Source of the DNA: Asterochloris sp. CNOR1
Taxonomy: Eukaryota > Chlorophyta > Trebouxiophyceae > Trebouxiales > Trebouxiaceae
Reading direction: 5' to 3'
Assembly (NCBI GenBank): GCA_963969365.1
Contig: OZ017750.1
Coordinates: 3,720,001 to 3,784,000, forward strand
DNA: 64,000 nt
A program made the translations under genes and the position numbers. This document shows, piece by piece, positions 1 to 64,000 of the stretch; position 1 is the stretch's first letter; every line of letters begins with the position of its first letter. Under the pieces are notes generated by a model. That model had not been told where the DNA came from and did not search any database. It was given only the letters and a program-made list of their open reading frames with translations.

Positions 1-1535
1 GCCTGGCCTCTGCTGCTGCTGATGCTCTGCTGCAGATTCCTGAGGCACTGTGTCACCCTTGCCCTCGTGACTCGGCTGCTCCACTGCAGCAGAGCTCTTA
101 CGTCTGTGGCGGCGCCTGGCAGAGCGGGAGGGTGAGGAGGCTGCCACGGCCAGCTCAGCCTGCATCTCCGGCTGCTGCTGCAGAGATGTGAAGGAGCCAA
201 AGCGCAGCTCCCTGCACAGGGCACATCTTGCGTCACTGCCAAGGTGCAGATACGGATGAACTAGCAGTGAAGGCTTGCCCCTAAATGATGTGGAGCACAG
301 CTCCCTTCCATCAAAACACACCCTGAGTGTACACCTAGGTTCAGACTGATTTGTTGAAGCTGTGCGGAAGCATGCGCCAGGGGCTATGCATCAGGCGCAC
401 ATGCCATGCGAGTGTTGTGCCGGCTGCTCGCTGAGCAGGCTGTGCAACAGCTGTAGAGCGGCGATCCAGCAGCAGGGGCTTGTACGGCACTGGTGGGACA
501 GCAGAGCCTAGCTCAGGGGTGCAAGCCATCACTGCAAGCTACTTTGTTGCCTGTCAACTATTGCTGATGGCCCTGACCGAAGACTTGCACCAGAAATTGA
601 CCATCCACTGCTTTTCCGTGCTGCATTGTATGATCAATGTATGAAGGCCTTCTCAGACTTGTGGGCAAGTCTAGGGTCAAGGCCCCACACCCACAGAAAG
701 CAACAGCCAGTGAGTGCAGATGCAGGCCCCAGTTGCCTGCACCTCTGCCCCAAACCCACAGAGAGTGGCAGCCAGCGAGTGCATATGCAGCACCCCAAGC
801 ACTAGCTGCAAATGCGACGCAAGCAAGTGCACCTGGGCGCAACAGCTCCTTGGGGGCCGGCAGCATCCCCAACGCTGGCAGCATCAGTCTCATCAGCCTC
901 CGAGTCGTGCTGTTCGGAGCCAGAGTCAGCGCCAAGCAGCTGGTCCAGACCGTGATGAACGCTCTTGCGCCGCTGTCGCCGCCGTGCAGCTCTGGAGCGC
1001 ACAGGGGCGCCCTGCTCGGGCTGCTGCAGGGCACCCTCGGGTGGGTTTCCTGCCTGCAGATATGAGAGGCAACATCAGGGTGCCGTGCCTGCAGATGTGA
1101 GAGGCAACATCAGGGTGCCCTCACTGCAGACATGAGAGGCAACACGTATGCAGAATTGAGGTGGAGAATGCTGGTGAGCAGCTTGCTCCGCAAGGAAGGA
1201 CCGCTGCGGCTGAGCAAGCCCGATGCAGGCCAAGCGATGATTGGTTGGAATTGGCTACCTCATGGACCGGTGAGCTGAGCTGTGCTGCCCCCACTTTGAC
1301 TGTGGCAGCAAAGGTCTGGAGAGTCCATTGCTGAGCCCCCTTCCGATGGGCTTACTTGTGGTCTGATTGCCTTAATGCCAGATGCCTGCCTGGCCTCATC
1401 GGGGTGCTTAGCTTGTTTGCTGATGACGGTCTCAACGTCCTCATCTGGCACCTCTGCTGCTGAGTGCCTGACTTGGCTGGTTGACATATGCCCCAGCACT
1501 GCCCCTGCTGCAATTGCCAACTGCATGCAAGCCAT
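1..1535 (-). CDS. Arg/Gln-rich protein of unknown function (partial, runs off left edge)
   Basis: Three consecutive minus-strand exons join in phase: 1535 (or 1487) to 1356, 1053 to 833, and 211 down past position 1. Junctions are CAA|GTAAGC to CTGCAG|GCAGG, then CCCAG|GTGCAC to GTGCAG|GGAGC. The start is either of two in-frame ATGs, at 1535 or 1487. The first exon is acidic (motif EVPDEDVETVISKQ). The second contains the basic motif RSRAARRRQRRKS followed by an acidic stretch (SEQHDSEADETD). The third reads ELRFGSFTSLQQQPEMQ, then a second basic motif SRSARRRHRRKSS and a Gln run near the window edge. The two basic motifs suggest nuclear localisation or nucleic-acid binding, but I recognise no family. 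It is divergent from the helicase gene. The consistent phases argue that it is real; the function is not inferable. Confidence 0.6.
1055..1145. repeat. 35-bp tandem repeat at an acceptor (about 3 copies)
   Basis: Three copies of a 35-bp unit carrying CTGCAG and GAGAGGCAACA, starting at about 1054, 1089 and 1124. They lie directly upstream, on the minus strand, of the acceptor of the second exon of the left-edge gene, so that acceptor context is iterated. Confidence 0.8.
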
Positions 1536-2851
1536 GAAGCAGTAAGCAAATGTAACCCATGAAGCAGTAAGCAAGCAGCGTTCGGGAATATGAGGGACCA
1601 GCTGGATGACAGGCCTGCTGTGGAAAGCCTTGCCTTGCGCAAGGCGCCTGCCATTGAATTGCCTCAGCTCTCAGCGCTTACACCGCAAACGACGCATGAA
1701 ATAGGTCATCTGACATGAATAACGCACATGAGGCAGCTGATGTCTGATCGTGGCATTTTGAAGCGCTGACGGCGTCATGTGAGCTTTGCCGGACAAGCAG
1801 AGATGCTTTCATGGGTATATAGCAAGTTGGAGTCAGTTCTGAGTGGTGTTCAGGCCCAGGCCTGAGCTTTGACATGCAGCAGGAAGCAGTCACGGTTCCT
1901 GAGGCCATCAGCACTCCTGAGCATGGCATTGAAGGTCACGTCCAGGCACAGGGGGTGGTGGAGTCCTCCTTTCAGAAGCTCAGACGCAGTTGGATGAACC
2001 TGCTGGCAAGCCAGCTGGCATGCAGTAGCGTGTCACGGCTGGGGGAGCAAGCATGGCTTCTTCTGAGTATTGCAATCGATCAGGGTGAGACAACACAGCG
2101 CACCATGGTGGCTGTGGCCAGTTGCATTCGTGCCCTGCATGTGCTCAGGACTTTTGAGCAGCTCATGGGCCAAGGCAAGCATGCAACAGAGGCAACAGTG
2201 CAGTCCACATGATCAGGGGCACCTGGTGGCATGGATGCAGGCTGCCTCTGGCTGGCTAACTGGGACAGCAGATGGGTTTACAAGAGTTGCAAGATCATTG
2301 AGTTCATGAACCCCAGCTCAGCCACCTGCTGTCCGGCAGCCGCCACATGTGTGTGTGCTGCACAGCAGATGACAAAGCACCGTGGGGGACTTGCAAGCTC
2401 AGAATAACACATTTCAGGTGTCCTCATGATGGTGGACACCTGACTGATGGACGAGATGGACAGCTAAATGACAAGCTGCAGCCGAGGCTCCAGGTTAGGC
2501 AAGGTCTTGTGCAGCAATGTCACAACATCATTGGACCACAACATCATTGCCGATGCGCACCTCCCTCAATGTACGCCGAATTTCTGTTGTTCGGCTTCTT
2601 TAAGCAAATTGATGTTGACGCTTGACGGGATGCATTAAGGCCACTCGTTTTCGGGATGTAGCATGGCTTTAGTTTTAGGTCATCTGTCAAATAGACAGAT
2701 ATAAAGATAACGCATTGAGGAGGCATCAGCTGCCTGATTGTGGCATCTCGAAGTTGCTGAGCGTCAATCGGGTTCGGATATGGCGTGGCCATTAGCAGGG
2801 ATAGATTCACGGACCTCCTGTGTACATAGCCACTGGAGCCAGATCTAAGCG
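1536..2851. other. Divergent intergenic region
   Basis: This separates the start of the left-edge minus gene from the DDX60-like start at 2852. It contains the decayed duplicate of the helicase first exon (about 1690-2230, see separate entry). An AT-richer stretch (about 2570-2720) immediately precedes the helicase and could hold promoter elements; I can name no specific element. No further gene is supported here. Confidence 0.5.
1690..2230 (+). repeat. Decayed upstream duplicate of the helicase first exon
   Basis: This block is a diverged copy of about 2690-3215. Shared segments in the same order include the stretch before the ATG, the ATG-CAGCAGGAAGCAG start, the coding motif ESSFQKL(R)RSWMNLL, and the downstream tract ending CAGTCCAC(A/T)TGATCAGGGGC. 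In the real exon the donor is CTGCTG|GTGAGT; in this copy it is CTGCTG|GCAAGC, so the GT is lost. It could be a dead exon or an alternative first exon with a GC donor. The offset is about 1.0 kb. Confidence 0.85.
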
Positions 2852-5800
2852 ATGTCGCCAGGCCTGACCCCTGACATGCAGCAGGAAGCAGCCAACATTC
2901 CTGAGACCATCAAAACTTCTGGATCTGACGAGGATGGTGACGTCCAGGCACAGAGGGTGGTGGAGTCTTCCTTCCAGAAGCTCAGACCCAGCTGGATGAA
3001 CCTGCTGGTGAGTCAGTCGCATGTCACGACTGGGGGAGCCAGCATGGCTTCTTCTAGATATTGGAAGGATCAGGTTGAGACAGATCATCGCTTCATGATG
3101 GCTGTGGCCGGCGGCAGTCATGCCCTCCAGGTGCTCAGGACTTTCAAGCAGCTCATGGGCCAAGGCAACCATCCAATAGACGCAATCTCGCAGTCCACTT
3201 GATCAGGGGCTACTGGCGGCGTGAATGCAGCCAGAGGCAGCGGGCCTGCAGGGCAGCCTGACACTGCTACAGGTCCTTTGAACTTGCCGCTTGACTCCAT
3301 ATGTAACTGACTCACTCCTTGAGCCTGGTGAGATGAACAGATTTTGGCACGGCATGCAATGGCGACACCACATTCAAGCAAGTGCCCTACATGACGTGCA
3401 GCCGCATGGCCTGGCAATGCGTCGGGCCTGCCTTGCCATGTAGCGCTGCTCCGCATGCTCTGCCACCTGTCACTCTGCGCCAATTTTGCTGCAGGACGAC
3501 CTGGGCAGCATCGACCACTTCATCATCGAGGGCGACGCGCTGCTGCTGGACCTGCTCAGCTCTGCCCGCCTCGACTTTGCGCACGGTGTGCAGCAAGCCA
3601 CCTCCAGGACGCAGCGCAGGCTGTCGCTGGGGCATGCAATATTCTTTGTTGGCTGCCATGCCATGCCACGCCATGCCATCCCATGCGCTCCTGCTGGACC
3701 CGCTCAGCTCCGCCTGGCTGCGAGCACAGTGCATGGGACAGTGCACCCCCTCATCGTGCAGCCTGTCGCCTGTGGGCAGTTAAACACAGAATGACACCCT
3801 CTAGGTGGCAGATGCACACATGTGGAAGGCAGTGCGCAGCGCAGCATCCTGTGACCTCAGCAATGACAGTCTGCAGGACAGGCTGGCACAGTGTGCCCTG
3901 CAGCTGGGGTGGGGGCCCTGAGCGCTTGCACACCATGCGCTTTGCATGCACTGCCAGGTGCTGCGCCTGACACCAGGCGGAGCATGATGAGCTCAAGCAG
4001 CACAGCATATCACAGCAGTCGAACTGGTGCAGATGGTCTTAGTATAAAACAGCCGCAGAAGTGACTGCCTGGGCATGGCTGCCTTCCGGAGCTGCATCAC
4101 TGTGTGAGGGGCTTGAGGTGTTGGAGTTGCTGACTGCAACATGCTGTTTGTTGACCGAATTTGCAGCAGCAACAAGCCTCCGTCCAGCAGCCCAGCAGGG
4201 ACAGCCAGCAAGCTAAGCCTTCCAATGCCACCTGCAAGTGGCCATGTCTTTGAGGTTGATCTGTGGCCTAGAGCAAGCCACAATCACTGGCCTGACACTG
4301 CACTGTAAAGCGCCATCACAAAGCTTGGCTGCCCCTGCAGACGGCCAACAAACAGCTTTGTGCCTCTTACTGTGCGGCCTGCAGGCGCTAGGCCTGAGTC
4401 CCAGCGAAAACACTTCTGTGCTCCCCTGATGTCTACTGGGAAGCATGCCAGCACATGTACTTGCCCATCTGCAGGCGGCCAGTTCCTGCAGCTCATCTGG
4501 GGCCTGGAGCAGATCATCGCCCGTCTGGCAGCCTGCCAAAATGCCCACTTTAAGGTTGTCTTTTTTGAGCAGCAGCGGACGCTGTGGCAGCATGAGCCCT
4601 CCCTACTCTTGGCCAGGGACCTGGCCGAGCACCACCTGCGCAGTGTGCTGCATGTTGAGGTGCTGAGCATGGACAGCTGGTGGAGCCCCGAGTGGAGGCA
4701 GTACCTGGCAGAGGTGGGCTCCTGCAGCAATTTCTTGCGCAGCTACGTCTAAACAGGGCTACTGGGCAGCCCTGATAGGGGTCTACTCTCCTGCTATTGG
4801 TCCACGTAGAGCTGCAGTGAGGTTTGGAGCATGGTTTTGCAGTGTGTCTCGCCTTGAGGTGCTGTGAGTAAACAGTTGGTGGATCCCGGAGTGGAGGCAG
4901 TGCTTGACAGTATTTCTTTGCCTTGCAAAGTCTGCAGCCTTCCTGCTTGCAGATGCAGTGGTGTACCTGGAACGACAGCGCCTAGCAGTGGCAGGCACCA
5001 GAACTTGCAGCACCAACACCCAATCTGCTATTGAGCCGCTGTGAGTCGGCAGCTGGCAGAGCGCTGCATGGTGGCACTACCTGGTAGAGACAGCTTCCTG
5101 CAGGATCTGAAGCCGTTGCACCTCGCTGTTCTCATGGATGTGCCCGCAGAAGCTGGGGACCCAATCACAGGCTGAGGGAATGCCTGCCAAGGAGTTGAGA
5201 CTGAGCTGTCAGTGTCTGGTCACAACCAGCCGACGGGCTTCCTGTCTGCAGGCGGCTCCCGCGTTCATCCTGCTGACAGACCTGCCAAGGAGTCAAGCCT
5301 GAACTATTCGTCTCTGGTCACAATCAGCCGAAGGGCTTTCTGTCTGCAGGCGGCTCCCGTATTCATCCTGCTGACAGACCTGCCCGGGCCCCAGGCCGAG
5401 CAGCGGCTCAGCACGGCCCAGAAGCTGATGCAGGCGGCCTCCCTGTTCCACCTGAGCCACCACACAGCTGGCCACATCACCCAGGTGGCGTTCCTGCCGG
5501 AGTTGCATTTTCAGCAGGTGGGCTGCTTCAGCTTGCAAGGCCCCATGGAGCCCAGCTCCACATTCCCAGCAGCAACTTTCCCACTCACAACAAGGCAGCA
5601 TGCTCCTGCCTGGTGCGCTGTGCACAGCGTGCATTCGCATCACCAGGGGCATCATACATCAGGGCCCTTGCAGTGCAAGCTTGGCTGGTGCGCCTCACTG
5701 TCAGGCAGGCCTTTGCTTTGGCGCTCATAGTGCCCTGGAATCTCTGCGGGGCATGGTAGAATTTGGTCTACCCTGTGCAGACCGATCGCTTGTGGTTCTT

Positions 5801-8800
5801 CCTTAGCAGATGGAAGGGCGTGAATAGTTAGCAGACACATGCCTTCGTGGCATCAAGTGACCCCTACTCGGCATGGAGGTGTTTGCCAGACTAGCGCCAG
5901 GAAACATTGGCGTTGGGTGCCATTGCTGCTGCAGGTTGTGTCGGAATTAGATACAGCATCATGACATTTGCCTGACTGCTGCTGAAATGCCTGTTGATGT
6001 GCAGTCTTGCTGTTGCAGGATGTGTGTTTTGTATTTGGATGTAGTCAGCGGGCCTTCCTGGGGCTGGAAACTCCTGGTGATGGGGTTTCTTGCTGCTGCA
6101 GGATGTGGTGTTTGGCTTTAGATGCAGCCGGCTGGTGGCCAGTCGCACGCATATAGGCCCAAGCGCAGGGACACTGCAGGCTGCACAGACTGCCGGCATC
6201 GAGGCTTGCGCTCAGCTGGGAGGGGCACCGACCGAGACGGCCATGGCCCTGCAACTCTGTGATGCCGAAACCCTGCAGGGTGAGCTGGTGCCAGCAGGGG
6301 GATGCCTGGCAGAGCTGGCCCCAGCGCACTGCTCATGGCAAGCACAGCCCCCTTCTGACATTGCTACATTGCCCAAGGTCTCAGCACTGCCCTCCAATGC
6401 TGGCAAGCCTGGCATGAAGCGCCTACTGAGCGTTTCTGCAGCATTGCTGTTCAAATCAGCAGCCTGCATGTTTTCATGTTGTGCAGCACCTCCTGCAATG
6501 CTTTCAAGCGGGAGCTCTGTGCATTGCAGCTGCTGACTGCAGCCCAACGCTGCCGGTGCAGGCACCGGCCTTACGCCCCTGTGGCGTACTCGCGCAGGGA
6601 CTGCTGTCTGCGCTGCTCTTGTGGGGCAGGCAGCACCGTGCGACCCCAAGCACCTCCCAGTCTTGGTGAGTCCTGCTGCATGCTTATGTTGTGGGACCTC
6701 CCGCAGAACCAGTAGTTTTTCTGGACAGCCCCTGAAGCCATGTCTGCCATGGTGGCTGCCTCCGCGAATGCGTCTGATGCCCAGAAGCAACCATGGCCTC
6801 ACGACCTGCGGCTGCGGCGAAGCACAGCTGCCCCAGCGTGATTGTCCAAGACAGCGTGTGCTCTGGTAGTGTATCTGCACTCAAGAGGTGCAATTTGGCA
6901 GTGTGCTTTGCCTCTGGCAGTGCACACGCTCTCAGGACGTGCCTCTTCATAGCCGTGCACGTGCACGCCAGAGGTGTGGGGCTGCGCTGTCGGACTCACC
7001 TCCATGCGCCTTCTCAAGAGCAGACTTCGCAAGCCAAATTGGTTTGATGCTGCTGTCTGTCTCAAAGAGCAGCGATGCTGACACAAACCCTACCTCTTGC
7101 TGATGCAGTCTATCCTGATAGGAAGACATGCTGGCACAACCCTTGATGATTCTGTGATCTGCTGAGGCTGTCTGTCCTGAAGATCTGTCCCTGCCTGCAG
7201 GTGTATGCCTGGTGCCTGCACGAGGCCCTGCTGCAGACCCTGGCGCTGCCCCAGCGCGCCCTCACGCTGCCAGAATCGGTTGCCGAGCCTGCCCCGCTGC
7301 TGGCAGCCCTGCCAGGCTTCCTGCAGGCAGTGTGCAGCGGCCTGCACCAGCTGCTGGCGGGCAGCCCGCCCAGCCCAAGCTCCCCAAACCCTACATCTGA
7401 CCCCGCAGGGCACGACCTGGCCAGCTGTGCCGATCTGCTGGATGGGCGCATCATGCACATCCTGGTGCACAGCCTGAGCGCCCACCAGGCGCTGGGGCTG
7501 CCAGAGCAGGTCGCGCAGGCAGCCAGCGGGCTGCTGGCGGCCGTCTTCAGCCTGGCCGGCAGGGGCGTGCCCACCAGCGACCCTCTGCTGGAGGCGGCGG
7601 AGCAGTGTGCGGCAGCCCCTGTGCCAGAGGCTGAGGCGCTTGGCAGCGGCAGCCACCCTGAGGGTAGAGCCAATGGTCACGCGGGGCTGCCAGACCCAGT
7701 CATGGGTCATGGGCTGGTGCAGGCCTTCCTGGGCAGTTGCAACACTGACGAGACCGACGACGAGGATGCTGACTGCAACACGTGAGGCCTTCTGCGCCGA
7801 CCCAACCCTAAACCCTGTGAGGGGGTGTTCAGACATCGTGTGGACCTGAGCAGGGTGGTTCAGTCATAGCTTTGTGGGAGGAGGGTGCATTGCTTGGTGG
7901 GCAGGAGCGCTGACCTGCATAGGAGAGCTGCCCTGCTCTCACACCGAGCAGTCATGAGCATTTGGGCTGGGTGGTCGACTCTCTGGAGCCAACCTTCCGG
8001 TGCGACTGAAGGCACCAGGCCACCTCAGCAGTTCCCTCGAGAGACTCTGGGCTTGCCTGATGCACATGTACATCAATTCACACTCAGCAGCCACAAGCGT
8101 ATGTGCAGGGTGGAGTCGCTGGAGCCCGCCTTCCTGGTGCTGACCGAGGATGACAAGGCAGACATGCAGAAGTGGATGGAGGCTCCCCTGATAGACGTGG
8201 CCAAGGGGTGCCGCTACCTGAGGCCCTTCCAGCGCCGCAAGGTGCAGCAGCTGCTGACCTCGCTGGAGGCCAGCGTGTTCAAGCCATCCGAGGCTCAGGA
8301 CCGCCAGCGTGAGATGCGCCAGCAGGTCCGCGAGTGGATCCAGCAGTTCCAGGAGCGCATCAATCAGCTTCAGGTGAGACAGGCAGGAAACATGCTTGGG
8401 GTGGAAGCACTTCAGCAGGCACAGCAGTCTGTTGCAAGTGGATCCAGGAACGCGTCACCCAGCTTCAGGTCAGTGGGGCAGGAAAAGTGCTCATGGTGGG
8501 ACACCTGTGCCGGTAGGGCAGGTCTGCATGTGAGTCCAGCAGTTCCACGGGTGCGTCACTGCTTCAGGTGAGACAGGAGCAGGAACGATCTGGCATTGGA
8601 AACAAAGCGTGGGCACAGCAGCTTCTGGAAGTGGATCCAGCAACAAATGATCCTAGAGCCTAGAGCGCATCGCTCGGCTTCTGATGGAATGGATACGCAA
8701 AATGCCTTGGGTTTGAAACCCAAACAAACATGGAGCTTGGGAGTGTCACGACGGTGCCTCATTACAGCTGCCTGCATGCAAAGAGCTTTGACAGCAGCCC

Positions 8801-11800
8801 CCTCAGTGGATGCAGCAGCTTCAGGAGCTCAAACATCCAGTTGCACAGGGGCAGAAGGTGACCTGGAATGAGCTCGGCACACACGCTTGCAGCATAGCTG
8901 GGTAGGGCATGACCTGGCCTGCTCAGTACCCTTGGGGACTGCTGCTTGCCCAATGCAGTAGAATGTCTCTGACTTCCAGCATGTCCAGGAATGGATGACC
9001 CAGGTGTGGCATGGGCTACTTTTCAGCTGCATAACACAGGCTCCAGGTGGTGCTGAAGTGGCAGAGGTATCATTGCGGCCTGGGCTGGCTTCAGATGCGC
9101 TCTGCAGAAAAGAGGGTCGCATAGAAGGGGCAGGCAGTTTTGCTTTTCAGAGTTCACTTCACATGGCGTGATTTTGGTTGTCTGCAGAGCGACCACTTGC
9201 AGCCTAGATGCGCAGCCGAGTGTCATTGTCGATGCCAAATGCCCTCGTCCCTTGCACGTCCCAACGCCTTGCTCACATAGCTCTTGCTGCTCTGCAGGTA
9301 CGCTGCTGAGCCCGGTCACACAATGCCGGCAGCGCCCAACATAGTCTCATTGTGTCGTTGCTGCTATGCAGAGTCGTCACTTGCACAACTACGCAGACAC
9401 GCTGAGCCAGCAGGTGTTTAGCAGCTCAGCGCAGAAGGGCGCCACATCTGGCGGCAGCAGGCAGCCCCAGCCTGGGCGGGGCAAGGCTGCAAAGCCCGTC
9501 AAGCTGAGCAAGGCTGAGCAGATCAAGTGAGCTGCTGTGCAGCATCAGATGTGTGTGCCCTGTCCATGTGCCTGAAAAGACACCTGCGAAGCATCGCAGC
9601 TGTGCCCAGTCCATGTGCCCGAAGGGACACCTGCGAAGCGTCGCAGCTGTGCCCAGTCCATGTGCCCGAAGGGACACCTGCGAAGCGTCGCAGCTGTGCC
9701 CAGTCCATGTGCCCGAAGGGACACCTGCGAAGCGTCGCAGCTGTGCCCTGTCCATGTGCCTGAAGGGACACCTGCCAAGCGTCGCAGCTGTGCCCTGTCC
9801 ATGTGCCCGAAGGGACACCTGCCAAGCGTCGCAGCTGTGCCCTGTCCATGTGCCTGAAGGGACACCTGCCAAGCATCGCAGCTGTGCCCAGTCCATGTGC
9901 CCGAAGGGACACCTGCGAAGCATCGCAGCTGTGCCCTGTCCATGTGCCTGAACGGACACCTGCAAAGCATCGCAGCTGTGCCCTGTCCATGTGCATCATC
10001 GCAGCTGTGCCCTGTCCATGTGCCTGAAGGGACACCTGCAAAGCATCGCAGCTGTGCAAATTGTCTGAATTTCAATATACTGCATGCTCAGCAGCTGTGA
10101 AGTACTGGGGTTGTGATGGGCATTCGTCAGAATAACTGCAAGGGCCACTGCTTGGCCTGTGTGGCTGTGCAGCAGGCAGTCTCCTGTGCTTCGGCTACTG
10201 CGATTGCGCAGCTCTGATCACCTGAGAGGACCTCGGACTGAGCAGCAGTCGACAGGCTTTCTCGCCTCAAGGCATGTGGTGTGGGCAGTACAATCAGTGT
10301 CAGCCCCCTCCTTGCCACCTGTGACGCACTGCACGTGCAGGGCTGACAACACAGCCCGCAAGCAGGACAAGGGGGCCAACCAGCAGGTTGGCAGGTGGGA
10401 CGTGAAGCGCAAGGAGTTTGAGTCGGAGATCAGCCGCAACGGGTGGACGCCCGCTGCCCAGGCCAGGGCCGATGCCTTCCTGCGTGAATGCGAAGGCGCA
10501 CCAGGCAAGCGCTGGGCAACATGTGCACGCATGTCCCCCGCGGTCGAGCATCAGGTGCCTGCCAAGGATGTCAATTCTGGCTATGTTCTAAAGAATATTC
10601 ATTGGCTGCATGTGTCCATGTGAGCACACCAGGCAAGCCCATGCCTGATCTCACCCCCGCAGTAGCCAGCCGCCTGCTGCTCCAAATAGGCAGAAGCCTG
10701 TGCAACCTCTAATCATGTGCATGCACAGACCTCCTGCTTCACGTCAGCTGCATGCAACTGCTGAAGCTTTGTGTGCTGTTCCTTTGGTGCAGATGTGGCC
10801 GCAGCTGTGGCCCTCTTCAGCCTGCAGCACAGTGTGGCGGCCTGGAAGACGAGCTGCCTGAAGCAGAAGGGGGAGCAGTCAGCTGAGGCAAATGGGCGGG
10901 AGACGCCGGACGCCACTGTGGATTTGCTGAAACAGTCCGGCTGGCGGCAGCTGCGGGGCAGTGCTGAGCATGCGCAGGTGAGGGTAGCCACCTGATCTGT
11001 AGGGCAGCGCCAAGCATTTGCCTGATATTTGCAGAGCTTGTGGTGCAACTTGAGGGTTCATGCACAGCCTGCAAGCAGCTGGGCAAGCCTGCACTTTACC
11101 AGTTGCATGGCAGAGCATGAGGTTTACTTTGTCTTAGACCTCATGCCCCAGTGCACAAGTGGCAGGACAAAGACCCAGCTCTTGGCTCTCTTTGTGGGGA
11201 GATCTGGGGTGATGCACGCTCTGCAGCCTCTGCAGGCGGCTGCTCAGGGCTGACAAAATACCTGTGTCACACCATCTGCATTGCAGCGCCAATCACCTGC
11301 AGCTAGGGGAGACCCTCATCGCGTTACAGCTGTGCTAAGCCCCTCTGAGGCGTGGCAGGGGCTGCTGCATAGGCCATGCAGCTGTGCCCCTTACAAGCAC
11401 CTGCGAATGGAGTGACAGACACATGCGTCAGGGGGTTTGCAGCTGCGCAAGCAGCCAACAAGGACCACCTGAGGCCTCCAGCCGCCATGGCAATGTGGCC
11501 TGGGCACGCAATAGGGTCCTGCATGCAGCCGCAACGCTTGATGCTCACTGTCTGCACTGGATGCTTGGCTGCATGCCAGGAGGCAGGTCTGCCTTTTGCC
11601 GTGGCCGCTGCTGAATGTCACTTTTGTTGCGCTGCCGGGGTGGGGCCCTGCAAACTGTTGGTGCTGCCTTGCAGCTGCGTCACCTGCTGCACCATCTGCT
11701 GCACCACAGTGCCAGGCATATGCATATGTGCAGGGCGAGGGCGCGGATGGCAGCTCAGGCACCAATGTTTCACTCAACACCCTTGCCGCTTTCTATGCAG

Positions 11801-14800
11801 GCCATCTGGCACACTGTGCTGTACTCCAGGCAGCAGGGTCTGCTGGCCAGCATAAACATGTCACGCATCACCCTCCATGCTTTCCATGCTGGTACAGGCA
11901 GCAGGGCTGCTGGCCAGCACCAACATGTCACTCATTACCCTCCATACTGTCAATGCAGGCCATCTGGTACACTGTGCTGTACTCCAGGCAGCAGGGCCTG
12001 CTGGCGAGCAGCCGCGAGCTGCTGGCTGAGGCTGTGAAGGCGCTGCAGCTGCTGGGCTTCCAGCAGGCGGTGGAGCAGACATCGGCTGAGGCGGCTGCTG
12101 CAGTTGGTGGGGAGCCCAAGCCTGGGAAGAAGACCAGCAGCAAGAAGGGGAGTGGCAGCAGCAGCTTCAGCAGCAGCCACGGCAGCAAGCAGGTGTGTGC
12201 AGAGGCCATTGGGGCCTCTATTGCTGGTCAGCCTGTGCACACGCTTGATTGCTGACCCCAATACGCATGTAAGCTCTGTATAGTGGTACATATTACATTT
12301 TAAGTGCAGCTCAACCAAAACTTAGCTGGTCTCTGGATGTCCTTCACCAGAAGAGCATGTCATATTGCAGACCAAGCATTGCTACTGCTGCTGACATGCT
12401 TCATAAATACACAAATATCATAGCTGCGCTGTGCTCGCAGAGATATTGCTCATCACACAATTAATGCATTGCCTTTGCCATGCCCTTTGCCTGCGCAGCA
12501 GTGTGATCAGCCATTCACCCCAGCATAGATGCAATTCTTTGGGTCGCTATCTCTGCAGAGTGCCAGTGGCACTGGGGCCATGCTGCATTGCAAAACAAGC
12601 AGCAACAACAGTGTGGTGTGAGTTCTGCAGTATGCTGCCGGCATGACTGAGGTGGAGTTCCAGCTGGCGCACTGCGGACACCTTCTGCAGCGAGATGCGC
12701 CACCCGACCGTGACCCTCGTGCCAAGTCCTTCAACCCAGACTACTGGCAGGTGACTGCTGCTGTGCTGTCCTCTGCGGTGCTGATCTTAATCCTTGAACC
12801 CTGACCCCCCAAGTCCTCTGTCTGGAGCTTGTTGTTGGCGTGATGCTTGTCTTGAGTACTTCCTGGCGCCGCAGAGGGAGGTGCCAGAGAATGTGGACTT
12901 TTCATGTTCTGCCAGCGTCGTTGACGTCTGTGCAGCGCACTTCAAGCCTTCTGTTGACGTACAACCTTTGTTGCAGACGATGAGAGCATCTTGTCATGAC
13001 GAACTCCACCGCGCCTGGGGAGTTGTTGTTGAGTGGCTGTTGCGCTGTGTGTCATGCAAGAGATTGCTGGGCCCAGCTTCATAAGAGAGAGGCTGTTTGC
13101 TGGTGCAGAGGGAGGTGCTGGATGTTGTGGACTCGTCATCGTCTGCCATTGTGGTGGCTCCCACTTCCAGTGGCAAGACATTCATCTCAGACTACGTGTG
13201 CAACCACGTCATGCAGCATGGGGGGCGGGTGGTGTTTGTGGCACCCACCAAGGCGCTGGTCAACCAGCAGCACGCACAGGTCAATACTGGCAGTGCCTTT
13301 TTGCTTGAACTGATGGGATACCACTTTGTCCATGCCCCGATGAAACGCCCTAGTGGCATGCAGCCTCACTCTAGTGCTGGCCGTGTTCCACCCCATCAAC
13401 TGTGCGCTGCCCAGCATCTGGGTCCTGGTAACAGCCATTGCCTGTTCTGGGCTGTGGGGATCCCAGAAGTGCTTGCTTTGCCTCAAAATGGCACAGTGCC
13501 TATGCCCTCCTAATGCAAAGGCTGAATCCCATACCCTCAAACAACCTTTCCCCTCTTCAGGCGGCAAGGAATTTTGGGACTGACCGGGCCGGAGTCTTCA
13601 CCCGGTGAGCCACATGGCACCTGCAACAGCAATTCATGTGCGGCTGCACTCCTGTAGCCTGTGATGATCTCCGGCAAAGCACTGCATGCAACCAATGTCC
13701 TGCGGGCGGTCACATGTCTTGCCCACAGCTGCATTCATGCAGCTCTAAATCCTTTCTGGCATGGTGCTGCATATGCTGCTGAGCGCAGAGGCAATGGTCA
13801 TGCTCAGCGTCATGCCATGCAGCTCCTTATTGGCCTCTTTTATCTCCAATCACTGGGCTCAATGCCATTTATGAGGTTTTGCACAGCAAAATCAGTCACA
13901 GACTGCACTAGCTAATCTGCTCTTCTGTGCTGTCAGCTGCACCTCACTGGCCTCTGTCTTTTTTCCAATCACTGGACTGCAGTGCCATGCATGAGGGTCT
14001 GCGCAGCAAAATCAGTCAGAGAGTGCACCAGCTGCCTTTCTTCGCTCCTGTCAGCCTGTCCGGCCAGCGATTTCCCCGTGAATCGCACAGTGCGCGCAGG
14101 GCCTTTTCCAGCCTGAGCAGCGTGCCTAGCTCTGACTGCCAGGTTTCAGACCTAGTGTTACAGCAGCTGCCTGCTTGGCAGCCTGAATCTGACACATCCC
14201 AAACGCTGTTGCAGGGATTTCCGTATCCATGCCCTGGACGCTCGCATCCTCATCACTGTTCCAGCCTGCCTAGAGGTGGGGCGCTGTACTGCCCTGAGAC
14301 TGTATATGCTGCGTCACGCTTTCCTTCAACCGACGGATTTTTCCGTGTTTGTGCAGATTCTGCTGCTGAGTCCCAGACACCAGGAGTGGGCGCGCAGCGT
14401 GCGCTACGTCATTTTCGATGAGGTGGGCCCCTCTCTGGTGCTGGCAGTGGGCCATGGGCTGTGCTGCACAATGTGCTTCTGCAGATGGGCTCAATCAACT
14501 GGCCACATATCTGTGCACTCCTGCATCAGCAGCCTGTTCTGCTGGAATGCCCTTCTCAAGTCACTTATAATCCGCATCCAGGATACGCGGTCGGCTGTGC
14601 CAGTCTACAAGTCATATCTTGTGTGCAGGTGCACTGCATGAGGGAGGGTGGCATCAAGGAGGGTGGCACCACAGAGGCAACTGGGGTACTCTGGGAGCAT
14701 TGCCTGGGCCTCATCAGGTGAGTTTGCAATCTAGTCAGTCGGTCAGCTGAAGCTTCATGCGGCTGTTAGGTGGGGCCAGGTAGATCATGTCACTGTCTAT

Positions 14801-17800
14801 GCCAAGGAATGTTGTCAGGAACAGACATGGTCCATGGCGGGATGTTGCCTAATGGGCGGGCATAAACATCGGTGGTGAGTCTGTGTGTGTCATGACAGGT
14901 GGTTGTTCTGCTTGTATCTTGAATCGCCAGTTTGCAAATGTGACACTCCTGGCAGCTGTACTAGTCATGACATGAGCATACAGCAGTGCAGCTCTGAGCA
15001 GCTGAGTAAAGAGAGCTCTGTGCATATAGCGCAACACTGTCACGAACTGGAGTGCTCCTGCTCTGGATGCCATTTAGCACACTGAGTCGCTCCATGCCCA
15101 ACTCTTCAAAGATGTGCAGTGCATGTCATGCTTCTACTTGGAAATGCAAATTTTTGCATGACACCGCACCCTTGCATCTGTAGAAAACAGCAGATCAGGA
15201 ATGCCACTGGTTTGCTGCTGACCAGCGATGCAGAAGATGCTGGCTTTGGAAGAAGAAGTGCCACATGATGCTGCAGGTGCCCCTTCTTGGCGCTGTCTGC
15301 CACCATCGGCAACCCAGAGGCCCTGCAAGGCTGGCTCCAGAGCCTGAAGTCGCTGCAGCAGAAGCAAGACAGGGTGGCCGGTACAGCTGCCAAGGGTTCT
15401 GTCTATGATGTCCGACTGATTGTGCATCGCGAGCGCTATGCAGACCTCAGGTGGGCCAACATCTTTCATGTAATTGCTGAACTACATATTTTTAAAGTAT
15501 CCCTGCCAGAGCATGGTGTGTGGCTGCATATCTGTGCTGCCACAGCATCTTACCAAACCGCAGGCCCAACCTGGTTGGGTCTAAGTAATAGGGCCTTCTA
15601 CTGAGCATGAGTATGCTCCATGTGGTACGGCAAAGGCTTGGTGCGGTGCCTGCACAGCTTTACAGCTCCCAATGCACATGTTTTGGCCTCCCTGACAAGG
15701 CATCTTTCAGCCGGCTGTGTGCTCATGCTTGTGCTCTGTGCAGGCACTACATGGTGAACACAGGAGCGCTGGACCCTTGGAGAAGCCAAAATGATCCTCT
15801 CCAAGCTTCTGACGTCCAGAACATGAAAGGTCAGCACTGTCTTGCATTGTCCAGCTGGTCAGTGGCTGCTGATGACCAGCTGCAGCGAGACTCAGGCTCA
15901 GCATGTTTCTCTTGTGCACTTCCAATAGCCTGAGTTGTTAGATCCAGCTCTGCTAAGTGGAGCTTGGCTTGGCTTGCTCCTCTTCTCTATGAGAGCCATC
16001 ACCTGGACGCCCCCTCAGGGTGTTGTGTGGATGTCTTACAACGTATACAATGCAGTGTACTTGGACCTTTTACTCTTCTGGGTCAGCTTGGCACCCTCAG
16101 GAAACTTTTGGTCACTTTACTGATGTGCGCAATGCAGCCAGCATACCCTTTCACCTGGCTGGGTCCAGCTTGAGGACCTTTGCTGACGATGCTCACTCAA
16201 CTTCCTGCAATGCAGCCAGTTTGGCTCTTGCACTTGGCTGAGCCACCCCAAACCTGCATGCTAAGGCTGCCCTTTGATGTCCCAAATGTTGCACATGAAG
16301 CTGGTCCCTGTGCTGGGCAGCTTAGCGGCTTGGCATGCTGCATTCCTGTAGGCACAAACTTTGCTGCAAGCAGCTGGTCTCACCCTTGATGTGCTGTTAC
16401 CGCTGCAGGTGGCTGAGACGGCCAAGCTACACGCCTGCAGGCTTGAAAGATGCTGCAAGCAGCCAGCCTCACCCCTACGTGCTGCAGCCACTGCAGGTGG
16501 CTGAAGTGAGCAAGCTACGCAGATGCAGCTGCAGAAAAATGCAAGCAGCTGGCCTTTCTTGTTGATGTGCTGTCGCCCCTGTAGGTGGCAAAAGCAACCT
16601 TGCGCAGTGTGACTGCAGTCCACGATGCTGCCTGGCTGCAGACAGCTAGCCCTGACTCCATATGTGCTGGTCCCCTGCAGGTGGCCCGCAGCAGGTTGAG
16701 GCCGCCCTGCGCAAGCTGCACCCCTGCGCGGTGCTGATGCTGGAGCAGCTGAGCGGCAACTTCCCCAGCGAAGTGACCTTTGAGCCGGCCGATAGCCTGC
16801 AGCTGCACGCCACCATGCAGGCGGTGGTGGCAGCCTTCAGCCAGGTGAGCCACCTGCAGCTGCATGCAATTATGCAGGCGGTTATGGTCTAGGGTTCAGC
16901 GGTTATGTGGTGGCAGCCCTCAGCCAGGTGAGCCACCTGCAGCTGCATGCCAACATGCATGCATTGAGGGTTCAGAGTCTAGATGGTGGAAGCCTTCAGC
17001 CAGGTGAGCTATGCCGTTTAGGGTTCAGGGCTTGAGGTAAGCATGGCAGCACTATCACCTCTGTGTTGCAGTTACCACTTGCAGAGGTCATGCGTGAATG
17101 TGGGATGCAGTGAGTTGTGCGTGTTGGTGCAGGCTACCCAGCGAGGCACAACTCATTTGCAGTGTTACTGCAGCGCCGCCCTCAAATGTGGTTGACACTG
17201 CGAGTGGGCCAGAACCTGCGGTGCTGGAGGCGGCCTCTGTAGTTTGGACTCCGAGGTGTTGACAAAGGCAACCTTGCAGCCAGACATCCAGAAGGATTGT
17301 GGTGCTGCAGGGCCAGGGAGAAGTGGCCAACGGCCACGGCGGCGCCGTACACCAGCTGTGGCAGGACTGGCAGCAGCTGGACGCGGCTGCTGCAGCGGCC
17401 TGGCTGGGGCAGGCTGGGGAGGCCTGCGAGCGCCTGGCTCCCGCAGCCTACTTTCCCGCTGGGCAGCCGCTGCTGCGCACGGTGCAGCAGCGGCGGGGCC
17501 AGGGGACCGAGGGGCAGACGGATGCACAGGCCGCCCACGCTGCCCAGCCCACCGCCCGCAGCTGGGAGGGGGCCCTCAAGGCGCTGCTGGTGGAGTGGGC
17601 AGGCGCGGGCGGGCCTGGCGCCACAGCTGTGGCGGCGGTGCTGGGGCTCCTGCGGGCGGGCATCGACGTGCAGGGGGAGGTGCGCCGTGTCAGAGGTTCA
17701 CCAGCCTGAGGCGCTGCGCATCATGGTCATGCACCCATGCAGCTGCTTGCTGCTGTGAACAGCACGGGCCCCTGTGCAGGCCCCAGAAGCAGCTGAGCCA

Positions 17801-20800
17801 CTGAGTTACCAAATTCGTTTTGTTTTTGCAGGGCAGTGAAGCCGTGATAGGACCCCGCACAGCAGTGCAGCACATGCTGCCGCTGCTGCGGCTGCTGGAC
17901 GAGCAGAACCTGCTGCCAGCGCTGGCCTTCCAGTTTGACCGCGCTGGTTGCATGGCATTGACAGGTTGGTGCAGGCCAAGTTTGGTGCGTTTCAAGAGTC
18001 GTTGCTGCTTGCCTGGCCAGCGATCACTGGGATTACATGGCGTTGACACATGTGTGTGGGCCATCCAGTGACTCCAGTGTTGCTGCTGCTTGCCATGAAG
18101 CCGGTGAGTGAGCAGTCGCATGGTGTTGCCAGGTGGGTGCGCCCTGACTAGGTCCAAGCAGTTCCCTGCAAGTTGCTGCAGGCTGGGGAGTGCATGGTAC
18201 GGCCAGGCAGGTGCAGGCTGTGCCGTCCAAGATCTCCAGGCTGGCCTCTGCCAGCCTGCCTGGCAGGTCACTTGGTGCATGGTTGTGTTTTGTGGTTGAA
18301 CACAGTGCTGCTCGTTGCGCTGCTGCCTGCCAGCCTGGCCAGTCTATGGGTGCATAGCATGTGTTGGGGTCGCATGCTGTGCTGCTGGTCTGCCTGATGC
18401 CTGCCAGCTTGATTGCAAGTCAGCAAACGGATGGTCAGGTTTTATGGATGTGCATCGAGATGCTCGTGGAGCTGCTCCTGCCTGCCTGGCATCTCATGGC
18501 TGACTTTGGTGCATGCACACTGTGGTGTCGGTCTGCCTGCCTAAAGCACTGTCTGATATGTGAGTGCTCTTTAGCAAGCCTTCACGTCCTGTTCTCTGCC
18601 TGTACCAGCCACCAGGAAGGAGCCCCTGCGATGTGCGAGCGCAGTGTGTGAGCGCTTCAACAACGTTTCAAGCTGCCTGCAGAGGCCATTGTGGAGGAGC
18701 TGGAGGGTCTGCAGCAGCAAAAGAGGGACAACCCTGACTACCAGGATCAGGTAGGGTGCTGGGTTGAGTCCTGGGTGCTGTTTGAAAAGGGAAGTCTTGA
18801 TATTGACTGACTGAACAGCTAAGTGGGCTGAGAGTGGGACCCTTCAATGACTGAGCGCAGCAAAGCCCTGGTCTTCTGTGATTTCTATAGTATAGGCTCG
18901 TTCACAGCACTTTTGCAAAGCCATCTAGCAAGCACGCGCCCCTGATTTTCATAAGGTGGGAAGCTCTTAGGCCCCTGCACCAGTCTAGCCGGCAGTCACT
19001 GAGTCTTGCTGGTTGTTCACAGGACAGGTGACACATTTCACCAAGAGCGATTTTATGCACGAGCTGCTGTTAATTATCACAGGGTAGAAATCAGCACTGC
19101 TGAGGCCTGGCACATCCTGCTTGTATTTTGTGTAGGCTGTCCTTTGTGTTGCTGGAGCTAGGGTTGTTGCCTTCTGGTGTTGACACATCAGGCTAGATGA
19201 ACATGGGAGCCCCTCTGCTTCTGTCTTTGTCATGGACTGTGTCCCACACCACACCTGCGGGTGTGACTTGCTTCAGGGGGTATGCGCAACTTGACAATGA
19301 CTGCCGCCATGTGCAGGTGCGCAAGCGGCAGTCCACCGCTGAGCAGCAGCAGAGGGCTGCCAAGCAGCAGCGCGACAAGAAGGTGCAGCGTCGCGATGCG
19401 GAGTCCATGCAGGATGACCAGGACGTCTTAGGTGATGACATGACAGGCTGATCCTGAGGATTGCTACTCTAAGATCATGCATCAGTTAGTCCTGCGCATA
19501 GCCTTGGTCATTGCGGTCGCAGGCAATATCATGCTATACCACAATAAGCACAGCTGCAGCGTGCACAGCTGTGTTGGCAGGTTGCAGATGACCAAACGAT
19601 TTTCGCGAACCCAAGGATCTTGACTGCACGCACCATCAGCAGCAGGTGGAATGGCCCAAGGCGGCCTAGACTCCCCTCTGAACTGCAGTTGCAGCGGTAA
19701 GACACAGGCTCTCTGGTTTGTTGATGCAAATATACAAGACAGGGGCTAGGCAAGCTGATGGAACAATGTCCAGCACTTCTTGCCTGTACTAAGCGCTTCG
19801 TCTGGCTGGCGGCAGGGCACAGTATGTCCCGGCGATGATTTTAATGCACATGAAAGGCATGCAAGGCAGCTTGCAATGCTTCAACCAGGGCAGCAATTCA
19901 GTCTTGTGGTCAAGGCCCTCTGCTGCAGGGGCAGGCAGGTGGCGCCTCAGACTCAGGGTCACGACAGATGCATGCTGAGCACCACTGAACAACACGGCAA
20001 GCTCAGGCATGAGCTACACATGCGGCAGCCTGTGCTGCAGAGCACCGGCATTGGCTGCAGCAGCTGGACGTGCACGCTTTCCTAAGTATCTCTGCTGGAC
20101 TATCATTGCAGGCTGCAGAGCTTCGGCGTAGTTGGGGCTGATGCTTGATCATGCGACGGACACTGCTTGCAGGTCAGGGGCTGCTTACAGGGCAAACGCC
20201 CTAAGCACAGGCTCCAGCGCACGCACACACACGCTTCTGACTTGACATGCAGACTTGGGCTGAAGCTAGGGGTTGGCGCCATCCCAGTTTGGCAGGGAGT
20301 GCAAACTGCTGAGCTCAGTCCAAGTTTCCTGCAGGTTACGAGGTGGAGCAGGAGATTGACCCTGAGTTCAGCTTTGCTGGCAGGTCGGCCACCAAGAGGC
20401 AAAGTGACATTGATGAGGACATTGAGAGGGCCCTGCAGAATCACTGCGATGAGTCAGATGTGCTCTGGAGGGGCTTGAAGCGCGGTATTGGGGTGAGCAA
20501 TGGTTGAACAGGGTCATTCTTGCTTGGCTAAGGTGTGTGCAGATTGCTCAGGGTTGGCATCTGGGTAGGCAGCTGCGTGCTGACGCTATGGCTGGATGCT
20601 TGCCACAAGGGCAACATGAGGTATGTGCTTTGGACAGCAGCACTGCAGGGAATGATAGTTGTGGATGCCGCTGTGAGCAGCCCTGATGCAGGGTGTTAGA
20701 GTGACCTTTACAACTTGGGTCGTGTTGTGGCAAGTCAAGTGGACTTTGTCAGACCCACACTGTGTGTGTGTGTGTGTGTGTGTGCGGTGGCACAGCATGG

Positions 20801-23800
20801 ACTTGAGGTAAGAGGAAGCAGGAAGGTTCACTGTGATGTTGAAGGTGGGGTGTGTGCTGGCTCAACAATGCAGAAGCAGACAGGCGAGCTGGCACGTGTC
20901 AGATGCTGCTGTGCAATGTAGGGGTTGAAATGCTGCAATGGCAAGAGCCATGCTAGCTCAATTGGTCTCCTGGCTGCAATCTCAACTTGGCAAATACATT
21001 CATTGTAGAGATTGGTGGATGCAGCTTCGGCTGCCAGACGCTGACAACCTCTTGCTGTGCTTGTGCAGGTCCACCATAGTGGGCTCCCTACACCATACAG
21101 GCAGCTGGTTGAGGTCCTGTTCCGCGCCAAGTACCTCAGGGTGGTCTTTGCCACAGGTGAGATCTTGTGCACACCTAAGGCAGTGTTCTCCTTACCACAA
21201 GGCTCAAATAACCAGTTGACTGCAGCGTCTGAGCCTCTAGCCAGCAGGACACAGTGTTCAAAACGTCAAATAATGGCGCTCTGTCATGGTTCGGATTTTG
21301 CAAACACAGTGTGCGCCCTGCCGCAACTTGAGCTTGTGCAGATCAGACCCTTTGAGGTTTATCGTTCTGGCTGGGGCTGTCTGGATTCTGCGCAGCTTGC
21401 GCTTTCATGACATCATTTGGGCCTCCTAGAGGGCTTTGCTCTGCCTCACTGCTGCCTGCTGCTGTGTTCCTCTACTATCGTGAGCCAGCAAACAAGTTGG
21501 CCTCAGGGTACTGCAACTCAAAAGAAGCCTGTGCAGCAAACAGCTGCTGCAGCACAACTTCATTGTGTCGGGAGTGCTGTCAAACAGTAGTGCCATGTGG
21601 CAGAGCAGAGCACTCCTGGTGGACAGTGTCCATGCTCTGGCTGCAGGCACGCTGAGTTACGGCATCAACATGCCCTGCCGCACGGTTGTCTTTGTGGGGG
21701 ACCACGTCTGGCTCAACAGCCTGCAGTACCGGCAGATGGCTGGGCGTGCCGGCCGCAGGGGTTTTGACCAACTGGGCCACGTCGCATTCCTGGAGGTGGG
21801 TTGGCGTGTTGTTGTGCTGAGAGGATAGCACTGAATGCGGCCTGACAGAGCAGGAGGTGGCCTGGGTTTCCTGAAGGCAGGTATGGGGAGTACCCTCACT
21901 CAGCAGGAGATGGGGTGGACACCTTAATGCTGTGAGACCAGAGAAGGCTTTGCTGGGGAACCTGGATCTGGGTGCCTACCGCTGCAAACCTCTTAAGCGC
22001 CCACTGCTTAACATCTGGAACCAGTTCCCAGCCGCAAATTGCGGAAATACCTCCTTTGGTCCTGACCGCCTTGCACCTACTGGAGCACGCTGCATGACAG
22101 TAGGGGACTCCCCATTCACGCACACGACACCTCCTGCCTTTGGTCCTGGCTGCCTTAGATCAACTGGGGCTTGCTGCACCATGAAGGTTGGGCACTGCTG
22201 ATGTGCATGACCTATCACGCCTTTGGCCCTGGCTGCCTTAGACCGACTGGGGCATGGTGCACCACTCAGGGTTGGCACTGCTGATGTCACAACACATCAC
22301 ACATCTGGGTTGCCTTGCAACTCTCTGGTGCAAGCATGTGCGCCTGCAGGTACCCTGCTAGTCCATGCTGTGTTTTTGTGCAGATGCAACAGTTGTAGCT
22401 AGTGGTCGCTGGACTCTGGGGTTACAACTGACTGCAGGCCTGTGCCATGTGCAGGTTCCATTCCAGAAGGTGCGCAGCCTCCAGGTGTCCCCGGTCCCCT
22501 ACCTCATCGGCAACTTCCCACTCACCGTCACGCTCAGCTTGCGCCTCCTGATGCTGACCGGCGCAGATCCCCTGGACATTGCCAGGTGAGCGCTGCGGCA
22601 GCACAGCTCGAACCTGGTTGTGGCGGCTCATCCAACTGCTGAGCCTGTGCCTGCTCATTGCTGAGGGGCGCAGACTCGCCAGGCAGGCCCTGCTTGGCTG
22701 GTCAGGCCAGGACCATGACCGCGCAGCAGGGTTCTCAAGAGTCCAGTGCAAAGCTGGGGAGCCTGCTGATCATAGTTGCCAAACGCAATCTGCATGCCAC
22801 AGGCGCATCCCTGGCCAGTTGTGTGACAGTGCATTTCCACAAAAATATTGTGGGCAGTCTTCGCTGGCAGCAACTGCCTCAGCTGAAAGGTGCAACGCTA
22901 CTGATGCGCAGTGCCTGGCAACCTTTGGTGTGGTTCACACTTCACTGCCTTGGCACTCTGTCAGACAGCGCATTTCGCCCCAGTGTCATCACTGTGGTCC
23001 CCCGTGGGTGGCTGAGCTGCCCGTTTTGCTCTCCTCAGTTTGCTCTTCTCCTCAGTTTGCTCTTCTCCTCAGTTTGCTTTGCGCACCATTGCGCTGTCTT
23101 CGCCCGTTCCACATTTAGTCAGCTGGATATCCCCGTCTTGCAACAGCGCCTCCCGTTGAGTGCGGCGCTGTGTCTCCTGCTGACCCTTGCCGCCACCACG
23201 GTGCAGGCAGCATGACGCCATGCGGGTCCTGAGCTGCCCCTTCTACGCCCACCGGGACCCCGACCTGGTGCAGAAGATGCAGCACCTCTTCAGGTACTCC
23301 CTGCGCCTCCTGCAGCGCGAGGGGCTCCTGACCCAGAACGCGACTCCTCAGGGTCTGTCAGGTGAGACATGGGGGGAGGGGTCCTGAAGCAGAACACAAG
23401 GCCTCAGGACTCTGCACCAGCATGCAGCGCCTCAGGGCCTGTCAGGTGAGACATGGGCGGACCCACATGCTGTCACGAAAGCCAGGGGCTCCAGACCCAG
23501 CAAGCAACGACTCAGGGCCTGTCAGGTAAGACAAGGGTGGCAGATGCAGCGCCTCGGCGGCCTGCCAGCTGAGGCATGGAAGGACTCAACATCTGGCACG
23601 AAAGTCAGCTCTGGCTTGCTCTGGCCTACTCTGATCTGCCGCATTGGGTGCTCCCCTGGGTGCAATCAGCTTCTGGCTCTGTCCTTTGTTCAGAAAGCAG
23701 GGGCGCATAATCGCAGGTGAGCCATGGCTTGGCTGAGCAACCTAGTGCCCCAGCCATGCTGATGCCGGCCACACAGCTGGTGTTCAGGGCTGAGGGCACA

Positions 23801-26409
23801 GTGCGTCGCCGCTGACCATCCACAGGGCTTCTACAGAACAGGCAGGCATGTCATGGGGCCCTTCTTAGCAGTAGGTGCCAGCACTCTGCAGCAGTGCTCT
23901 CCAGAGCCTGTGGGGGTAGGACGTGGCACAGATGAGCTGCCTAGCCTGATGTGGGTCGAATCATGCTCTCTTCCCATGTGGAGCAGTGGCTGCCAGTGAC
24001 AAGGTCGCATGTCTCCTTAAACATGGCTCCATTGGCGGGCAAGACACAACCTTACACAAGGGCCTCTCTTGTGAGCCATGGGGCCTTGAGCTACTGGCAA
24101 GATGTGGGCTCCTGCTTGGTTTGGTGCCTGGTAACTGCCGCATCACCTTCTCACCTGGGTGCATTACTTTTCAAGGAAGCAGAAGCAGATCACCACGAGT
24201 GGCGTGTGCGGATCACCACGGGTCCTGTGTTCACCTGCTGGTCAACACTCTGACTTCTCGCACATGCTGCAGCCTTCACCAGTCCCCTGTTCTGGACGGA
24301 ACCGTCCAACCTGGTGGCAAGCCGCCTGGTCCTGTGTACAGCTGCTGGTCATCACCCTGACGACTTCTGCTTGCGCTGCAGCATTTGCCAGCCACCTGTT
24401 CTGGACAGAGCCGTCCAACCTGGTGGTCAGCCGCCTGGTGCATGCTGGCACCCTGCAGCGCATCTGCGCACCCATGAGCAAGGTCCCGGAGGCTGAGCTG
24501 TACAAGCCAGGTGGGCACTTGACTGCAGTCTCTTGTCTGCAATGGCGGTGCTGTTGAGGGTCTTCAGCATGGCAGATGAAGATTGTGGTCGCTCAGCAGT
24601 GATCCCCTTGTGTCACATGTGGGAGCAGGTCCAGGACTCGTACAGAGGTGCACCATCAGTAACTCCTGGAGTGCCTGTGCATCCCTCAAGTGCAGCGCTG
24701 CAACACGATAGCTCAGGTAGCCATCTGCAGGTGGCTTTGTGCGGTTCTGAGACTGGGGGGGGCACACTGCAGTGGCTGCACACGGCAGAAGCAGCAGTTC
24801 CTGCTCCTGACTGAGGGCAGTGTTGCACTCCTAAGAGATCGTGCCAGCCTTGCCAGGTTCAAAAGAACTCAATGGCTGCAATACAACATGCAGCAGCAAT
24901 TGCTGGCACTGCTGACTGCAGGTGGCATTGCGGTGTGGGACAGAGTTGCCAGCCGCCTGCTGCATGTGCTGGCCTACCTGTTTGAGCGCCTTCCTCTGCG
25001 CTCGGCTGGCATGGCAGCCTTGAAGCCAGCAGGCTCCCTTTCCAAGTAGGGTCTCTGCCCCATTGTTGATGCTCACTCCTGTCTGAGACTGCCAGTGTCC
25101 ATGCCATCAAGCTCCACATTTCAAGTCGGTGCCCTGCCCAGTTGCTGATGGCTACGCTAGTCCGCCCGCCTGCGTTCATGCCATGTGGCTCCAGTTTTCA
25201 AGTAGGCACTCTGCTCGTGTGCTGCTACTCATTTATTGTTGTGACTGCCATCCCCCAGGTCCTTTGGGGATGCCTGAAAGTGAGGTCTGCGGCCCTTGCC
25301 CAGCTGCATCTCTCTTGCTGCATTCCAGCACCTGGGCCCCACACGCATGCGGCTTCACGTCGTGTCTGATGAGGTTGTCTTCAGTGGTCACTCTGCCTTC
25401 CCTGCCAACATGCAGGCTATAATCTGACCAGTGCTCCACATCGTGCAGGGTCATCCTGGATCCCCTGCCCTCTGACATCGCCAGCCTCCTGGCCCAGCAC
25501 AATGAGGAGGCCTTTGACACGTTTGGGGCTGGACTGGCTGAGCACGCAGCCAGCATGGCTGAGGACTCTGGCTCTGAGCTGCCCATGTCGCACCTGACAT
25601 TCAGCTTGGCGCCCCAGCCTTGTGGGAGGCTTGGGCTGTCTCCCGATCCCGCAGCCATCAGCTCGCCTTTTGCGTGTCTGTCAGGTGCGTGATGAACTTC
25701 CTAGCTGTGCAAGCCCCAGATGCTCAGATCTGGAGATGTCAAACCATAGTGGGCCTGTTGCTTCTGGCCATGCTGATTGGCTTACGCCATGCCTGCTGAG
25801 CAAAGCAATGGCTGTGGCTGTCTCCCATGTCTGCAGCCACCAGCTTCCCATTGGATTGCCTGCCACTTACATTCTTATTGTTTTTCTGAGCATCTGCAAA
25901 TGCTGGATCCATCTGTCGTCGGCAGAGAGAGGACCGCCAGGGTGCAGGCTGTGGGAAGTACCTTTCGCCGCACCGCAGCTGCTTTATGCTGCCCCTGTCC
26001 TCGTTGACAACAAGAAGACTGCTGTTGTGCAGGCGTTGGGGACACCTTCCAAAGCACCGCAGAGCTGGTTCATGTGGCCCGCCCAGGGTTGCTTGTGGAC
26101 GCCTCTGCGGTGCCCCTGCTGAGGGAGGTGGACCGCTATGGGCACAGCCTGCCACTGAATGCCTTCATTGTGGACTACTGGAGCCACTCCAACAAGCACG
26201 AGCTGTCTGATGCGAATGGCCTCCACCAGAACACTGCATGGGAGCACCTCAAGGGGTTCAGCACGATTTTGAAGGTGCTGAACAATGGCCTCAAGAGGAG
26301 CACGTCAGGGGATCCACTGGTGTTGAGCTGCATGGAGCGCCTGGCCACTGAGTTTGATGTCAAGTTCAAGAATTTCAACACTGTCAAGGGGCAGCAGTGG
26401 CTAGCATGA
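2852..26409 (+). CDS. DDX60-like Ski2-family DEVH-box RNA helicase, about 34 exons
   Basis: Putative ATP-dependent RNA helicase. Exons: 2852-3007, 3495-3585, 4475-4713, 5350-5517, 6102-6279, 6530-6665, 7201-7781, 8109-8373, 9372-9526, 10341-10504, 10793-10977, 11959-12192, 12631-12750, 13109-13279, 13561-13604, 14215-14275, 14357-14422, 14629-14717, 15277-15450, 15744-15829, 16681-16844, 17311-17679, 17832-17964, 18683-18750, 19317-19431, 20335-20492, 21069-21156, 21647-21795, 22455-22585, 23207-23361, 24382-24510, 24922-25045, 25449-25684, 26033-26409. All phases agree except exon 6 to 7, which fits if exon 7 starts at 7167 (weak acceptor). That model gives about 1,930 aa, somewhat longer than animal DDX60. 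Exon 10 uses a GC donor (CCAG|GCAAGC). The start follows the ATG whose exon runs into [18 protein letters not shown], the conserved DDX60 N-terminal block. Animal DDX60 acts in antiviral RNA sensing; an algal role is unknown. The gene is convergent with TruB, with 54 bp between stops. Confidence 0.92.
5188..5317 (+). repeat. Copy of DDX60 exon 4 acceptor and exon start (about 100-bp unit)
   Basis: Positions 5219-5317 repeat the block starting at 5318. Both contain GTCACAA(C/T)CAGCCGA(C/A)GGGCTT and TCTGCAG followed by about 35 exon bases encoding AAP(A/V)FILLTDLP. The copy hits an in-frame TGA soon after (about 5299). A shorter third remnant of the unit's end lies at about 5188-5218. Confidence 0.9.
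5931..6060 (+). repeat. Decayed copies of DDX60 exon 5 acceptor edge
   Basis: The real acceptor GCTGCTGCAG|GATGTGG is at 6102. A close copy lies at about 6012-6055 (GTTGCAGGATGTGTGTTTTG, then GGATGTAGTCAGCGGGCC). A more decayed one lies at about 5931-5960 (GCTGCTGCAGGTTGTGTCGG). Similarity spans intron, AG and exon. Confidence 0.65.
7963..8025 (+). repeat. Decayed copy of DDX60 exon 8 acceptor edge
   Basis: The stretch GGGTGGTCGACTCTCTGGAGCC with the following CCTTCCGGTGCGACTGAAG resembles the exon 8 start at 8109 (GGTGGAGTCGCTGGAGCC, then CCTTCCTGGTGCTGACCGAGG). A weaker one may sit at about 7850. Confidence 0.6.
8425..8840 (+). repeat. Downstream copies of DDX60 exon 8 3' edge and donor
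   Basis: The real exon ends TGGATCCAGCAGTTCCAGGAGCGCATCAATCAGCTTCAG (in segments) with GTGAGA at 8374. Decayed repeats follow: GGATCCAGGAACGCGTCACC then AGCTTCAG|GTCAGT at 8468; GTCCAGCAGTTCCACGGGTG then GCTTCAG|GTGAGA at 8567; GTGGATCCAGCAACAAATGA at about 8631; and GGATGCAGCAGCTTCAGGAG at about 8810. The first two steps are about 95-99 bp. Two copies keep usable-looking donors. Confidence 0.85.
9553..10060 (+). repeat. 47-bp minisatellite in DDX60 intron 9
   Basis: Ten full copies and one truncated copy of a 47-bp unit (starts GCCCTGTCCATGTGCCTGAA, ends GCATCGCAGCTGT). Copies differ at a few positions (CTG/CAG, CCTG/CCCG, GCGAAG/GCCAAG, GCATC/GCGTC), so variants are interspersed. 47 is not divisible by 3; the long open frames over this array in several frames on both strands are artefacts of the repeat. 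It lies between exon 9 (ends 9526) and exon 10 (starts 10341). Confidence 0.98.
11797..11955 (+). repeat. Near-identical upstream copy of DDX60 exon 12 start
   Basis: At 11801 the sequence after ATGCAG matches the first about 50 bases of exon 12 (11959) with only about 3-4 differences, encoding AIW(H/Y)[13 protein letters not shown]. The acceptor AG is intact, so it is a credible alternative acceptor 158 bp upstream. A second partial copy (CAGGCAGCAGGGCTGCTGGCC) is at about 11896-11925. Confidence 0.95.
12631..15450 (+). other. DDX60 helicase domain 1 (motifs Q-like to III)
   Basis: Exon 13 carries [16 protein letters not shown] and [13 protein letters not shown], the conserved lead-in. Exon 14 carries Walker A APTSSGKT at about 13156-13179 and motif Ia [11 protein letters not shown]. 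Exon 15 (44 bp) gives AGVFTR. Exon 16 gives [15 protein letters not shown]. Motif II is DEVH and is split by an intron: DE ends exon 17 at 14422 and VH opens exon 18 at 14629. Exon 19 has motif [17 protein letters not shown] rather than DEAD or DEAH agrees with the DDX60 subfamily. All catalytic motifs are intact, so an active ATPase is expected. Confidence 0.9.
12871..12935 (+). repeat. Decayed copy of DDX60 exon 14 acceptor edge
   Basis: GCAGAGGGAGGTGCCAGAGA at 12871, followed by ATGTGGACTTTTCATG and TTCTGCCAGCGTCG, parallels the real exon start at 13109 (AGGGAGGTGCTGGATGTTG, then TGGACTCGTCATCGTCTGCC). It lies about 234 bp upstream. Confidence 0.85.
16390..16680 (+). repeat. Array of three decayed copies of DDX60 exon 21 acceptor edge
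   Basis: The pattern GTGCTG, then an acceptor CTGCAG (or TGTAG), then GTGGC recurs with exon-like boundaries at 16409, 16497, 16585 and the real one at 16681, a period of 88-96 bp. The third copy still carries CCTTGCGCAGTGTGACTGC, parallel to the real CCCTGCGCAAGCTGCAC. Confidence 0.85.
16845..17010 (+). repeat. Two downstream copies of DDX60 exon 21 donor edge
   Basis: The exon end GGTGGTGGCAGCCTTCAGCCAG|GTGAGCC at 16844 is repeated at 16927 (GTGGTGGCAGCCCTCAGCCAG|GTGAGCC) and 17003 (GATGGTGGAAGCCTTCAGCCAG|GTGAGCT, in segments). The segment CACCTGCAGCTGCATGC after the donor is also shared. All three donors look functional. Spacing is 83 and 76 bp. Confidence 0.95.
17965..18370 (+). repeat. 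Decayed copies of DDX60 exon 23 donor edge
   Basis: The exon end TTGCATGGCATTGACAG|GTTGGTGCAGG (17964) is echoed at about 18034 (TTACATGGCGTTGACACATG), about 18118 (CGCATGGTGTTGCCAG|GTGGGTGCG), about 18193 (GTGCATGGTACGGCCAGGCA) and about 18272 (TGGTGCATGGTTGTG), with period about 75-90 bp. Confidence 0.7.
20761..20784 (+). repeat. (TG)12 microsatellite in DDX60 intron 26
   Basis: Twelve uninterrupted TG dinucleotides lie between exons 26 and 27. Confidence 0.98.
22050..22290 (+). repeat. About 84-bp tandem repeat, three copies, DDX60 intron 28
   Basis: CCTTTGG(T/C)CCTG(A/G)C(C/T)GCCTT recurs at about 22053, 22137 and 22220. Each is followed by a CTGGGGC-type segment and, in the last two, by a GGTTGGGCACTGCTGATG-like tail. 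I could not match the unit to either flanking exon. Confidence 0.85.
23420..23580 (+). repeat. Downstream copies of DDX60 exon 30 donor edge
   Basis: The exon end CTCAGGGTCTGTCAG|GTGAGACATGGG (23361) is repeated as CTCAGGGCCTGTCAG|GTGAGACATGGG (23445), CTCAGGGCCTGTCAG|GTAAGACAAGGG (23525), and a decayed CTCGGCGGCCTGCCAGCTGAGGCATGG (about 23568, in segments). The first two copies keep intact donors. Confidence 0.95.
24170..24340 (+). repeat. Upstream copy of DDX60 exon 31 (109-bp unit)
   Basis: At 24273 the sequence after CTGCAG matches exon 31 (24382) over about 60 bases, including CTGTTCTGGAC(G/A)GA(A/G)CCGTCC and AACCTGGTGG, encoding [10 protein letters not shown]. The intron part of the unit (GTCCTGTGT, CTGCTGGTCA, CTGAC, TTCT) is also duplicated one unit further upstream from about 24213. 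This is a true tandem duplication across the acceptor. Confidence 0.95.
25941..25990 (+). repeat. Upstream copy of DDX60 exon 34 acceptor edge
   Basis: GTGCAGGCTGTGGGAAGTACC then TTTCGCCGCACCGCAGCTG (in segments) at 25942 parallels the real exon 34 start at 26033 (GTGCAGGCGTTGGGGACACC, TTCCAAAGCACCGCAGAGCTG). The offset is 85 bp. Confidence 0.9.
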
Positions 26410-26463
26410 GAGGTATTTTATTTGATTCTGGCCCACATTTATTCTATTGAAGTGAACAGTCCA
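26410..26463. other. Convergent 3' ends, 54 bp between stops
   Basis: The DDX60-like stop (26409) and TruB stop (26464) are separated by an AT-rich 54 bp containing ATTTTATTTG and TTTATTC, which read as AATAAA-like on the minus strand. The two 3' UTRs almost certainly overlap. No TGTAA element is seen here. Confidence 0.8.
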
Positions 26464-29400
26464 TCAGACTGTCACAACCTCATCGATTCCCTTCTCTGAA
26501 GCCAGTTTGACTGTTGCTGTCTGAGCTGTCTGAATCAAAGCCTGGTCAGTCACTGCTTCCTGATCAGCAGTTGCTGCCTGTTCTCGCTTGTCTTTGACCT
26601 GCTGTATGAGCTCATCAAGCTGCCAGGCATCCCTGACGTTGTGCTTCCCGACTGCCTCCCGCCGTAGCGCTGTCAGATGGGCGGCGCTCCCCACAGCCTT
26701 TGCCTAAACATGAAGAGTGAGCCTCGCACACAATTGCACCTGCCATGCACACCTCGAGTGACTTCCAGTAAAAGCCAATCAACACTGTCAGAAAATGCCA
26801 TGTGACTTGTTGACAGCAAAATTGGCCAGACGGTCAATTTCAGCAGCTCACAGCATCAAGCATGGTCAAGCTCTGGCGGCAGCTCCTGAGCACTCTCTGC
26901 TGAGCAAGAGGCACATGTAGCGTTGGCCGCGCATACCAAGCATTGATGCAACAAACAGGTGTCACCCCCACCAGGTCGTGCGCGAGGGAGCGGACATAGG
27001 TCCCCTTGCTGCAGGCAACCCTGAAGTGCACACTGCGCTGATCTGCGGGGTCCCGGCGCAGCTCAAAGGCTGTGACAGTCACACTGCGGGGCTGGCGCTC
27101 CACGTCCACCCCCTTGCGGGCACTCTCATATAGGCGCTTGCCTGCACAGCAGCAGGTTGCTTGAAGGTTGCTGGCTTCAGCATGGTGGACCTGCCCCATA
27201 CTGACGCTGACAGTGTCTGCTGCATGCCTCCACCATCAGCCTAGTGCAGTGCACCTGCTGTAAGGAATGTGTCTGGATTCTGCTCGTTGCTCTGACCAGA
27301 CCAGCCTTAGCCCTGCCAGCCCTGAGTTGCAAGCACAGCCTCTGCGGCTGGCCTGCCTTCAAGTCATGATCGAATCTGCTCCAGCAGCCTGGGGCGAGCC
27401 TCCAGCTGGATACTAGAGGCTGTTTACCCCAGATCTTGCACCCTCAGCCAGGTCAACATGCCTGCTCACAGAAGCACCCAAGACCTTGTCGTCCGCGAGC
27501 CAAACACAGGTGTGTATGACAAAGAAGTTTTTTTGCAGTATACCAAATCGACTATGACCTTGCTGATACCAGCACCTCACTGCCGCTGACAAGCTGCAGG
27601 AAAATAAGGGGGTGACGGACACTAGCCTGCTGTTGCTCTATCCTACCTGACAGCAGGCTGGGAGACTTTTTGGAGCGCACCTTTCACGCGAATGGCTGAG
27701 AACATGGGGGGCAGCTGCTGGATGTCCCCCACAAACTGCTCCTGGGCGGTGCTGTTCAGGTGCTCGTCTGTGACATGCTCCCAGTCAGCTGTCTCGCAGA
27801 CATTGCCGTCTGCATCGTAAGAGTCCGTGGCCTCGCCGAGCCGCATGGTGCCTGCACAGGGACTCACAGCAGTTAGGATCCACTCAAAACTTTCGTAAGC
27901 ACGCTGCCTACTGCCTTGAGGTGCAGCAGTGACAGATGCCAAGATCCACGCCATTAGCCCGTTAATTTTTCATGCAGATGCATTGGGTGTTGGAAGGGCT
28001 TGTCAAGCTTCAAGCACAGATAGCCTGCGCTTGCCCGCATGCTGCCTGCACAGGCGCATGTGGTCTGATGTGAGCCTGTCTGCTCCTTCCAGATCAGGTG
28101 GGATGCCTGCAGGTTCTCTTTGATGTGACAGGCACTTGGCAGCTTCATAATGTTCTATGCAGAGCCGCCTCATACCGCCTGATGGCTGACCCAGTATAGC
28201 GGAATACGCAAGGCAAGGCTTGTCAAGGCCCTGCAGGCAGATGCGTGAGCTGCTGCTGTGCACAAGGACACATCCAGTATCCAGATGTCCCCACGCAGCA
28301 GAGGCATGATGCTGGGGTAGCCAGGCCCAGGTGCGGCCAGACTCAGGTGCGCCATTCTGTGCCGTGATGGCTCCAGCCGGCACAGCAGCACTGAGGGCAG
28401 TCCTGCACTGCGCAGCTGAGGCAACTCAGCTGTGCCACGCAGGACTGCCCTGCAGGCATACTTGTGGTGTCGGGCAGCACCGCACTAATGCGGCCAAGGC
28501 CAAGCCGCTCAATCGTGCAGCCACCTGTGTATAACCTGTGCACTACTCGGAGGGTGTGTCTCATGAACTTGTCATTCAGGAAGCATGGCTTCACTCCAAA
28601 TAGTATTGGTGCCCGCACACCTGTGTACTCCTTATGCATGGCCTGAAAGGTGTCGGCCGATTTGGTGCCAGAGCCTGTGCAGATGATGAGCAGGCCGGTC
28701 GCCATTGGGTCCAGCGTCCCAGAGTGGCCCACCTGCAGGGCACAGGAATGTGCTTCTCGCAAGTTTGCGAGAATAATCAGGTCGGTCGCCATTGGGTGCA
28801 GTGGCTCAGAGAGACCCACCTGCAGGTACAGAAGCAGTACCCTCCTCAGTTACGCAAAATTGAGCAAACGGGCCGCAATTGGGCATGGCGTCCTGGAGTG
28901 GCCTACCTGCAAGCACAAGGATGTGACTGTTCCGAATCTTGTGCTGAGGATCAGCAGGCTGGTGCCATTGGGCTGAGGTTTTCAGGATGCCCATCTGCAG
29001 GCACCAGTATTGTTTTTATTTCATGTGCCAGCGATCACAGCCGGGTGGCTGTCAGGCTGAGTGCCGCAGAGTGGCCCACCTGCAGGCACCAGCGAGAGGC
29101 AATGCCTGCAGGTGGGCCACTCTGAGGCACTCAGCCTGACAGGGTTGTTGCACCTACCACAAACATTGGGCAGGCTGGTGACCATTGGGCTGAGCGTCCC
29201 AGAGTGCCCCACCTGCGAGCAGTGTGTGCCCAATCAAATGCCGAGCAGGTACCTGTTGTGTTTTGAGATCTTCCAAGAGCAGCCCGGTGGTCAATCGTTC
29301 AGTATATGATCTGACCCGCCCACATGCGCAGGACGGAGCTGTGAATGCTCTGCAGATGACGAGCTGGTCAAGGGAGTGGCCAGACGGCCAATGCAGGTCT

Positions 29401-30121
29401 GTGTCTCTTTCTGTGCAGGGCACAGGCTGGCGGGTGCAGCTGTTCCTGCGCCTGTGACCACCCTGTTTGACTATGTGCCACTCCGGTGACAGTGGGGCAG
29501 CCTGCACTGTGCCGGGTGCTGGTTGCACGGCTGTGCTCTACTGGGCCATGGCCTGAACCTCTGCGCTGTGCCCTGAAGCTGGTCTCTGAGGACTATGGGC
29601 CGTCTCAACCTGTCAGGTGGTGGGGTGCATTGGCCCCAGTCTTAGCAGCTGTGGAGCCAGAACTAGTGGCTTTCAGCCCCAGCAGCAGACGTTTGAACAC
29701 CCAAGGGACGCGGCAGCCACGACTTGGCAGAACAGAGGTGCACTGGTGCGTGGCATGCTTGCACAATGGCAGCGGTGCAGAGCCAGCAAGGGGCAAGGCT
29801 TACTTTCTTGACTTTGAGGGCGCCCTTCAGCTTGTTGCAGACATCAAAGGAGGTCCAAGTCTTTGGTTTGTCCACCAGGAGTGCTCCGCAGTCCCACGCA
29901 GCAGGGTCCGTGGGCAGCTCTCCTGCCACAATGAAGTTTGGCTGCGGGGGCTGTTTTCTGCAGGAAAGAGGTGAGGCGGCTTGCACACAGCCAAGCTGCT
30001 GTCTCCCTGCAGGGTGTGCAGATGCCTACTTTGCCTTGGCTGACGCCTGCGCCGCTCCCTCCTGAGTACCAGCAGTTGCTGCACCATTGACCTTCTGGCG
30101 CTTTGCAGCTGGCTCAGCCAT
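26464..30121 (-). CDS. tRNA pseudouridine synthase, TruB family
   Basis: Converts U55 of the T-loop of elongator tRNAs to pseudouridine (family knowledge). Six exons in perfect phase: 30121-30030, 29957-29804, 28732-28621, 27851-27681, 27141-26966, 26703-26464, giving 314 aa. Motifs in order: [39 protein letters not shown], with the catalytic Asp in [71 protein letters not shown]. The start [11 protein letters not shown] is the first Met after which the exon joins in phase; it has a short Lys/Ala-rich lead, so nuclear, cytosolic or organellar targeting is open. Introns 2 and 3 are long (over 700 bp); intron 2 is filled with copies of the exon 3 edge. Confidence 0.93.
28800..29225 (-). repeat. 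Array of five copies of TruB exon 3 acceptor edge
   Basis: Reading the minus strand, the real acceptor CTGCAG|GTGGGCCACTCTGGGACG is at 28732. Upstream copies have boundaries at 28819, 28917, 28994, 29079 and 29212, with steps of 87, 98, 77, 85 and about 133 bp. The most distant one (GTGGGGCACTCTGGGACGCT, CAGCCCAATGGTCACCAGCC) and the nearest one (CCCAATGGCGACCGACCTG) are both still easily aligned to the exon encoding [14 protein letters not shown]. Confidence 0.95.
29051..29140. repeat. Inverted repeat: 38-bp arms, 14-bp spacer
   Basis: The left arm 29051-29088 and right arm 29103-29140 are reverse complements at 37 of 38 positions (one G/T difference). The spacer is CCAGCGAGAGGCAA. The arms contain the TruB exon 3-edge repeat (GTGGCCCACCTGCAGG), so one copy has been inverted. 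Predicted to form a strong hairpin in the pre-mRNA of TruB intron 2. Confidence 0.95.
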
Positions 30122-31957
30122 GAGCCTTTGGCTGGAGCAAGGAGCCTGGATCCAACGGGCTCTGTGCCCTGTTGCAGTGCGTAGCCAGCCACCCCTTCTG
30201 AGGATAGATTGCATGAAGAGAGGTCTGGAATGCCAGGTCAAGTGGGTTCGGAGCTCATTACGCCGCAGCTGAACGCGGTCTGTGTTCTGGTCAGGATTGG
30301 GCAGGGAGCCCTCTCTCAGCGACAGTTATTTGCCTTGCTGGCAGGCATCTGATTCCACAGAAAGCAGTGCATCAGAATATGCTATGACCTGCACAGGATG
30401 TCATGAGAGACAATGCTAGCTCTGCAATGCAGCTACATGAATAGAAGATGGGCAACACGTCCTGCTGCATGGCCCCCAGCTTGATGACCTGCACAATGTC
30501 AATGGCCACCTGCTCCATCAGCCAGGAAAGGTTTCTTTGCTGACATCCCTCATGAATGAGGCAGTGACTCATGTTGCTAAGTCAGTGACAAGGATGTGAC
30601 AGTGCAATGGTAGTTAGCGGTTGGCGGCATGGCTTGGGCGCTTGCTTTTTGAGCTGCTGCAGGAGATACAAGGCCTGTGCACTGACGTCATTGCCAGAGA
30701 GTGGCCAGATGCTGCAGGACAAGGTGGAGGCTGTGCAGGGCATGGCCACGGGACAAGTTCACAATTCCAGCATCAGGTGAGGAGGCGCATCAATAAATGT
30801 GCGTGGCTTGTAGGCACATTGGCTTGGCGTATGTAAGGGGTTGGCTGCATGCGCTCACAGCGCGTGCACAAGGCTGTCTCCTGGCCTCTGCCAGGGTCCT
30901 TCTTAGAGACTGTGTCACAGGCAGGAGATCGGCCTTCTCCCTGGCTTTCGAATACACACACAAGCAGGGCAGCAAGGAGTCTGCACTATGTCGCTTCCCA
31001 ATGCCCCTTTCAACCGGCGTTCCCTTGCAGCCCAAATGAGCCCTGGCCACATCGAGCCAAATGCTCTTAAGCGAGTGATGCAACAGCCTTGTAGCTGCTT
31101 TATTATGCTGGCTGCCACGTGCCTCCTGGGGCAGATGACAATGAGTCAAATCACCATGCAACAAGACTTCCCTCCTGCCCCTTCCCTTGCGCATCCAGCC
31201 TGGCCTGGGTGCAATGTGCTGCTTTGGGGCCCCAGGGCCTGCGTGCTGCTGTCCGTGACGCGCACCAGATGCCTAACTTTGCAGGCCATGCATGCCTCCA
31301 GGCACGCCCAAGCAAGGTATGCAGTGCCCCTCCTGAACAGCAGCAGGATCACTCCTTGATCCTGCATTGCTCATCTGCAGGGTAACAGCTTGGTGGTGTT
31401 TGTCAGGGTTGGCCTGAGGCGAGACAACCACTGGGCTGCATATCACCTGCATGTCACCATGTTCTGCATTCTCTGACAGCCGCATTAATGAGTGCGGGGG
31501 CACCAGCCCAGATAGACCTCGCCAACCTCACCATTGCTGCCTGGCTGTCACATCGTATGCCTGCCATTGGCTAGCAGTGCACTACTAGTCATGATTGACA
31601 CTTCAGTAGGGGCACCAGCTGTGGCGAGAGAGAGATATGCATCTAATGTCTTGCGGCCACATTGAAGGAGCATGGGACCGACAATGCATGCATTCATGGC
31701 AGAAGCAGTACTGGTAGAGGTTGAAGCAGTGCTGCAGGCACATATCTGGCAAGCAACATTTTCGGGAAAGAGGCCTCTCACCCCAGTGTACGCACACTTA
31801 AATTGCTATGATGTGCACCATGTTCAACCAACAGATGGTCCTAGTGGCCGCCGGACATGCAAACAACGTGTTTTCATGCAAGGTCAAACGTGGAATCGCA
31901 GGGTGAAGCTTTAGCGGCAGCTGGATTGAACTCATTGCGAGTGAGCGATCTGGCGGT
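30122..31957. other. 1.8-kb divergent intergenic region, exon-like patches only
   Basis: Between the TruB and P450 starts. I see no convincing complete gene. Weak coding-like patches: plus strand about 30709-30777 (after CTGCAG, DKVEAVQGMATGQVHNSS, then a GTGAGG donor) and minus strand about 30545-30440 (LSWLMEQVAIDIVQVIK). Either could be an exon of a small gene or chance. Both promoters should lie here. Confidence 0.4.
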
Positions 31958-34900
31958 ATGATTGGGCAGCTTGTGCTCTCCTCGATAGCTGTGCTGGCTG
32001 GCATTTACTTCTTCAGGAGGCAGAGCTTTAGAAAGCGCTATGATCTGCACAGGATGCCAGGCCCACCAGGCCTGCCTCTGCTGGGCAACTTGCTGCAGGT
32101 CATGGGCCAGAAATCGCTGGTGTGGCACAAGGTTAGACTCCACATCTGTAGTCTGCAGGGGCATGAACTTCATGATTGCAGCCACTGACTGCTTTGGCCC
32201 CTCTGCAGACCTATGTGGACTGGGTGAAAGCCTACGGAAGCATCTTTGTCTGGTACATGGGACTGCCCCTGCCTGTTGTGGTCCTTTCAGATCCAGAGGA
32301 CTGGTACAAGTTGCTGAGTGGCAAGAACACTCGGATGTTGCCCAAGTGGAGCACGATTTATGCCGTTCTTGATGCGGTGAGGTGACTAGGCAGGAGTCTG
32401 CGCACACAGCAGCTGGGCAGGGGCAACTGCCACAGCAGCTGACAGCTGCTCTGCCTGGCCTGATTGGGGTGTTGAGCTTCTAGAATGGAAAACCTTGTGC
32501 CTTGAAGTCGCCCCTGCCCTACACTGCCGTGGTTGGAGGGTTCACCCTCCTGCAAATGCAGGATGCCCCCAATCACTACAGCATGATCGCCACGCCGGAC
32601 ACTGAATACTGGCGCCGCATCAGGAAAACAATCAATGAAGCCTTCAGCCCAGCAGCCATGCGTAAGGTGGGTGGTTGCGGGCAGTGAGTCCAGTTGGCGG
32701 GCCCAACCTGGCACAATTGTGCCCCAGCACAGCACTAACACAATGTTCATGCACAGCGCGGCAGCCTCCCTGGCGCGCAAGTCAGCATTGTTTCGTCCCC
32801 TGGTTGGGGATCTCAGATGCCCCTGATGGCTTCTTTGTGTCTGCACTCCTGGCGCCGGGGTACAACACCCTAGTAGAGATGACCCCTCCCTGTCCTAGCA
32901 AAGCCAACAGCTCGGGGCACCACACCACACTCTGCTGCAGCGTGACTCTGCTCCATGCCCTGCAGGCCTGGCCCGTCGTGCTGGCCAGGGCGCAGGCTGC
33001 GGTCATAAGCCTGGAGAAACTGGCAGCCCAGACAGGCGTGACTGATGTTGATGAAGCCATGTCCCGGCTGACGGCAGGTGCAGCCAGACAGCCTGCCTAT
33101 AATATTTAACAATGCAAGTCAATCTGCCTCTGCTTGCACAGTCTATGATAGAGGCAACAAAACAGGAAGGCTGCCCCTGCTAGCTTGCTGTGCTGGATCC
33201 CAAGCTATTCCAGCTCAGCACACCAGCTGGCTTCCTGCAAGTGGCTGCAAAGCTTGTCGGCATGCAGCATGGCATCCCCAATTACAAAGCCACAGCTGTG
33301 CTAGATCATCTAGCTGATGAGCACTCATGTGTTGCATGCTGCAGATGTCATCGGCGAGGCCGCGTTCAGCAACAAGATGGGCGCCCTGGAGGTGGTGCAG
33401 CAGCAGGACGGCGGCTACAAGTTTGTGCCCCATGCCTACTTGCAGGTGCAACAGTTTCAGCAAAGACCATAGCACATCTTTCAGAAGCTGTCCCCTGTCC
33501 TTAGCCCTATGTTGCAAGCAGCCCTCCTTAGGTGTACAAGCACCCAAGCAGAGACTCTTCAGCATCTGGCAGGGGCTTGCGCCCCCCAGACTATCTAACT
33601 TTCTTTGTCCCGGTCGTGCCAGACTCTGGCATGATCTGGACACATGCGCCTGTTGCTGGGCACTGTCTTTGCGCAGGGAGCTGTCTGGGTGCATGCTGTC
33701 GATACTACTCTTGCATCCAGAGCTGCCTGGTCAGATGCTGCTGTGCCTGCAGGGAATAAAAGCCGCATTCGAGGACATGACCAAGTTGGCAAGCAACCCT
33801 GTCAAGACAGGCCTTATCGTGCTGCTCAAGGGCCAGGTTGGCAAGGATCGCTTGACCCCAGAGGCAAAGAAGGTGGCCTGACATGTCTGCTCATCACACT
33901 CTGTGCAAAAAACATTCTGGCAGCCATACTGAGAAGTGCTGCTTGCTGGGGACTCCAATTTCAGAGAAAACATAATGCTGCTTGGGTGCCTGGTGGGCAC
34001 GCTTTGCCTGGCTGGCGTTTTGCAGATGAGCTGCCTGCCTGTGGCATGCATACAGCCAGCTTCAGCAACTTGAAGCAGTGACTGACGGAGCCGCTTGCAG
34101 CATCAGTATGTGACCTGGCTGCCTGCAGCATCAGACTCCCTGCACAATCTGCTTGGCAGTAGTCACTGACCTGGCTGCTTTGCAGCATCAGACTCCTTGT
34201 ACAATCTCCTTTGCAGCAGTAAATGAACTGGATGCCTGCAGCAAGAAGAGAGCCTCCTGGAGCTGGTCAAGAGCAGGGGGCCCCAGCCAGAGGACAACAC
34301 AGAATTGTGGGCATGCGCCTCACGTCTGAAGGACAAGTCAGGTGTGTGTTCACAGCGCATTGATGTTGAGGGCTTCTGCCTTGCTGTCCAGGCCAGAGCT
34401 GGCTGCCAGCTTGCACTGCTTGCTGAAGCTTGCAATGCAGCAAGCACAGGCTTGCCATGACCAGGTGGGACATGCCACCTCACCCAACAGGGGACTTCAA
34501 CCGCTGGGCATAACCCTGGGTTCAGGGTTAGGGTCACTGCCTGTGCCTTTGGTCTGTCTCCTGCTCACCCCTAGCGCCCAGAGCCTTCCTCCCATTAGAC
34601 TGCCGTCCTTCTAAAGGGACAGCATTTGCATCAACAGATGTCATTGCCAGCCAGAGAAACTGGGGGCCTGAATCCCCCGTACTACCCTGAAAGCTCTGGT
34701 GTGAAGTCAGTCTAAATGCTTTGCTATGTTATCTGCACTGCCCAGCTTCCAGGAGAATGCATGGTGCCTGGCACCGCATGGGCCCTGCTGGCACCGCATA
34801 TGGGGCCTGGCACTGCATGAGCATCCTTACCATGCACTGTGGCACCTGGCACTAGGGCACCCTCTCTGCAATCTGGTAACTGGTACTGCATGGGCCCCTC

Positions 34901-37688
34901 TGGTTAGCAGGCAGGTGTCTGGGATTGTGTGAACAATGACTGCTTTGCAGGAGCTCCAATGAATGACGGTGACCTGGCAGCCAACCTCAACTTCTTTTTT
35001 GCCGCTGGTACGCCACACCTTGGAACATTGCTCCTGCATTGTACGGTCTTGTGTTCAGATGCTGGCATCGTGCTGTTTTGAACTGTGGCCCTGAAGCAGT
35101 CTGGGATCTGCAAAGCCAAGGAGGCCATGAAAGGCTCTGCTCCCTAGCTATGCAGTTGTGCAGTCATGAACTTGCCAGCTGTTTCTGTGTTCCTACTGTG
35201 CCGTTAAGGCACCCTGCAGGCTTCGAGTCGACAGCACACGCCATTTCCTTTACGCTTTTTGAGCTGGCTCATCACCCCCAGGCACAGGTGGGGTACGAAT
35301 CCAGCAGCCACCTGTCAGGGCTTCACTGGCAAAGTCTTGAGGCAGATGCTCTACCCTTTGCCTATCAAGGCAGCTGACATTTGTTCCTTGTAGAAGTCCA
35401 CCCTGAGCTGCAGAGATGGGCCTCCCAGCATGTTGCAGATCTCATTGGCCCAATCTGATGCACAACATGGGCCAGTGCTGTGGCAAACAGGCTCCACCTT
35501 GCAGGAAGCGCTGGCAGCTGAGCTGGATGCTGCGGAGCTCTTGGTTACACCCTCGAGGCCGCATCCCCGCGAGCTTGAGTACAATGACTTGACCAAGCTG
35601 ACCTACCTGAATGCTGTCATAAAGGAGGCCCAGCGCCTGCACCCCACAGCGCCCTTTGGGAGCAACAGGTGCGCCAGTCAGGCCTGCCCCACCAACCATT
35701 TGCTGAAGAAGGTCTGCTTCTGGGCCTATGGCAATTTCATCTGCAGTCCTAGCAGACAGTCAGCCTTCAGGTACACTCAATAATAGACATGTGTGGTGAC
35801 ATCCTAACCTGACCTGCATGCCCGGGTCACCTGTTGTCCGAACAGACACCGTGACTCTGCCTTTGGTCTTGGAAGCATCAATGGGCACAACAACTTGACT
35901 TTGCTTTGGGCTGGACTTGCCACTGACGGTGCTGCCAGCTGAAGCTGGGGCAATCTCTTTCAGTCGAGGCCCTGAGTCTGCAGGAAGTCAGCGTGAGGCC
36001 TGTGATGCAGACGGTCATGACAACGGCAGCAGGCTGGTGCTCGCGTGCGGGACGCATGAACATCTGCCCTTGAAGCACGGCTCCTTGCATGCAGGTGGTA
36101 GTCGAGCTGTGCACGACGGCATGCATGATTCTGCCTGTCCCCCTCTGCACACTTACCTTCCTCTCGGCTCTTCATGCAGTGCAGCCTGCTGCCTCGGCCC
36201 TGCAGGCAGGTAGGGTTTGTTATTAGGCCTGGAAAGCATCTACCAACGGCGTCCTGTGCTGCCGTCATGAGGGTCCAGGTTTTTCTTGGTAGCTCAGTCC
36301 TGAGTGCAACACAGCTCTTGTTGCAGGTGCTGTTGGCAATCCGCCATGCACTGCTGCATGGATCCTGAATCAGCACTTTCCATTCTCTGGACTTGCAGGC
36401 AGTTGGACAGGGACATGACTATTAAAGGCTACCGCCTGCCCAAGGGGACACCAATCATCTTTGCGCCCATCACGCTGCACCGCAGCCCCGACAACTGGCT
36501 CAGGCCCGATGAGTTCCTGCCTGAGAGGTTCATGCCGCAGCAGCTGGAGGAGAAGGTGGACCCAAGTGAGGCCTGCACACTGTCTGGAGGTCTCCTTGAC
36601 CTGCGGCGGCACATCAGCCCTGCAACAGACCGCCCGACCAGGTTTGCTGTGGGCTTGGTGCACGCATATTAGCCTCTCAAGAAGCTGCTGCCCTGCTTCC
36701 CTGTCTGCACATAAAAGCCAGGGCTTCAACTGGACAGCAACCTTCTAGGGGCCCCAGACCTGCACGTGTGAAAGCAAAACTGCTCATGCAGTACTACATG
36801 TCCCAGCTCTTGCTTTGCCTCAGGGTGCTGTTCTTGGGGGCAACAGACCAGCACTGTGAGGGGTGTCCAGATGCTGTGCCTGTACTGATACACTCTGTCT
36901 GCGGTCCTTGACAAGATGAGGCCAGTCCACACCGACTTGGCTGTAGGGCACCCTGATGCCACTCTGGCAGGCAACAAGAAGGATTTGACCAACAGCTGGA
37001 GTCCTTTCACCTTGGGCCCCAGGTGAGGCCAATGCAGAACATGTGATGGCAAGCCTCTCTGCACCAACTCTGGCACTCCATTCTGTTCGACGGGCACCTT
37101 CTCATGACCTTTCCTGCTACCAACGGGTTCAAAACCTGGCATGAAGTGGCATGCACCTGACTCATATGTTCTAACCCTCTTGTCAGACAAAGCTGCGCAT
37201 CAGTTGCAGCAAACAGTTTGACAGTGTCCATGCACTGCTGCACCTGCGGCAGTAGGCCACAGCATGAAACTGCACATCTGCCCCAAGTGTCTGGCAGCTT
37301 TGCAAGCCTTGTGCCTGCAGCATGTGCGTCCTGCTCATCCTGATTGCCTTGTCTGAGACAGGAACTGCGTCGGCCAGGCACTGGCAATGATGGAGGCGCG
37401 CTCCGCAGTGGCCACGCTGGCAGCCTCATTTGAGTTTGCGCCAGATGTCAGCATGAAGGGCAAACGCGAGCAGTGGCTGTCCACTGAGCAAGTCTTCAGG
37501 GTAGGCAGTTGTGTGCTAGCTTGCCGCTGCTGTCCTTCGACCCATTTGCTGGTGGCGCCTTCTGGCTATCAGCTTGTGTTCTGTTGCAGATCACTCTCCA
37601 GCCCAAGACAAGCCTCCCTCTGCAGCTGAGACCTCGCCGTCTCAGCAGTACACCTCTGCTGTCCACTTCTGAGAACGACAGCACATGA
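31958..37688 (+). CDS. Cytochrome P450 monooxygenase
   Basis: Haem-thiolate monooxygenase, expected on the ER membrane. Exons: 31958-32131, 32209-32376, 32508-32666, 32966-33077, 33345-33445, 33753-33872 (or 33836), 34242-34341, 34951-35007, 35220-35287, 35505-35668, 36399-36565, 36971-37022, 37362-37500, 37590-37688; 559 (or 547) aa, all phases consistent. N-terminal anchor (IGQLVLSSIAVLAGIYFF), then the basic/proline hinge MPGPPGLPLLGNL. I-helix AAGFESTAHAIS with the acid-Thr pair, K-helix EAQRLHP (ExxR), PERF-type motif FLPERFMP, and the haem loop PFTLGPRNCVGQALA, whose Cys is the iron ligand and which is split by an intron after GPR. The segment DVIGEAAFS suggests a CYP3- or CYP711-like clan, but I cannot assign a CYP family or substrate. 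Start: ATG directly before the anchor. Confidence 0.94.
34085..34241 (+). repeat. Tandem copies before P450 exon 7 acceptor
   Basis: (T/C)TGCAGCATCAG(T/A)(A/C)T recurs at about 34098, 34127 and 34183, each near GACCTGGCTGC(C/T)T or GAACTGGATGCC, ahead of the real acceptor GCCTGCAG|CAAGAAGAG at 34242. Units are about 30-60 bp and partly nested. Confidence 0.65.
34740..34915 (+). repeat. Degenerate short tandem repeat in P450 intron 7
   Basis: Imperfect about 25-30-bp units of the form CCTGGCACCGCATGGGCCC recur about six times between P450 exons 7 and 8. Confidence 0.7.
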
Positions 37689-38358
37689 CTGCGGAGTCCC
37701 CATCAAGAGCAGCTGCCTCAGATGCTGGCGCTGTCTGTGTGCCTCCTGCCCTTTTTTCTATTTGGTGTGGCTTGCACATCCTCTGCAATACTTTAAGTAT
37801 GCCTCAGGGAGTCATTCTGTCCTGCATCCCGCCATGACCTTTGTTGGGCTGCTCCTGACTTATGTATTCGTTTTTTGTGAAAATTTTCCATAGAAATTGG
37901 TGTTGCACAATAGGGATGCTTGAAAGTTAATTGCAATAAGCGTTCTTTGTAATGAGCATTCAATCATCCAACTCACGCAACACCAGGAGCCATCCCTCAG
38001 CAGCTGCTTCTTCATCTTACGCAACTGCCTTTCCTCAAGCAGGTGGGAAACTCATCCTGCTATCTGTCTGGCTTGTCATTTGTTGGGTCCTCACCACTCT
38101 CTTTCATCCTGGGGATGCTGGCCTACAAAGTATTGATTCACTGGTCCAACATGGAGGACTCTGGGGCATCAGTCGTGGCACTGAGCTGTTGCCAGCCCAG
38201 AAGTGGTACCACCACATAGCAGTGAACCATGCTGCCACCACGCTGAGGAGAGGAAGCTGGCTCCAGCACAACTGGTAACCGAAAGGGGATAGAACATTTT
38301 GCTTCAATGACGTCAAGACAACCGCACTGCACAGTAGGTGCTTGAGGCTTACCAAGCG
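37689..38358. other. Convergent 3' region after P450
   Basis: AT-rich 3' UTR-like sequence after the P450 stop, with a TGTAA element at 37948-37952, 260 bp after the stop. The minus-strand frame at 38440-38138 is open, but it is probably 3' UTR of the neighbouring minus gene if that gene stops at 38361-38359. Confidence 0.4.
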
Positions 38359-39317
38359 TCAGGATGATGGCATCTTTTTGAAGTGGCCCAGCCTCCCAAC
38401 TATCTCTGCAAAACCATCCCCATCCACATGTAGCATGCACAAGGGCTTGTTATGGCCCTGCAGACTCAAGGATCTGTCTGTTGCGAGTCCGAGTCAGCTT
38501 GCACGGCAGGTAGCAAGGGGAGCTCTCTGTGTGCACATAGACAGTCGTGATCGGCAGCAAAACGACAGCAGGTGCCAAGCTGAGGCGCCAATGAGAATCC
38601 TGTCGTTTCGACATCGAGCCTGCCTTTAGTGATGCAGACCTCAATGGGCGCTCTACTCGGGCACTTGACCCAGAGTGTTCTCTTGTGTACAGCTCCTGCA
38701 ACTGCGCGCAACACCACTGATTGAACGGACGCATAAAGCTGCTTGCGAAGCACCAGCACAACAGCTGCAGAACACAATGCCATGAAAGCAACAGGTCAGC
38801 GCGCCCCTCCAGCCAAGGGGGTTGCCCCACTTGCTTCCAGCACAATGCCGCCTGGAGGCTCAAGCATGGCATGTTTCGGCTGCAATGCTTTGCTGAGATC
38901 CTGCAGTCTCCAACAACAGCACTGCAAGCAAGCTCCTCCCTCAGCTTGAAGCACCCCATGCACCTGTCCTCATGATGGCCACGGCAATTGCCCAGCCGCC
39001 ACACCCAGCTGCTGAGGCAGCGCAGCAAGCTGGCAGGACCGAGACCAGCACCCGCGGCGAGGCATGCTGCCTACTACCGCACACTATGCAGAACAGGTAC
39101 ACCTGCAACACCTGCCAAAACTTGCTGACCTTTGTAGGCGAATCTTCTCCAGATCTCACCTGGGTTCCTGTAGCCTGAGGCTTGAGAGCCCCAATCGGTG
39201 CAGCTACCAGGGAACCCAATTCCCTCTGCTCAAGTTGTCTAGACCCCAGGCCTGGCTGTTTGTGTTCCGAACAGTCTGCAAGGCTCTCAGCAGCATGAAC
39301 AGATCTTGAATAACCAT
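38359..39317 (-). CDS. Unidentified multi-exon gene (incomplete model)
   Basis: Not recognised. Exon-like blocks on the minus strand: a possible first exon from ATG 39317 (MVIQDLFMLLRALQTV); 38900-38831 (DLSKALQPKHAMLEPPGG, donor AAGCAA|GTGGGG); 38764 downwards (VVLVLRKQLYASVQ, then HKRTLWVKCPSRAPIE), which joins the previous block in phase; and a last exon 38457-38359 (GHNKPLCMLHVDGDGF, then EIVGRLGHFKK, stop TGA). Each follows a CTGCAG acceptor except the first. The joins from exon 1 and into the last exon are unresolved, so exons may be missing or wrong. The position, divergent from aspartate kinase and convergent with P450, fits the alternating gene layout. No function is proposed. Confidence 0.4.
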
Positions 39318-39483
39318 TCCAAGCAAACAAGAGGCATTATGCCTTGCACGTAAGGTCCACTCATACTTTCGGTCTTGGCCCCTGGACAGATCCCGCCTTG
39401 TGTTCCTTGCAGTGTAGGCAGAACGTACTCTCTGCAGTTCTCAAAGCCCGCTTTGTACTTATCGACACAAGCCGCCTGTGACC
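39318..39483. promoter_or_regulatory. Short divergent promoter region before aspartate kinase
   Basis: Only 166 bp separate the proposed ATG of the minus-strand gene (39317) from the aspartate kinase ATG (39484). If both models are right, this is a bidirectional promoter with very short 5' UTRs. No named element was recognised. Confidence 0.35.
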
Positions 39484-42400
39484 ATGCATGCCCTGGACAT
39501 GCGGACTGCGCCTGGTCTGCGGCTTAACAGGGCTCCATCCCTGCATGCTGAGCACCAACAAGCTTTGAGCAGCAGACCGCTGAAGAAGGCAAAGGTCGCC
39601 CTGCACAGATCCAGCAATGGTCTCACACAGCATTGCCCAGCCAGTCTGAAGGCCCAGGCAGTAGCAGAGGCACCCGCCAGCATAGACATTACAGATGCTC
39701 CCTTGCAGCAACCTGGGCTTAGCCAGCAACAGGTGAGCCTTGCTGCTCGCCTCAGTCCTGGGCACTGCATGCCTGGGCCTCAGGCAATGCTGACCTCCCC
39801 CCTGTGCGCCCTGCAGATTACTGTCGTTATGAAGTTTGGCGGCTCATCGGTGGCCAATGCAGATCGCATGCGAGAGGTCGCTGCCATCATGTGCAGCTTC
39901 CCTGAGCAGTATCCATGCATAGTGCTGTCAGCCATGGGCAAGGTGAGAGGGCTGTGCATTGGCCTGAGGCGCGTCACCTGTGCATCACCTGACGCCAGTT
40001 GCCACCTGGCCCATGCACACCACTAATTTGCCGTGCAAGCTCAATGTTTTACTCACCTATATTGCTGTGTGCAGACCACCAATCTATTGCTAGAGGCAGG
40101 GGAACAGGCCCTTGTGACGCCGCCTGGAGAGATAGCGCACCTGGAGTCTCTTAAGTGTGTTCCCACGGCATGAGGACAGGCTCTGGCTGCTGTTGGCTGG
40201 TCTTGCAGAGGCATGTCTTGTTCAGCAGCGTGCTGAAGCATGGCGTTCCTGGTTTTGTGCCGCACTGCATTGCTCACCAGTGCTCATGGGCCGCCCCAGC
40301 AGCTTCTTGGCCTCAGGTCTGATCCTGCCTTCAATCGTCCTATGGCAGAAGCTGGGCCTGTCTGCCAGCAGCTGCATTTGCTCAGCTGCCGAGGCCTGGT
40401 GACTAGCTTGTTCAGACAAGGCTGTCCTCTCCAGCTCTGCAGGGCCGTCCATTCCTGCATCAGTGTACCTGCCGGGCCTTGAACCTATCATTGATTTTCC
40501 TGCTGCGGTGCCATTTGATTCTGTCCTTCCCCTGCAGGGCCGTCCAGTTCCTGCACCAGCGCACATGCCAGGAGCTGCGTGTGGATGGGCAGTGCCGCCG
40601 CGAGATGGACCAGCTGCTGAGCGAGCTGCAGCAGCTGCTGGTGGGCATCGCCATCATGCAGGACCTCACCCTGCGGGCCAGGGACTCCCTGGTATCCTTT
40701 GGGGAGCGGCTCTCCACGCGCCTGTTTGCCGCCTTCCTGCGGGCTGAGGTGAGAGCACAACTCCAGTGTCCCTTGAAAGCATGTCAGGAGGATCTCAGGC
40801 TGATGGCCAGGGATTCCCTGGGCTTTGTTGGGGGGCAGCTTTCCACCAACGCGTTTGCAGCCCTCCTGCAGGACGCTAGCTGCCTATTCTGCAAAGTTGA
40901 GTAGCCTGCTTTGGGGCTTATGCTGTATGATCACTTCGCACCTGCCAAGGTAGGCCTCACACAAATGGTGTGTTATTCCAGAAGCGGTTGCTCCAGAAGC
41001 GGCAACCAGCCTGGATGGCAATGAACTAATGGGGACATCTGTGGCATGGGCACCGTGCAGTGAACCATGCTGAGTGTTTGTGCAGGACCGCTACATGACA
41101 GGCCACGCCCTGCATGGTTGAGCCGGCAATATGCTGTCGCTCCTCAGCACATGGTGGAAGTTGCCTGCCAAGGCCTGCTCAAATTGCTGTGCACATTTGT
41201 GGCTGCAGGGTTGCATGCCACACCTAGGCTGCTTAGGCGGGTGCTGTGCCCCACAGACGGCAGACCAGTGCAAATCATTGCAGCCACCAGCATGATCTTG
41301 CTGCGTGGGCAGGTGCTGTACAGTCAGAGCAGGCAGGGGACTGTTCAGAGGCAGCCCCATACTTTCCACGACGCAGCTGCTCCCCCTGCAGCGCATGCAT
41401 GCAAACATGTTGCTTCCCCAGGCTGCAGAAATTTGGCAGCGTAGACACAGTCCTCACTCTCTCACCTGCCCTTAGCTGCCATGCAGGGCATCAATCCTTG
41501 CCAGGACGATCCTGTGCTTTGCTATCTTTGCAAAGGCTGCAGCTCTTTGCAAGGCATTTGCTGACGCCCCTCTCACTGACCCTTGCATGCCATGCAGGGC
41601 AACTGTGCCTGCCAGCATGACGCCTGTGACATGAGCTTTCCTTGCCCAGGCTGCAGCAGTTTCCAAGGCAGCAGCGCACTCATCTCTGCAGATGCCTTTG
41701 TCTGCCATGCAGGGCATCCGTGCCCGCCAGTATGATGCCTGGGACCTGGGCTTTGTCTCCACAGACGACTTTGGCCAGGCTGAGGTGCGCTACGATGCCT
41801 CCTTTGCCCAGATCCGGGAGACCCTTGTGCGCAACAATGGGGCGGCCCCAGAAATACCCATTGTCACTGGCTTCCTGGCCAGAGGCGAGGGCACAGGTGT
41901 GCATCTCTCAGCACTGTCCATTCCTGCACAGCATTGACCTGTGGTTGTGGCCCCTTGTGTGTGCAGCAGCCGCCTCTGGCACTTCAAATGGGAGCAGGAG
42001 CCCTGGCACAAGCAGCACATATCTTCAATGTCCCATCGCAGCACAGGCTGCCGAAGCGGGGCTTGGCCTTGAGCTGTGGTGCCTGTGCCAGTTTTTAGCC
42101 TGCACAGCGGCACACTGCACAAGTTGCTGGGCTGGAGGCTGTGCTCAAAATTGTACACTGAGGCTGCCACGGGCTGCCGTAGGTACACCTTTGACCAGCC
42201 TTGGGTGTCCTGGTAATGTCCTGCTGTTGCTGATTGACATATGCAGGTGTCTCCTGAGTCGCCCTCATGTGTGCACAGCACCTGCAGCATGCCCACAACC
42301 CAACCCATCAAGATACCAACTAGATCGTCTGCTTCACTGCAGGGGCCATCACGACTCTTGGGCGGGGGGGCAGCGACCTGAGCGCCACTGTCATTGGGGC

Positions 42401-45400
42401 TGCCCTCAACTTGCCTGAGGTGCAGGTCTGGAAGGACGTTGACGGTGAGGGGCCATTGCTTGCGGCCTGCAGCATCTGTGTAAACAGCATCAGCCAGGAC
42501 ACTGCAGCCAAATTGCCAGACATGCATGTCTGGAAGGATGTCGACGGTTGGAGACGTTGCATAGGGGCCAGTTGCATCTGAAGGCAGTTGTGCCTTGGGC
42601 TGAAGGGGACCAGCTGGGCTCTTCATGCCCACGCACTGCCAGCAGGAAGCGTGCGCAGCTGAGAGCTGCTGCGGCACCCTGCCAGCTTCTTGGCGGCCAC
42701 CTGTTGCATATTATTCTACGAGACAGCAGTGCAGGGCGTCAGCATTGTGTGGGCATTGGTGGCCGCGCCCAGCTCGATGCCTGAGCAGGGCACAACCTAG
42801 CATAGCTGCCTGCATCTGGATGCCCGCCGGCCCATCCACCCTACCAGTTGCTTGACCATGAGCATGTGTTCAGAAGATGCAATCAGACCTCCTGATTCCG
42901 TCTGCAGGCGTGCTGACGTCCGACCCCCGCATCGTGGACTCAGCCCATCCCGTGCCCATGCTGACCTACGACGAGGCAAGCGAACTGGCCTTCTTCGGCG
43001 CTACTGTGCTGCACCCCCACGCCATGCAGCCGGCCATGCAGAACGGCTCCCTAGCTGTGCGAGTGAAGAACTCATATAATCGGTGAGGCCAGTACGCTCT
43101 GGAGGGGGTCGTGTGCTCGAAAGAAGTGGGCATAACATCGCAACCAGGCAAGATAGACAAAAGTGTCTGAGAACATAAACTTTGTTGAAGCAATGTGTGT
43201 GTGGGTGCTCTGGTGGCAGGCAGGCATGCAAAGAGTTTGCTGGAAGCAGGTAGGGTTGCTTTGCCTGTCAACAAGGTGGTCTGCAATTCTCAGCTGTGAC
43301 ATAGTTTGCTGCGGGCAGGACATTGCTGCGCTGCCTTGCCTGCCAGTGTCTGCTCTTCAGGCAGACCTGGTTTTGGAGACGCAGACCCACTGCTGGTTGA
43401 TAACATGCATGCAGTTTGGCAACCAGCTTTTAGTGTCCCTGCTGCCCTGTACTTGCCGAAATTCGACTGCCTGCACTGGTAGTGCCCAGCAGCGTGACCT
43501 GTGCTGGTCGGGCTGCCCTGCAGCTCTACCAAGCCCTGGCCAGGTCTCCTAACATCTTCTGACCACCCCTGCTGCGGACAGCCAGATGGCACCGTCATTG
43601 CCCAATGATGTGACTTGCTGCGTGGGCCGCCTCGCAGCTCTGCCACGCCCTGTTGAGGCGCTTCTGACACCTGTTCACCGCCCGTGCTGCAGACCAGCAA
43701 CCCAATGCTGCCCTTGCCCAGCAGCCCTGCCAAACGTTCACCCAAAACCTGCTGGTCACACCTGCAGCCCTGTTCATCTCAACTGCTTCACCTCCTGCAG
43801 GCTGGCGCTTAGCGCTCTCACTGCAAAGCAAGCCTTTGTCAGTCCTCTGGCCCTCCAGTAATGTTGCTCAGAGCCCTACCCCTGCCAGTTGTTGCCTATG
43901 CAGGCTGGCAGACGGCACCTTCACCGCTCACAGCCCTGCAAACCACACAGTCCACCCTGCAGCCACACCAGACCCTGATGAGACCCTACTGACACTGTCA
44001 CCGTCCCCGCCGCAGGCTAGCAGATGGCACCCTCATTGCCCAGCAGCGCGACATGAGCGAGGCCCTGATGACCAGCATTGTCCTCAAGAGCGAGGTCACG
44101 CTGCTGGACATAGTCTCCACGCGCATGCTGGGCCAGTTTGGGTTCCTGTCCACCGTGTTCAACATTTTCGCTGAGAGCGAGATCTCGGTTGACGTGGTGG
44201 CCACCAGTGAGGTCTCCATCTCCCTCACGCTGGATCCCAGGTGGAATGCTGCCCGGGGGCTGCCTATCTGTGGAAAAATCACAGCACCCCCCATGATGAG
44301 AAATCTGTGCATTTGGGGGTCGCACTTTGTGCTGTTGAACAACATGCAGCTTGTGATTGGAGGTACCCTGCCAGGTGACGAGCATTGGTCATCACGAGCG
44401 TGGCCACATCTCAGTGCCCGCCCAGTAAAGGGTCCAGCTCCCTCATGCTAGTCCCAGGGGGATTGTATTTGTGGCTTACCTTCCCGCACAGATGTGAGGT
44501 CGTAGCATGAATTTGGCCTCTGGGAAGGGGTTCTCATGCTGGACTCTACCTGGACTGCTGGGAAGGGCTAAACTTCTGCTCTGACTGCAAATCTAACCGC
44601 TTCAAGGGTAGGGGCAGACAGGCCACTGTAAGCAATTCAGGTGCAGCTGCATATCTCTGCTGGCTGCCACCAGCCAGGTGTTGTTAGCCCTTTGCATGGG
44701 AGGCCTGGTCAAGTCTGTGACTGCCAAGAGCTTGATTGCAGCAGCAGATGAGCGAATGGTGCTGGGAGCAGCATGGGGCTGCACCTACAGCCTGCACAAG
44801 AGGCTTTCCTTTTTACACAAACTCCAGGGCCGATTGTTAACAGTGCCACCTTGCTTTTCCGAGCATCCGCTGTGATGTCCTGGCGTCTTGTTAGATCTGC
44901 ACAGGGCTTCTAGCACCCCCGAGCTGCCTGAGATGACCGGAGGACTGCTCATCGACCAGATACGGGAGTTCTGACCGTCTCCTGCCACTGCTGCTGCAGC
45001 AAGATGTGGACGCGGGCCCTTATAGATTCAGAGCTGGATGCCCTCATCACGGCATTTCATGCCAAGGGCATCGCCAACGCGAGCTACACGCGTGGGCAGT
45101 CCATCATCTCCCTCATCTGCAATGTCAAGCGCACCTCTGAGATCCTTGAACGGGTGAGCTGGCTGGTGCTGTACATGCGGATAGCAACACTTGTGTACAT
45201 CAGTTGCAGATTGCCCATGCCAGAGCTGACTGTCCCATCTGCATCCTCAGTGCACCTCTGATGTCTGTAGGAGGGTGTGCAGGCCTTTCCAGTCACTAAC
45301 CTTCAGGCCTAATTCAGTTGAATGGTCTTGCCTGAGGCACCTGAGGGGCCTGCTTGTTCCCATCTGGTAGAGCCGGCTGTGATTGGTGCCAGCTGCACGT

Positions 45401-45832
45401 GTGCATCAGATCCCGCGCCAGCGCAGTTCAGTCCGCTGGCTTGTGTGAGGTTCATCAGCCCGCTGGCCTGTACTAGTCTGCTCCAGTCCACTGGACTTAT
45501 GTCAAGTGTCTCTCTAGCCCTCTGCCGCCAACAGGTGCTGATGGGGCGTACTCCACAGTCCGGGCTGGCCCAGGGCGCTGCCTTGCACTTCTTCCAGGGT
45601 GGCCAGCTGCCTCAGTGGGAGCGCTGCCGTGGGCTGGCACACCACACAGCACTGCACACCAAGCGTCCATGCTGCGCGTGGCCTGCAGGTCTTCAAGGTG
45701 CTTGGCAGGGAGGGTGTCAACGTGAAGATGCTGAGCCAAGGCGCCTCAAAGACCAACATCTCCATGATAGTGTCTGACAATGAGGGCAAGCGCGTGGTTC
45801 GTGCACTGCACACTGAGTTTTTCCATGAGTGA
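39484..45832 (+). CDS. Aspartate kinase, monofunctional, plastid-type, two ACT domains
   Basis: Phosphorylates L-aspartate, the first step to Lys, Thr, Met and Ile. Ten exons in perfect phase: 39484-39732, 39817-39942, 40075-40154, 40538-40748, 41713-41896, 42343-42444, 42908-43082, 44016-44240, 45000-45153, 45689-45832; 549 aa. The first 83 residues (Ser/Ala/Gln/Arg-rich, few acids) look like a plastid transit peptide; the kinase then starts with [16 protein letters not shown]. Further motifs: [30 protein letters not shown] (phosphate/Asp binding), [26 protein letters not shown]. The C-terminus has two ACT domains ([19 protein letters not shown] and [20 protein letters not shown]), so feedback inhibition by lysine or threonine is expected. 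No homoserine dehydrogenase part follows, so it is the monofunctional type. A GTG codon lies two codons upstream, but ATG 39484 is the natural start. Confidence 0.96.
40430..40482 (+). repeat. Upstream copy of aspartate kinase exon 4 start
   Basis: CTGCAGGGCCGTCCATTCCTG then CATCAGTGTACCTGCC (in segments) at 40437-40475 copies the exon 4 start at 40538 (CTGCAGGGCCGTCCAGTTCC, TGCACCAGCGCACATGCC). The offset is about 99 bp and the acceptor is intact. Confidence 0.93.
40785..40872 (+). repeat. Downstream decayed copy of aspartate kinase exon 4 3' part
   Basis: The intron just after exon 4 reads [19 protein letters not shown] then NAFAALLQ, a diverged copy of the exon's [29 protein letters not shown]. 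About 80 bp are alignable at an offset of about 130 bp. Exon 4 is thus flanked by copies on both sides. Confidence 0.93.
41478..41660 (+). repeat. Two upstream copies of aspartate kinase exon 5 start
   Basis: GCCATGCAG|GGCAT(C) boundaries occur at 41487, 41598 and, as the real acceptor, 41713 (steps 111 and 115 bp). The middle copy keeps CCAGCATGACGCCTGTGAC and ATGAGCTTTCCTTGCCCAGG, parallel to the exon's CCAGTATGATGCCTGGGAC, CTGGGCTTTGTCTCCACAG. The distal copy is more decayed. Confidence 0.95.
42505..42555 (+). repeat. Downstream copy of aspartate kinase exon 6 donor edge
   Basis: AAATTGCCAGACATGCATGT then CTGGAAGGATGTCGACG|GTTGGA copies the exon 6 end AACTTGCCTGAGGTGCAGGT, CTGGAAGGACGTTGACG|GTGAGG. 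The offset is about 101 bp. The copied donor is GTTGGA. Confidence 0.93.
43575..43940 (+). repeat. Four upstream copies of aspartate kinase exon 8 start
   Basis: Boundaries at about 43582, 43693, 43801 and 43904 precede the real one at 44016, a regular 103-112-bp period. The 43904 copy (GCTGGCAGACGGCACCTTCA) and the 43582 copy (CCAGATGGCACCGTCATTGC) still match the exon's CTAGCAGATGGCACCCTCAT, TGCCCAGCAGCG. This is the longest regular acceptor-edge array in the window together with TruB exon 3. Confidence 0.92.
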
Positions 45833-45850
45833 CACGTGGCCTCCATTAAA

Positions 45851-45855
45851 TGTAA
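45851..45855 (+). terminator. TGTAA poly(A) signal of aspartate kinase
   Basis: TGTAA lies 18 bp after the aspartate kinase stop. UGUAA is the usual chlorophyte polyadenylation element; here it is unusually close to the stop, so a very short 3' UTR or a second downstream site is possible. Confidence 0.5.
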
Positions 45856-46015
45856 TGCTACAATGCATGCTTTCTAACAGCCCAGCCTGTGAACTCAGCC
45901 TAGCATTGAGGGAATGTTAATTTGATCATGCAATGAGCAGTGATGATGTGCTCATAGCAAGCAGACCATCAGTATCATCAAGCAGCTTTCACGCTAGACT
46001 TCTGCTGCACGTCGG

Positions 46016-47192
46016 CTAAGCGATGAGGCAGGAGGTGTCACCCAATTGGGGTTGCAAGGGCATCAAGTTGAGAGCAACTCTATATGAAGCATTGCCTGCA
46101 GGTGAGAGTGTTACTGCTTGTGCCTCAAGGGGTGGGTATGAAACCCAGTTTATGATCAATGACATGTTTGAACAGCTCATCTTCACAGAAGCTTTGTGGG
46201 CTGAGATATGCTTCATTAAGGTTGCAGCTATGATATTGTATTCTGGCGTCAGCCCACCCTGGCTATTGGTTTCAAGCACCAATGCGGACAAGACTGGCAA
46301 TTGCAGAAGCACGGATACGCATGCGTCTGTCAGGCAGAGAGAACCTGATGTTATAATAAGCTCCCTCAATGCACTGGCACGGCGCAACGTTGCAGGTATT
46401 GTGGTGACGCCAATGTGTAGGAGCAGGGCCACAATGCATGTCATGCTAGATGAAAGCGAAAAGTCATGCAGCCGCATAGCATTTCTCAGGGACAGGATCG
46501 TCAGATGGGAGCACTGCTGGATGCACAGTGGGACTGCGTTGGTGTCCACCCTTGAGACTTCCAGAAAGCTCAATGCCGACAGACTGGGCAGGCTGCGGGG
46601 CAGTGACTTGCTGCAAGGCCAACTCAGATGCTTCAAGCCAGCAGGCAAGCTAACATCTTGCCAGCAGTGCCGGCCAAGGTGCCATAGCTCCAGATATGTG
46701 AGGTGGATAAGCTGCTCGCACAGCTCTTGTGTCTGTGTCACCACAAAGGAATGCACACCTAGGAAGTGCAGCTGAGTGAGGCGCCCAACGCCCACCGGGC
46801 AAGGGCCATAACGCATTGTTGGGCACGCCCTCACTGTCACACTCAGGTGAAGACTTCTCATCCTCACACAGCTGGCTAGTGCAGCCACGCACTGCGCAGC
46901 TTCAGCGTCGCTACCACTCAGGTCCAGAGTGACATTTTCACTTGTGTCAGCGCTGCCAGGCTGAGGCGGTCCTCGGGCCATTGTAGCAGTGCCATCGAGC
47001 CAGATGTCTGTGAGGGACGCTGCCTGGCACATGAGGACGCTGGCGGCCGCCATAGCATGGACCTCGGCTGGCTCATGCTTGCCGAGCAGCATGAGGTATC
47101 TGAAGCATCCTGGGCGCCGCTGCATCCACAGCTGCAAACTGAGCAATCTGCTATATATTTTGGCATGGAAAACATTGTAAAGCGCTGTGCAG
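46016..47192 (-). CDS. Leucine-rich-repeat protein (possible F-box/LRR type)
   Basis: The minus-strand frame is open from an acceptor-like CCGCAG| at 47192 to the stop TAG at 46018-46016, about 390 residues with no intron. The first in-frame ATG is at 47125, but the frame before it is coding-like (LYNVFHAKIYSRLLSLQLW), so an upstream exon is likely; a candidate lies near 47410-47330 (MHFAALPTLLRIFEMCD). The body is leucine-rich in an LRR spacing: MRSLHLSV, LTQLHFLGV, LTYLELWHL, LKHLSWP, LSALSFLEV, LTILSLRN, ALRELIITS, LSALVLET. The start MQRRPGCFRYLMLLGKHE resembles algal F-box/LRR substrate adaptors, but no F-box is visible. The antisense 250-codon open frame is its shadow. Convergent with aspartate kinase, divergent from AP2. 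Confidence 0.72.
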
Positions 47193-48003
47193 CTGCGGGC
47201 TGGTGCTTATCTGGAGCATATCCCTGCTGAGCGCGGGCAGCACATGGCGGCTGCATGGGCGTGTCAACTCATGTCAGATAGGAGTACGCGGCATGCTGAG
47301 AGGCTCCTGGCTGCTTTCTGTTGGTTTCAGCGGGACAGTCCCGCCAGAAGTGCCCATCACACATCTCGAATATGCGCAACAGCGTGGGCAGCGCCGCAAA
47401 ATGCATAGCTCCCGGTCTGCATGGCTCCTGGTCGCCATAGCTCCTGGTCAGGGCTCTCGGAAGTTCGGACCGCATGAGTGCCGGGACGCGACTGCCACGT
47501 GAATCGTTTGAAAACCAGAATAATGTGAGTTAAAGTGTGTCACGTCGGCTGACCTAAGTTTTAGTTCAACAGCAATCAGTGAAGTCGTGCTGGTGATCGG
47601 TTGCCTGCACAGCTGATCAAACACGCCTCCCAGCTGGCGTCAGCCTGAGCATCCCTGAGACAACCAGGTGAGCATTGGGAAGTTGAGTTCTCATCCCGCA
47701 TTTGGGCGTGCTGAGAGCTGCAGCAATGTTCAGAGTGCCTCAAGCATAATCAAGAGTGCTTTGGAGCCGGGTCGAGATATCTGCACCAGACATGCAAACT
47801 ATCTGCAGGGGTCGAGGGTCCCCGTTCAAGCTCCGAGAGGTCTTCAAAGCTCTCAAAGCTGGCACTCTACTGTGCTGGTGAGCTGTGTGCACGGGCAGTG
47901 GCCAAATCTGACTTACTGTTGCTCGGAGCGACCCCTGAAACCAGCCAACAGTCGTTGATGTGATGAGCGGGCCTTGCTCAGCTTGATCTAGCCAGCCCCT
48001 GCT
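47193..48003. other. Divergent region between the LRR gene and AP2 gene
   Basis: It probably holds the LRR gene's missing first exon (near 47410-47330), both promoters and possibly a noncoding or coding first exon of the AP2 gene. No further gene is supported. Confidence 0.4.
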
Positions 48004-50970
48004 ATGAGCACAGGCCTGCATCAATGTCTGAACTGTGCTGCAGGGGTGGTGCCCATGCTGAACCAGCATTCCATGTCCCTGTCTGGCAGCAGTGCCAGCT
48101 CCCAGAGCTCCACCAGCTTTGTGGCAATGCCCCCCTCCGGCAGTCCCATCTGCGCACCGCCCACCCAGCCCGCCAGGACGCTGAAAACAATGCCTGTAGC
48201 CATCCCAGATGAGCAGCAGTCTGCTGCAAAGCTCAAGAAGGCCCAAGCAATGTACAGGGGCGTCAGGCAGCGCCCATGGGGCAAGTGGGCAGCGGAGATC
48301 CGGGACCCCAGGGCTGGGCAGCGCCTGTGGCTGGGCACCTTCGATTCTGCCATCGAGGTGTGTCCTTGGTGGTGATACCTTCCTGTTGGAGGACTGGGCT
48401 GCCAGCAATCAGCCTGACAGCATTGGGATTGCATCACTCAATCGGCAGCTGCTGTTTTCAGAGGTACGGTTTTGGCTGTTCCTGGTGATGTCATGGCGCG
48501 AAAGTGCAGCACCAGTATGGCGTCTATATCTGCCAGCAGCACACCTCACTGGCCCCAGCCACAGCCGTGCTGCAGTGCTGACTCTGCCCTGCCCCACTCC
48601 CGCAGGCAGCGCAGGCCTACGACGCAGCAGCTCGCTCCATCCGCGGCTCTGCCGCTGTGTGCAACTTCCCCATCCCAGACGGCCAGCCACCTCCAGCGGC
48701 GCCCCAAAGGTGCAGGTCTCTCCTGTGCTGCACTTAAAGCACATTCCAGTCGCCCAAATGCAGCCTCAACAAGCTCCACGGCCAGGCCTGTTCTATGCAG
48801 CATGTGGGCTAGGAGCCAGCTGGCTGGCTCTGTAGGGAGCTGCTGCTGCAAATCTTCAGCCCCAGCCTCTTCAGCAACAACAGCAGGTCTTGTTATCAAG
48901 CAATGATGTGACAAGATTCCGCTGTCTGCTTGTACAGGCCGCTGGGGAACAGCAAGCATGCTGCCACCGCTTGATTGGCACCAGCCCAAGCGTGACACCG
49001 TGAGTGATTCTCTTACAGGTTGCTGAACAGCAAGAACAGCAAGGCTGCTGCCCGCCGCGTGGCAGTGGAGATGGAGTCCGCTGGCGACCTGAAGCGCTCT
49101 GAGAGGAGGTGCCGCCCCCTGGTCCGCTGCGAGAGCCTAATCAGCGGGAGGCAGCGTGATCGGAGCCTCTCGCGCCCTGAAAGCAGCAACAACTCTTCCT
49201 GCACGGTGGGTACGCCTGCAGGCTTGGTTGTGCTCAGCAATGCACTGCAGGACAGCCAATGCTGGCTGCTTGCACTGCGTCTAGCCTGCAACCACTTGCT
49301 CCATGGGAGCCACGAGTTGTCCTGCATGTTGGGTGGCATGACGTGTGGTTGAAGCTGTCCCTGGCACAGGCAAGCGGTCTGGCATGCTCAGGGCGATGAT
49401 ATGGCAAGCAGGGCTGTGGGTCAGGCGTGCATGCATGGCTTCATGGGCCTGTCGTGGGCTGTGCTGTATGGATGCCCCCCCTGGGCATGCAGCTCACTGC
49501 CCTGCGCGCAGCAGATGATTCATGCCCACCCCTATTTACGGCTGGCAGCATGGTGTGAGGCCGGCAGCTTTCATGTGACTAAACTGTCACATGGCCCTGC
49601 TGACTGGCTACATCTGGAGCCTCCCACGCTTACAGTGCAGGCTGCGACCATCCTACGATGTACCTGCATGTTGCTGCCAGCAGCCTGCATGAGGCTGGAT
49701 CTGGCTGTGTGCGGCACAATATGCCGGCTGTTGCCAGGATGGGGGTTAGTCAGGCCAGCCTCGTAGTGACGGGAAGCTTTACACTACTGCCCTCCAGTGT
49801 GCCAAAGGCTGCTTGATCTGACATTGCCCAGGTGTACATGCAGATCTGCCAAGCACGCAATTGAGCAAATATCTATGCTTAAAACCTCAGTCATCACTGG
49901 GGATCACCTCACTGAGTCCAGCTCGTCACTGGATTAAGCTCTCAGAGGGCCCCCTGCATGTGTTAAAGCTGAGCTGCTGGGCACGGTGCCACCCTGCAGG
50001 GTGGGGCTGATGCACTGATTTGCTCAGCCTGCTTCAGCCTGTTGGTGGATCTGACTCGAAATGCCCTGCCTTGTGACCCACCTTGCTTGCATCAGTGTAT
50101 ATCATCATGCATCTCTCCACCCTTTGGAGTGCTTGAGCTTGTGCAGGGGCTCAGGCAAGCCTGCCGTCATGCTTAGCGGGCTGAATGCACATGACATTAG
50201 TTGCAGCTCTTGACTTGGAATGCTTGCCTGCACTTGCAGATCGCCAATCATGTCTAATCTGCAAGCCCTTCAGATCAGCCTGATCCATAGCACTGCAGAG
50301 GGGCACAGCCAGGCATTGCAGGACGCACCTGCATGCCTGTACTTGGCTTGCTGCACTCTGCAGATACACAGCTCATACATCTGCCTGCTGTGTCCTGCAG
50401 GAGGAGGAGGTGCTGGTTTCAGCCGAGAAGGTGCAGGCAACAGCCACCAGCAACATGTCCTTCCTCCAGCGCTACAGCGCAGAGCAGGGGATTGAACTGC
50501 CCTCCTTCGGGATGCCGCTGATGATGGGCATCAGCCCAGGGTCTGCCTACATGGAGCCAGACCTGGCCTGGGGCAGGTCAGCAACTGCCTTTCTGCAGTC
50601 TTCTCCAAGCCCTTCACAGCCAAGCAGCCTCCAGAAGTAAAGCCTGCCTGCAGGGCATTGCCCTGTGCCTGCTGTGGCAGCTCAACACTTCAAGGTGCTG
50701 ATGGTCCCTCTGCTGAGGACAGGATCCAGCAGCCTTTGCCTTGCTTGCTGCTATGTCTTCCCTGGTGTCAGCTCCTCTCTCATTGCTCTGTTCTCATGCA
50801 GGTCTGAGGACAGCGGCGTGTCTGCGCTGGTGGCCGACGATGACCTGAGTGGTGTGGTGGCCGATCTGCCAGAAGACAGCCTGGACGTGTCAATTGATGA
50901 CCTCATGGGCAGCATGGCGGTCAGCCCGCCCACGGAAGGCCTCTGGGGCCGCTTGGAGATGGCTCGCTAG
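48004..50970 (+). CDS. AP2/ERF-domain transcription factor
   Basis: Five exons: 48004 (or ATG 48055)-48357, 48606-48709, 49019-49205, 50401-50576, 50802-50970, all in phase; stop TAG at 50968-50970. A single AP2 domain spans the first intron: [31 protein letters not shown] | [32 protein letters not shown] places it with ERF-type (Ala14/Asp19) rather than DREB-type domains. Before it are Ser/Pro-rich residues and AAKLKKAQA. After it are a basic segment ([22 protein letters not shown]) and an acidic C-terminus ([20 protein letters not shown]) that could be an activation domain. CTGCAG just after 48036 could be the acceptor of an upstream exon, so the start is uncertain. Predicted nuclear GCC-box-like DNA binding; targets unknown. 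Confidence 0.88.
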
Positions 50971-51864
50971 CATGCGGATTCTCCGCTGTCATCATCAGGG
51001 TAGATGGCAGTCTGCTGCGCTTGTCTGCCTGGCACATAGCAGGCGCCACAACACCAGCCCACTCAGCCAGTGCGGCGCAGGCTGCCTAGCACAGCCAGCC
51101 CGCTGCAATACCAGTCTTCCAAAACGGCATGCCCCACACAGGCACTTGAGTTTCCACCAGACGCAGCTCATCAGCTCTCCACCTCTGGCCCCTCCCGCAG
51201 CAGATCCTGCAGAGCGTTATAGTCAGGTCCCCGGCTCATTGGAGACAGCTCTTCGCCATTTAGAGGGGCGTTTGGCACTGCATCTTGTGCCCAGACCAGT
51301 GCAACTTTGCATTTCTTCATGCTTGTGAGTGTACTGATTGGCGGCGCTTGTGTGATTTGCTCCCTCAGTCAGCTCAGAGCATGCTTCTCTGGACAATGGC
51401 CTTGAGATGGAGTGCCCAGCCCTCTGTTCTCAAGCATTCCCGCTATCAACACCTTGGTTGGTGCTGCACCAGCAGGTTGCCGAAGCTTTAGTCTTTCAGG
51501 CAGCTCCTGCACCCCTTTTTGCGCTCACCCAACCAGACCACTCATTTCGTGTTCAGTCTACTGTCCTTGTTCATTGCGCGCACATGGCGACTGCTCCCAT
51601 GCTGCCCCCGAATTGATTTGTCTGGCACCGCAACATTCATGGGCCATTGGGGAAATAGGATGCAAGCAACTGTTCTGCAAGCATTCACGACAATCTGCAC
51701 GGAATGAACGCTCAACCATCTCCACCTCTGGGCTAGCTCTTCGGCGTGCGTTAGTTTCTTCATTTTGGCTGCAGATACCTAGTCTGAAAGTACAGTACAG
51801 TGTAGAGCATGTAATTGTTTCACAGCGCAAGCCTGGAACATGGAAACACACGGAGTACATGCCA
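50971..51864. other. Convergent intergenic region, AP2 to TMCO4
   Basis: About 0.9 kb between the AP2 stop and the TMCO4 stop. It should hold both 3' UTRs. I see no exon-like pattern with splice signals and no TGTAA near either stop. Confidence 0.5.
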
Positions 51865-54800
51865 TCATGCTGTTGGCTGGTGATCCATATCCAAAGCATT
51901 CAATATCTCGCCCATCTTCCTGGCGTAGTCAAAGTGTCCTGCATGCACAGGTGGACTCAACTCATGAGGCTGCCTTGAGGTTGGCTCAGAGCTGCACACT
52001 GCAGCACTTGGATGCTAGCACGGGGCGGCTGTACACCAGGCAGCCACCCTCAGCTGCCAACATGGCGCAACAAAACATCCCAAAAACTGTTAGCCTGGCC
52101 GCCATGTGGAGCGTTGCTGACTCTCAGCCCATGCAGACAGCTTCTACCAGTTCGGAACTGCTGACCTGTAACCATTTCCAGCTCCACATTCTCAATGCCA
52201 GGCACTGCCACCTCGCAAATGCCAGCAGCAGGGCGGATGAAGCCTGAGGTGCTGCGGAAGAGGAGGGCCAGCAGCCAGTCCTGCTTTGAGAAGCCGTTGA
52301 CAAACCTGCACAGGGTTATGGGAGACTTGGTGACTGCACGCCCTGAATTGGTGCAGAGCAATATGCTCAGCACATGACACGCTGCACTAGGCTAGACTGC
52401 CTTCCAGCTATGGCTGCCTCCATGCTGGCACCCATGGCGCAGCAGATGGTGCCCAGTCAATATCAGAGCATACCACAGTGCCTGCTTGCCCTCAATGGCT
52501 TGGCACAGTGCGCCCAGTGCAGCAGCAAGGCCATGTCAGTGCATCACACGAGGCCTGGCTTGCTCATGTCCCCTACCAGCTTCCCTTGACCATGCGGGCA
52601 GCCGTCAGCTGTCAGCCCCTGCCTGATGGTCCCCAGCTGCTGGCTTCCAGTACCCGTTCAGGCAGATGCGGACTGCTGCCTTGTGGCTGCTTCATCCACA
52701 TGTGATGCGGCCAGCGGTGGCCCCGAAGATGTCAGCTCACACCACTCTGGTATTCACGACCTGGCAGTGGGCACCCTCTCTAAACTTGGGCAGCTGCCTG
52801 CCCCTGCCTGTCAGCCACACCTGCCTGGCAAACTGAACGTCAGCCATTGCTGATGTGCCTCATCTGCCACAGCCACAACTTGCTGCGCCATCTCGACGCA
52901 GCCAACCCCTGCTGGTGCAACCCTGCTGAAGGTACTCCCTGCATTGAAGGCAGCCGCTGGCCGCTGCACATTCAGCTTATTTACCTCTGGTCCAGCCACC
53001 TGTGAGCAGTGGTGCCCACCTCTGCAACCTTGCTCACACACCTCATGGCCTTTGTATGGCGCTGGCCGCCGCCTTGTGGCTATGAAGCCTATGTTGTTCA
53101 CCTCTCATGTAGCCACCACTGGACCGCATCTGGATGAGGTCAGCTCACACCCAAGTGACTTCTACAAGCTCACCGCCCGGCCACCACAGAGCGAGCCATC
53201 TGGAAGCGCTCCGGAATGATGGTCACCGTAGTGCCCAGCAGAATGGCACTCTCCACAATGCCCCGTCCATTGAAGCGTGCCAGCTCCAGGAGGCAGTGGT
53301 AGATCAGGCGGGCCCCCATGGAGTATCCAACCAGTGTCACAGGCCTGCGAGTCGCAGCAGCCAACTCCTCAGAAGGCGTCTGCAGAGGTGAACAATGATG
53401 TTTCGCAGGCAGGGTCATACGAAGTCACGAGAGTCAAAGGCCTGCACGCGGTAACATTCAATGCCTCAACATATGTGTCAGTGGTTTTAGAGGTGACAGG
53501 CGCCAGCTGAGTTCCTGAGGCATCTGGGACCAACACCAGCCAACTCCATAAGAGCGTGGAGCCCTGACTGAGTGCAGGCGTCGCAAGCACAGTGAGGTCT
53601 TAAGTTCAGAGGCGCCCAGGCTAGCAACAGACAGCAGCAGACTTGGAGGAGCTCTGTGCGTGCAAGCAAGTCAACTATGAGGTCCAATTCTGGGGCTCTG
53701 CATGTAGCTGCCCAGGAAACTCTCTAGGAATGATGCTGTGGCTCTGCTTGAGGGCAGCAAGAGGGTGGCAACTGTGCAGTATTGTGTACTTCGAGGGGCC
53801 CCACCCACATGCATCGAGCTGGCAGCCAAGATTGAGTCTGGACAAGGCGGATACCTCACGTACAGGGTACCAAAAGACTGGATGTACATCTTTGTCCAAC
53901 AAAGCCTGTCCAAGTGTGATAAGTACAGACATTCCAGCCACGCATCGCGTGTCTCAGGTGAGTTCAGTCTGTCACCAGCTGTTGCCTGGCAGTTGCAGTC
54001 AACAGAGTGCAGGGAAGCTGGTTGGTCTCACTTGTCACCGTGGGCTCCGCTCATCAGCACATGCGCCAGCAGCTTCCCGGCCTTCTCAGCCCGGTTGAGG
54101 CACACGCTCCACCTGCACAAAGGGGTGTGTCAAAGTTGCACAGCGCTCTGCCGAGTGACAAAGTGCAAGACCTGCCGGTGGGCCAAGAGCTACCATGGCA
54201 TAGCTCCCTGCACCGCATAGCAGCGCTGGACATGGAGATGGAGACTGACTGCGCTACAGCCCGCAAGTCAGCACTGCATTCTCACCAGTGCAAGGCATTG
54301 GACCTGGATAAACAGCCAGGAGGATGCAGGTGCACCCCCGCACGTGTATGCGCCTTGCGCCATTGAGGGGGCTTGTGCCTGCAAGCTCGGCACCATGGCA
54401 ACCAAACACACCCCCAGCACAGCTTCATCATCCAGCAGGTTTCCTGTTCAAAGATGCTGGTTAGCCTCTGCTGTACAGCTCTGCAGGCTACGATGCTACA
54501 GCACTCCAGCAGCAGAACATGTGCTGCTGGCAGCCTTGGCAGCCAGCAGCAGCCTGGCTGCGCACAGGCCGCACAGCCATGCGCATGGGGTTTGCAGGCC
54601 CTGCAGCAGCTCATGACACCCTGAGTGTCCTCCTTACTGTGCGCTCAGCACATGATTGGGGCTTCACGCCCTGCAGCAGTACTTTGCACCCTGCAATTTT
54701 GCAGCAACTTGCACCCTGCCCTCTGCAGCACTTTGCACGCAGAGTGACCCCCTTCCTATCCACTCAGCATAGTATTGGCATGTAAGAAAGGCAAGCAGCA

Positions 54801-57800
54801 GGCTTGTCAACCAAGCGATTTTGTGACGCAGATGCTGTTGTCCATTGCCTTGCAGATCGACAGGCACAAATGTACAGCTGCACGCCAGCAGCAAGAGTAG
54901 TGCTTGCTACAGCTGTAAAAGCAGCAGCCTGGCTTCGCACTTGCAGCCCAATCTTATGCAGCAGTGCACCACAGCAGCGCAGCCCATGGCCGGCAGGCAC
55001 CATAGATGCATGAGAACTCACTGGGCGTCTATGATATCTGACGCGCCCAGCAGGGTCATGGGCAGGGCAAACGCAGCCACAAGGCCCTGTACTACCAGGT
55101 GCTCGACAATCAGCTTTCCAGCCTCCATCATTGCCTGCACAAAACACAACACACAGCATTGGCAGTGGTGCGCACGAGGCAGGCAGCTGCCTGGAGTTGA
55201 AAAGCTCCTGCAAAGGTGACGTATGGCTGAATGACTGCAGCAGAAAACACCATGCAGCATCGTTGAGCAAGGGGCCTGGCACCACCAGGTGCCCCACAAT
55301 GAACTGAGCCTCCCTGACTGCGTCGCAGTTGCAGCACCATTGCGCACCGGAACAGGCACCAAGCGTGATCCTCTGCCCTCAAGGCGCAACAGTCATGCCG
55401 CCATCAAACTTTTACAGCACAGGGTTCAGAGGACTGGGAACGTGAAGCTTTAGCAAGAGCCTCAATTTCTTGGGTTTAGTCACAAAAAGCAATGCAGCCC
55501 CTAGGGTCTTGCAGCGCTTGACACCCTGCCCAGACCTTGTACAACAGAGGGGAGCTACTTTGTACATGTAAATCATAGCTGAGTGGGTCAGGGTTGTGAT
55601 GGTGGGCAGAGCTCAGTGGGTGCCCTCCCATAGCAACAGCCGTGCGCCAGCCCTGTACCGGAGGACCTGCAAGATCTCGTGGCTCGGCCCACTTTCTTGA
55701 GCTGCTTCAGATGCCCTGCCCCAGTAGAGACAGCATTACATATCAAGTGCTCACCTTGCCCTTCACACTGGCACTCAGCAACTCATGGCAGCTTCACGCA
55801 GCCCCATGCAGCTGCAATGGAGGGCAGCACCCTGTAGTGTGGTGTACACTGGAAGCACTGGAAGCATTTTGTCTAGCCCTTGTGCCAGCGGGCAGCACCC
55901 ATGTGTCCCAGTCTCACTTGTATCTAAAGCCAGGCAGAATGCTGGTTTTAGACAGGTGCTGCATTTGGGGCCAACAGGCAATGGGCTTGCAATCGGCCCC
56001 ATACAGCTGTGAAGGGCAACGCATGGAAACGATGAGCACAGAAGCAAGCATACTGCTGCACACTCACCTTGTTCTTAAGGAAGGTGATCAGCGTCTTGTT
56101 CAGCGCCACCAGCTCCTTTGTCTCCCACACCAGGCAAAAGCGCTCAGCATCTGCGGCAGCCAGCGGCCGCCACACATCAACTGCAGGTCAGGCAAAGCAG
56201 TCTGGTGACGCAGCGGCCAGCACATGCTGCGCCATCGCTGAGGAGGATGTGTGCAGACAGCCCATATTGTGCCCTGCCATCCCAAATGTACCTGCGTCGT
56301 GATTTACAAGTGCGGTGCAGGCTTCCATAGACAGGTGCCCATACACAATCCTGCCAAGACAGCCAAGCTTTGTTGCCAAGCTGCCAGTGATCGCATGTAT
56401 TAGCGAGGGCACCCACCAAAGTCAGAGGGCTTGGCAATCCAGCCTGCCACGCCCACAGTGAGCGCCAAGCGGGGATCAGGCCGCCGCTGCGCTGTGACGG
56501 GGATGGGCAGCAGTGGAGGCTCGCTGGCAGCCTCCTGCAGGTGAGGGCGCAGCATGAGTGCTTATTGGGGCGCAGCCTGACGCCTTGTCAGGGCACGTCC
56601 TAGAAGTCTCCAAACAGGACTAGCCATGGCTGCACCCTGCAGGGCAGGGCGCAGCAGGAGGGTTTCTCTGGGCATAGCAGGAGGGGTCGTCAGGGCACGG
56701 CAGGAGGGCGCATCAAGGCGCGGCAGAGAAGACTTGCTGGCAACAGTTTGCACGTGGGGCCCTTAGCAGGAAGGCTTCTTAGGGCGCAGCATGAAGACTT
56801 CTTGGGGCGTAGCATGAGGGCTTGTCAGGGCTCAAACAGCAGGGATACTGACTGCAGCACACCATGAGCTTGTACCACCACAGGTACGGGCCTGCCTACT
56901 TCCAGGCAGTCTGACGGGTTTGAAGCCTCCAACATGGCAGTCTGGCATTCAACTGTAGCACAGCTGTGGCACCAGTCAGGCCTGCCTGCACAAGAGACAG
57001 CTGCCATCCAACTTGAAACCACAGCAACCCCAAGACTTGTGGCTGAGCTGTGACTCTCTACCAGACCCACAGTGCAAGGGTCCTGGCGGCTCACCTTGTC
57101 CTCCGTTGTGCGGCGGCCCCACGGCAGCCACGAGCTGTTGCTGCTGCTGGTGTCTGGCGATCCCTCTTGATGGCCTGCACAAGGAGCCCATTGACGTTCT
57201 CTGCAGCTGGACACGCTATTCTTGTTGATCAACCACCTCTACAATAAACATGCTAGTTTCTCAGCAACCACAAAAGCAGCAACTGGCATACAGGACAGCC
57301 TCAGCAGCTGGAAATGCAGGTCCTGTTGCTCACGCAGCTCTGTACAAGCATGTCATTCAGCAACCCCCACAAGACCAGCATCTGGCATGCTGCTGGAAAA
57401 CACTGCCGGTCTAGCCAGTATTTGCAGTGCTGTGCAGTGCACAGACCCTCCTTCTGCCAGCGCCGTTCACTGATATGCAAGTTTCTGGACTCCCCCTATG
57501 GCCATGTCTGGTCTACTCAATATGTGCAAACATGCTCTATGATGACTGCCAGCAGAAATTTCTGAGACTGCATGCATGTCTTCAGTAAGACCAAGACCCA
57601 GTGGCGACCTCCTGCAGCCATGATTGGCGTAATCGACCAGACTGGCTGGCCTCGCCAATACACAAGCCCTCCTGGCCACCATCTGTCTTTGAACATGCAC
57701 GACTCCAACCTGAAAACGTCTAGCATCCGCCTGTGGCTACATCTGACCTTCAGAAGTTCCGAACCAGCTGGCGGACTTCTCCTTTGGGGCTGCCCTTTTG

Positions 57801-60800
57801 GTGGGGCTGGATGATGGCGAGCTGGCTGCCGCATCTGCTGTGCTGGGACCATCCTGCTGTGCCTCCTTCTCTGCTGCCACGCTGGTCTCTGTTGCTGAGA
57901 AGCGAGAGCTGAAATTGCCGTCCTCAGGCAGCGGCCGGAACCCAAACTCCTTGACATCACCTGCAGGCCAGGTGAGAGTGGTCCTTGTGAGACTAGCCGC
58001 AGGGGCAGGAGTCAGACGTGTTTCTGTCTGCCTGACATAGCAGGCAGAGCCGGTCACCTGGAGACCAAGAGGGCAGATAACACAGGAGGCAGAACACTGC
58101 TGTAGGCAGCTCCCTGACATCACCTGCAAGCCACCCACAGTGCAGGCAGAGCCAGCCTTCTTGAGTGAAGAACTCGACTTGTGCAGCCTTGGTGCGCAGC
58201 CACCCCATGCTGCAACAATCTGCAGGCCATTTTGCCAGGCCAAGTAGTGCGCCAATCCTGCTCTGAAACTGCATTGTCCTGTCCTGGACAGTCTGCGAGG
58301 CCAACCCCTTTCATGAAGCAGTCCCCTCCCCACTGGGCCCTCTCCCTCACACAGCACATCCCAGCCATGATTTACCTATCCGGCGGGCCATCTTGCCACC
58401 CACATGGTATGCTCCGCCTGCTCCAAAGCCGCCGATGATGGTGGCAGCTCCCACGCTGCTGCCCATGACGCCTGTGACTGCAGTGGCTGCTGCTGCGCTG
58501 CCCCCGACGGTGCTGATCGCAGTGCCTGTGACTGCCGCAATGGCAGGGGCTGCCAGGCCGCCTGCAGGTGTAGCAACAACTCTATAATTTTAGACCATCA
58601 CATGTACAGGCGCAGTAATGCTTGTTTGCCAGCGGACATGCACACCTGAAGGCGCAGCACCACACACTCTCCAGCAGAGGGGAGCAGCAGGGCTTCACAA
58701 ACTCTGCATCCTCCGCAACGAGACCTGCTGTTGCTTCTGACTAGTCAGCAACACACCTCCACCCAAATACAAAACATTGACTGGGCAGGCATGATGCCAG
58801 CATCATATGCAGAGGCCTCCCCTCACATAGCACCTTCACAGTTCATGCAAGGCAGCTATCACAAGATGGTGCCTTGCAGATGGCTGCAGCATATGCTGAG
58901 TCCTCCCCTCACATAGCACCTTCACAAGTCATGCAAGGCAGCAACCCCAAGATGGTGCCTTGCAGATGGCAGCCATCTGCAAGGCATCAGCAAGATAGCA
59001 GACGCTCCTGCTTTAGCCAGGACGGCGCTAATATGATTGGTCCATGCCAGGGGCACCAGTGACAGCCAGTGTCATTTAAGTGCACCTGTGATAATCAAAG
59101 AGACATTGTGTTCACTCCACAGTGTACCTGTGACCGCAAGGAGGGCGCCTCCGCCCACAGCTGCAGCGCCGATGGCTGCATAGCGACCCCAGCTGGTGCC
59201 CTGGGACTTGCTGGCATCCTCAGCTGCCACCTCCGGAGGCTGCAGCAACAGCTGACGTAATCATCATTTCAGGCAATGGGATGTCAGCCAGGCCTCAGGG
59301 GATGCACATAACAGACAGATATGGGGCACCCCAGGCAATGCAGCAGCGTGCCTTGTGCTGCACATGAATACAGCACGAAAAGCTTATCTGGAGCACACAA
59401 TATCTGGCCCAGACAGATATCCAGCAGCCGACTAGTTCACGTGACCCCCAGGGCATGCCGCAATGCTGCACGCAGAATGGCCAGCTCGCGCCAGCTGTCA
59501 GTATCTGGAAGGCATTGCAGCGACGCTGTCATGGTCCACAGACTCTTAAATTGCAGGCTGCGCCGTAAAGTAGCAGCCCCTCTAGTTGACTGCTGAACAG
59601 CAGCAGGGGCTCTCAATCAGGACAGCATTCTGCCTCCTCTCGCAGCACTGTTTCCAACACATCATAGCAGGCCTGTTCATTGTGACTGCTCCCAGACAGT
59701 GAACGGTCTGCTGAAAAATGGCGCAGCTCTCACCCTGCCTGCTACTCCAATTTGATCACGCTGCCACCAAATCAAGGGAGGCCTCATCAAATTTGCCTCA
59801 GAAGCAGCAGAGGGCCTCTACTTGCCGTGTGGCTCTCACCTCTGCCTCCTGCGCGACCAGGCACTCATATTTGGCCACCACCTGCCAGGGCACGTTGAGC
59901 CACTGTGCCACGCGCTTCATGGCCACGCGGCCCCTCGCGTCAAACCAGCGCAGCTGCGGCTGAGTCTGCACCTCCTCGGCCGGCAGCTCTGCTGCCTCGG
60001 CTGACCTGCCGCCAGCAGGCGCATCAGCGTCAGCTGCTGCGCTGCCTGCCTGCTGGCTGCTGGGCTGGCCGGCAGAGGCCTGGGCCGCAGCTGGAGCAGG
60101 GCGACTGCTGGCCACCTTTGCTGCCTCAGGCCCCAAAGCAGCACCTTGCGCCGTGGCTGAGGGGGCTTGCTGGTGGCCTGTGATGGCTGCGCTGGGCTGC
60201 AGCTTTTTGTCGCTCCCTGCCTCCCGCTCCTGGGCCTCCTGCATCACGCTCTGCAGCGTGGGCATCTGGGATTTGCCGAGGCAGGCGTGCAGCAGCTCGC
60301 TGAGCGCAGCGATGGCCTGAGCTGATACTGCGGCCTGCTGCTGCTCCTGGCGTCCCCTGGCAGCCAGCTGGGAGGCGGACAGCTGGTCGGTGCCGCCCCG
60401 CAGGCCCTGCACTGCCTCTGCTGCAGACGTCTGTGGTTCTGCAGATGCGCTCTCAGCAGCTGACGAGGTTGTGAACTCGGAGCCCAGCAGATCTGCAGGC
60501 ACAAGCCACCTGTGTGTCCTCCTGAAGGGTGATCTGGTGGTGCAGCCTTGGGCAGCCTGATGTGGCATACCAACCCCATGCTTCTTCAGGAGTCAGCAGC
60601 CTGCAGGTGGCAGGCATGCAGGCAGGGCCGGGCTGTTACATCAGCCGGTGTCGTTAGGAGCCAGAGCTGAGCTTACTCGCCCTGCCTTCCAGCTTGTCGC
60701 CCCCTTGATTGCAAGCCAGGCAGCAAAAAGTTTCGGTGGGGCTCATGATGCTGCATCTGCGGCCAGTTCTGGTATGCTGCTGCCAGCCTGGGCAGCATCC

Positions 60801-62658
60801 GTGCTGGCACACTATATGCAGCCTGTCTGTTGGGTGGTTCAGCAGGGTCGGCCCTCAATGGCATTTTGGCAGGGTCCTGCTTCGTGCCAACTTGTACAGC
60901 ATGGTTGGCACCTCATGCTGGATGTGGAACGGCGTCTTGAGGGCATTGCACTAGTACAAATGCTGAGCGTGGCAAGCCATGGCCCCTTGGCTTGGGCAAA
61001 TCAAGCTGTGCCAGCGGTCTGGTTCCCTGCTTATTCTAAGCCTGTAGAGAGCCTTGCACTCTGCTCACGCCTGCCCCGCAAGATCAAATGCAAGCGCTCT
61101 AAAAAAAGCAGCCTGCCACGTGTTGAGCCAATGTTTTTTGTGCTTGTGTGCAATGCTGCAATCACCTGTAGATGATGAAGACAATTGGCCTTAGTCTTAC
61201 ATGCGCTGTTGCATGCTGGCGTCTCTCTGACAGAGGCACCCTGGCCAACTTGCACGCCATGCCGCCTGCCCACTCGCGGTGCCATCCTGTGGGCACATGC
61301 ACTGCAGAATGTCCTGCAGGTGCGATCAGCCACCTCTTCACCTGCAGGCGGTTGCTGCACCTCATGCTACTTGTGCTGCGCCAGATCACTGCCCACCTGC
61401 AATAGCAGGTTTTGGTGACCTTGCCTTCCCCACCAAGTCAGTTAGGTTCCCCTGCAGTGCTGGGCCTGCCCCTCTTATGAGGTGATGACCAGCCTCCACC
61501 CACAACAACAATGCCGTTTCACATGCTACCTGCAGTGCCAGGGTCTGCAGCGGGCTGCTCCTCCTGCAAGCGCATGCGCTGGAGGTCTCCCTCCAGGTCC
61601 TCGTCCAGCTCATCCCCAGCCTGGGACACCTCCTGCTCCATGCGACCCTCCTGCGCCTGAACAGGCACATGGCGGTCAGCAACCACGCTCAGTGCATGTA
61701 GGCAGCAGCCCCTGGTTCCACGCTGCCGTCCTGTGTCTGCAGCAGTGAACAGAAACATGACAAGGAGTCGTTGCTAGATGTCTCTTCCCCTGCTGCAGGC
61801 GCATGGTGCACAAGCAGGTCTATCAAGGCAAGCCCACATGCTCTGCACCTGCAGTACATGCCATGCCCGGGCAAAAGCTTCTGCACAAAGTATAAAAGCC
61901 GCACAGCCTGACACACGAGTATTGGCACAACCAATGCCTGCAGCAAGTGCGCGGGAGCTGCCTCCTTGGTCACCTAGGCCCAGCTGACACTGGCCCAGAT
62001 GTACTTTCCGCTCTTCCCAGACATCTGCAGGGCCGGCTTTTTGCAGCCTGTGCAATCCTGCTGATGCTGTGTCTAACAGCTGGACGCAAGCGCCAGCGCA
62101 GCGGCCACCTCCATCAGGTAATCCGCAAGTCACACCTGCTGGTGCTTCTCGGTCGGCGTCAGGCCACGCCTGGAGGCCAGTGCCACACTGTCGGCTGAGG
62201 GTTGCGGCAACTGCTTGAGCGCATGGTCCACGGCAGCTCTGTGAGTGGCCACAGCCTCTGCGATGGCCACGCTGCTGCTGGGTAGGCGCCTGACAGCTGG
62301 CCATTCTGCCTCCGGGATGCCCAGGTGGCTGAGCACGCGTTCAAGCAGGCCGCCTGGCCCCAGCAAGTCCAGGCTGGCTGCATCCAGGTTCGCGCCACTG
62401 ACCCTGCATGATGCTTGATGACCTGAATGAATGTGGCACAGCTTCTGGGTGCGTGCATTTGGGCGCATGGCACAAACCGGGTGCACCTGTGCATATCATG
62501 GCCCTTGTCCGCGCGCAGCCCCTGCAGTCAGGACATGATGTTAGCATCCATGGGCATCAAATGCGGACCAGATCTGCCATCGAGCTCGCCTGGGTGACAT
62601 GAAGAGCAATCGAGAACAGGCTGCCAGAAGCTGTAGCTGCCTGTGAGCTCAAAGACAT
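51865..62658 (-). CDS. TMCO4/DUF726-family membrane alpha/beta-hydrolase
   Basis: Exons (minus), all in phase: 62403-62136, 61656-61530, 60492-59840, 59239-59128, 58561-58376, 57960-57748, 57174-57095, 56534-56417, 56180-56068, 55134-55022, 54112-54032, 53344-53174, 52305-52166, 51938-51865; about 815 aa plus an unresolved N-terminus. A candidate first exon starts at ATG 62658 (MSLSSQAATASGSLFSIALH) but its splice is unclear. The third exon is long and Ala/Gln-rich, low complexity, ending WFDARGRVAMKRVAQWL. Then a Gly/Ala-rich hydrophobic segment (GAAAVGGGALLAVTGG, AIAAVTGTAIS, GAGGAYHVGGKMARRI) predicts membrane insertion. The hydrolase part has VTLVGYSMGARLIYHCLLEL (nucleophile elbow GYSMG), SVVAGRFVNGFSKQDW and LFRSTSGFIRPAAG. 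The family includes human TMCO4 and yeast Mil1; the substrate is unknown. Confidence 0.9.
56555..56830 (-). repeat. About 25-30-bp minisatellite in TMCO4 intron
   Basis: Imperfect repeats of GGGCGCAGCA(T/G)GA(G/A)G(G/A)CTT with TTGTCAGGGC or TTCTTGGGGC linkers recur about nine times between the exons at 57095 and 56534. Confidence 0.8.
58100..58140 (-). repeat. Decayed copy of TMCO4 exon 57960 acceptor edge
   Basis: On the minus strand, CTTGCAGGTGATGTCAGGGAG (boundary about 58128) parallels the real CCTGCAG|GTGATGTCAAGGAG at 57960. The copy encodes GDVREL versus GDVKEF. The offset is about 168 bp. Confidence 0.85.
58816..58987. repeat. 86-bp tandem duplication in TMCO4 intron
   Basis: The block beginning CCTCCCCTCACATAGCACC at 58816 recurs at 58902 with few differences (including ATGCAAGGCAGC at 58845 and 58931 and GATGGTGCCTTGCAGATGGC). 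A third partial, inverted-looking piece (GCCATCTGCAAGGCATC) follows at about 58974. Confidence 0.95.
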
Positions 62659-62874
62659 GACGACCAGCCTTTAAAAGCACCGAGCTTCGGTGTCAAGTTA
62701 CCAATCTACTGTTCTGAGCATTTGCATTGTCAATTTTAATCTGGTGTGTAGATGCCAGGCCAAATGTGGTTTGAAGGAGTTGCGGAATGATGCATTTTCA
62801 TGGTTGCACCAGCCGCAGGGCTGCTCTGCATCATTTTGGAGACTCTGAGCGAACAGCAATTGCACCGCATGTCG
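62659..62874. other. Intergenic, BUD31-like 3' end to TMCO4 start
   Basis: About 216 bp of AT-richer sequence containing the 3' UTR of the upstream minus gene and the probable TMCO4 promoter. No gene is seen. Confidence 0.5.
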
Positions 62875-63781
62875 CTAGTCTAATGATACAGCAGCTTTGC
62901 CGCCTGTGAGGGCTGTCAGTCGCCGTTTCACATCCTCGTCCAGCTCATCTTCATCATCTGGACCTGCCCTCTTGCGGGAGGGCTGGGCTGGCGCCTCTCC
63001 CTGGCCCCACTGCGCAGTGTGCTCTGCTGCAGCTGCCTGCTCATCATCCATCGGCGTGTTCCACCTGCTCAAGCATGCGAATTCTGCGCGGCATTGCATG
63101 TAATGCATGCACATCAGCCCCTGCAGCAGCCCGGCCAGGCAGTGCACCACCATGCAAGCAGGGCGTCTGACTCCAGCATGGTTGCAGCAGACTCGCTCTC
63201 CAGCGCAGGGCTTCCAGGCAGCATCTGCTTCTGTCATAGAACATGCAGCTCTAGCCAGCCCCTCACCAGATGGGACCGCCAAACTTGCCATCCCCAGAGC
63301 AGCAGCTGATGCAGCCGATCTGCACATCTGGCGTGATCTTCTGCTGGGCTGCCCGTACTCTCATAGGCACCCTGCATCAGCCAGCGGGCAGCATTGCACA
63401 GCGAGTGAGGAATGGCATCGACTGTGAGGCCGAGCCGCATCAGGTGCCTGTCTGGTCCTGCCTTTGCTACTGTGCAGCTCCCCTGAGCAGTGCGGCAGAC
63501 TCCTGGTGACCCTTGCCACACATGAGCCAGGCCATTTCAAAGCTGCATTTGCACTGCACAGCCAGCAGCCAGGACTCAGAAGGTCACACTGGCTGGCCCC
63601 ACTACCAGCAGGGGAGTGCTCGCTAGCTTGCTAGCTGTGCTCACCTGCAATGTGAGGTGGTGCCAAAGTTGTGATTGCCCTTCTGGATGGCCAGCATGGA
63701 GCACAGGATCTCATAGCCAGGCTTTCGCCACTTGGCTATGAGGGGGCCATCAGCGATCTTCTCACGGACCAGGTAGTCAAA
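62875..63781 (-). CDS. BUD31/G10-like spliceosomal protein (3' part)
   Basis: Three in-phase minus exons: 63781-63645, 63371-63267, 63064-62875 (stop TAG). The first gives FDYLVREKIADGPLIAKWRK then PGYEILCSMLAIQKGNHNF, GTTSHCRVP, which lines up with the BUD31 core (LIAKWKKxGYExLC...IQ...NFGTTCxCRVP) with the same spacing. After it come a cysteine cluster (GCISCCSGDGKFGGPIWW) and an unusual tail: WNTPMDDEQAAAAEH, SRKRAGPDDEDELDEDVKRR, LTALTGG. Ordinary BUD31 ends shortly after the cysteine cluster, so the roughly 65-residue acidic/basic tail is atypical. BUD31 is a zinc-binding component of activated spliceosomes (family knowledge). The 5' exons lie beyond the window. It could instead be a BUD31-related paralogue. 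Confidence 0.65.
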
Positions 63782-64000
63782 CTGCACAGCCACAACCAGG
63801 GGTTTGCGGTGGTGGGCAGGTGCTTGCTGTCATGCAACATGGAGGTGCAAGTCTGAGATGCGCATTGAAACTTGTGCACCATTGCAATTGAGCAGGCGCT
63901 TGATGCCATCACTGCACACGGGAAGCTGTAAAGACAGCTAAGCCTGCTCGGCATGCACCAGTCAAAGCTTGAGGCCCACTGCGATGCTCAGAGTGACACA
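63782..64000. other. Right edge, no exon recognised
   Basis: Upstream of the first visible BUD31-like exon; probably intron. No coding pattern in phase with the exon at 63781 was found. Confidence 0.4.

What the first reader, a model, noticed from the sequence alone, without database searches (positions are those of the whole stretch)
1690..58140. Introns built from decaying tandem copies of adjacent exon edges and splice sites
In at least 15 introns of five unrelated genes, the intron next to an exon contains one to five copies of that exon's edge plus its splice site and some intron. Period is about 75-115 bp, with lower identity in several of the more distant copies. Both sides occur: acceptor edges (DDX60 exons 4, 5, 8, 12, 14, 21, 31, 34; TruB exon 3; aspartate kinase exons 4, 5, 8; TMCO4 exon at 57960) and donor edges (DDX60 exons 8, 10, 21, 23, 30; aspartate kinase exons 4, 6). 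The copies are seen directly. That they arose by recurrent junction-spanning tandem duplication and drive intron growth is inference. Tandem duplication is a known model for intron gain; such a genome-wide, ongoing pattern at existing introns would be unusual.
Basis: partly seen in the sequence, partly recalled or inferred. Interest (0 to 1): 0.85.

Follow-up and report, generated by a model that had tools for sequence, protein, structure and literature searches.

The report
Old tandem copies beside exon edges
In this green-alga-like genome, introns carry faded copies of the neighbouring exon's edge; they look like leftovers of ordinary short tandem duplications, mostly old, that remain visible largely because the exon itself changes slowly.

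Summary
In the window 28 of 168 exon edges match their own intron better than all 200 shuffles (0.8 expected). In a 314-kb sample, 36 of 510 donor-side and 19 of 514 acceptor-side edges have a copy in their own intron; other genes' introns give 0 and 0. For longer exons the copies lie on the near side only (45 of 747; far side 0 of 747), as tandem duplication predicts.

The process does not look specific to junctions: intergenic and intron-intron arrays are similarly frequent (0.55 and 0.69 per million opportunities, n = 4 and 14). The higher exon-intron rate (2.51) is close to what a simulation without junction preference gives (55:15 or 62:9 expected, 56:14 seen), because the exon half of a duplicate stays recognisable longer. 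Nor does it look ongoing: young copies of this size are nearly absent and a constant rate fits badly. Best reading: an old, genome-wide wave of small tandem duplications, tolerated where the outer splice site stayed in use, which lengthened introns. The molecular cause is unknown.

The parts
4655..5103 (+). DDX60-like gene: donor edge of exon 4475-4713 with copies at lags 199 and 376
   Evidence: self-BLAST 57 bp 81% and 73 bp 71%; donor 4713 beats all 200 shuffles
5183..5384 (+). DDX60-like gene: acceptor edge of exon 5350-5517, full tandem copy of 98 bp with intact TGCAG|G
   Evidence: 87.5% over 104 bp, also; genome search returned only this place
5970..6135 (+). DDX60-like gene: acceptor edge of exon 6102-6279, lag 82
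8322..8644 (+). DDX60-like gene: donor edge of exon 8109-8373, copies at lags 95 and 196
11759..12010 (+). DDX60-like gene: acceptor edge of exon 11959-12192, copies at lags 68-158; the predicted exon 11801-11845 is probably one of them
12871..13148 (+). DDX60-like gene: acceptor edge of helicase exon 13109-13279, lag 234; true exon fixed by homology to kDDX60 (7ase)
13819..14033 (+). intron-internal duplication, lag 117
16334..16589 (+). tandem array, lag 89, in an intron region with doubtful predicted micro-exons
16824..17009 (+). DDX60-like gene: donor edge of exon 16681-16844, lags 83 and 159
18248..18411 (+). DDX60-like gene: donor edge of exon 18182-18262, lag 75
22053..22287 (+). intron-internal tandem duplication, lag 84
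23317..23608 (+). DDX60-like gene: donor edge of exon 23207-23361, copies at lags 84 and 164
24221..24439 (+). DDX60-like gene: acceptor edge of exon 24382-24510, tandem copy, lag 107
25025..25214 (+). DDX60-like gene: donor edge of exon 24922-25045, lag 78
   Evidence: this edge is not among the 28
28676..29216 (-). TruB gene: acceptor edge of the exon starting at 28732, copies at lags 87, 174, 264 and 480, each keeping GCAG; a further copy between 264 and 480 was read by eye only
40437..40572 (+). aspartate kinase: acceptor edge of exon 40538-40748, lag 95
   Evidence: true exon fixed by alignment to 2cdq
40660..40872 (+). aspartate kinase: donor edge of exon 40538-40748, lag 129
41410..41754 (+). 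aspartate kinase: acceptor edge of exon 41657-41896, lags 111 and 228
42407..42580 (+). aspartate kinase: donor edge of exon 42343-42444 (KDVDG), lag 102
56507..56831 (-). TMCO4-like (DUF726) gene: acceptor edge of the exon bounded at 56534, lags 102-237
57961..58375 (-). TMCO4-like gene: intron with a 24 bp, 92% copy of the acceptor edge at 57960, lag 163
58793..58973 (-). intron-internal tandem duplication, unit 86 bp, 88%

Best explanation
These are fossils of small DNA-level tandem duplications (smallest lag 65-200 bp in 74 of 84 arrays, mode 75-115) that fell more or less at random over the genome. When one spans an exon-intron junction and the outer splice site stays in use, the protein is unchanged, the inner copy becomes intron and decays, and the intron is one unit longer. 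The exon copy is held by selection, so its half of the pair stays recognisable longer than the intron-intron half; that makes old events look like copies of exon edges. Inside exons mainly in-frame duplications survive. Most events are old and very few are recent. Shown: near-side tandem geometry, size mode, similar intron and intergenic rates, scarcity of young copies. Supported by few cases: the frame filter. Inferred: neutrality, which splice site is used, the age wave, and the enzymology (end joining of staggered breaks with fill-in, or Okazaki-flap errors).
For: Direct repeats within 600 bp: 126 against 16 inverted, of which 15 are hairpins. Lag peak 75-114, 150-210 times background per lag. 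Near side 45 of 747, far side 0 of 747. Arrays per million opportunities: intergenic 0.55 (n=4), intron-intron 0.69 (14), exon-intron 2.51 (53), exon-exon 1.05 (7). Arrays with alignment at least 0.9 of the lag: exon-intron 16, intron-intron 2, against 77% expected by random genic placement. Six arrays lie within one exon; five lags are divisible by three (105, 93, 273, 114, 108; three of these in locus L023), one is not (148, at a doubtful model); exon-intron lags mod 3 are 24/22/21. Exon against intronic copy: codon positions 1+2 82.6%, position 3 78.3% identical, p=0.006. Fitted simulations give exon-intron:intron-intron 55.4:14.6 (indel rate 0.3) or 61.5:8.5 (0.12), observed 56:14; constant rate gives 42:28, log-likelihood 19 against 63 and 4 against 54. 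Partial sharp-edged copies are expected of old decayed units. Arrays are locus-specific.
Against: Exon-intron and intron-intron aligned columns have the same identity (0.81), and the paired difference in 41 alignments is +0.018, p=0.22; detection thresholds may equalise them, but this does not show slower exon change. The position-3 effect is smaller than a simple model predicts. 48 of 84 arrays have short cores with flanks near random; old tandem copies can explain them, but so could copying with a spacer. Coverage peaks 1.5-fold at junctions on the exon side. The simulation assumes exon rates of 0.1/0.1/0.6, units of 115 +/- 35 bp and ages up to 0.35, and labels a case exon-intron by the unit while the data are labelled by at least 8 aligned columns. 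Gene models are computed, not from RNA, and 20 of the 25 sample loci come from two contigs.
Confidence: 0.74

Rival explanations
1. Junction-targeted duplication: splicing, transcription or R-loops at splice sites provoke duplications there, so the exon-edge bias is mutational.
For: Repeat coverage is 0.06-0.07 at the junction, against 0.04-0.06 inside the intron on the donor side and about 0.03 on the acceptor side. Junction-spanning pairs 57 against 41.6 by random placement. Exon-intron array rate 3.6 times the intron-intron rate.
Against: A similar bias comes out of simulations with no targeting. Fully tandem arrays show no clear bias (16 of 18 against 77%). Exons alone and intergenic DNA carry the same kind of array.
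Confidence: 0.12
2. Local copying of short pieces with a spacer between the copies: 3'-flap 'alternative duplications' in Okazaki-fragment maturation, or templated insertions in end joining, rather than whole-unit tandem duplication.
For: 48 of 84 arrays have a core shorter than 0.6 of the lag with flanks near random (8.07 against 7.87). Flap-derived duplications with an internal sequence between the units are described (PMC13202174, passages).
Against: Far-side copies are absent (0 of 747), although 34 of 55 near-side lags exceed the median exon length of 117. Only one spaced inverted pair was found. Simulated old tandem copies give similar cores and flanks.
Confidence: 0.12
3. The copies are functional: duplicate exons or decoy splice sites kept for alternative splicing.
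For: Several copies keep TGCAG|G or GT sites; the four TruB copies aligned keep GCAG.
Against: Of the copies inspected, the aspartate kinase one at 40437 has a one-base gap, two of four TruB copies have in-frame stops, and the one at 12871 differs mostly at amino-acid-changing sites by eye. Lags at junctions ignore the reading frame.
Confidence: 0.03
4. Artefact of assembly or of gene prediction.
For: No reads or RNA were available; micro-exons in the models are doubtful.
Against: The repeats are seen without gene models. Most copies differ by 10-30%, too much for assembly duplicates. True exons were fixed by homology for parts of aspartate kinase, TruB and DDX60.
Confidence: 0.01

Closest known systems
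[quoted passage not shown]
   Same: A duplicated unit crosses the 3' end of an intron and the start of the exon; splice signals are inherited from the parent (abstract and passages seen).
   Different: There a new intron was made, in one gene. Here existing introns appear lengthened, on both sides, at many sites, and the copies are old.
Duplication of exonic sequence with intronisation of one copy (Drosophila, PMC2891723; Rogers AGGT model)
   Same: Tandem duplication around splice motifs, with one copy turned into intron (passages seen).
   Different: Those are new intron positions from coding duplications; here the copies sit in existing introns beside the copied edge.
Small tandem duplications at staggered breaks made by CST/Pol alpha-primase fill-in and end joining (PMC8355091)
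   Same: Small local direct duplications of genomic DNA (passages seen).
   Different: Induced in mammalian cells; the passages seen give no mode at 75-115 bp and do not mention introns.
Introners (PMC9860276)
   Same: Many introns affected in one genome.
   Different: Introners are elements that insert copies of themselves into many genes (start of abstract seen); here each array has its own sequence.

Membership tests
Small tandem duplication (local, DNA-level) | direct orientation, copies adjacent, unit about equal to the lag | tested here: inconclusive
   Direct against inverted 126:16 and near side only are met; alignment at least 0.9 of the lag in 23 of 84 arrays and under 0.6 in 48 of 84, which simulation can attribute to age
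Small tandem duplication (local, DNA-level) | frame filter inside exons, none at junctions | tested here: met
   5 of 6 arrays within one exon have lags divisible by 3, three of them in one locus; exon-intron lags mod 3 24/22/21. Few cases.
Tandem-duplication intron gain (Rogers/AGGT type) | a new intron position arises | tested here: inconclusive
   copies lie inside introns next to the copied edge; whether any whole intron is new needs relatives
Junction-targeted intron-growth process | excess at junctions beyond random placement and detectability | tested here: not met
   simulations without targeting predict 55:15 or 62:9, observed 56:14; full arrays 16 of 18 against 77%
Ongoing process | young (over 90% identical) copies at least as common as older ones | tested here: not met
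   of 72 arrays with 40 or more aligned bases, 16 lie at 0.85-0.90, 2 at 0.90-0.95, 0 at 0.95-0.98, 1 at 0.98 or more; constant rate fits far worse
Introner-like elements | shared sequence between unrelated introns | tested here: not met
   3 weak pairs among 84 arrays; two arrays searched in the whole genome match only their own locus
Mutually exclusive or alternative exons | copies spliced and coding | not testable with these tools
   no RNA; a gap or stops in three of the copies inspected

The most novel reading that the evidence does not exclude
A discrete past wave of 75-115 bp tandem duplications, perhaps a transient replication- or repair-mutator state, seeded a large part of this alga's intron sequence and then stopped; exons act as preserved reference copies that let such vanished duplications be read. 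The two fits call for about 420 or about 2,090 intron-touching events in 314 kb, most now invisible.
Probability: 0.25. Interest if true: 0.7.

Novelty: new variant of a known kind. Interest (0 to 1): 0.45.

Why it matters
It gives a measurable route by which introns can lengthen without changing the protein, seen in a sample across a genome rather than in a single gene, and a method: the exon is a slowly changing reference against which old duplications remain legible. It also warns that exon-edge repeats can look targeted when they are only better preserved. If the size mode and the stop in activity hold in relatives, a lineage-specific change in replication or repair could be dated.

Tried and rejected
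Gapless autocorrelation hits first suggested that intergenic DNA is depleted of these repeats (16 against 218 per million at lag 75-115). At the level of whole arrays the difference is small (0.55 against 0.69, n = 4 and 14), because long arrays dominate the hits, so I dropped it. The random-placement test also showed intergenic 5 against 21 expected; its total includes exon-touching pairs, which are easier to detect, so I rely on the array rates.

Sharp-edged short copies first looked like copy-paste insertion. Simulation showed that old tandem units under exon constraint look much the same, and the far-side control gave zero; kept as a rival.

Rows dropped: 9 self-matches of a 47-bp minisatellite at 9554-10057; one search masked 9500-10070. 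They are still counted (in one search they add 9 to 'intron only'). Short predicted exons: columns in exons under 30 bp left out; exons under 25 bp treated as intron; exons under 30 bp dropped; exons under 100 bp left out. One search left out introns under 60 bp and edges under 40 bp (641 of 661 introns used); one search's junction profile left out introns under 120 bp; one search left out introns under 110 bp. Donor lags printed are 20 too small; lags here come.

No comparison with another eukaryote was made: the whole genomes on offer are prokaryotic apart from G000, which has no relatives there, and I did not scan the viral or prokaryote contig collections.

Literature searches. None of the listed titles or abstract starts describes this pattern genome-wide. 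Gao and Lynch 2009, which I think the most relevant, is not held, so I cannot say it is absent from print. Schiml et al. 2016 (paired nicks) and Tishkoff et al. 1997 (rad27 duplications) are recalled; Zhuo et al. 2007 and Gao and Lynch 2009 were seen as citations. PMC12712428 (Trebouxia) was seen as abstract and passages.
Full report
WHAT IS THERE. The window is G000:C5:3720001-3784000, ending 9 kb from the end of a 3.79 Mb contig in a 56.4 Mb genome of 21 contigs, with plant-type TTTAGGG telomeres at both ends of contig 1. I sampled 25 further stretches of 10 kb (20 from contigs 1 and 2, 5 from contigs 3-5), 314 kb in all with the window.

IS THE OBSERVATION RIGHT. Yes. In the window, 46 direct pairs lie within 1.5 kb (9 from one minisatellite), against 2 distant direct and 4 inverted. 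In the sample, direct pairs within 600 bp number 126 and inverted ones 16; direct pairs further apart number 7, and 15 of the 16 inverted ones are hairpins. The spacing spectrum peaks at 75-114 bp with a dip at 35-74. With a 60-base exon-edge probe at score 28 or more, 36 of 510 donor-side and 19 of 514 acceptor-side edges match their own intron; introns of other genes give 0 and 0, own introns reverse-complemented 1 and 0. In the window 28 of 168 edges, in 23 introns, beat all 200 shuffles. Copies cross the splice site in a number of cases, some with an intact GT or TGCAG, and the TruB exon has copies at 87, 174, 264 and 480 bp that keep GCAG. Identity does not fall steadily with distance. 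The window is not clearly richer than the rest (0.38 against 0.24 arrays per kb, p=0.08).

GEOMETRY. For exons of 100 bp or more, the 3' edge is found in the downstream intron in 29 of 371 cases and in the upstream intron in 0 of 376; the 5' edge upstream in 16 of 376 and downstream in 0 of 371. This is what tandem duplication of a unit spanning the junction gives, and not what copying to either side would give. Junctions are copied unspliced, so the event is probably at DNA level. The arrays are locus-specific.

IS IT ABOUT JUNCTIONS. Probably not. The 84 arrays (minisatellite rows dropped) divide into 56 exon-intron, 14 intron-intron, 9 exon-exon and 5 intergenic. Per million base pairs of opportunity at lags 65-250 the rates are 2.51, 0.69, 1.05 and 0.55 (n = 53, 14, 7, 4). 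Introns and intergenic DNA agree within these small numbers. Six arrays lie within one exon and five have lags divisible by three (three of them in locus L023), while exon-intron lags fall 24/22/21: it looks as if selection filters one random process. The exon-intron excess is close to what detection gives. In simulated tandem duplications with constrained exons, detection at age 0.22-0.30 is 34% when an exon is touched and 4% when not (indel rate 0.12; 10% and 0.3% at 0.3). Fitting ages alone, with no junction preference, predicts 55.4:14.6 (indel 0.3) or 61.5:8.5 (indel 0.12) where 56:14 is seen. Among fully tandem arrays the exon-intron share is 16 of 18 against 77% expected. Exon third codon positions differ more from the intronic copy than first and second ones (78.3% against 82.6% identical, p=0.006), as expected if the exon is the conserved party. 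Against this, identity of exon-intron and intron-intron columns is equal (0.81), and the paired difference in 41 alignments is +0.018, p=0.22.

IS IT ONGOING. Apparently not at this size. Of 72 arrays with 40 or more aligned bases, 16 lie at 0.85-0.90 identity, 2 at 0.90-0.95, none at 0.95-0.98 and 1 at 0.98 or more. Under a constant birth rate the youngest class should be the largest, whatever the loss rate. In the simulation a constant rate fits much worse (log-likelihood 19 against 63, or 4 against 54 with fewer indels); the fits put 0 events below 0.05 and about 2 at 0.05-0.1 substitutions per site. Perfect young arrays exist, but with units of 19-31 bp, plus 55 bp at 96% and 61 bp at 93%, so the assembly does keep identical tandem copies. 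The fitted totals, about 420 or 2,090 intron-touching events in 314 kb depending on the indel rate, suggest that much intron sequence may be decayed duplicates; this rests on the model, whose exon rates, unit sizes and age limit I chose.

SHORT CORES. 48 of 84 arrays show only a short core (best alignment under 0.6 of the lag), with flanks near random (8.07 against 7.87). Simulated partial tandem units give flanks of 7.4-8.8 and core identity 80-85% at ages of 0.22 and above (9.2-9.6 and 81-83% at 0.15-0.22); observed core identity is 83%. Flap-type duplications with an internal sequence remain possible (PMC13202174).

MECHANISM. Fill-in and end joining of staggered breaks makes small tandem duplications in mammalian cells (PMC8355091, passages), and the genome has matches to Ku and to family-A polymerases; this shows only that parts of such pathways may be present. 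The size mode and the stop in activity are not explained.

KNOWN OR NEW. Junction-spanning tandem duplication has been described in a potato gene (PMC4974935) and exonic duplication with intronisation in Drosophila (PMC2891723). A genome-wide set of old copies, with intron lengthening rather than intron birth, is a variant.

Noticed in passing
window 9554-10057: 47-bp minisatellite, 9.4 copies at 95% identity (9554-9994), inside a DDX60-like intron; different in period and age from the arrays studied.
   Followed up: partly
window 1809-2240 and 2816-3230: Direct duplication of 432 bp at 78% identity, 1007 bp apart, at and before the predicted start of the DDX60-like gene.
   Followed up: no
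L023:264-614, L023:2403-2630, L011:4912-5236: In-frame coding tandem repeats with lags of 31, 38 and 35 codons in predicted exons.
   Followed up: partly
L007:3302-3707, L028:3409-3778, L028:4595-4877, window 29049-29142: Hairpins (self-complementary stretches of 94-411 bp), possibly small inverted-repeat elements.
   Followed up: no
introns of the 314-kb sample: Predicted acceptor consensus is very strong, TGCAG|G (T 92%, G 93%, C 97%), while the donor is ordinary CAG|GTGAG.
   Followed up: no
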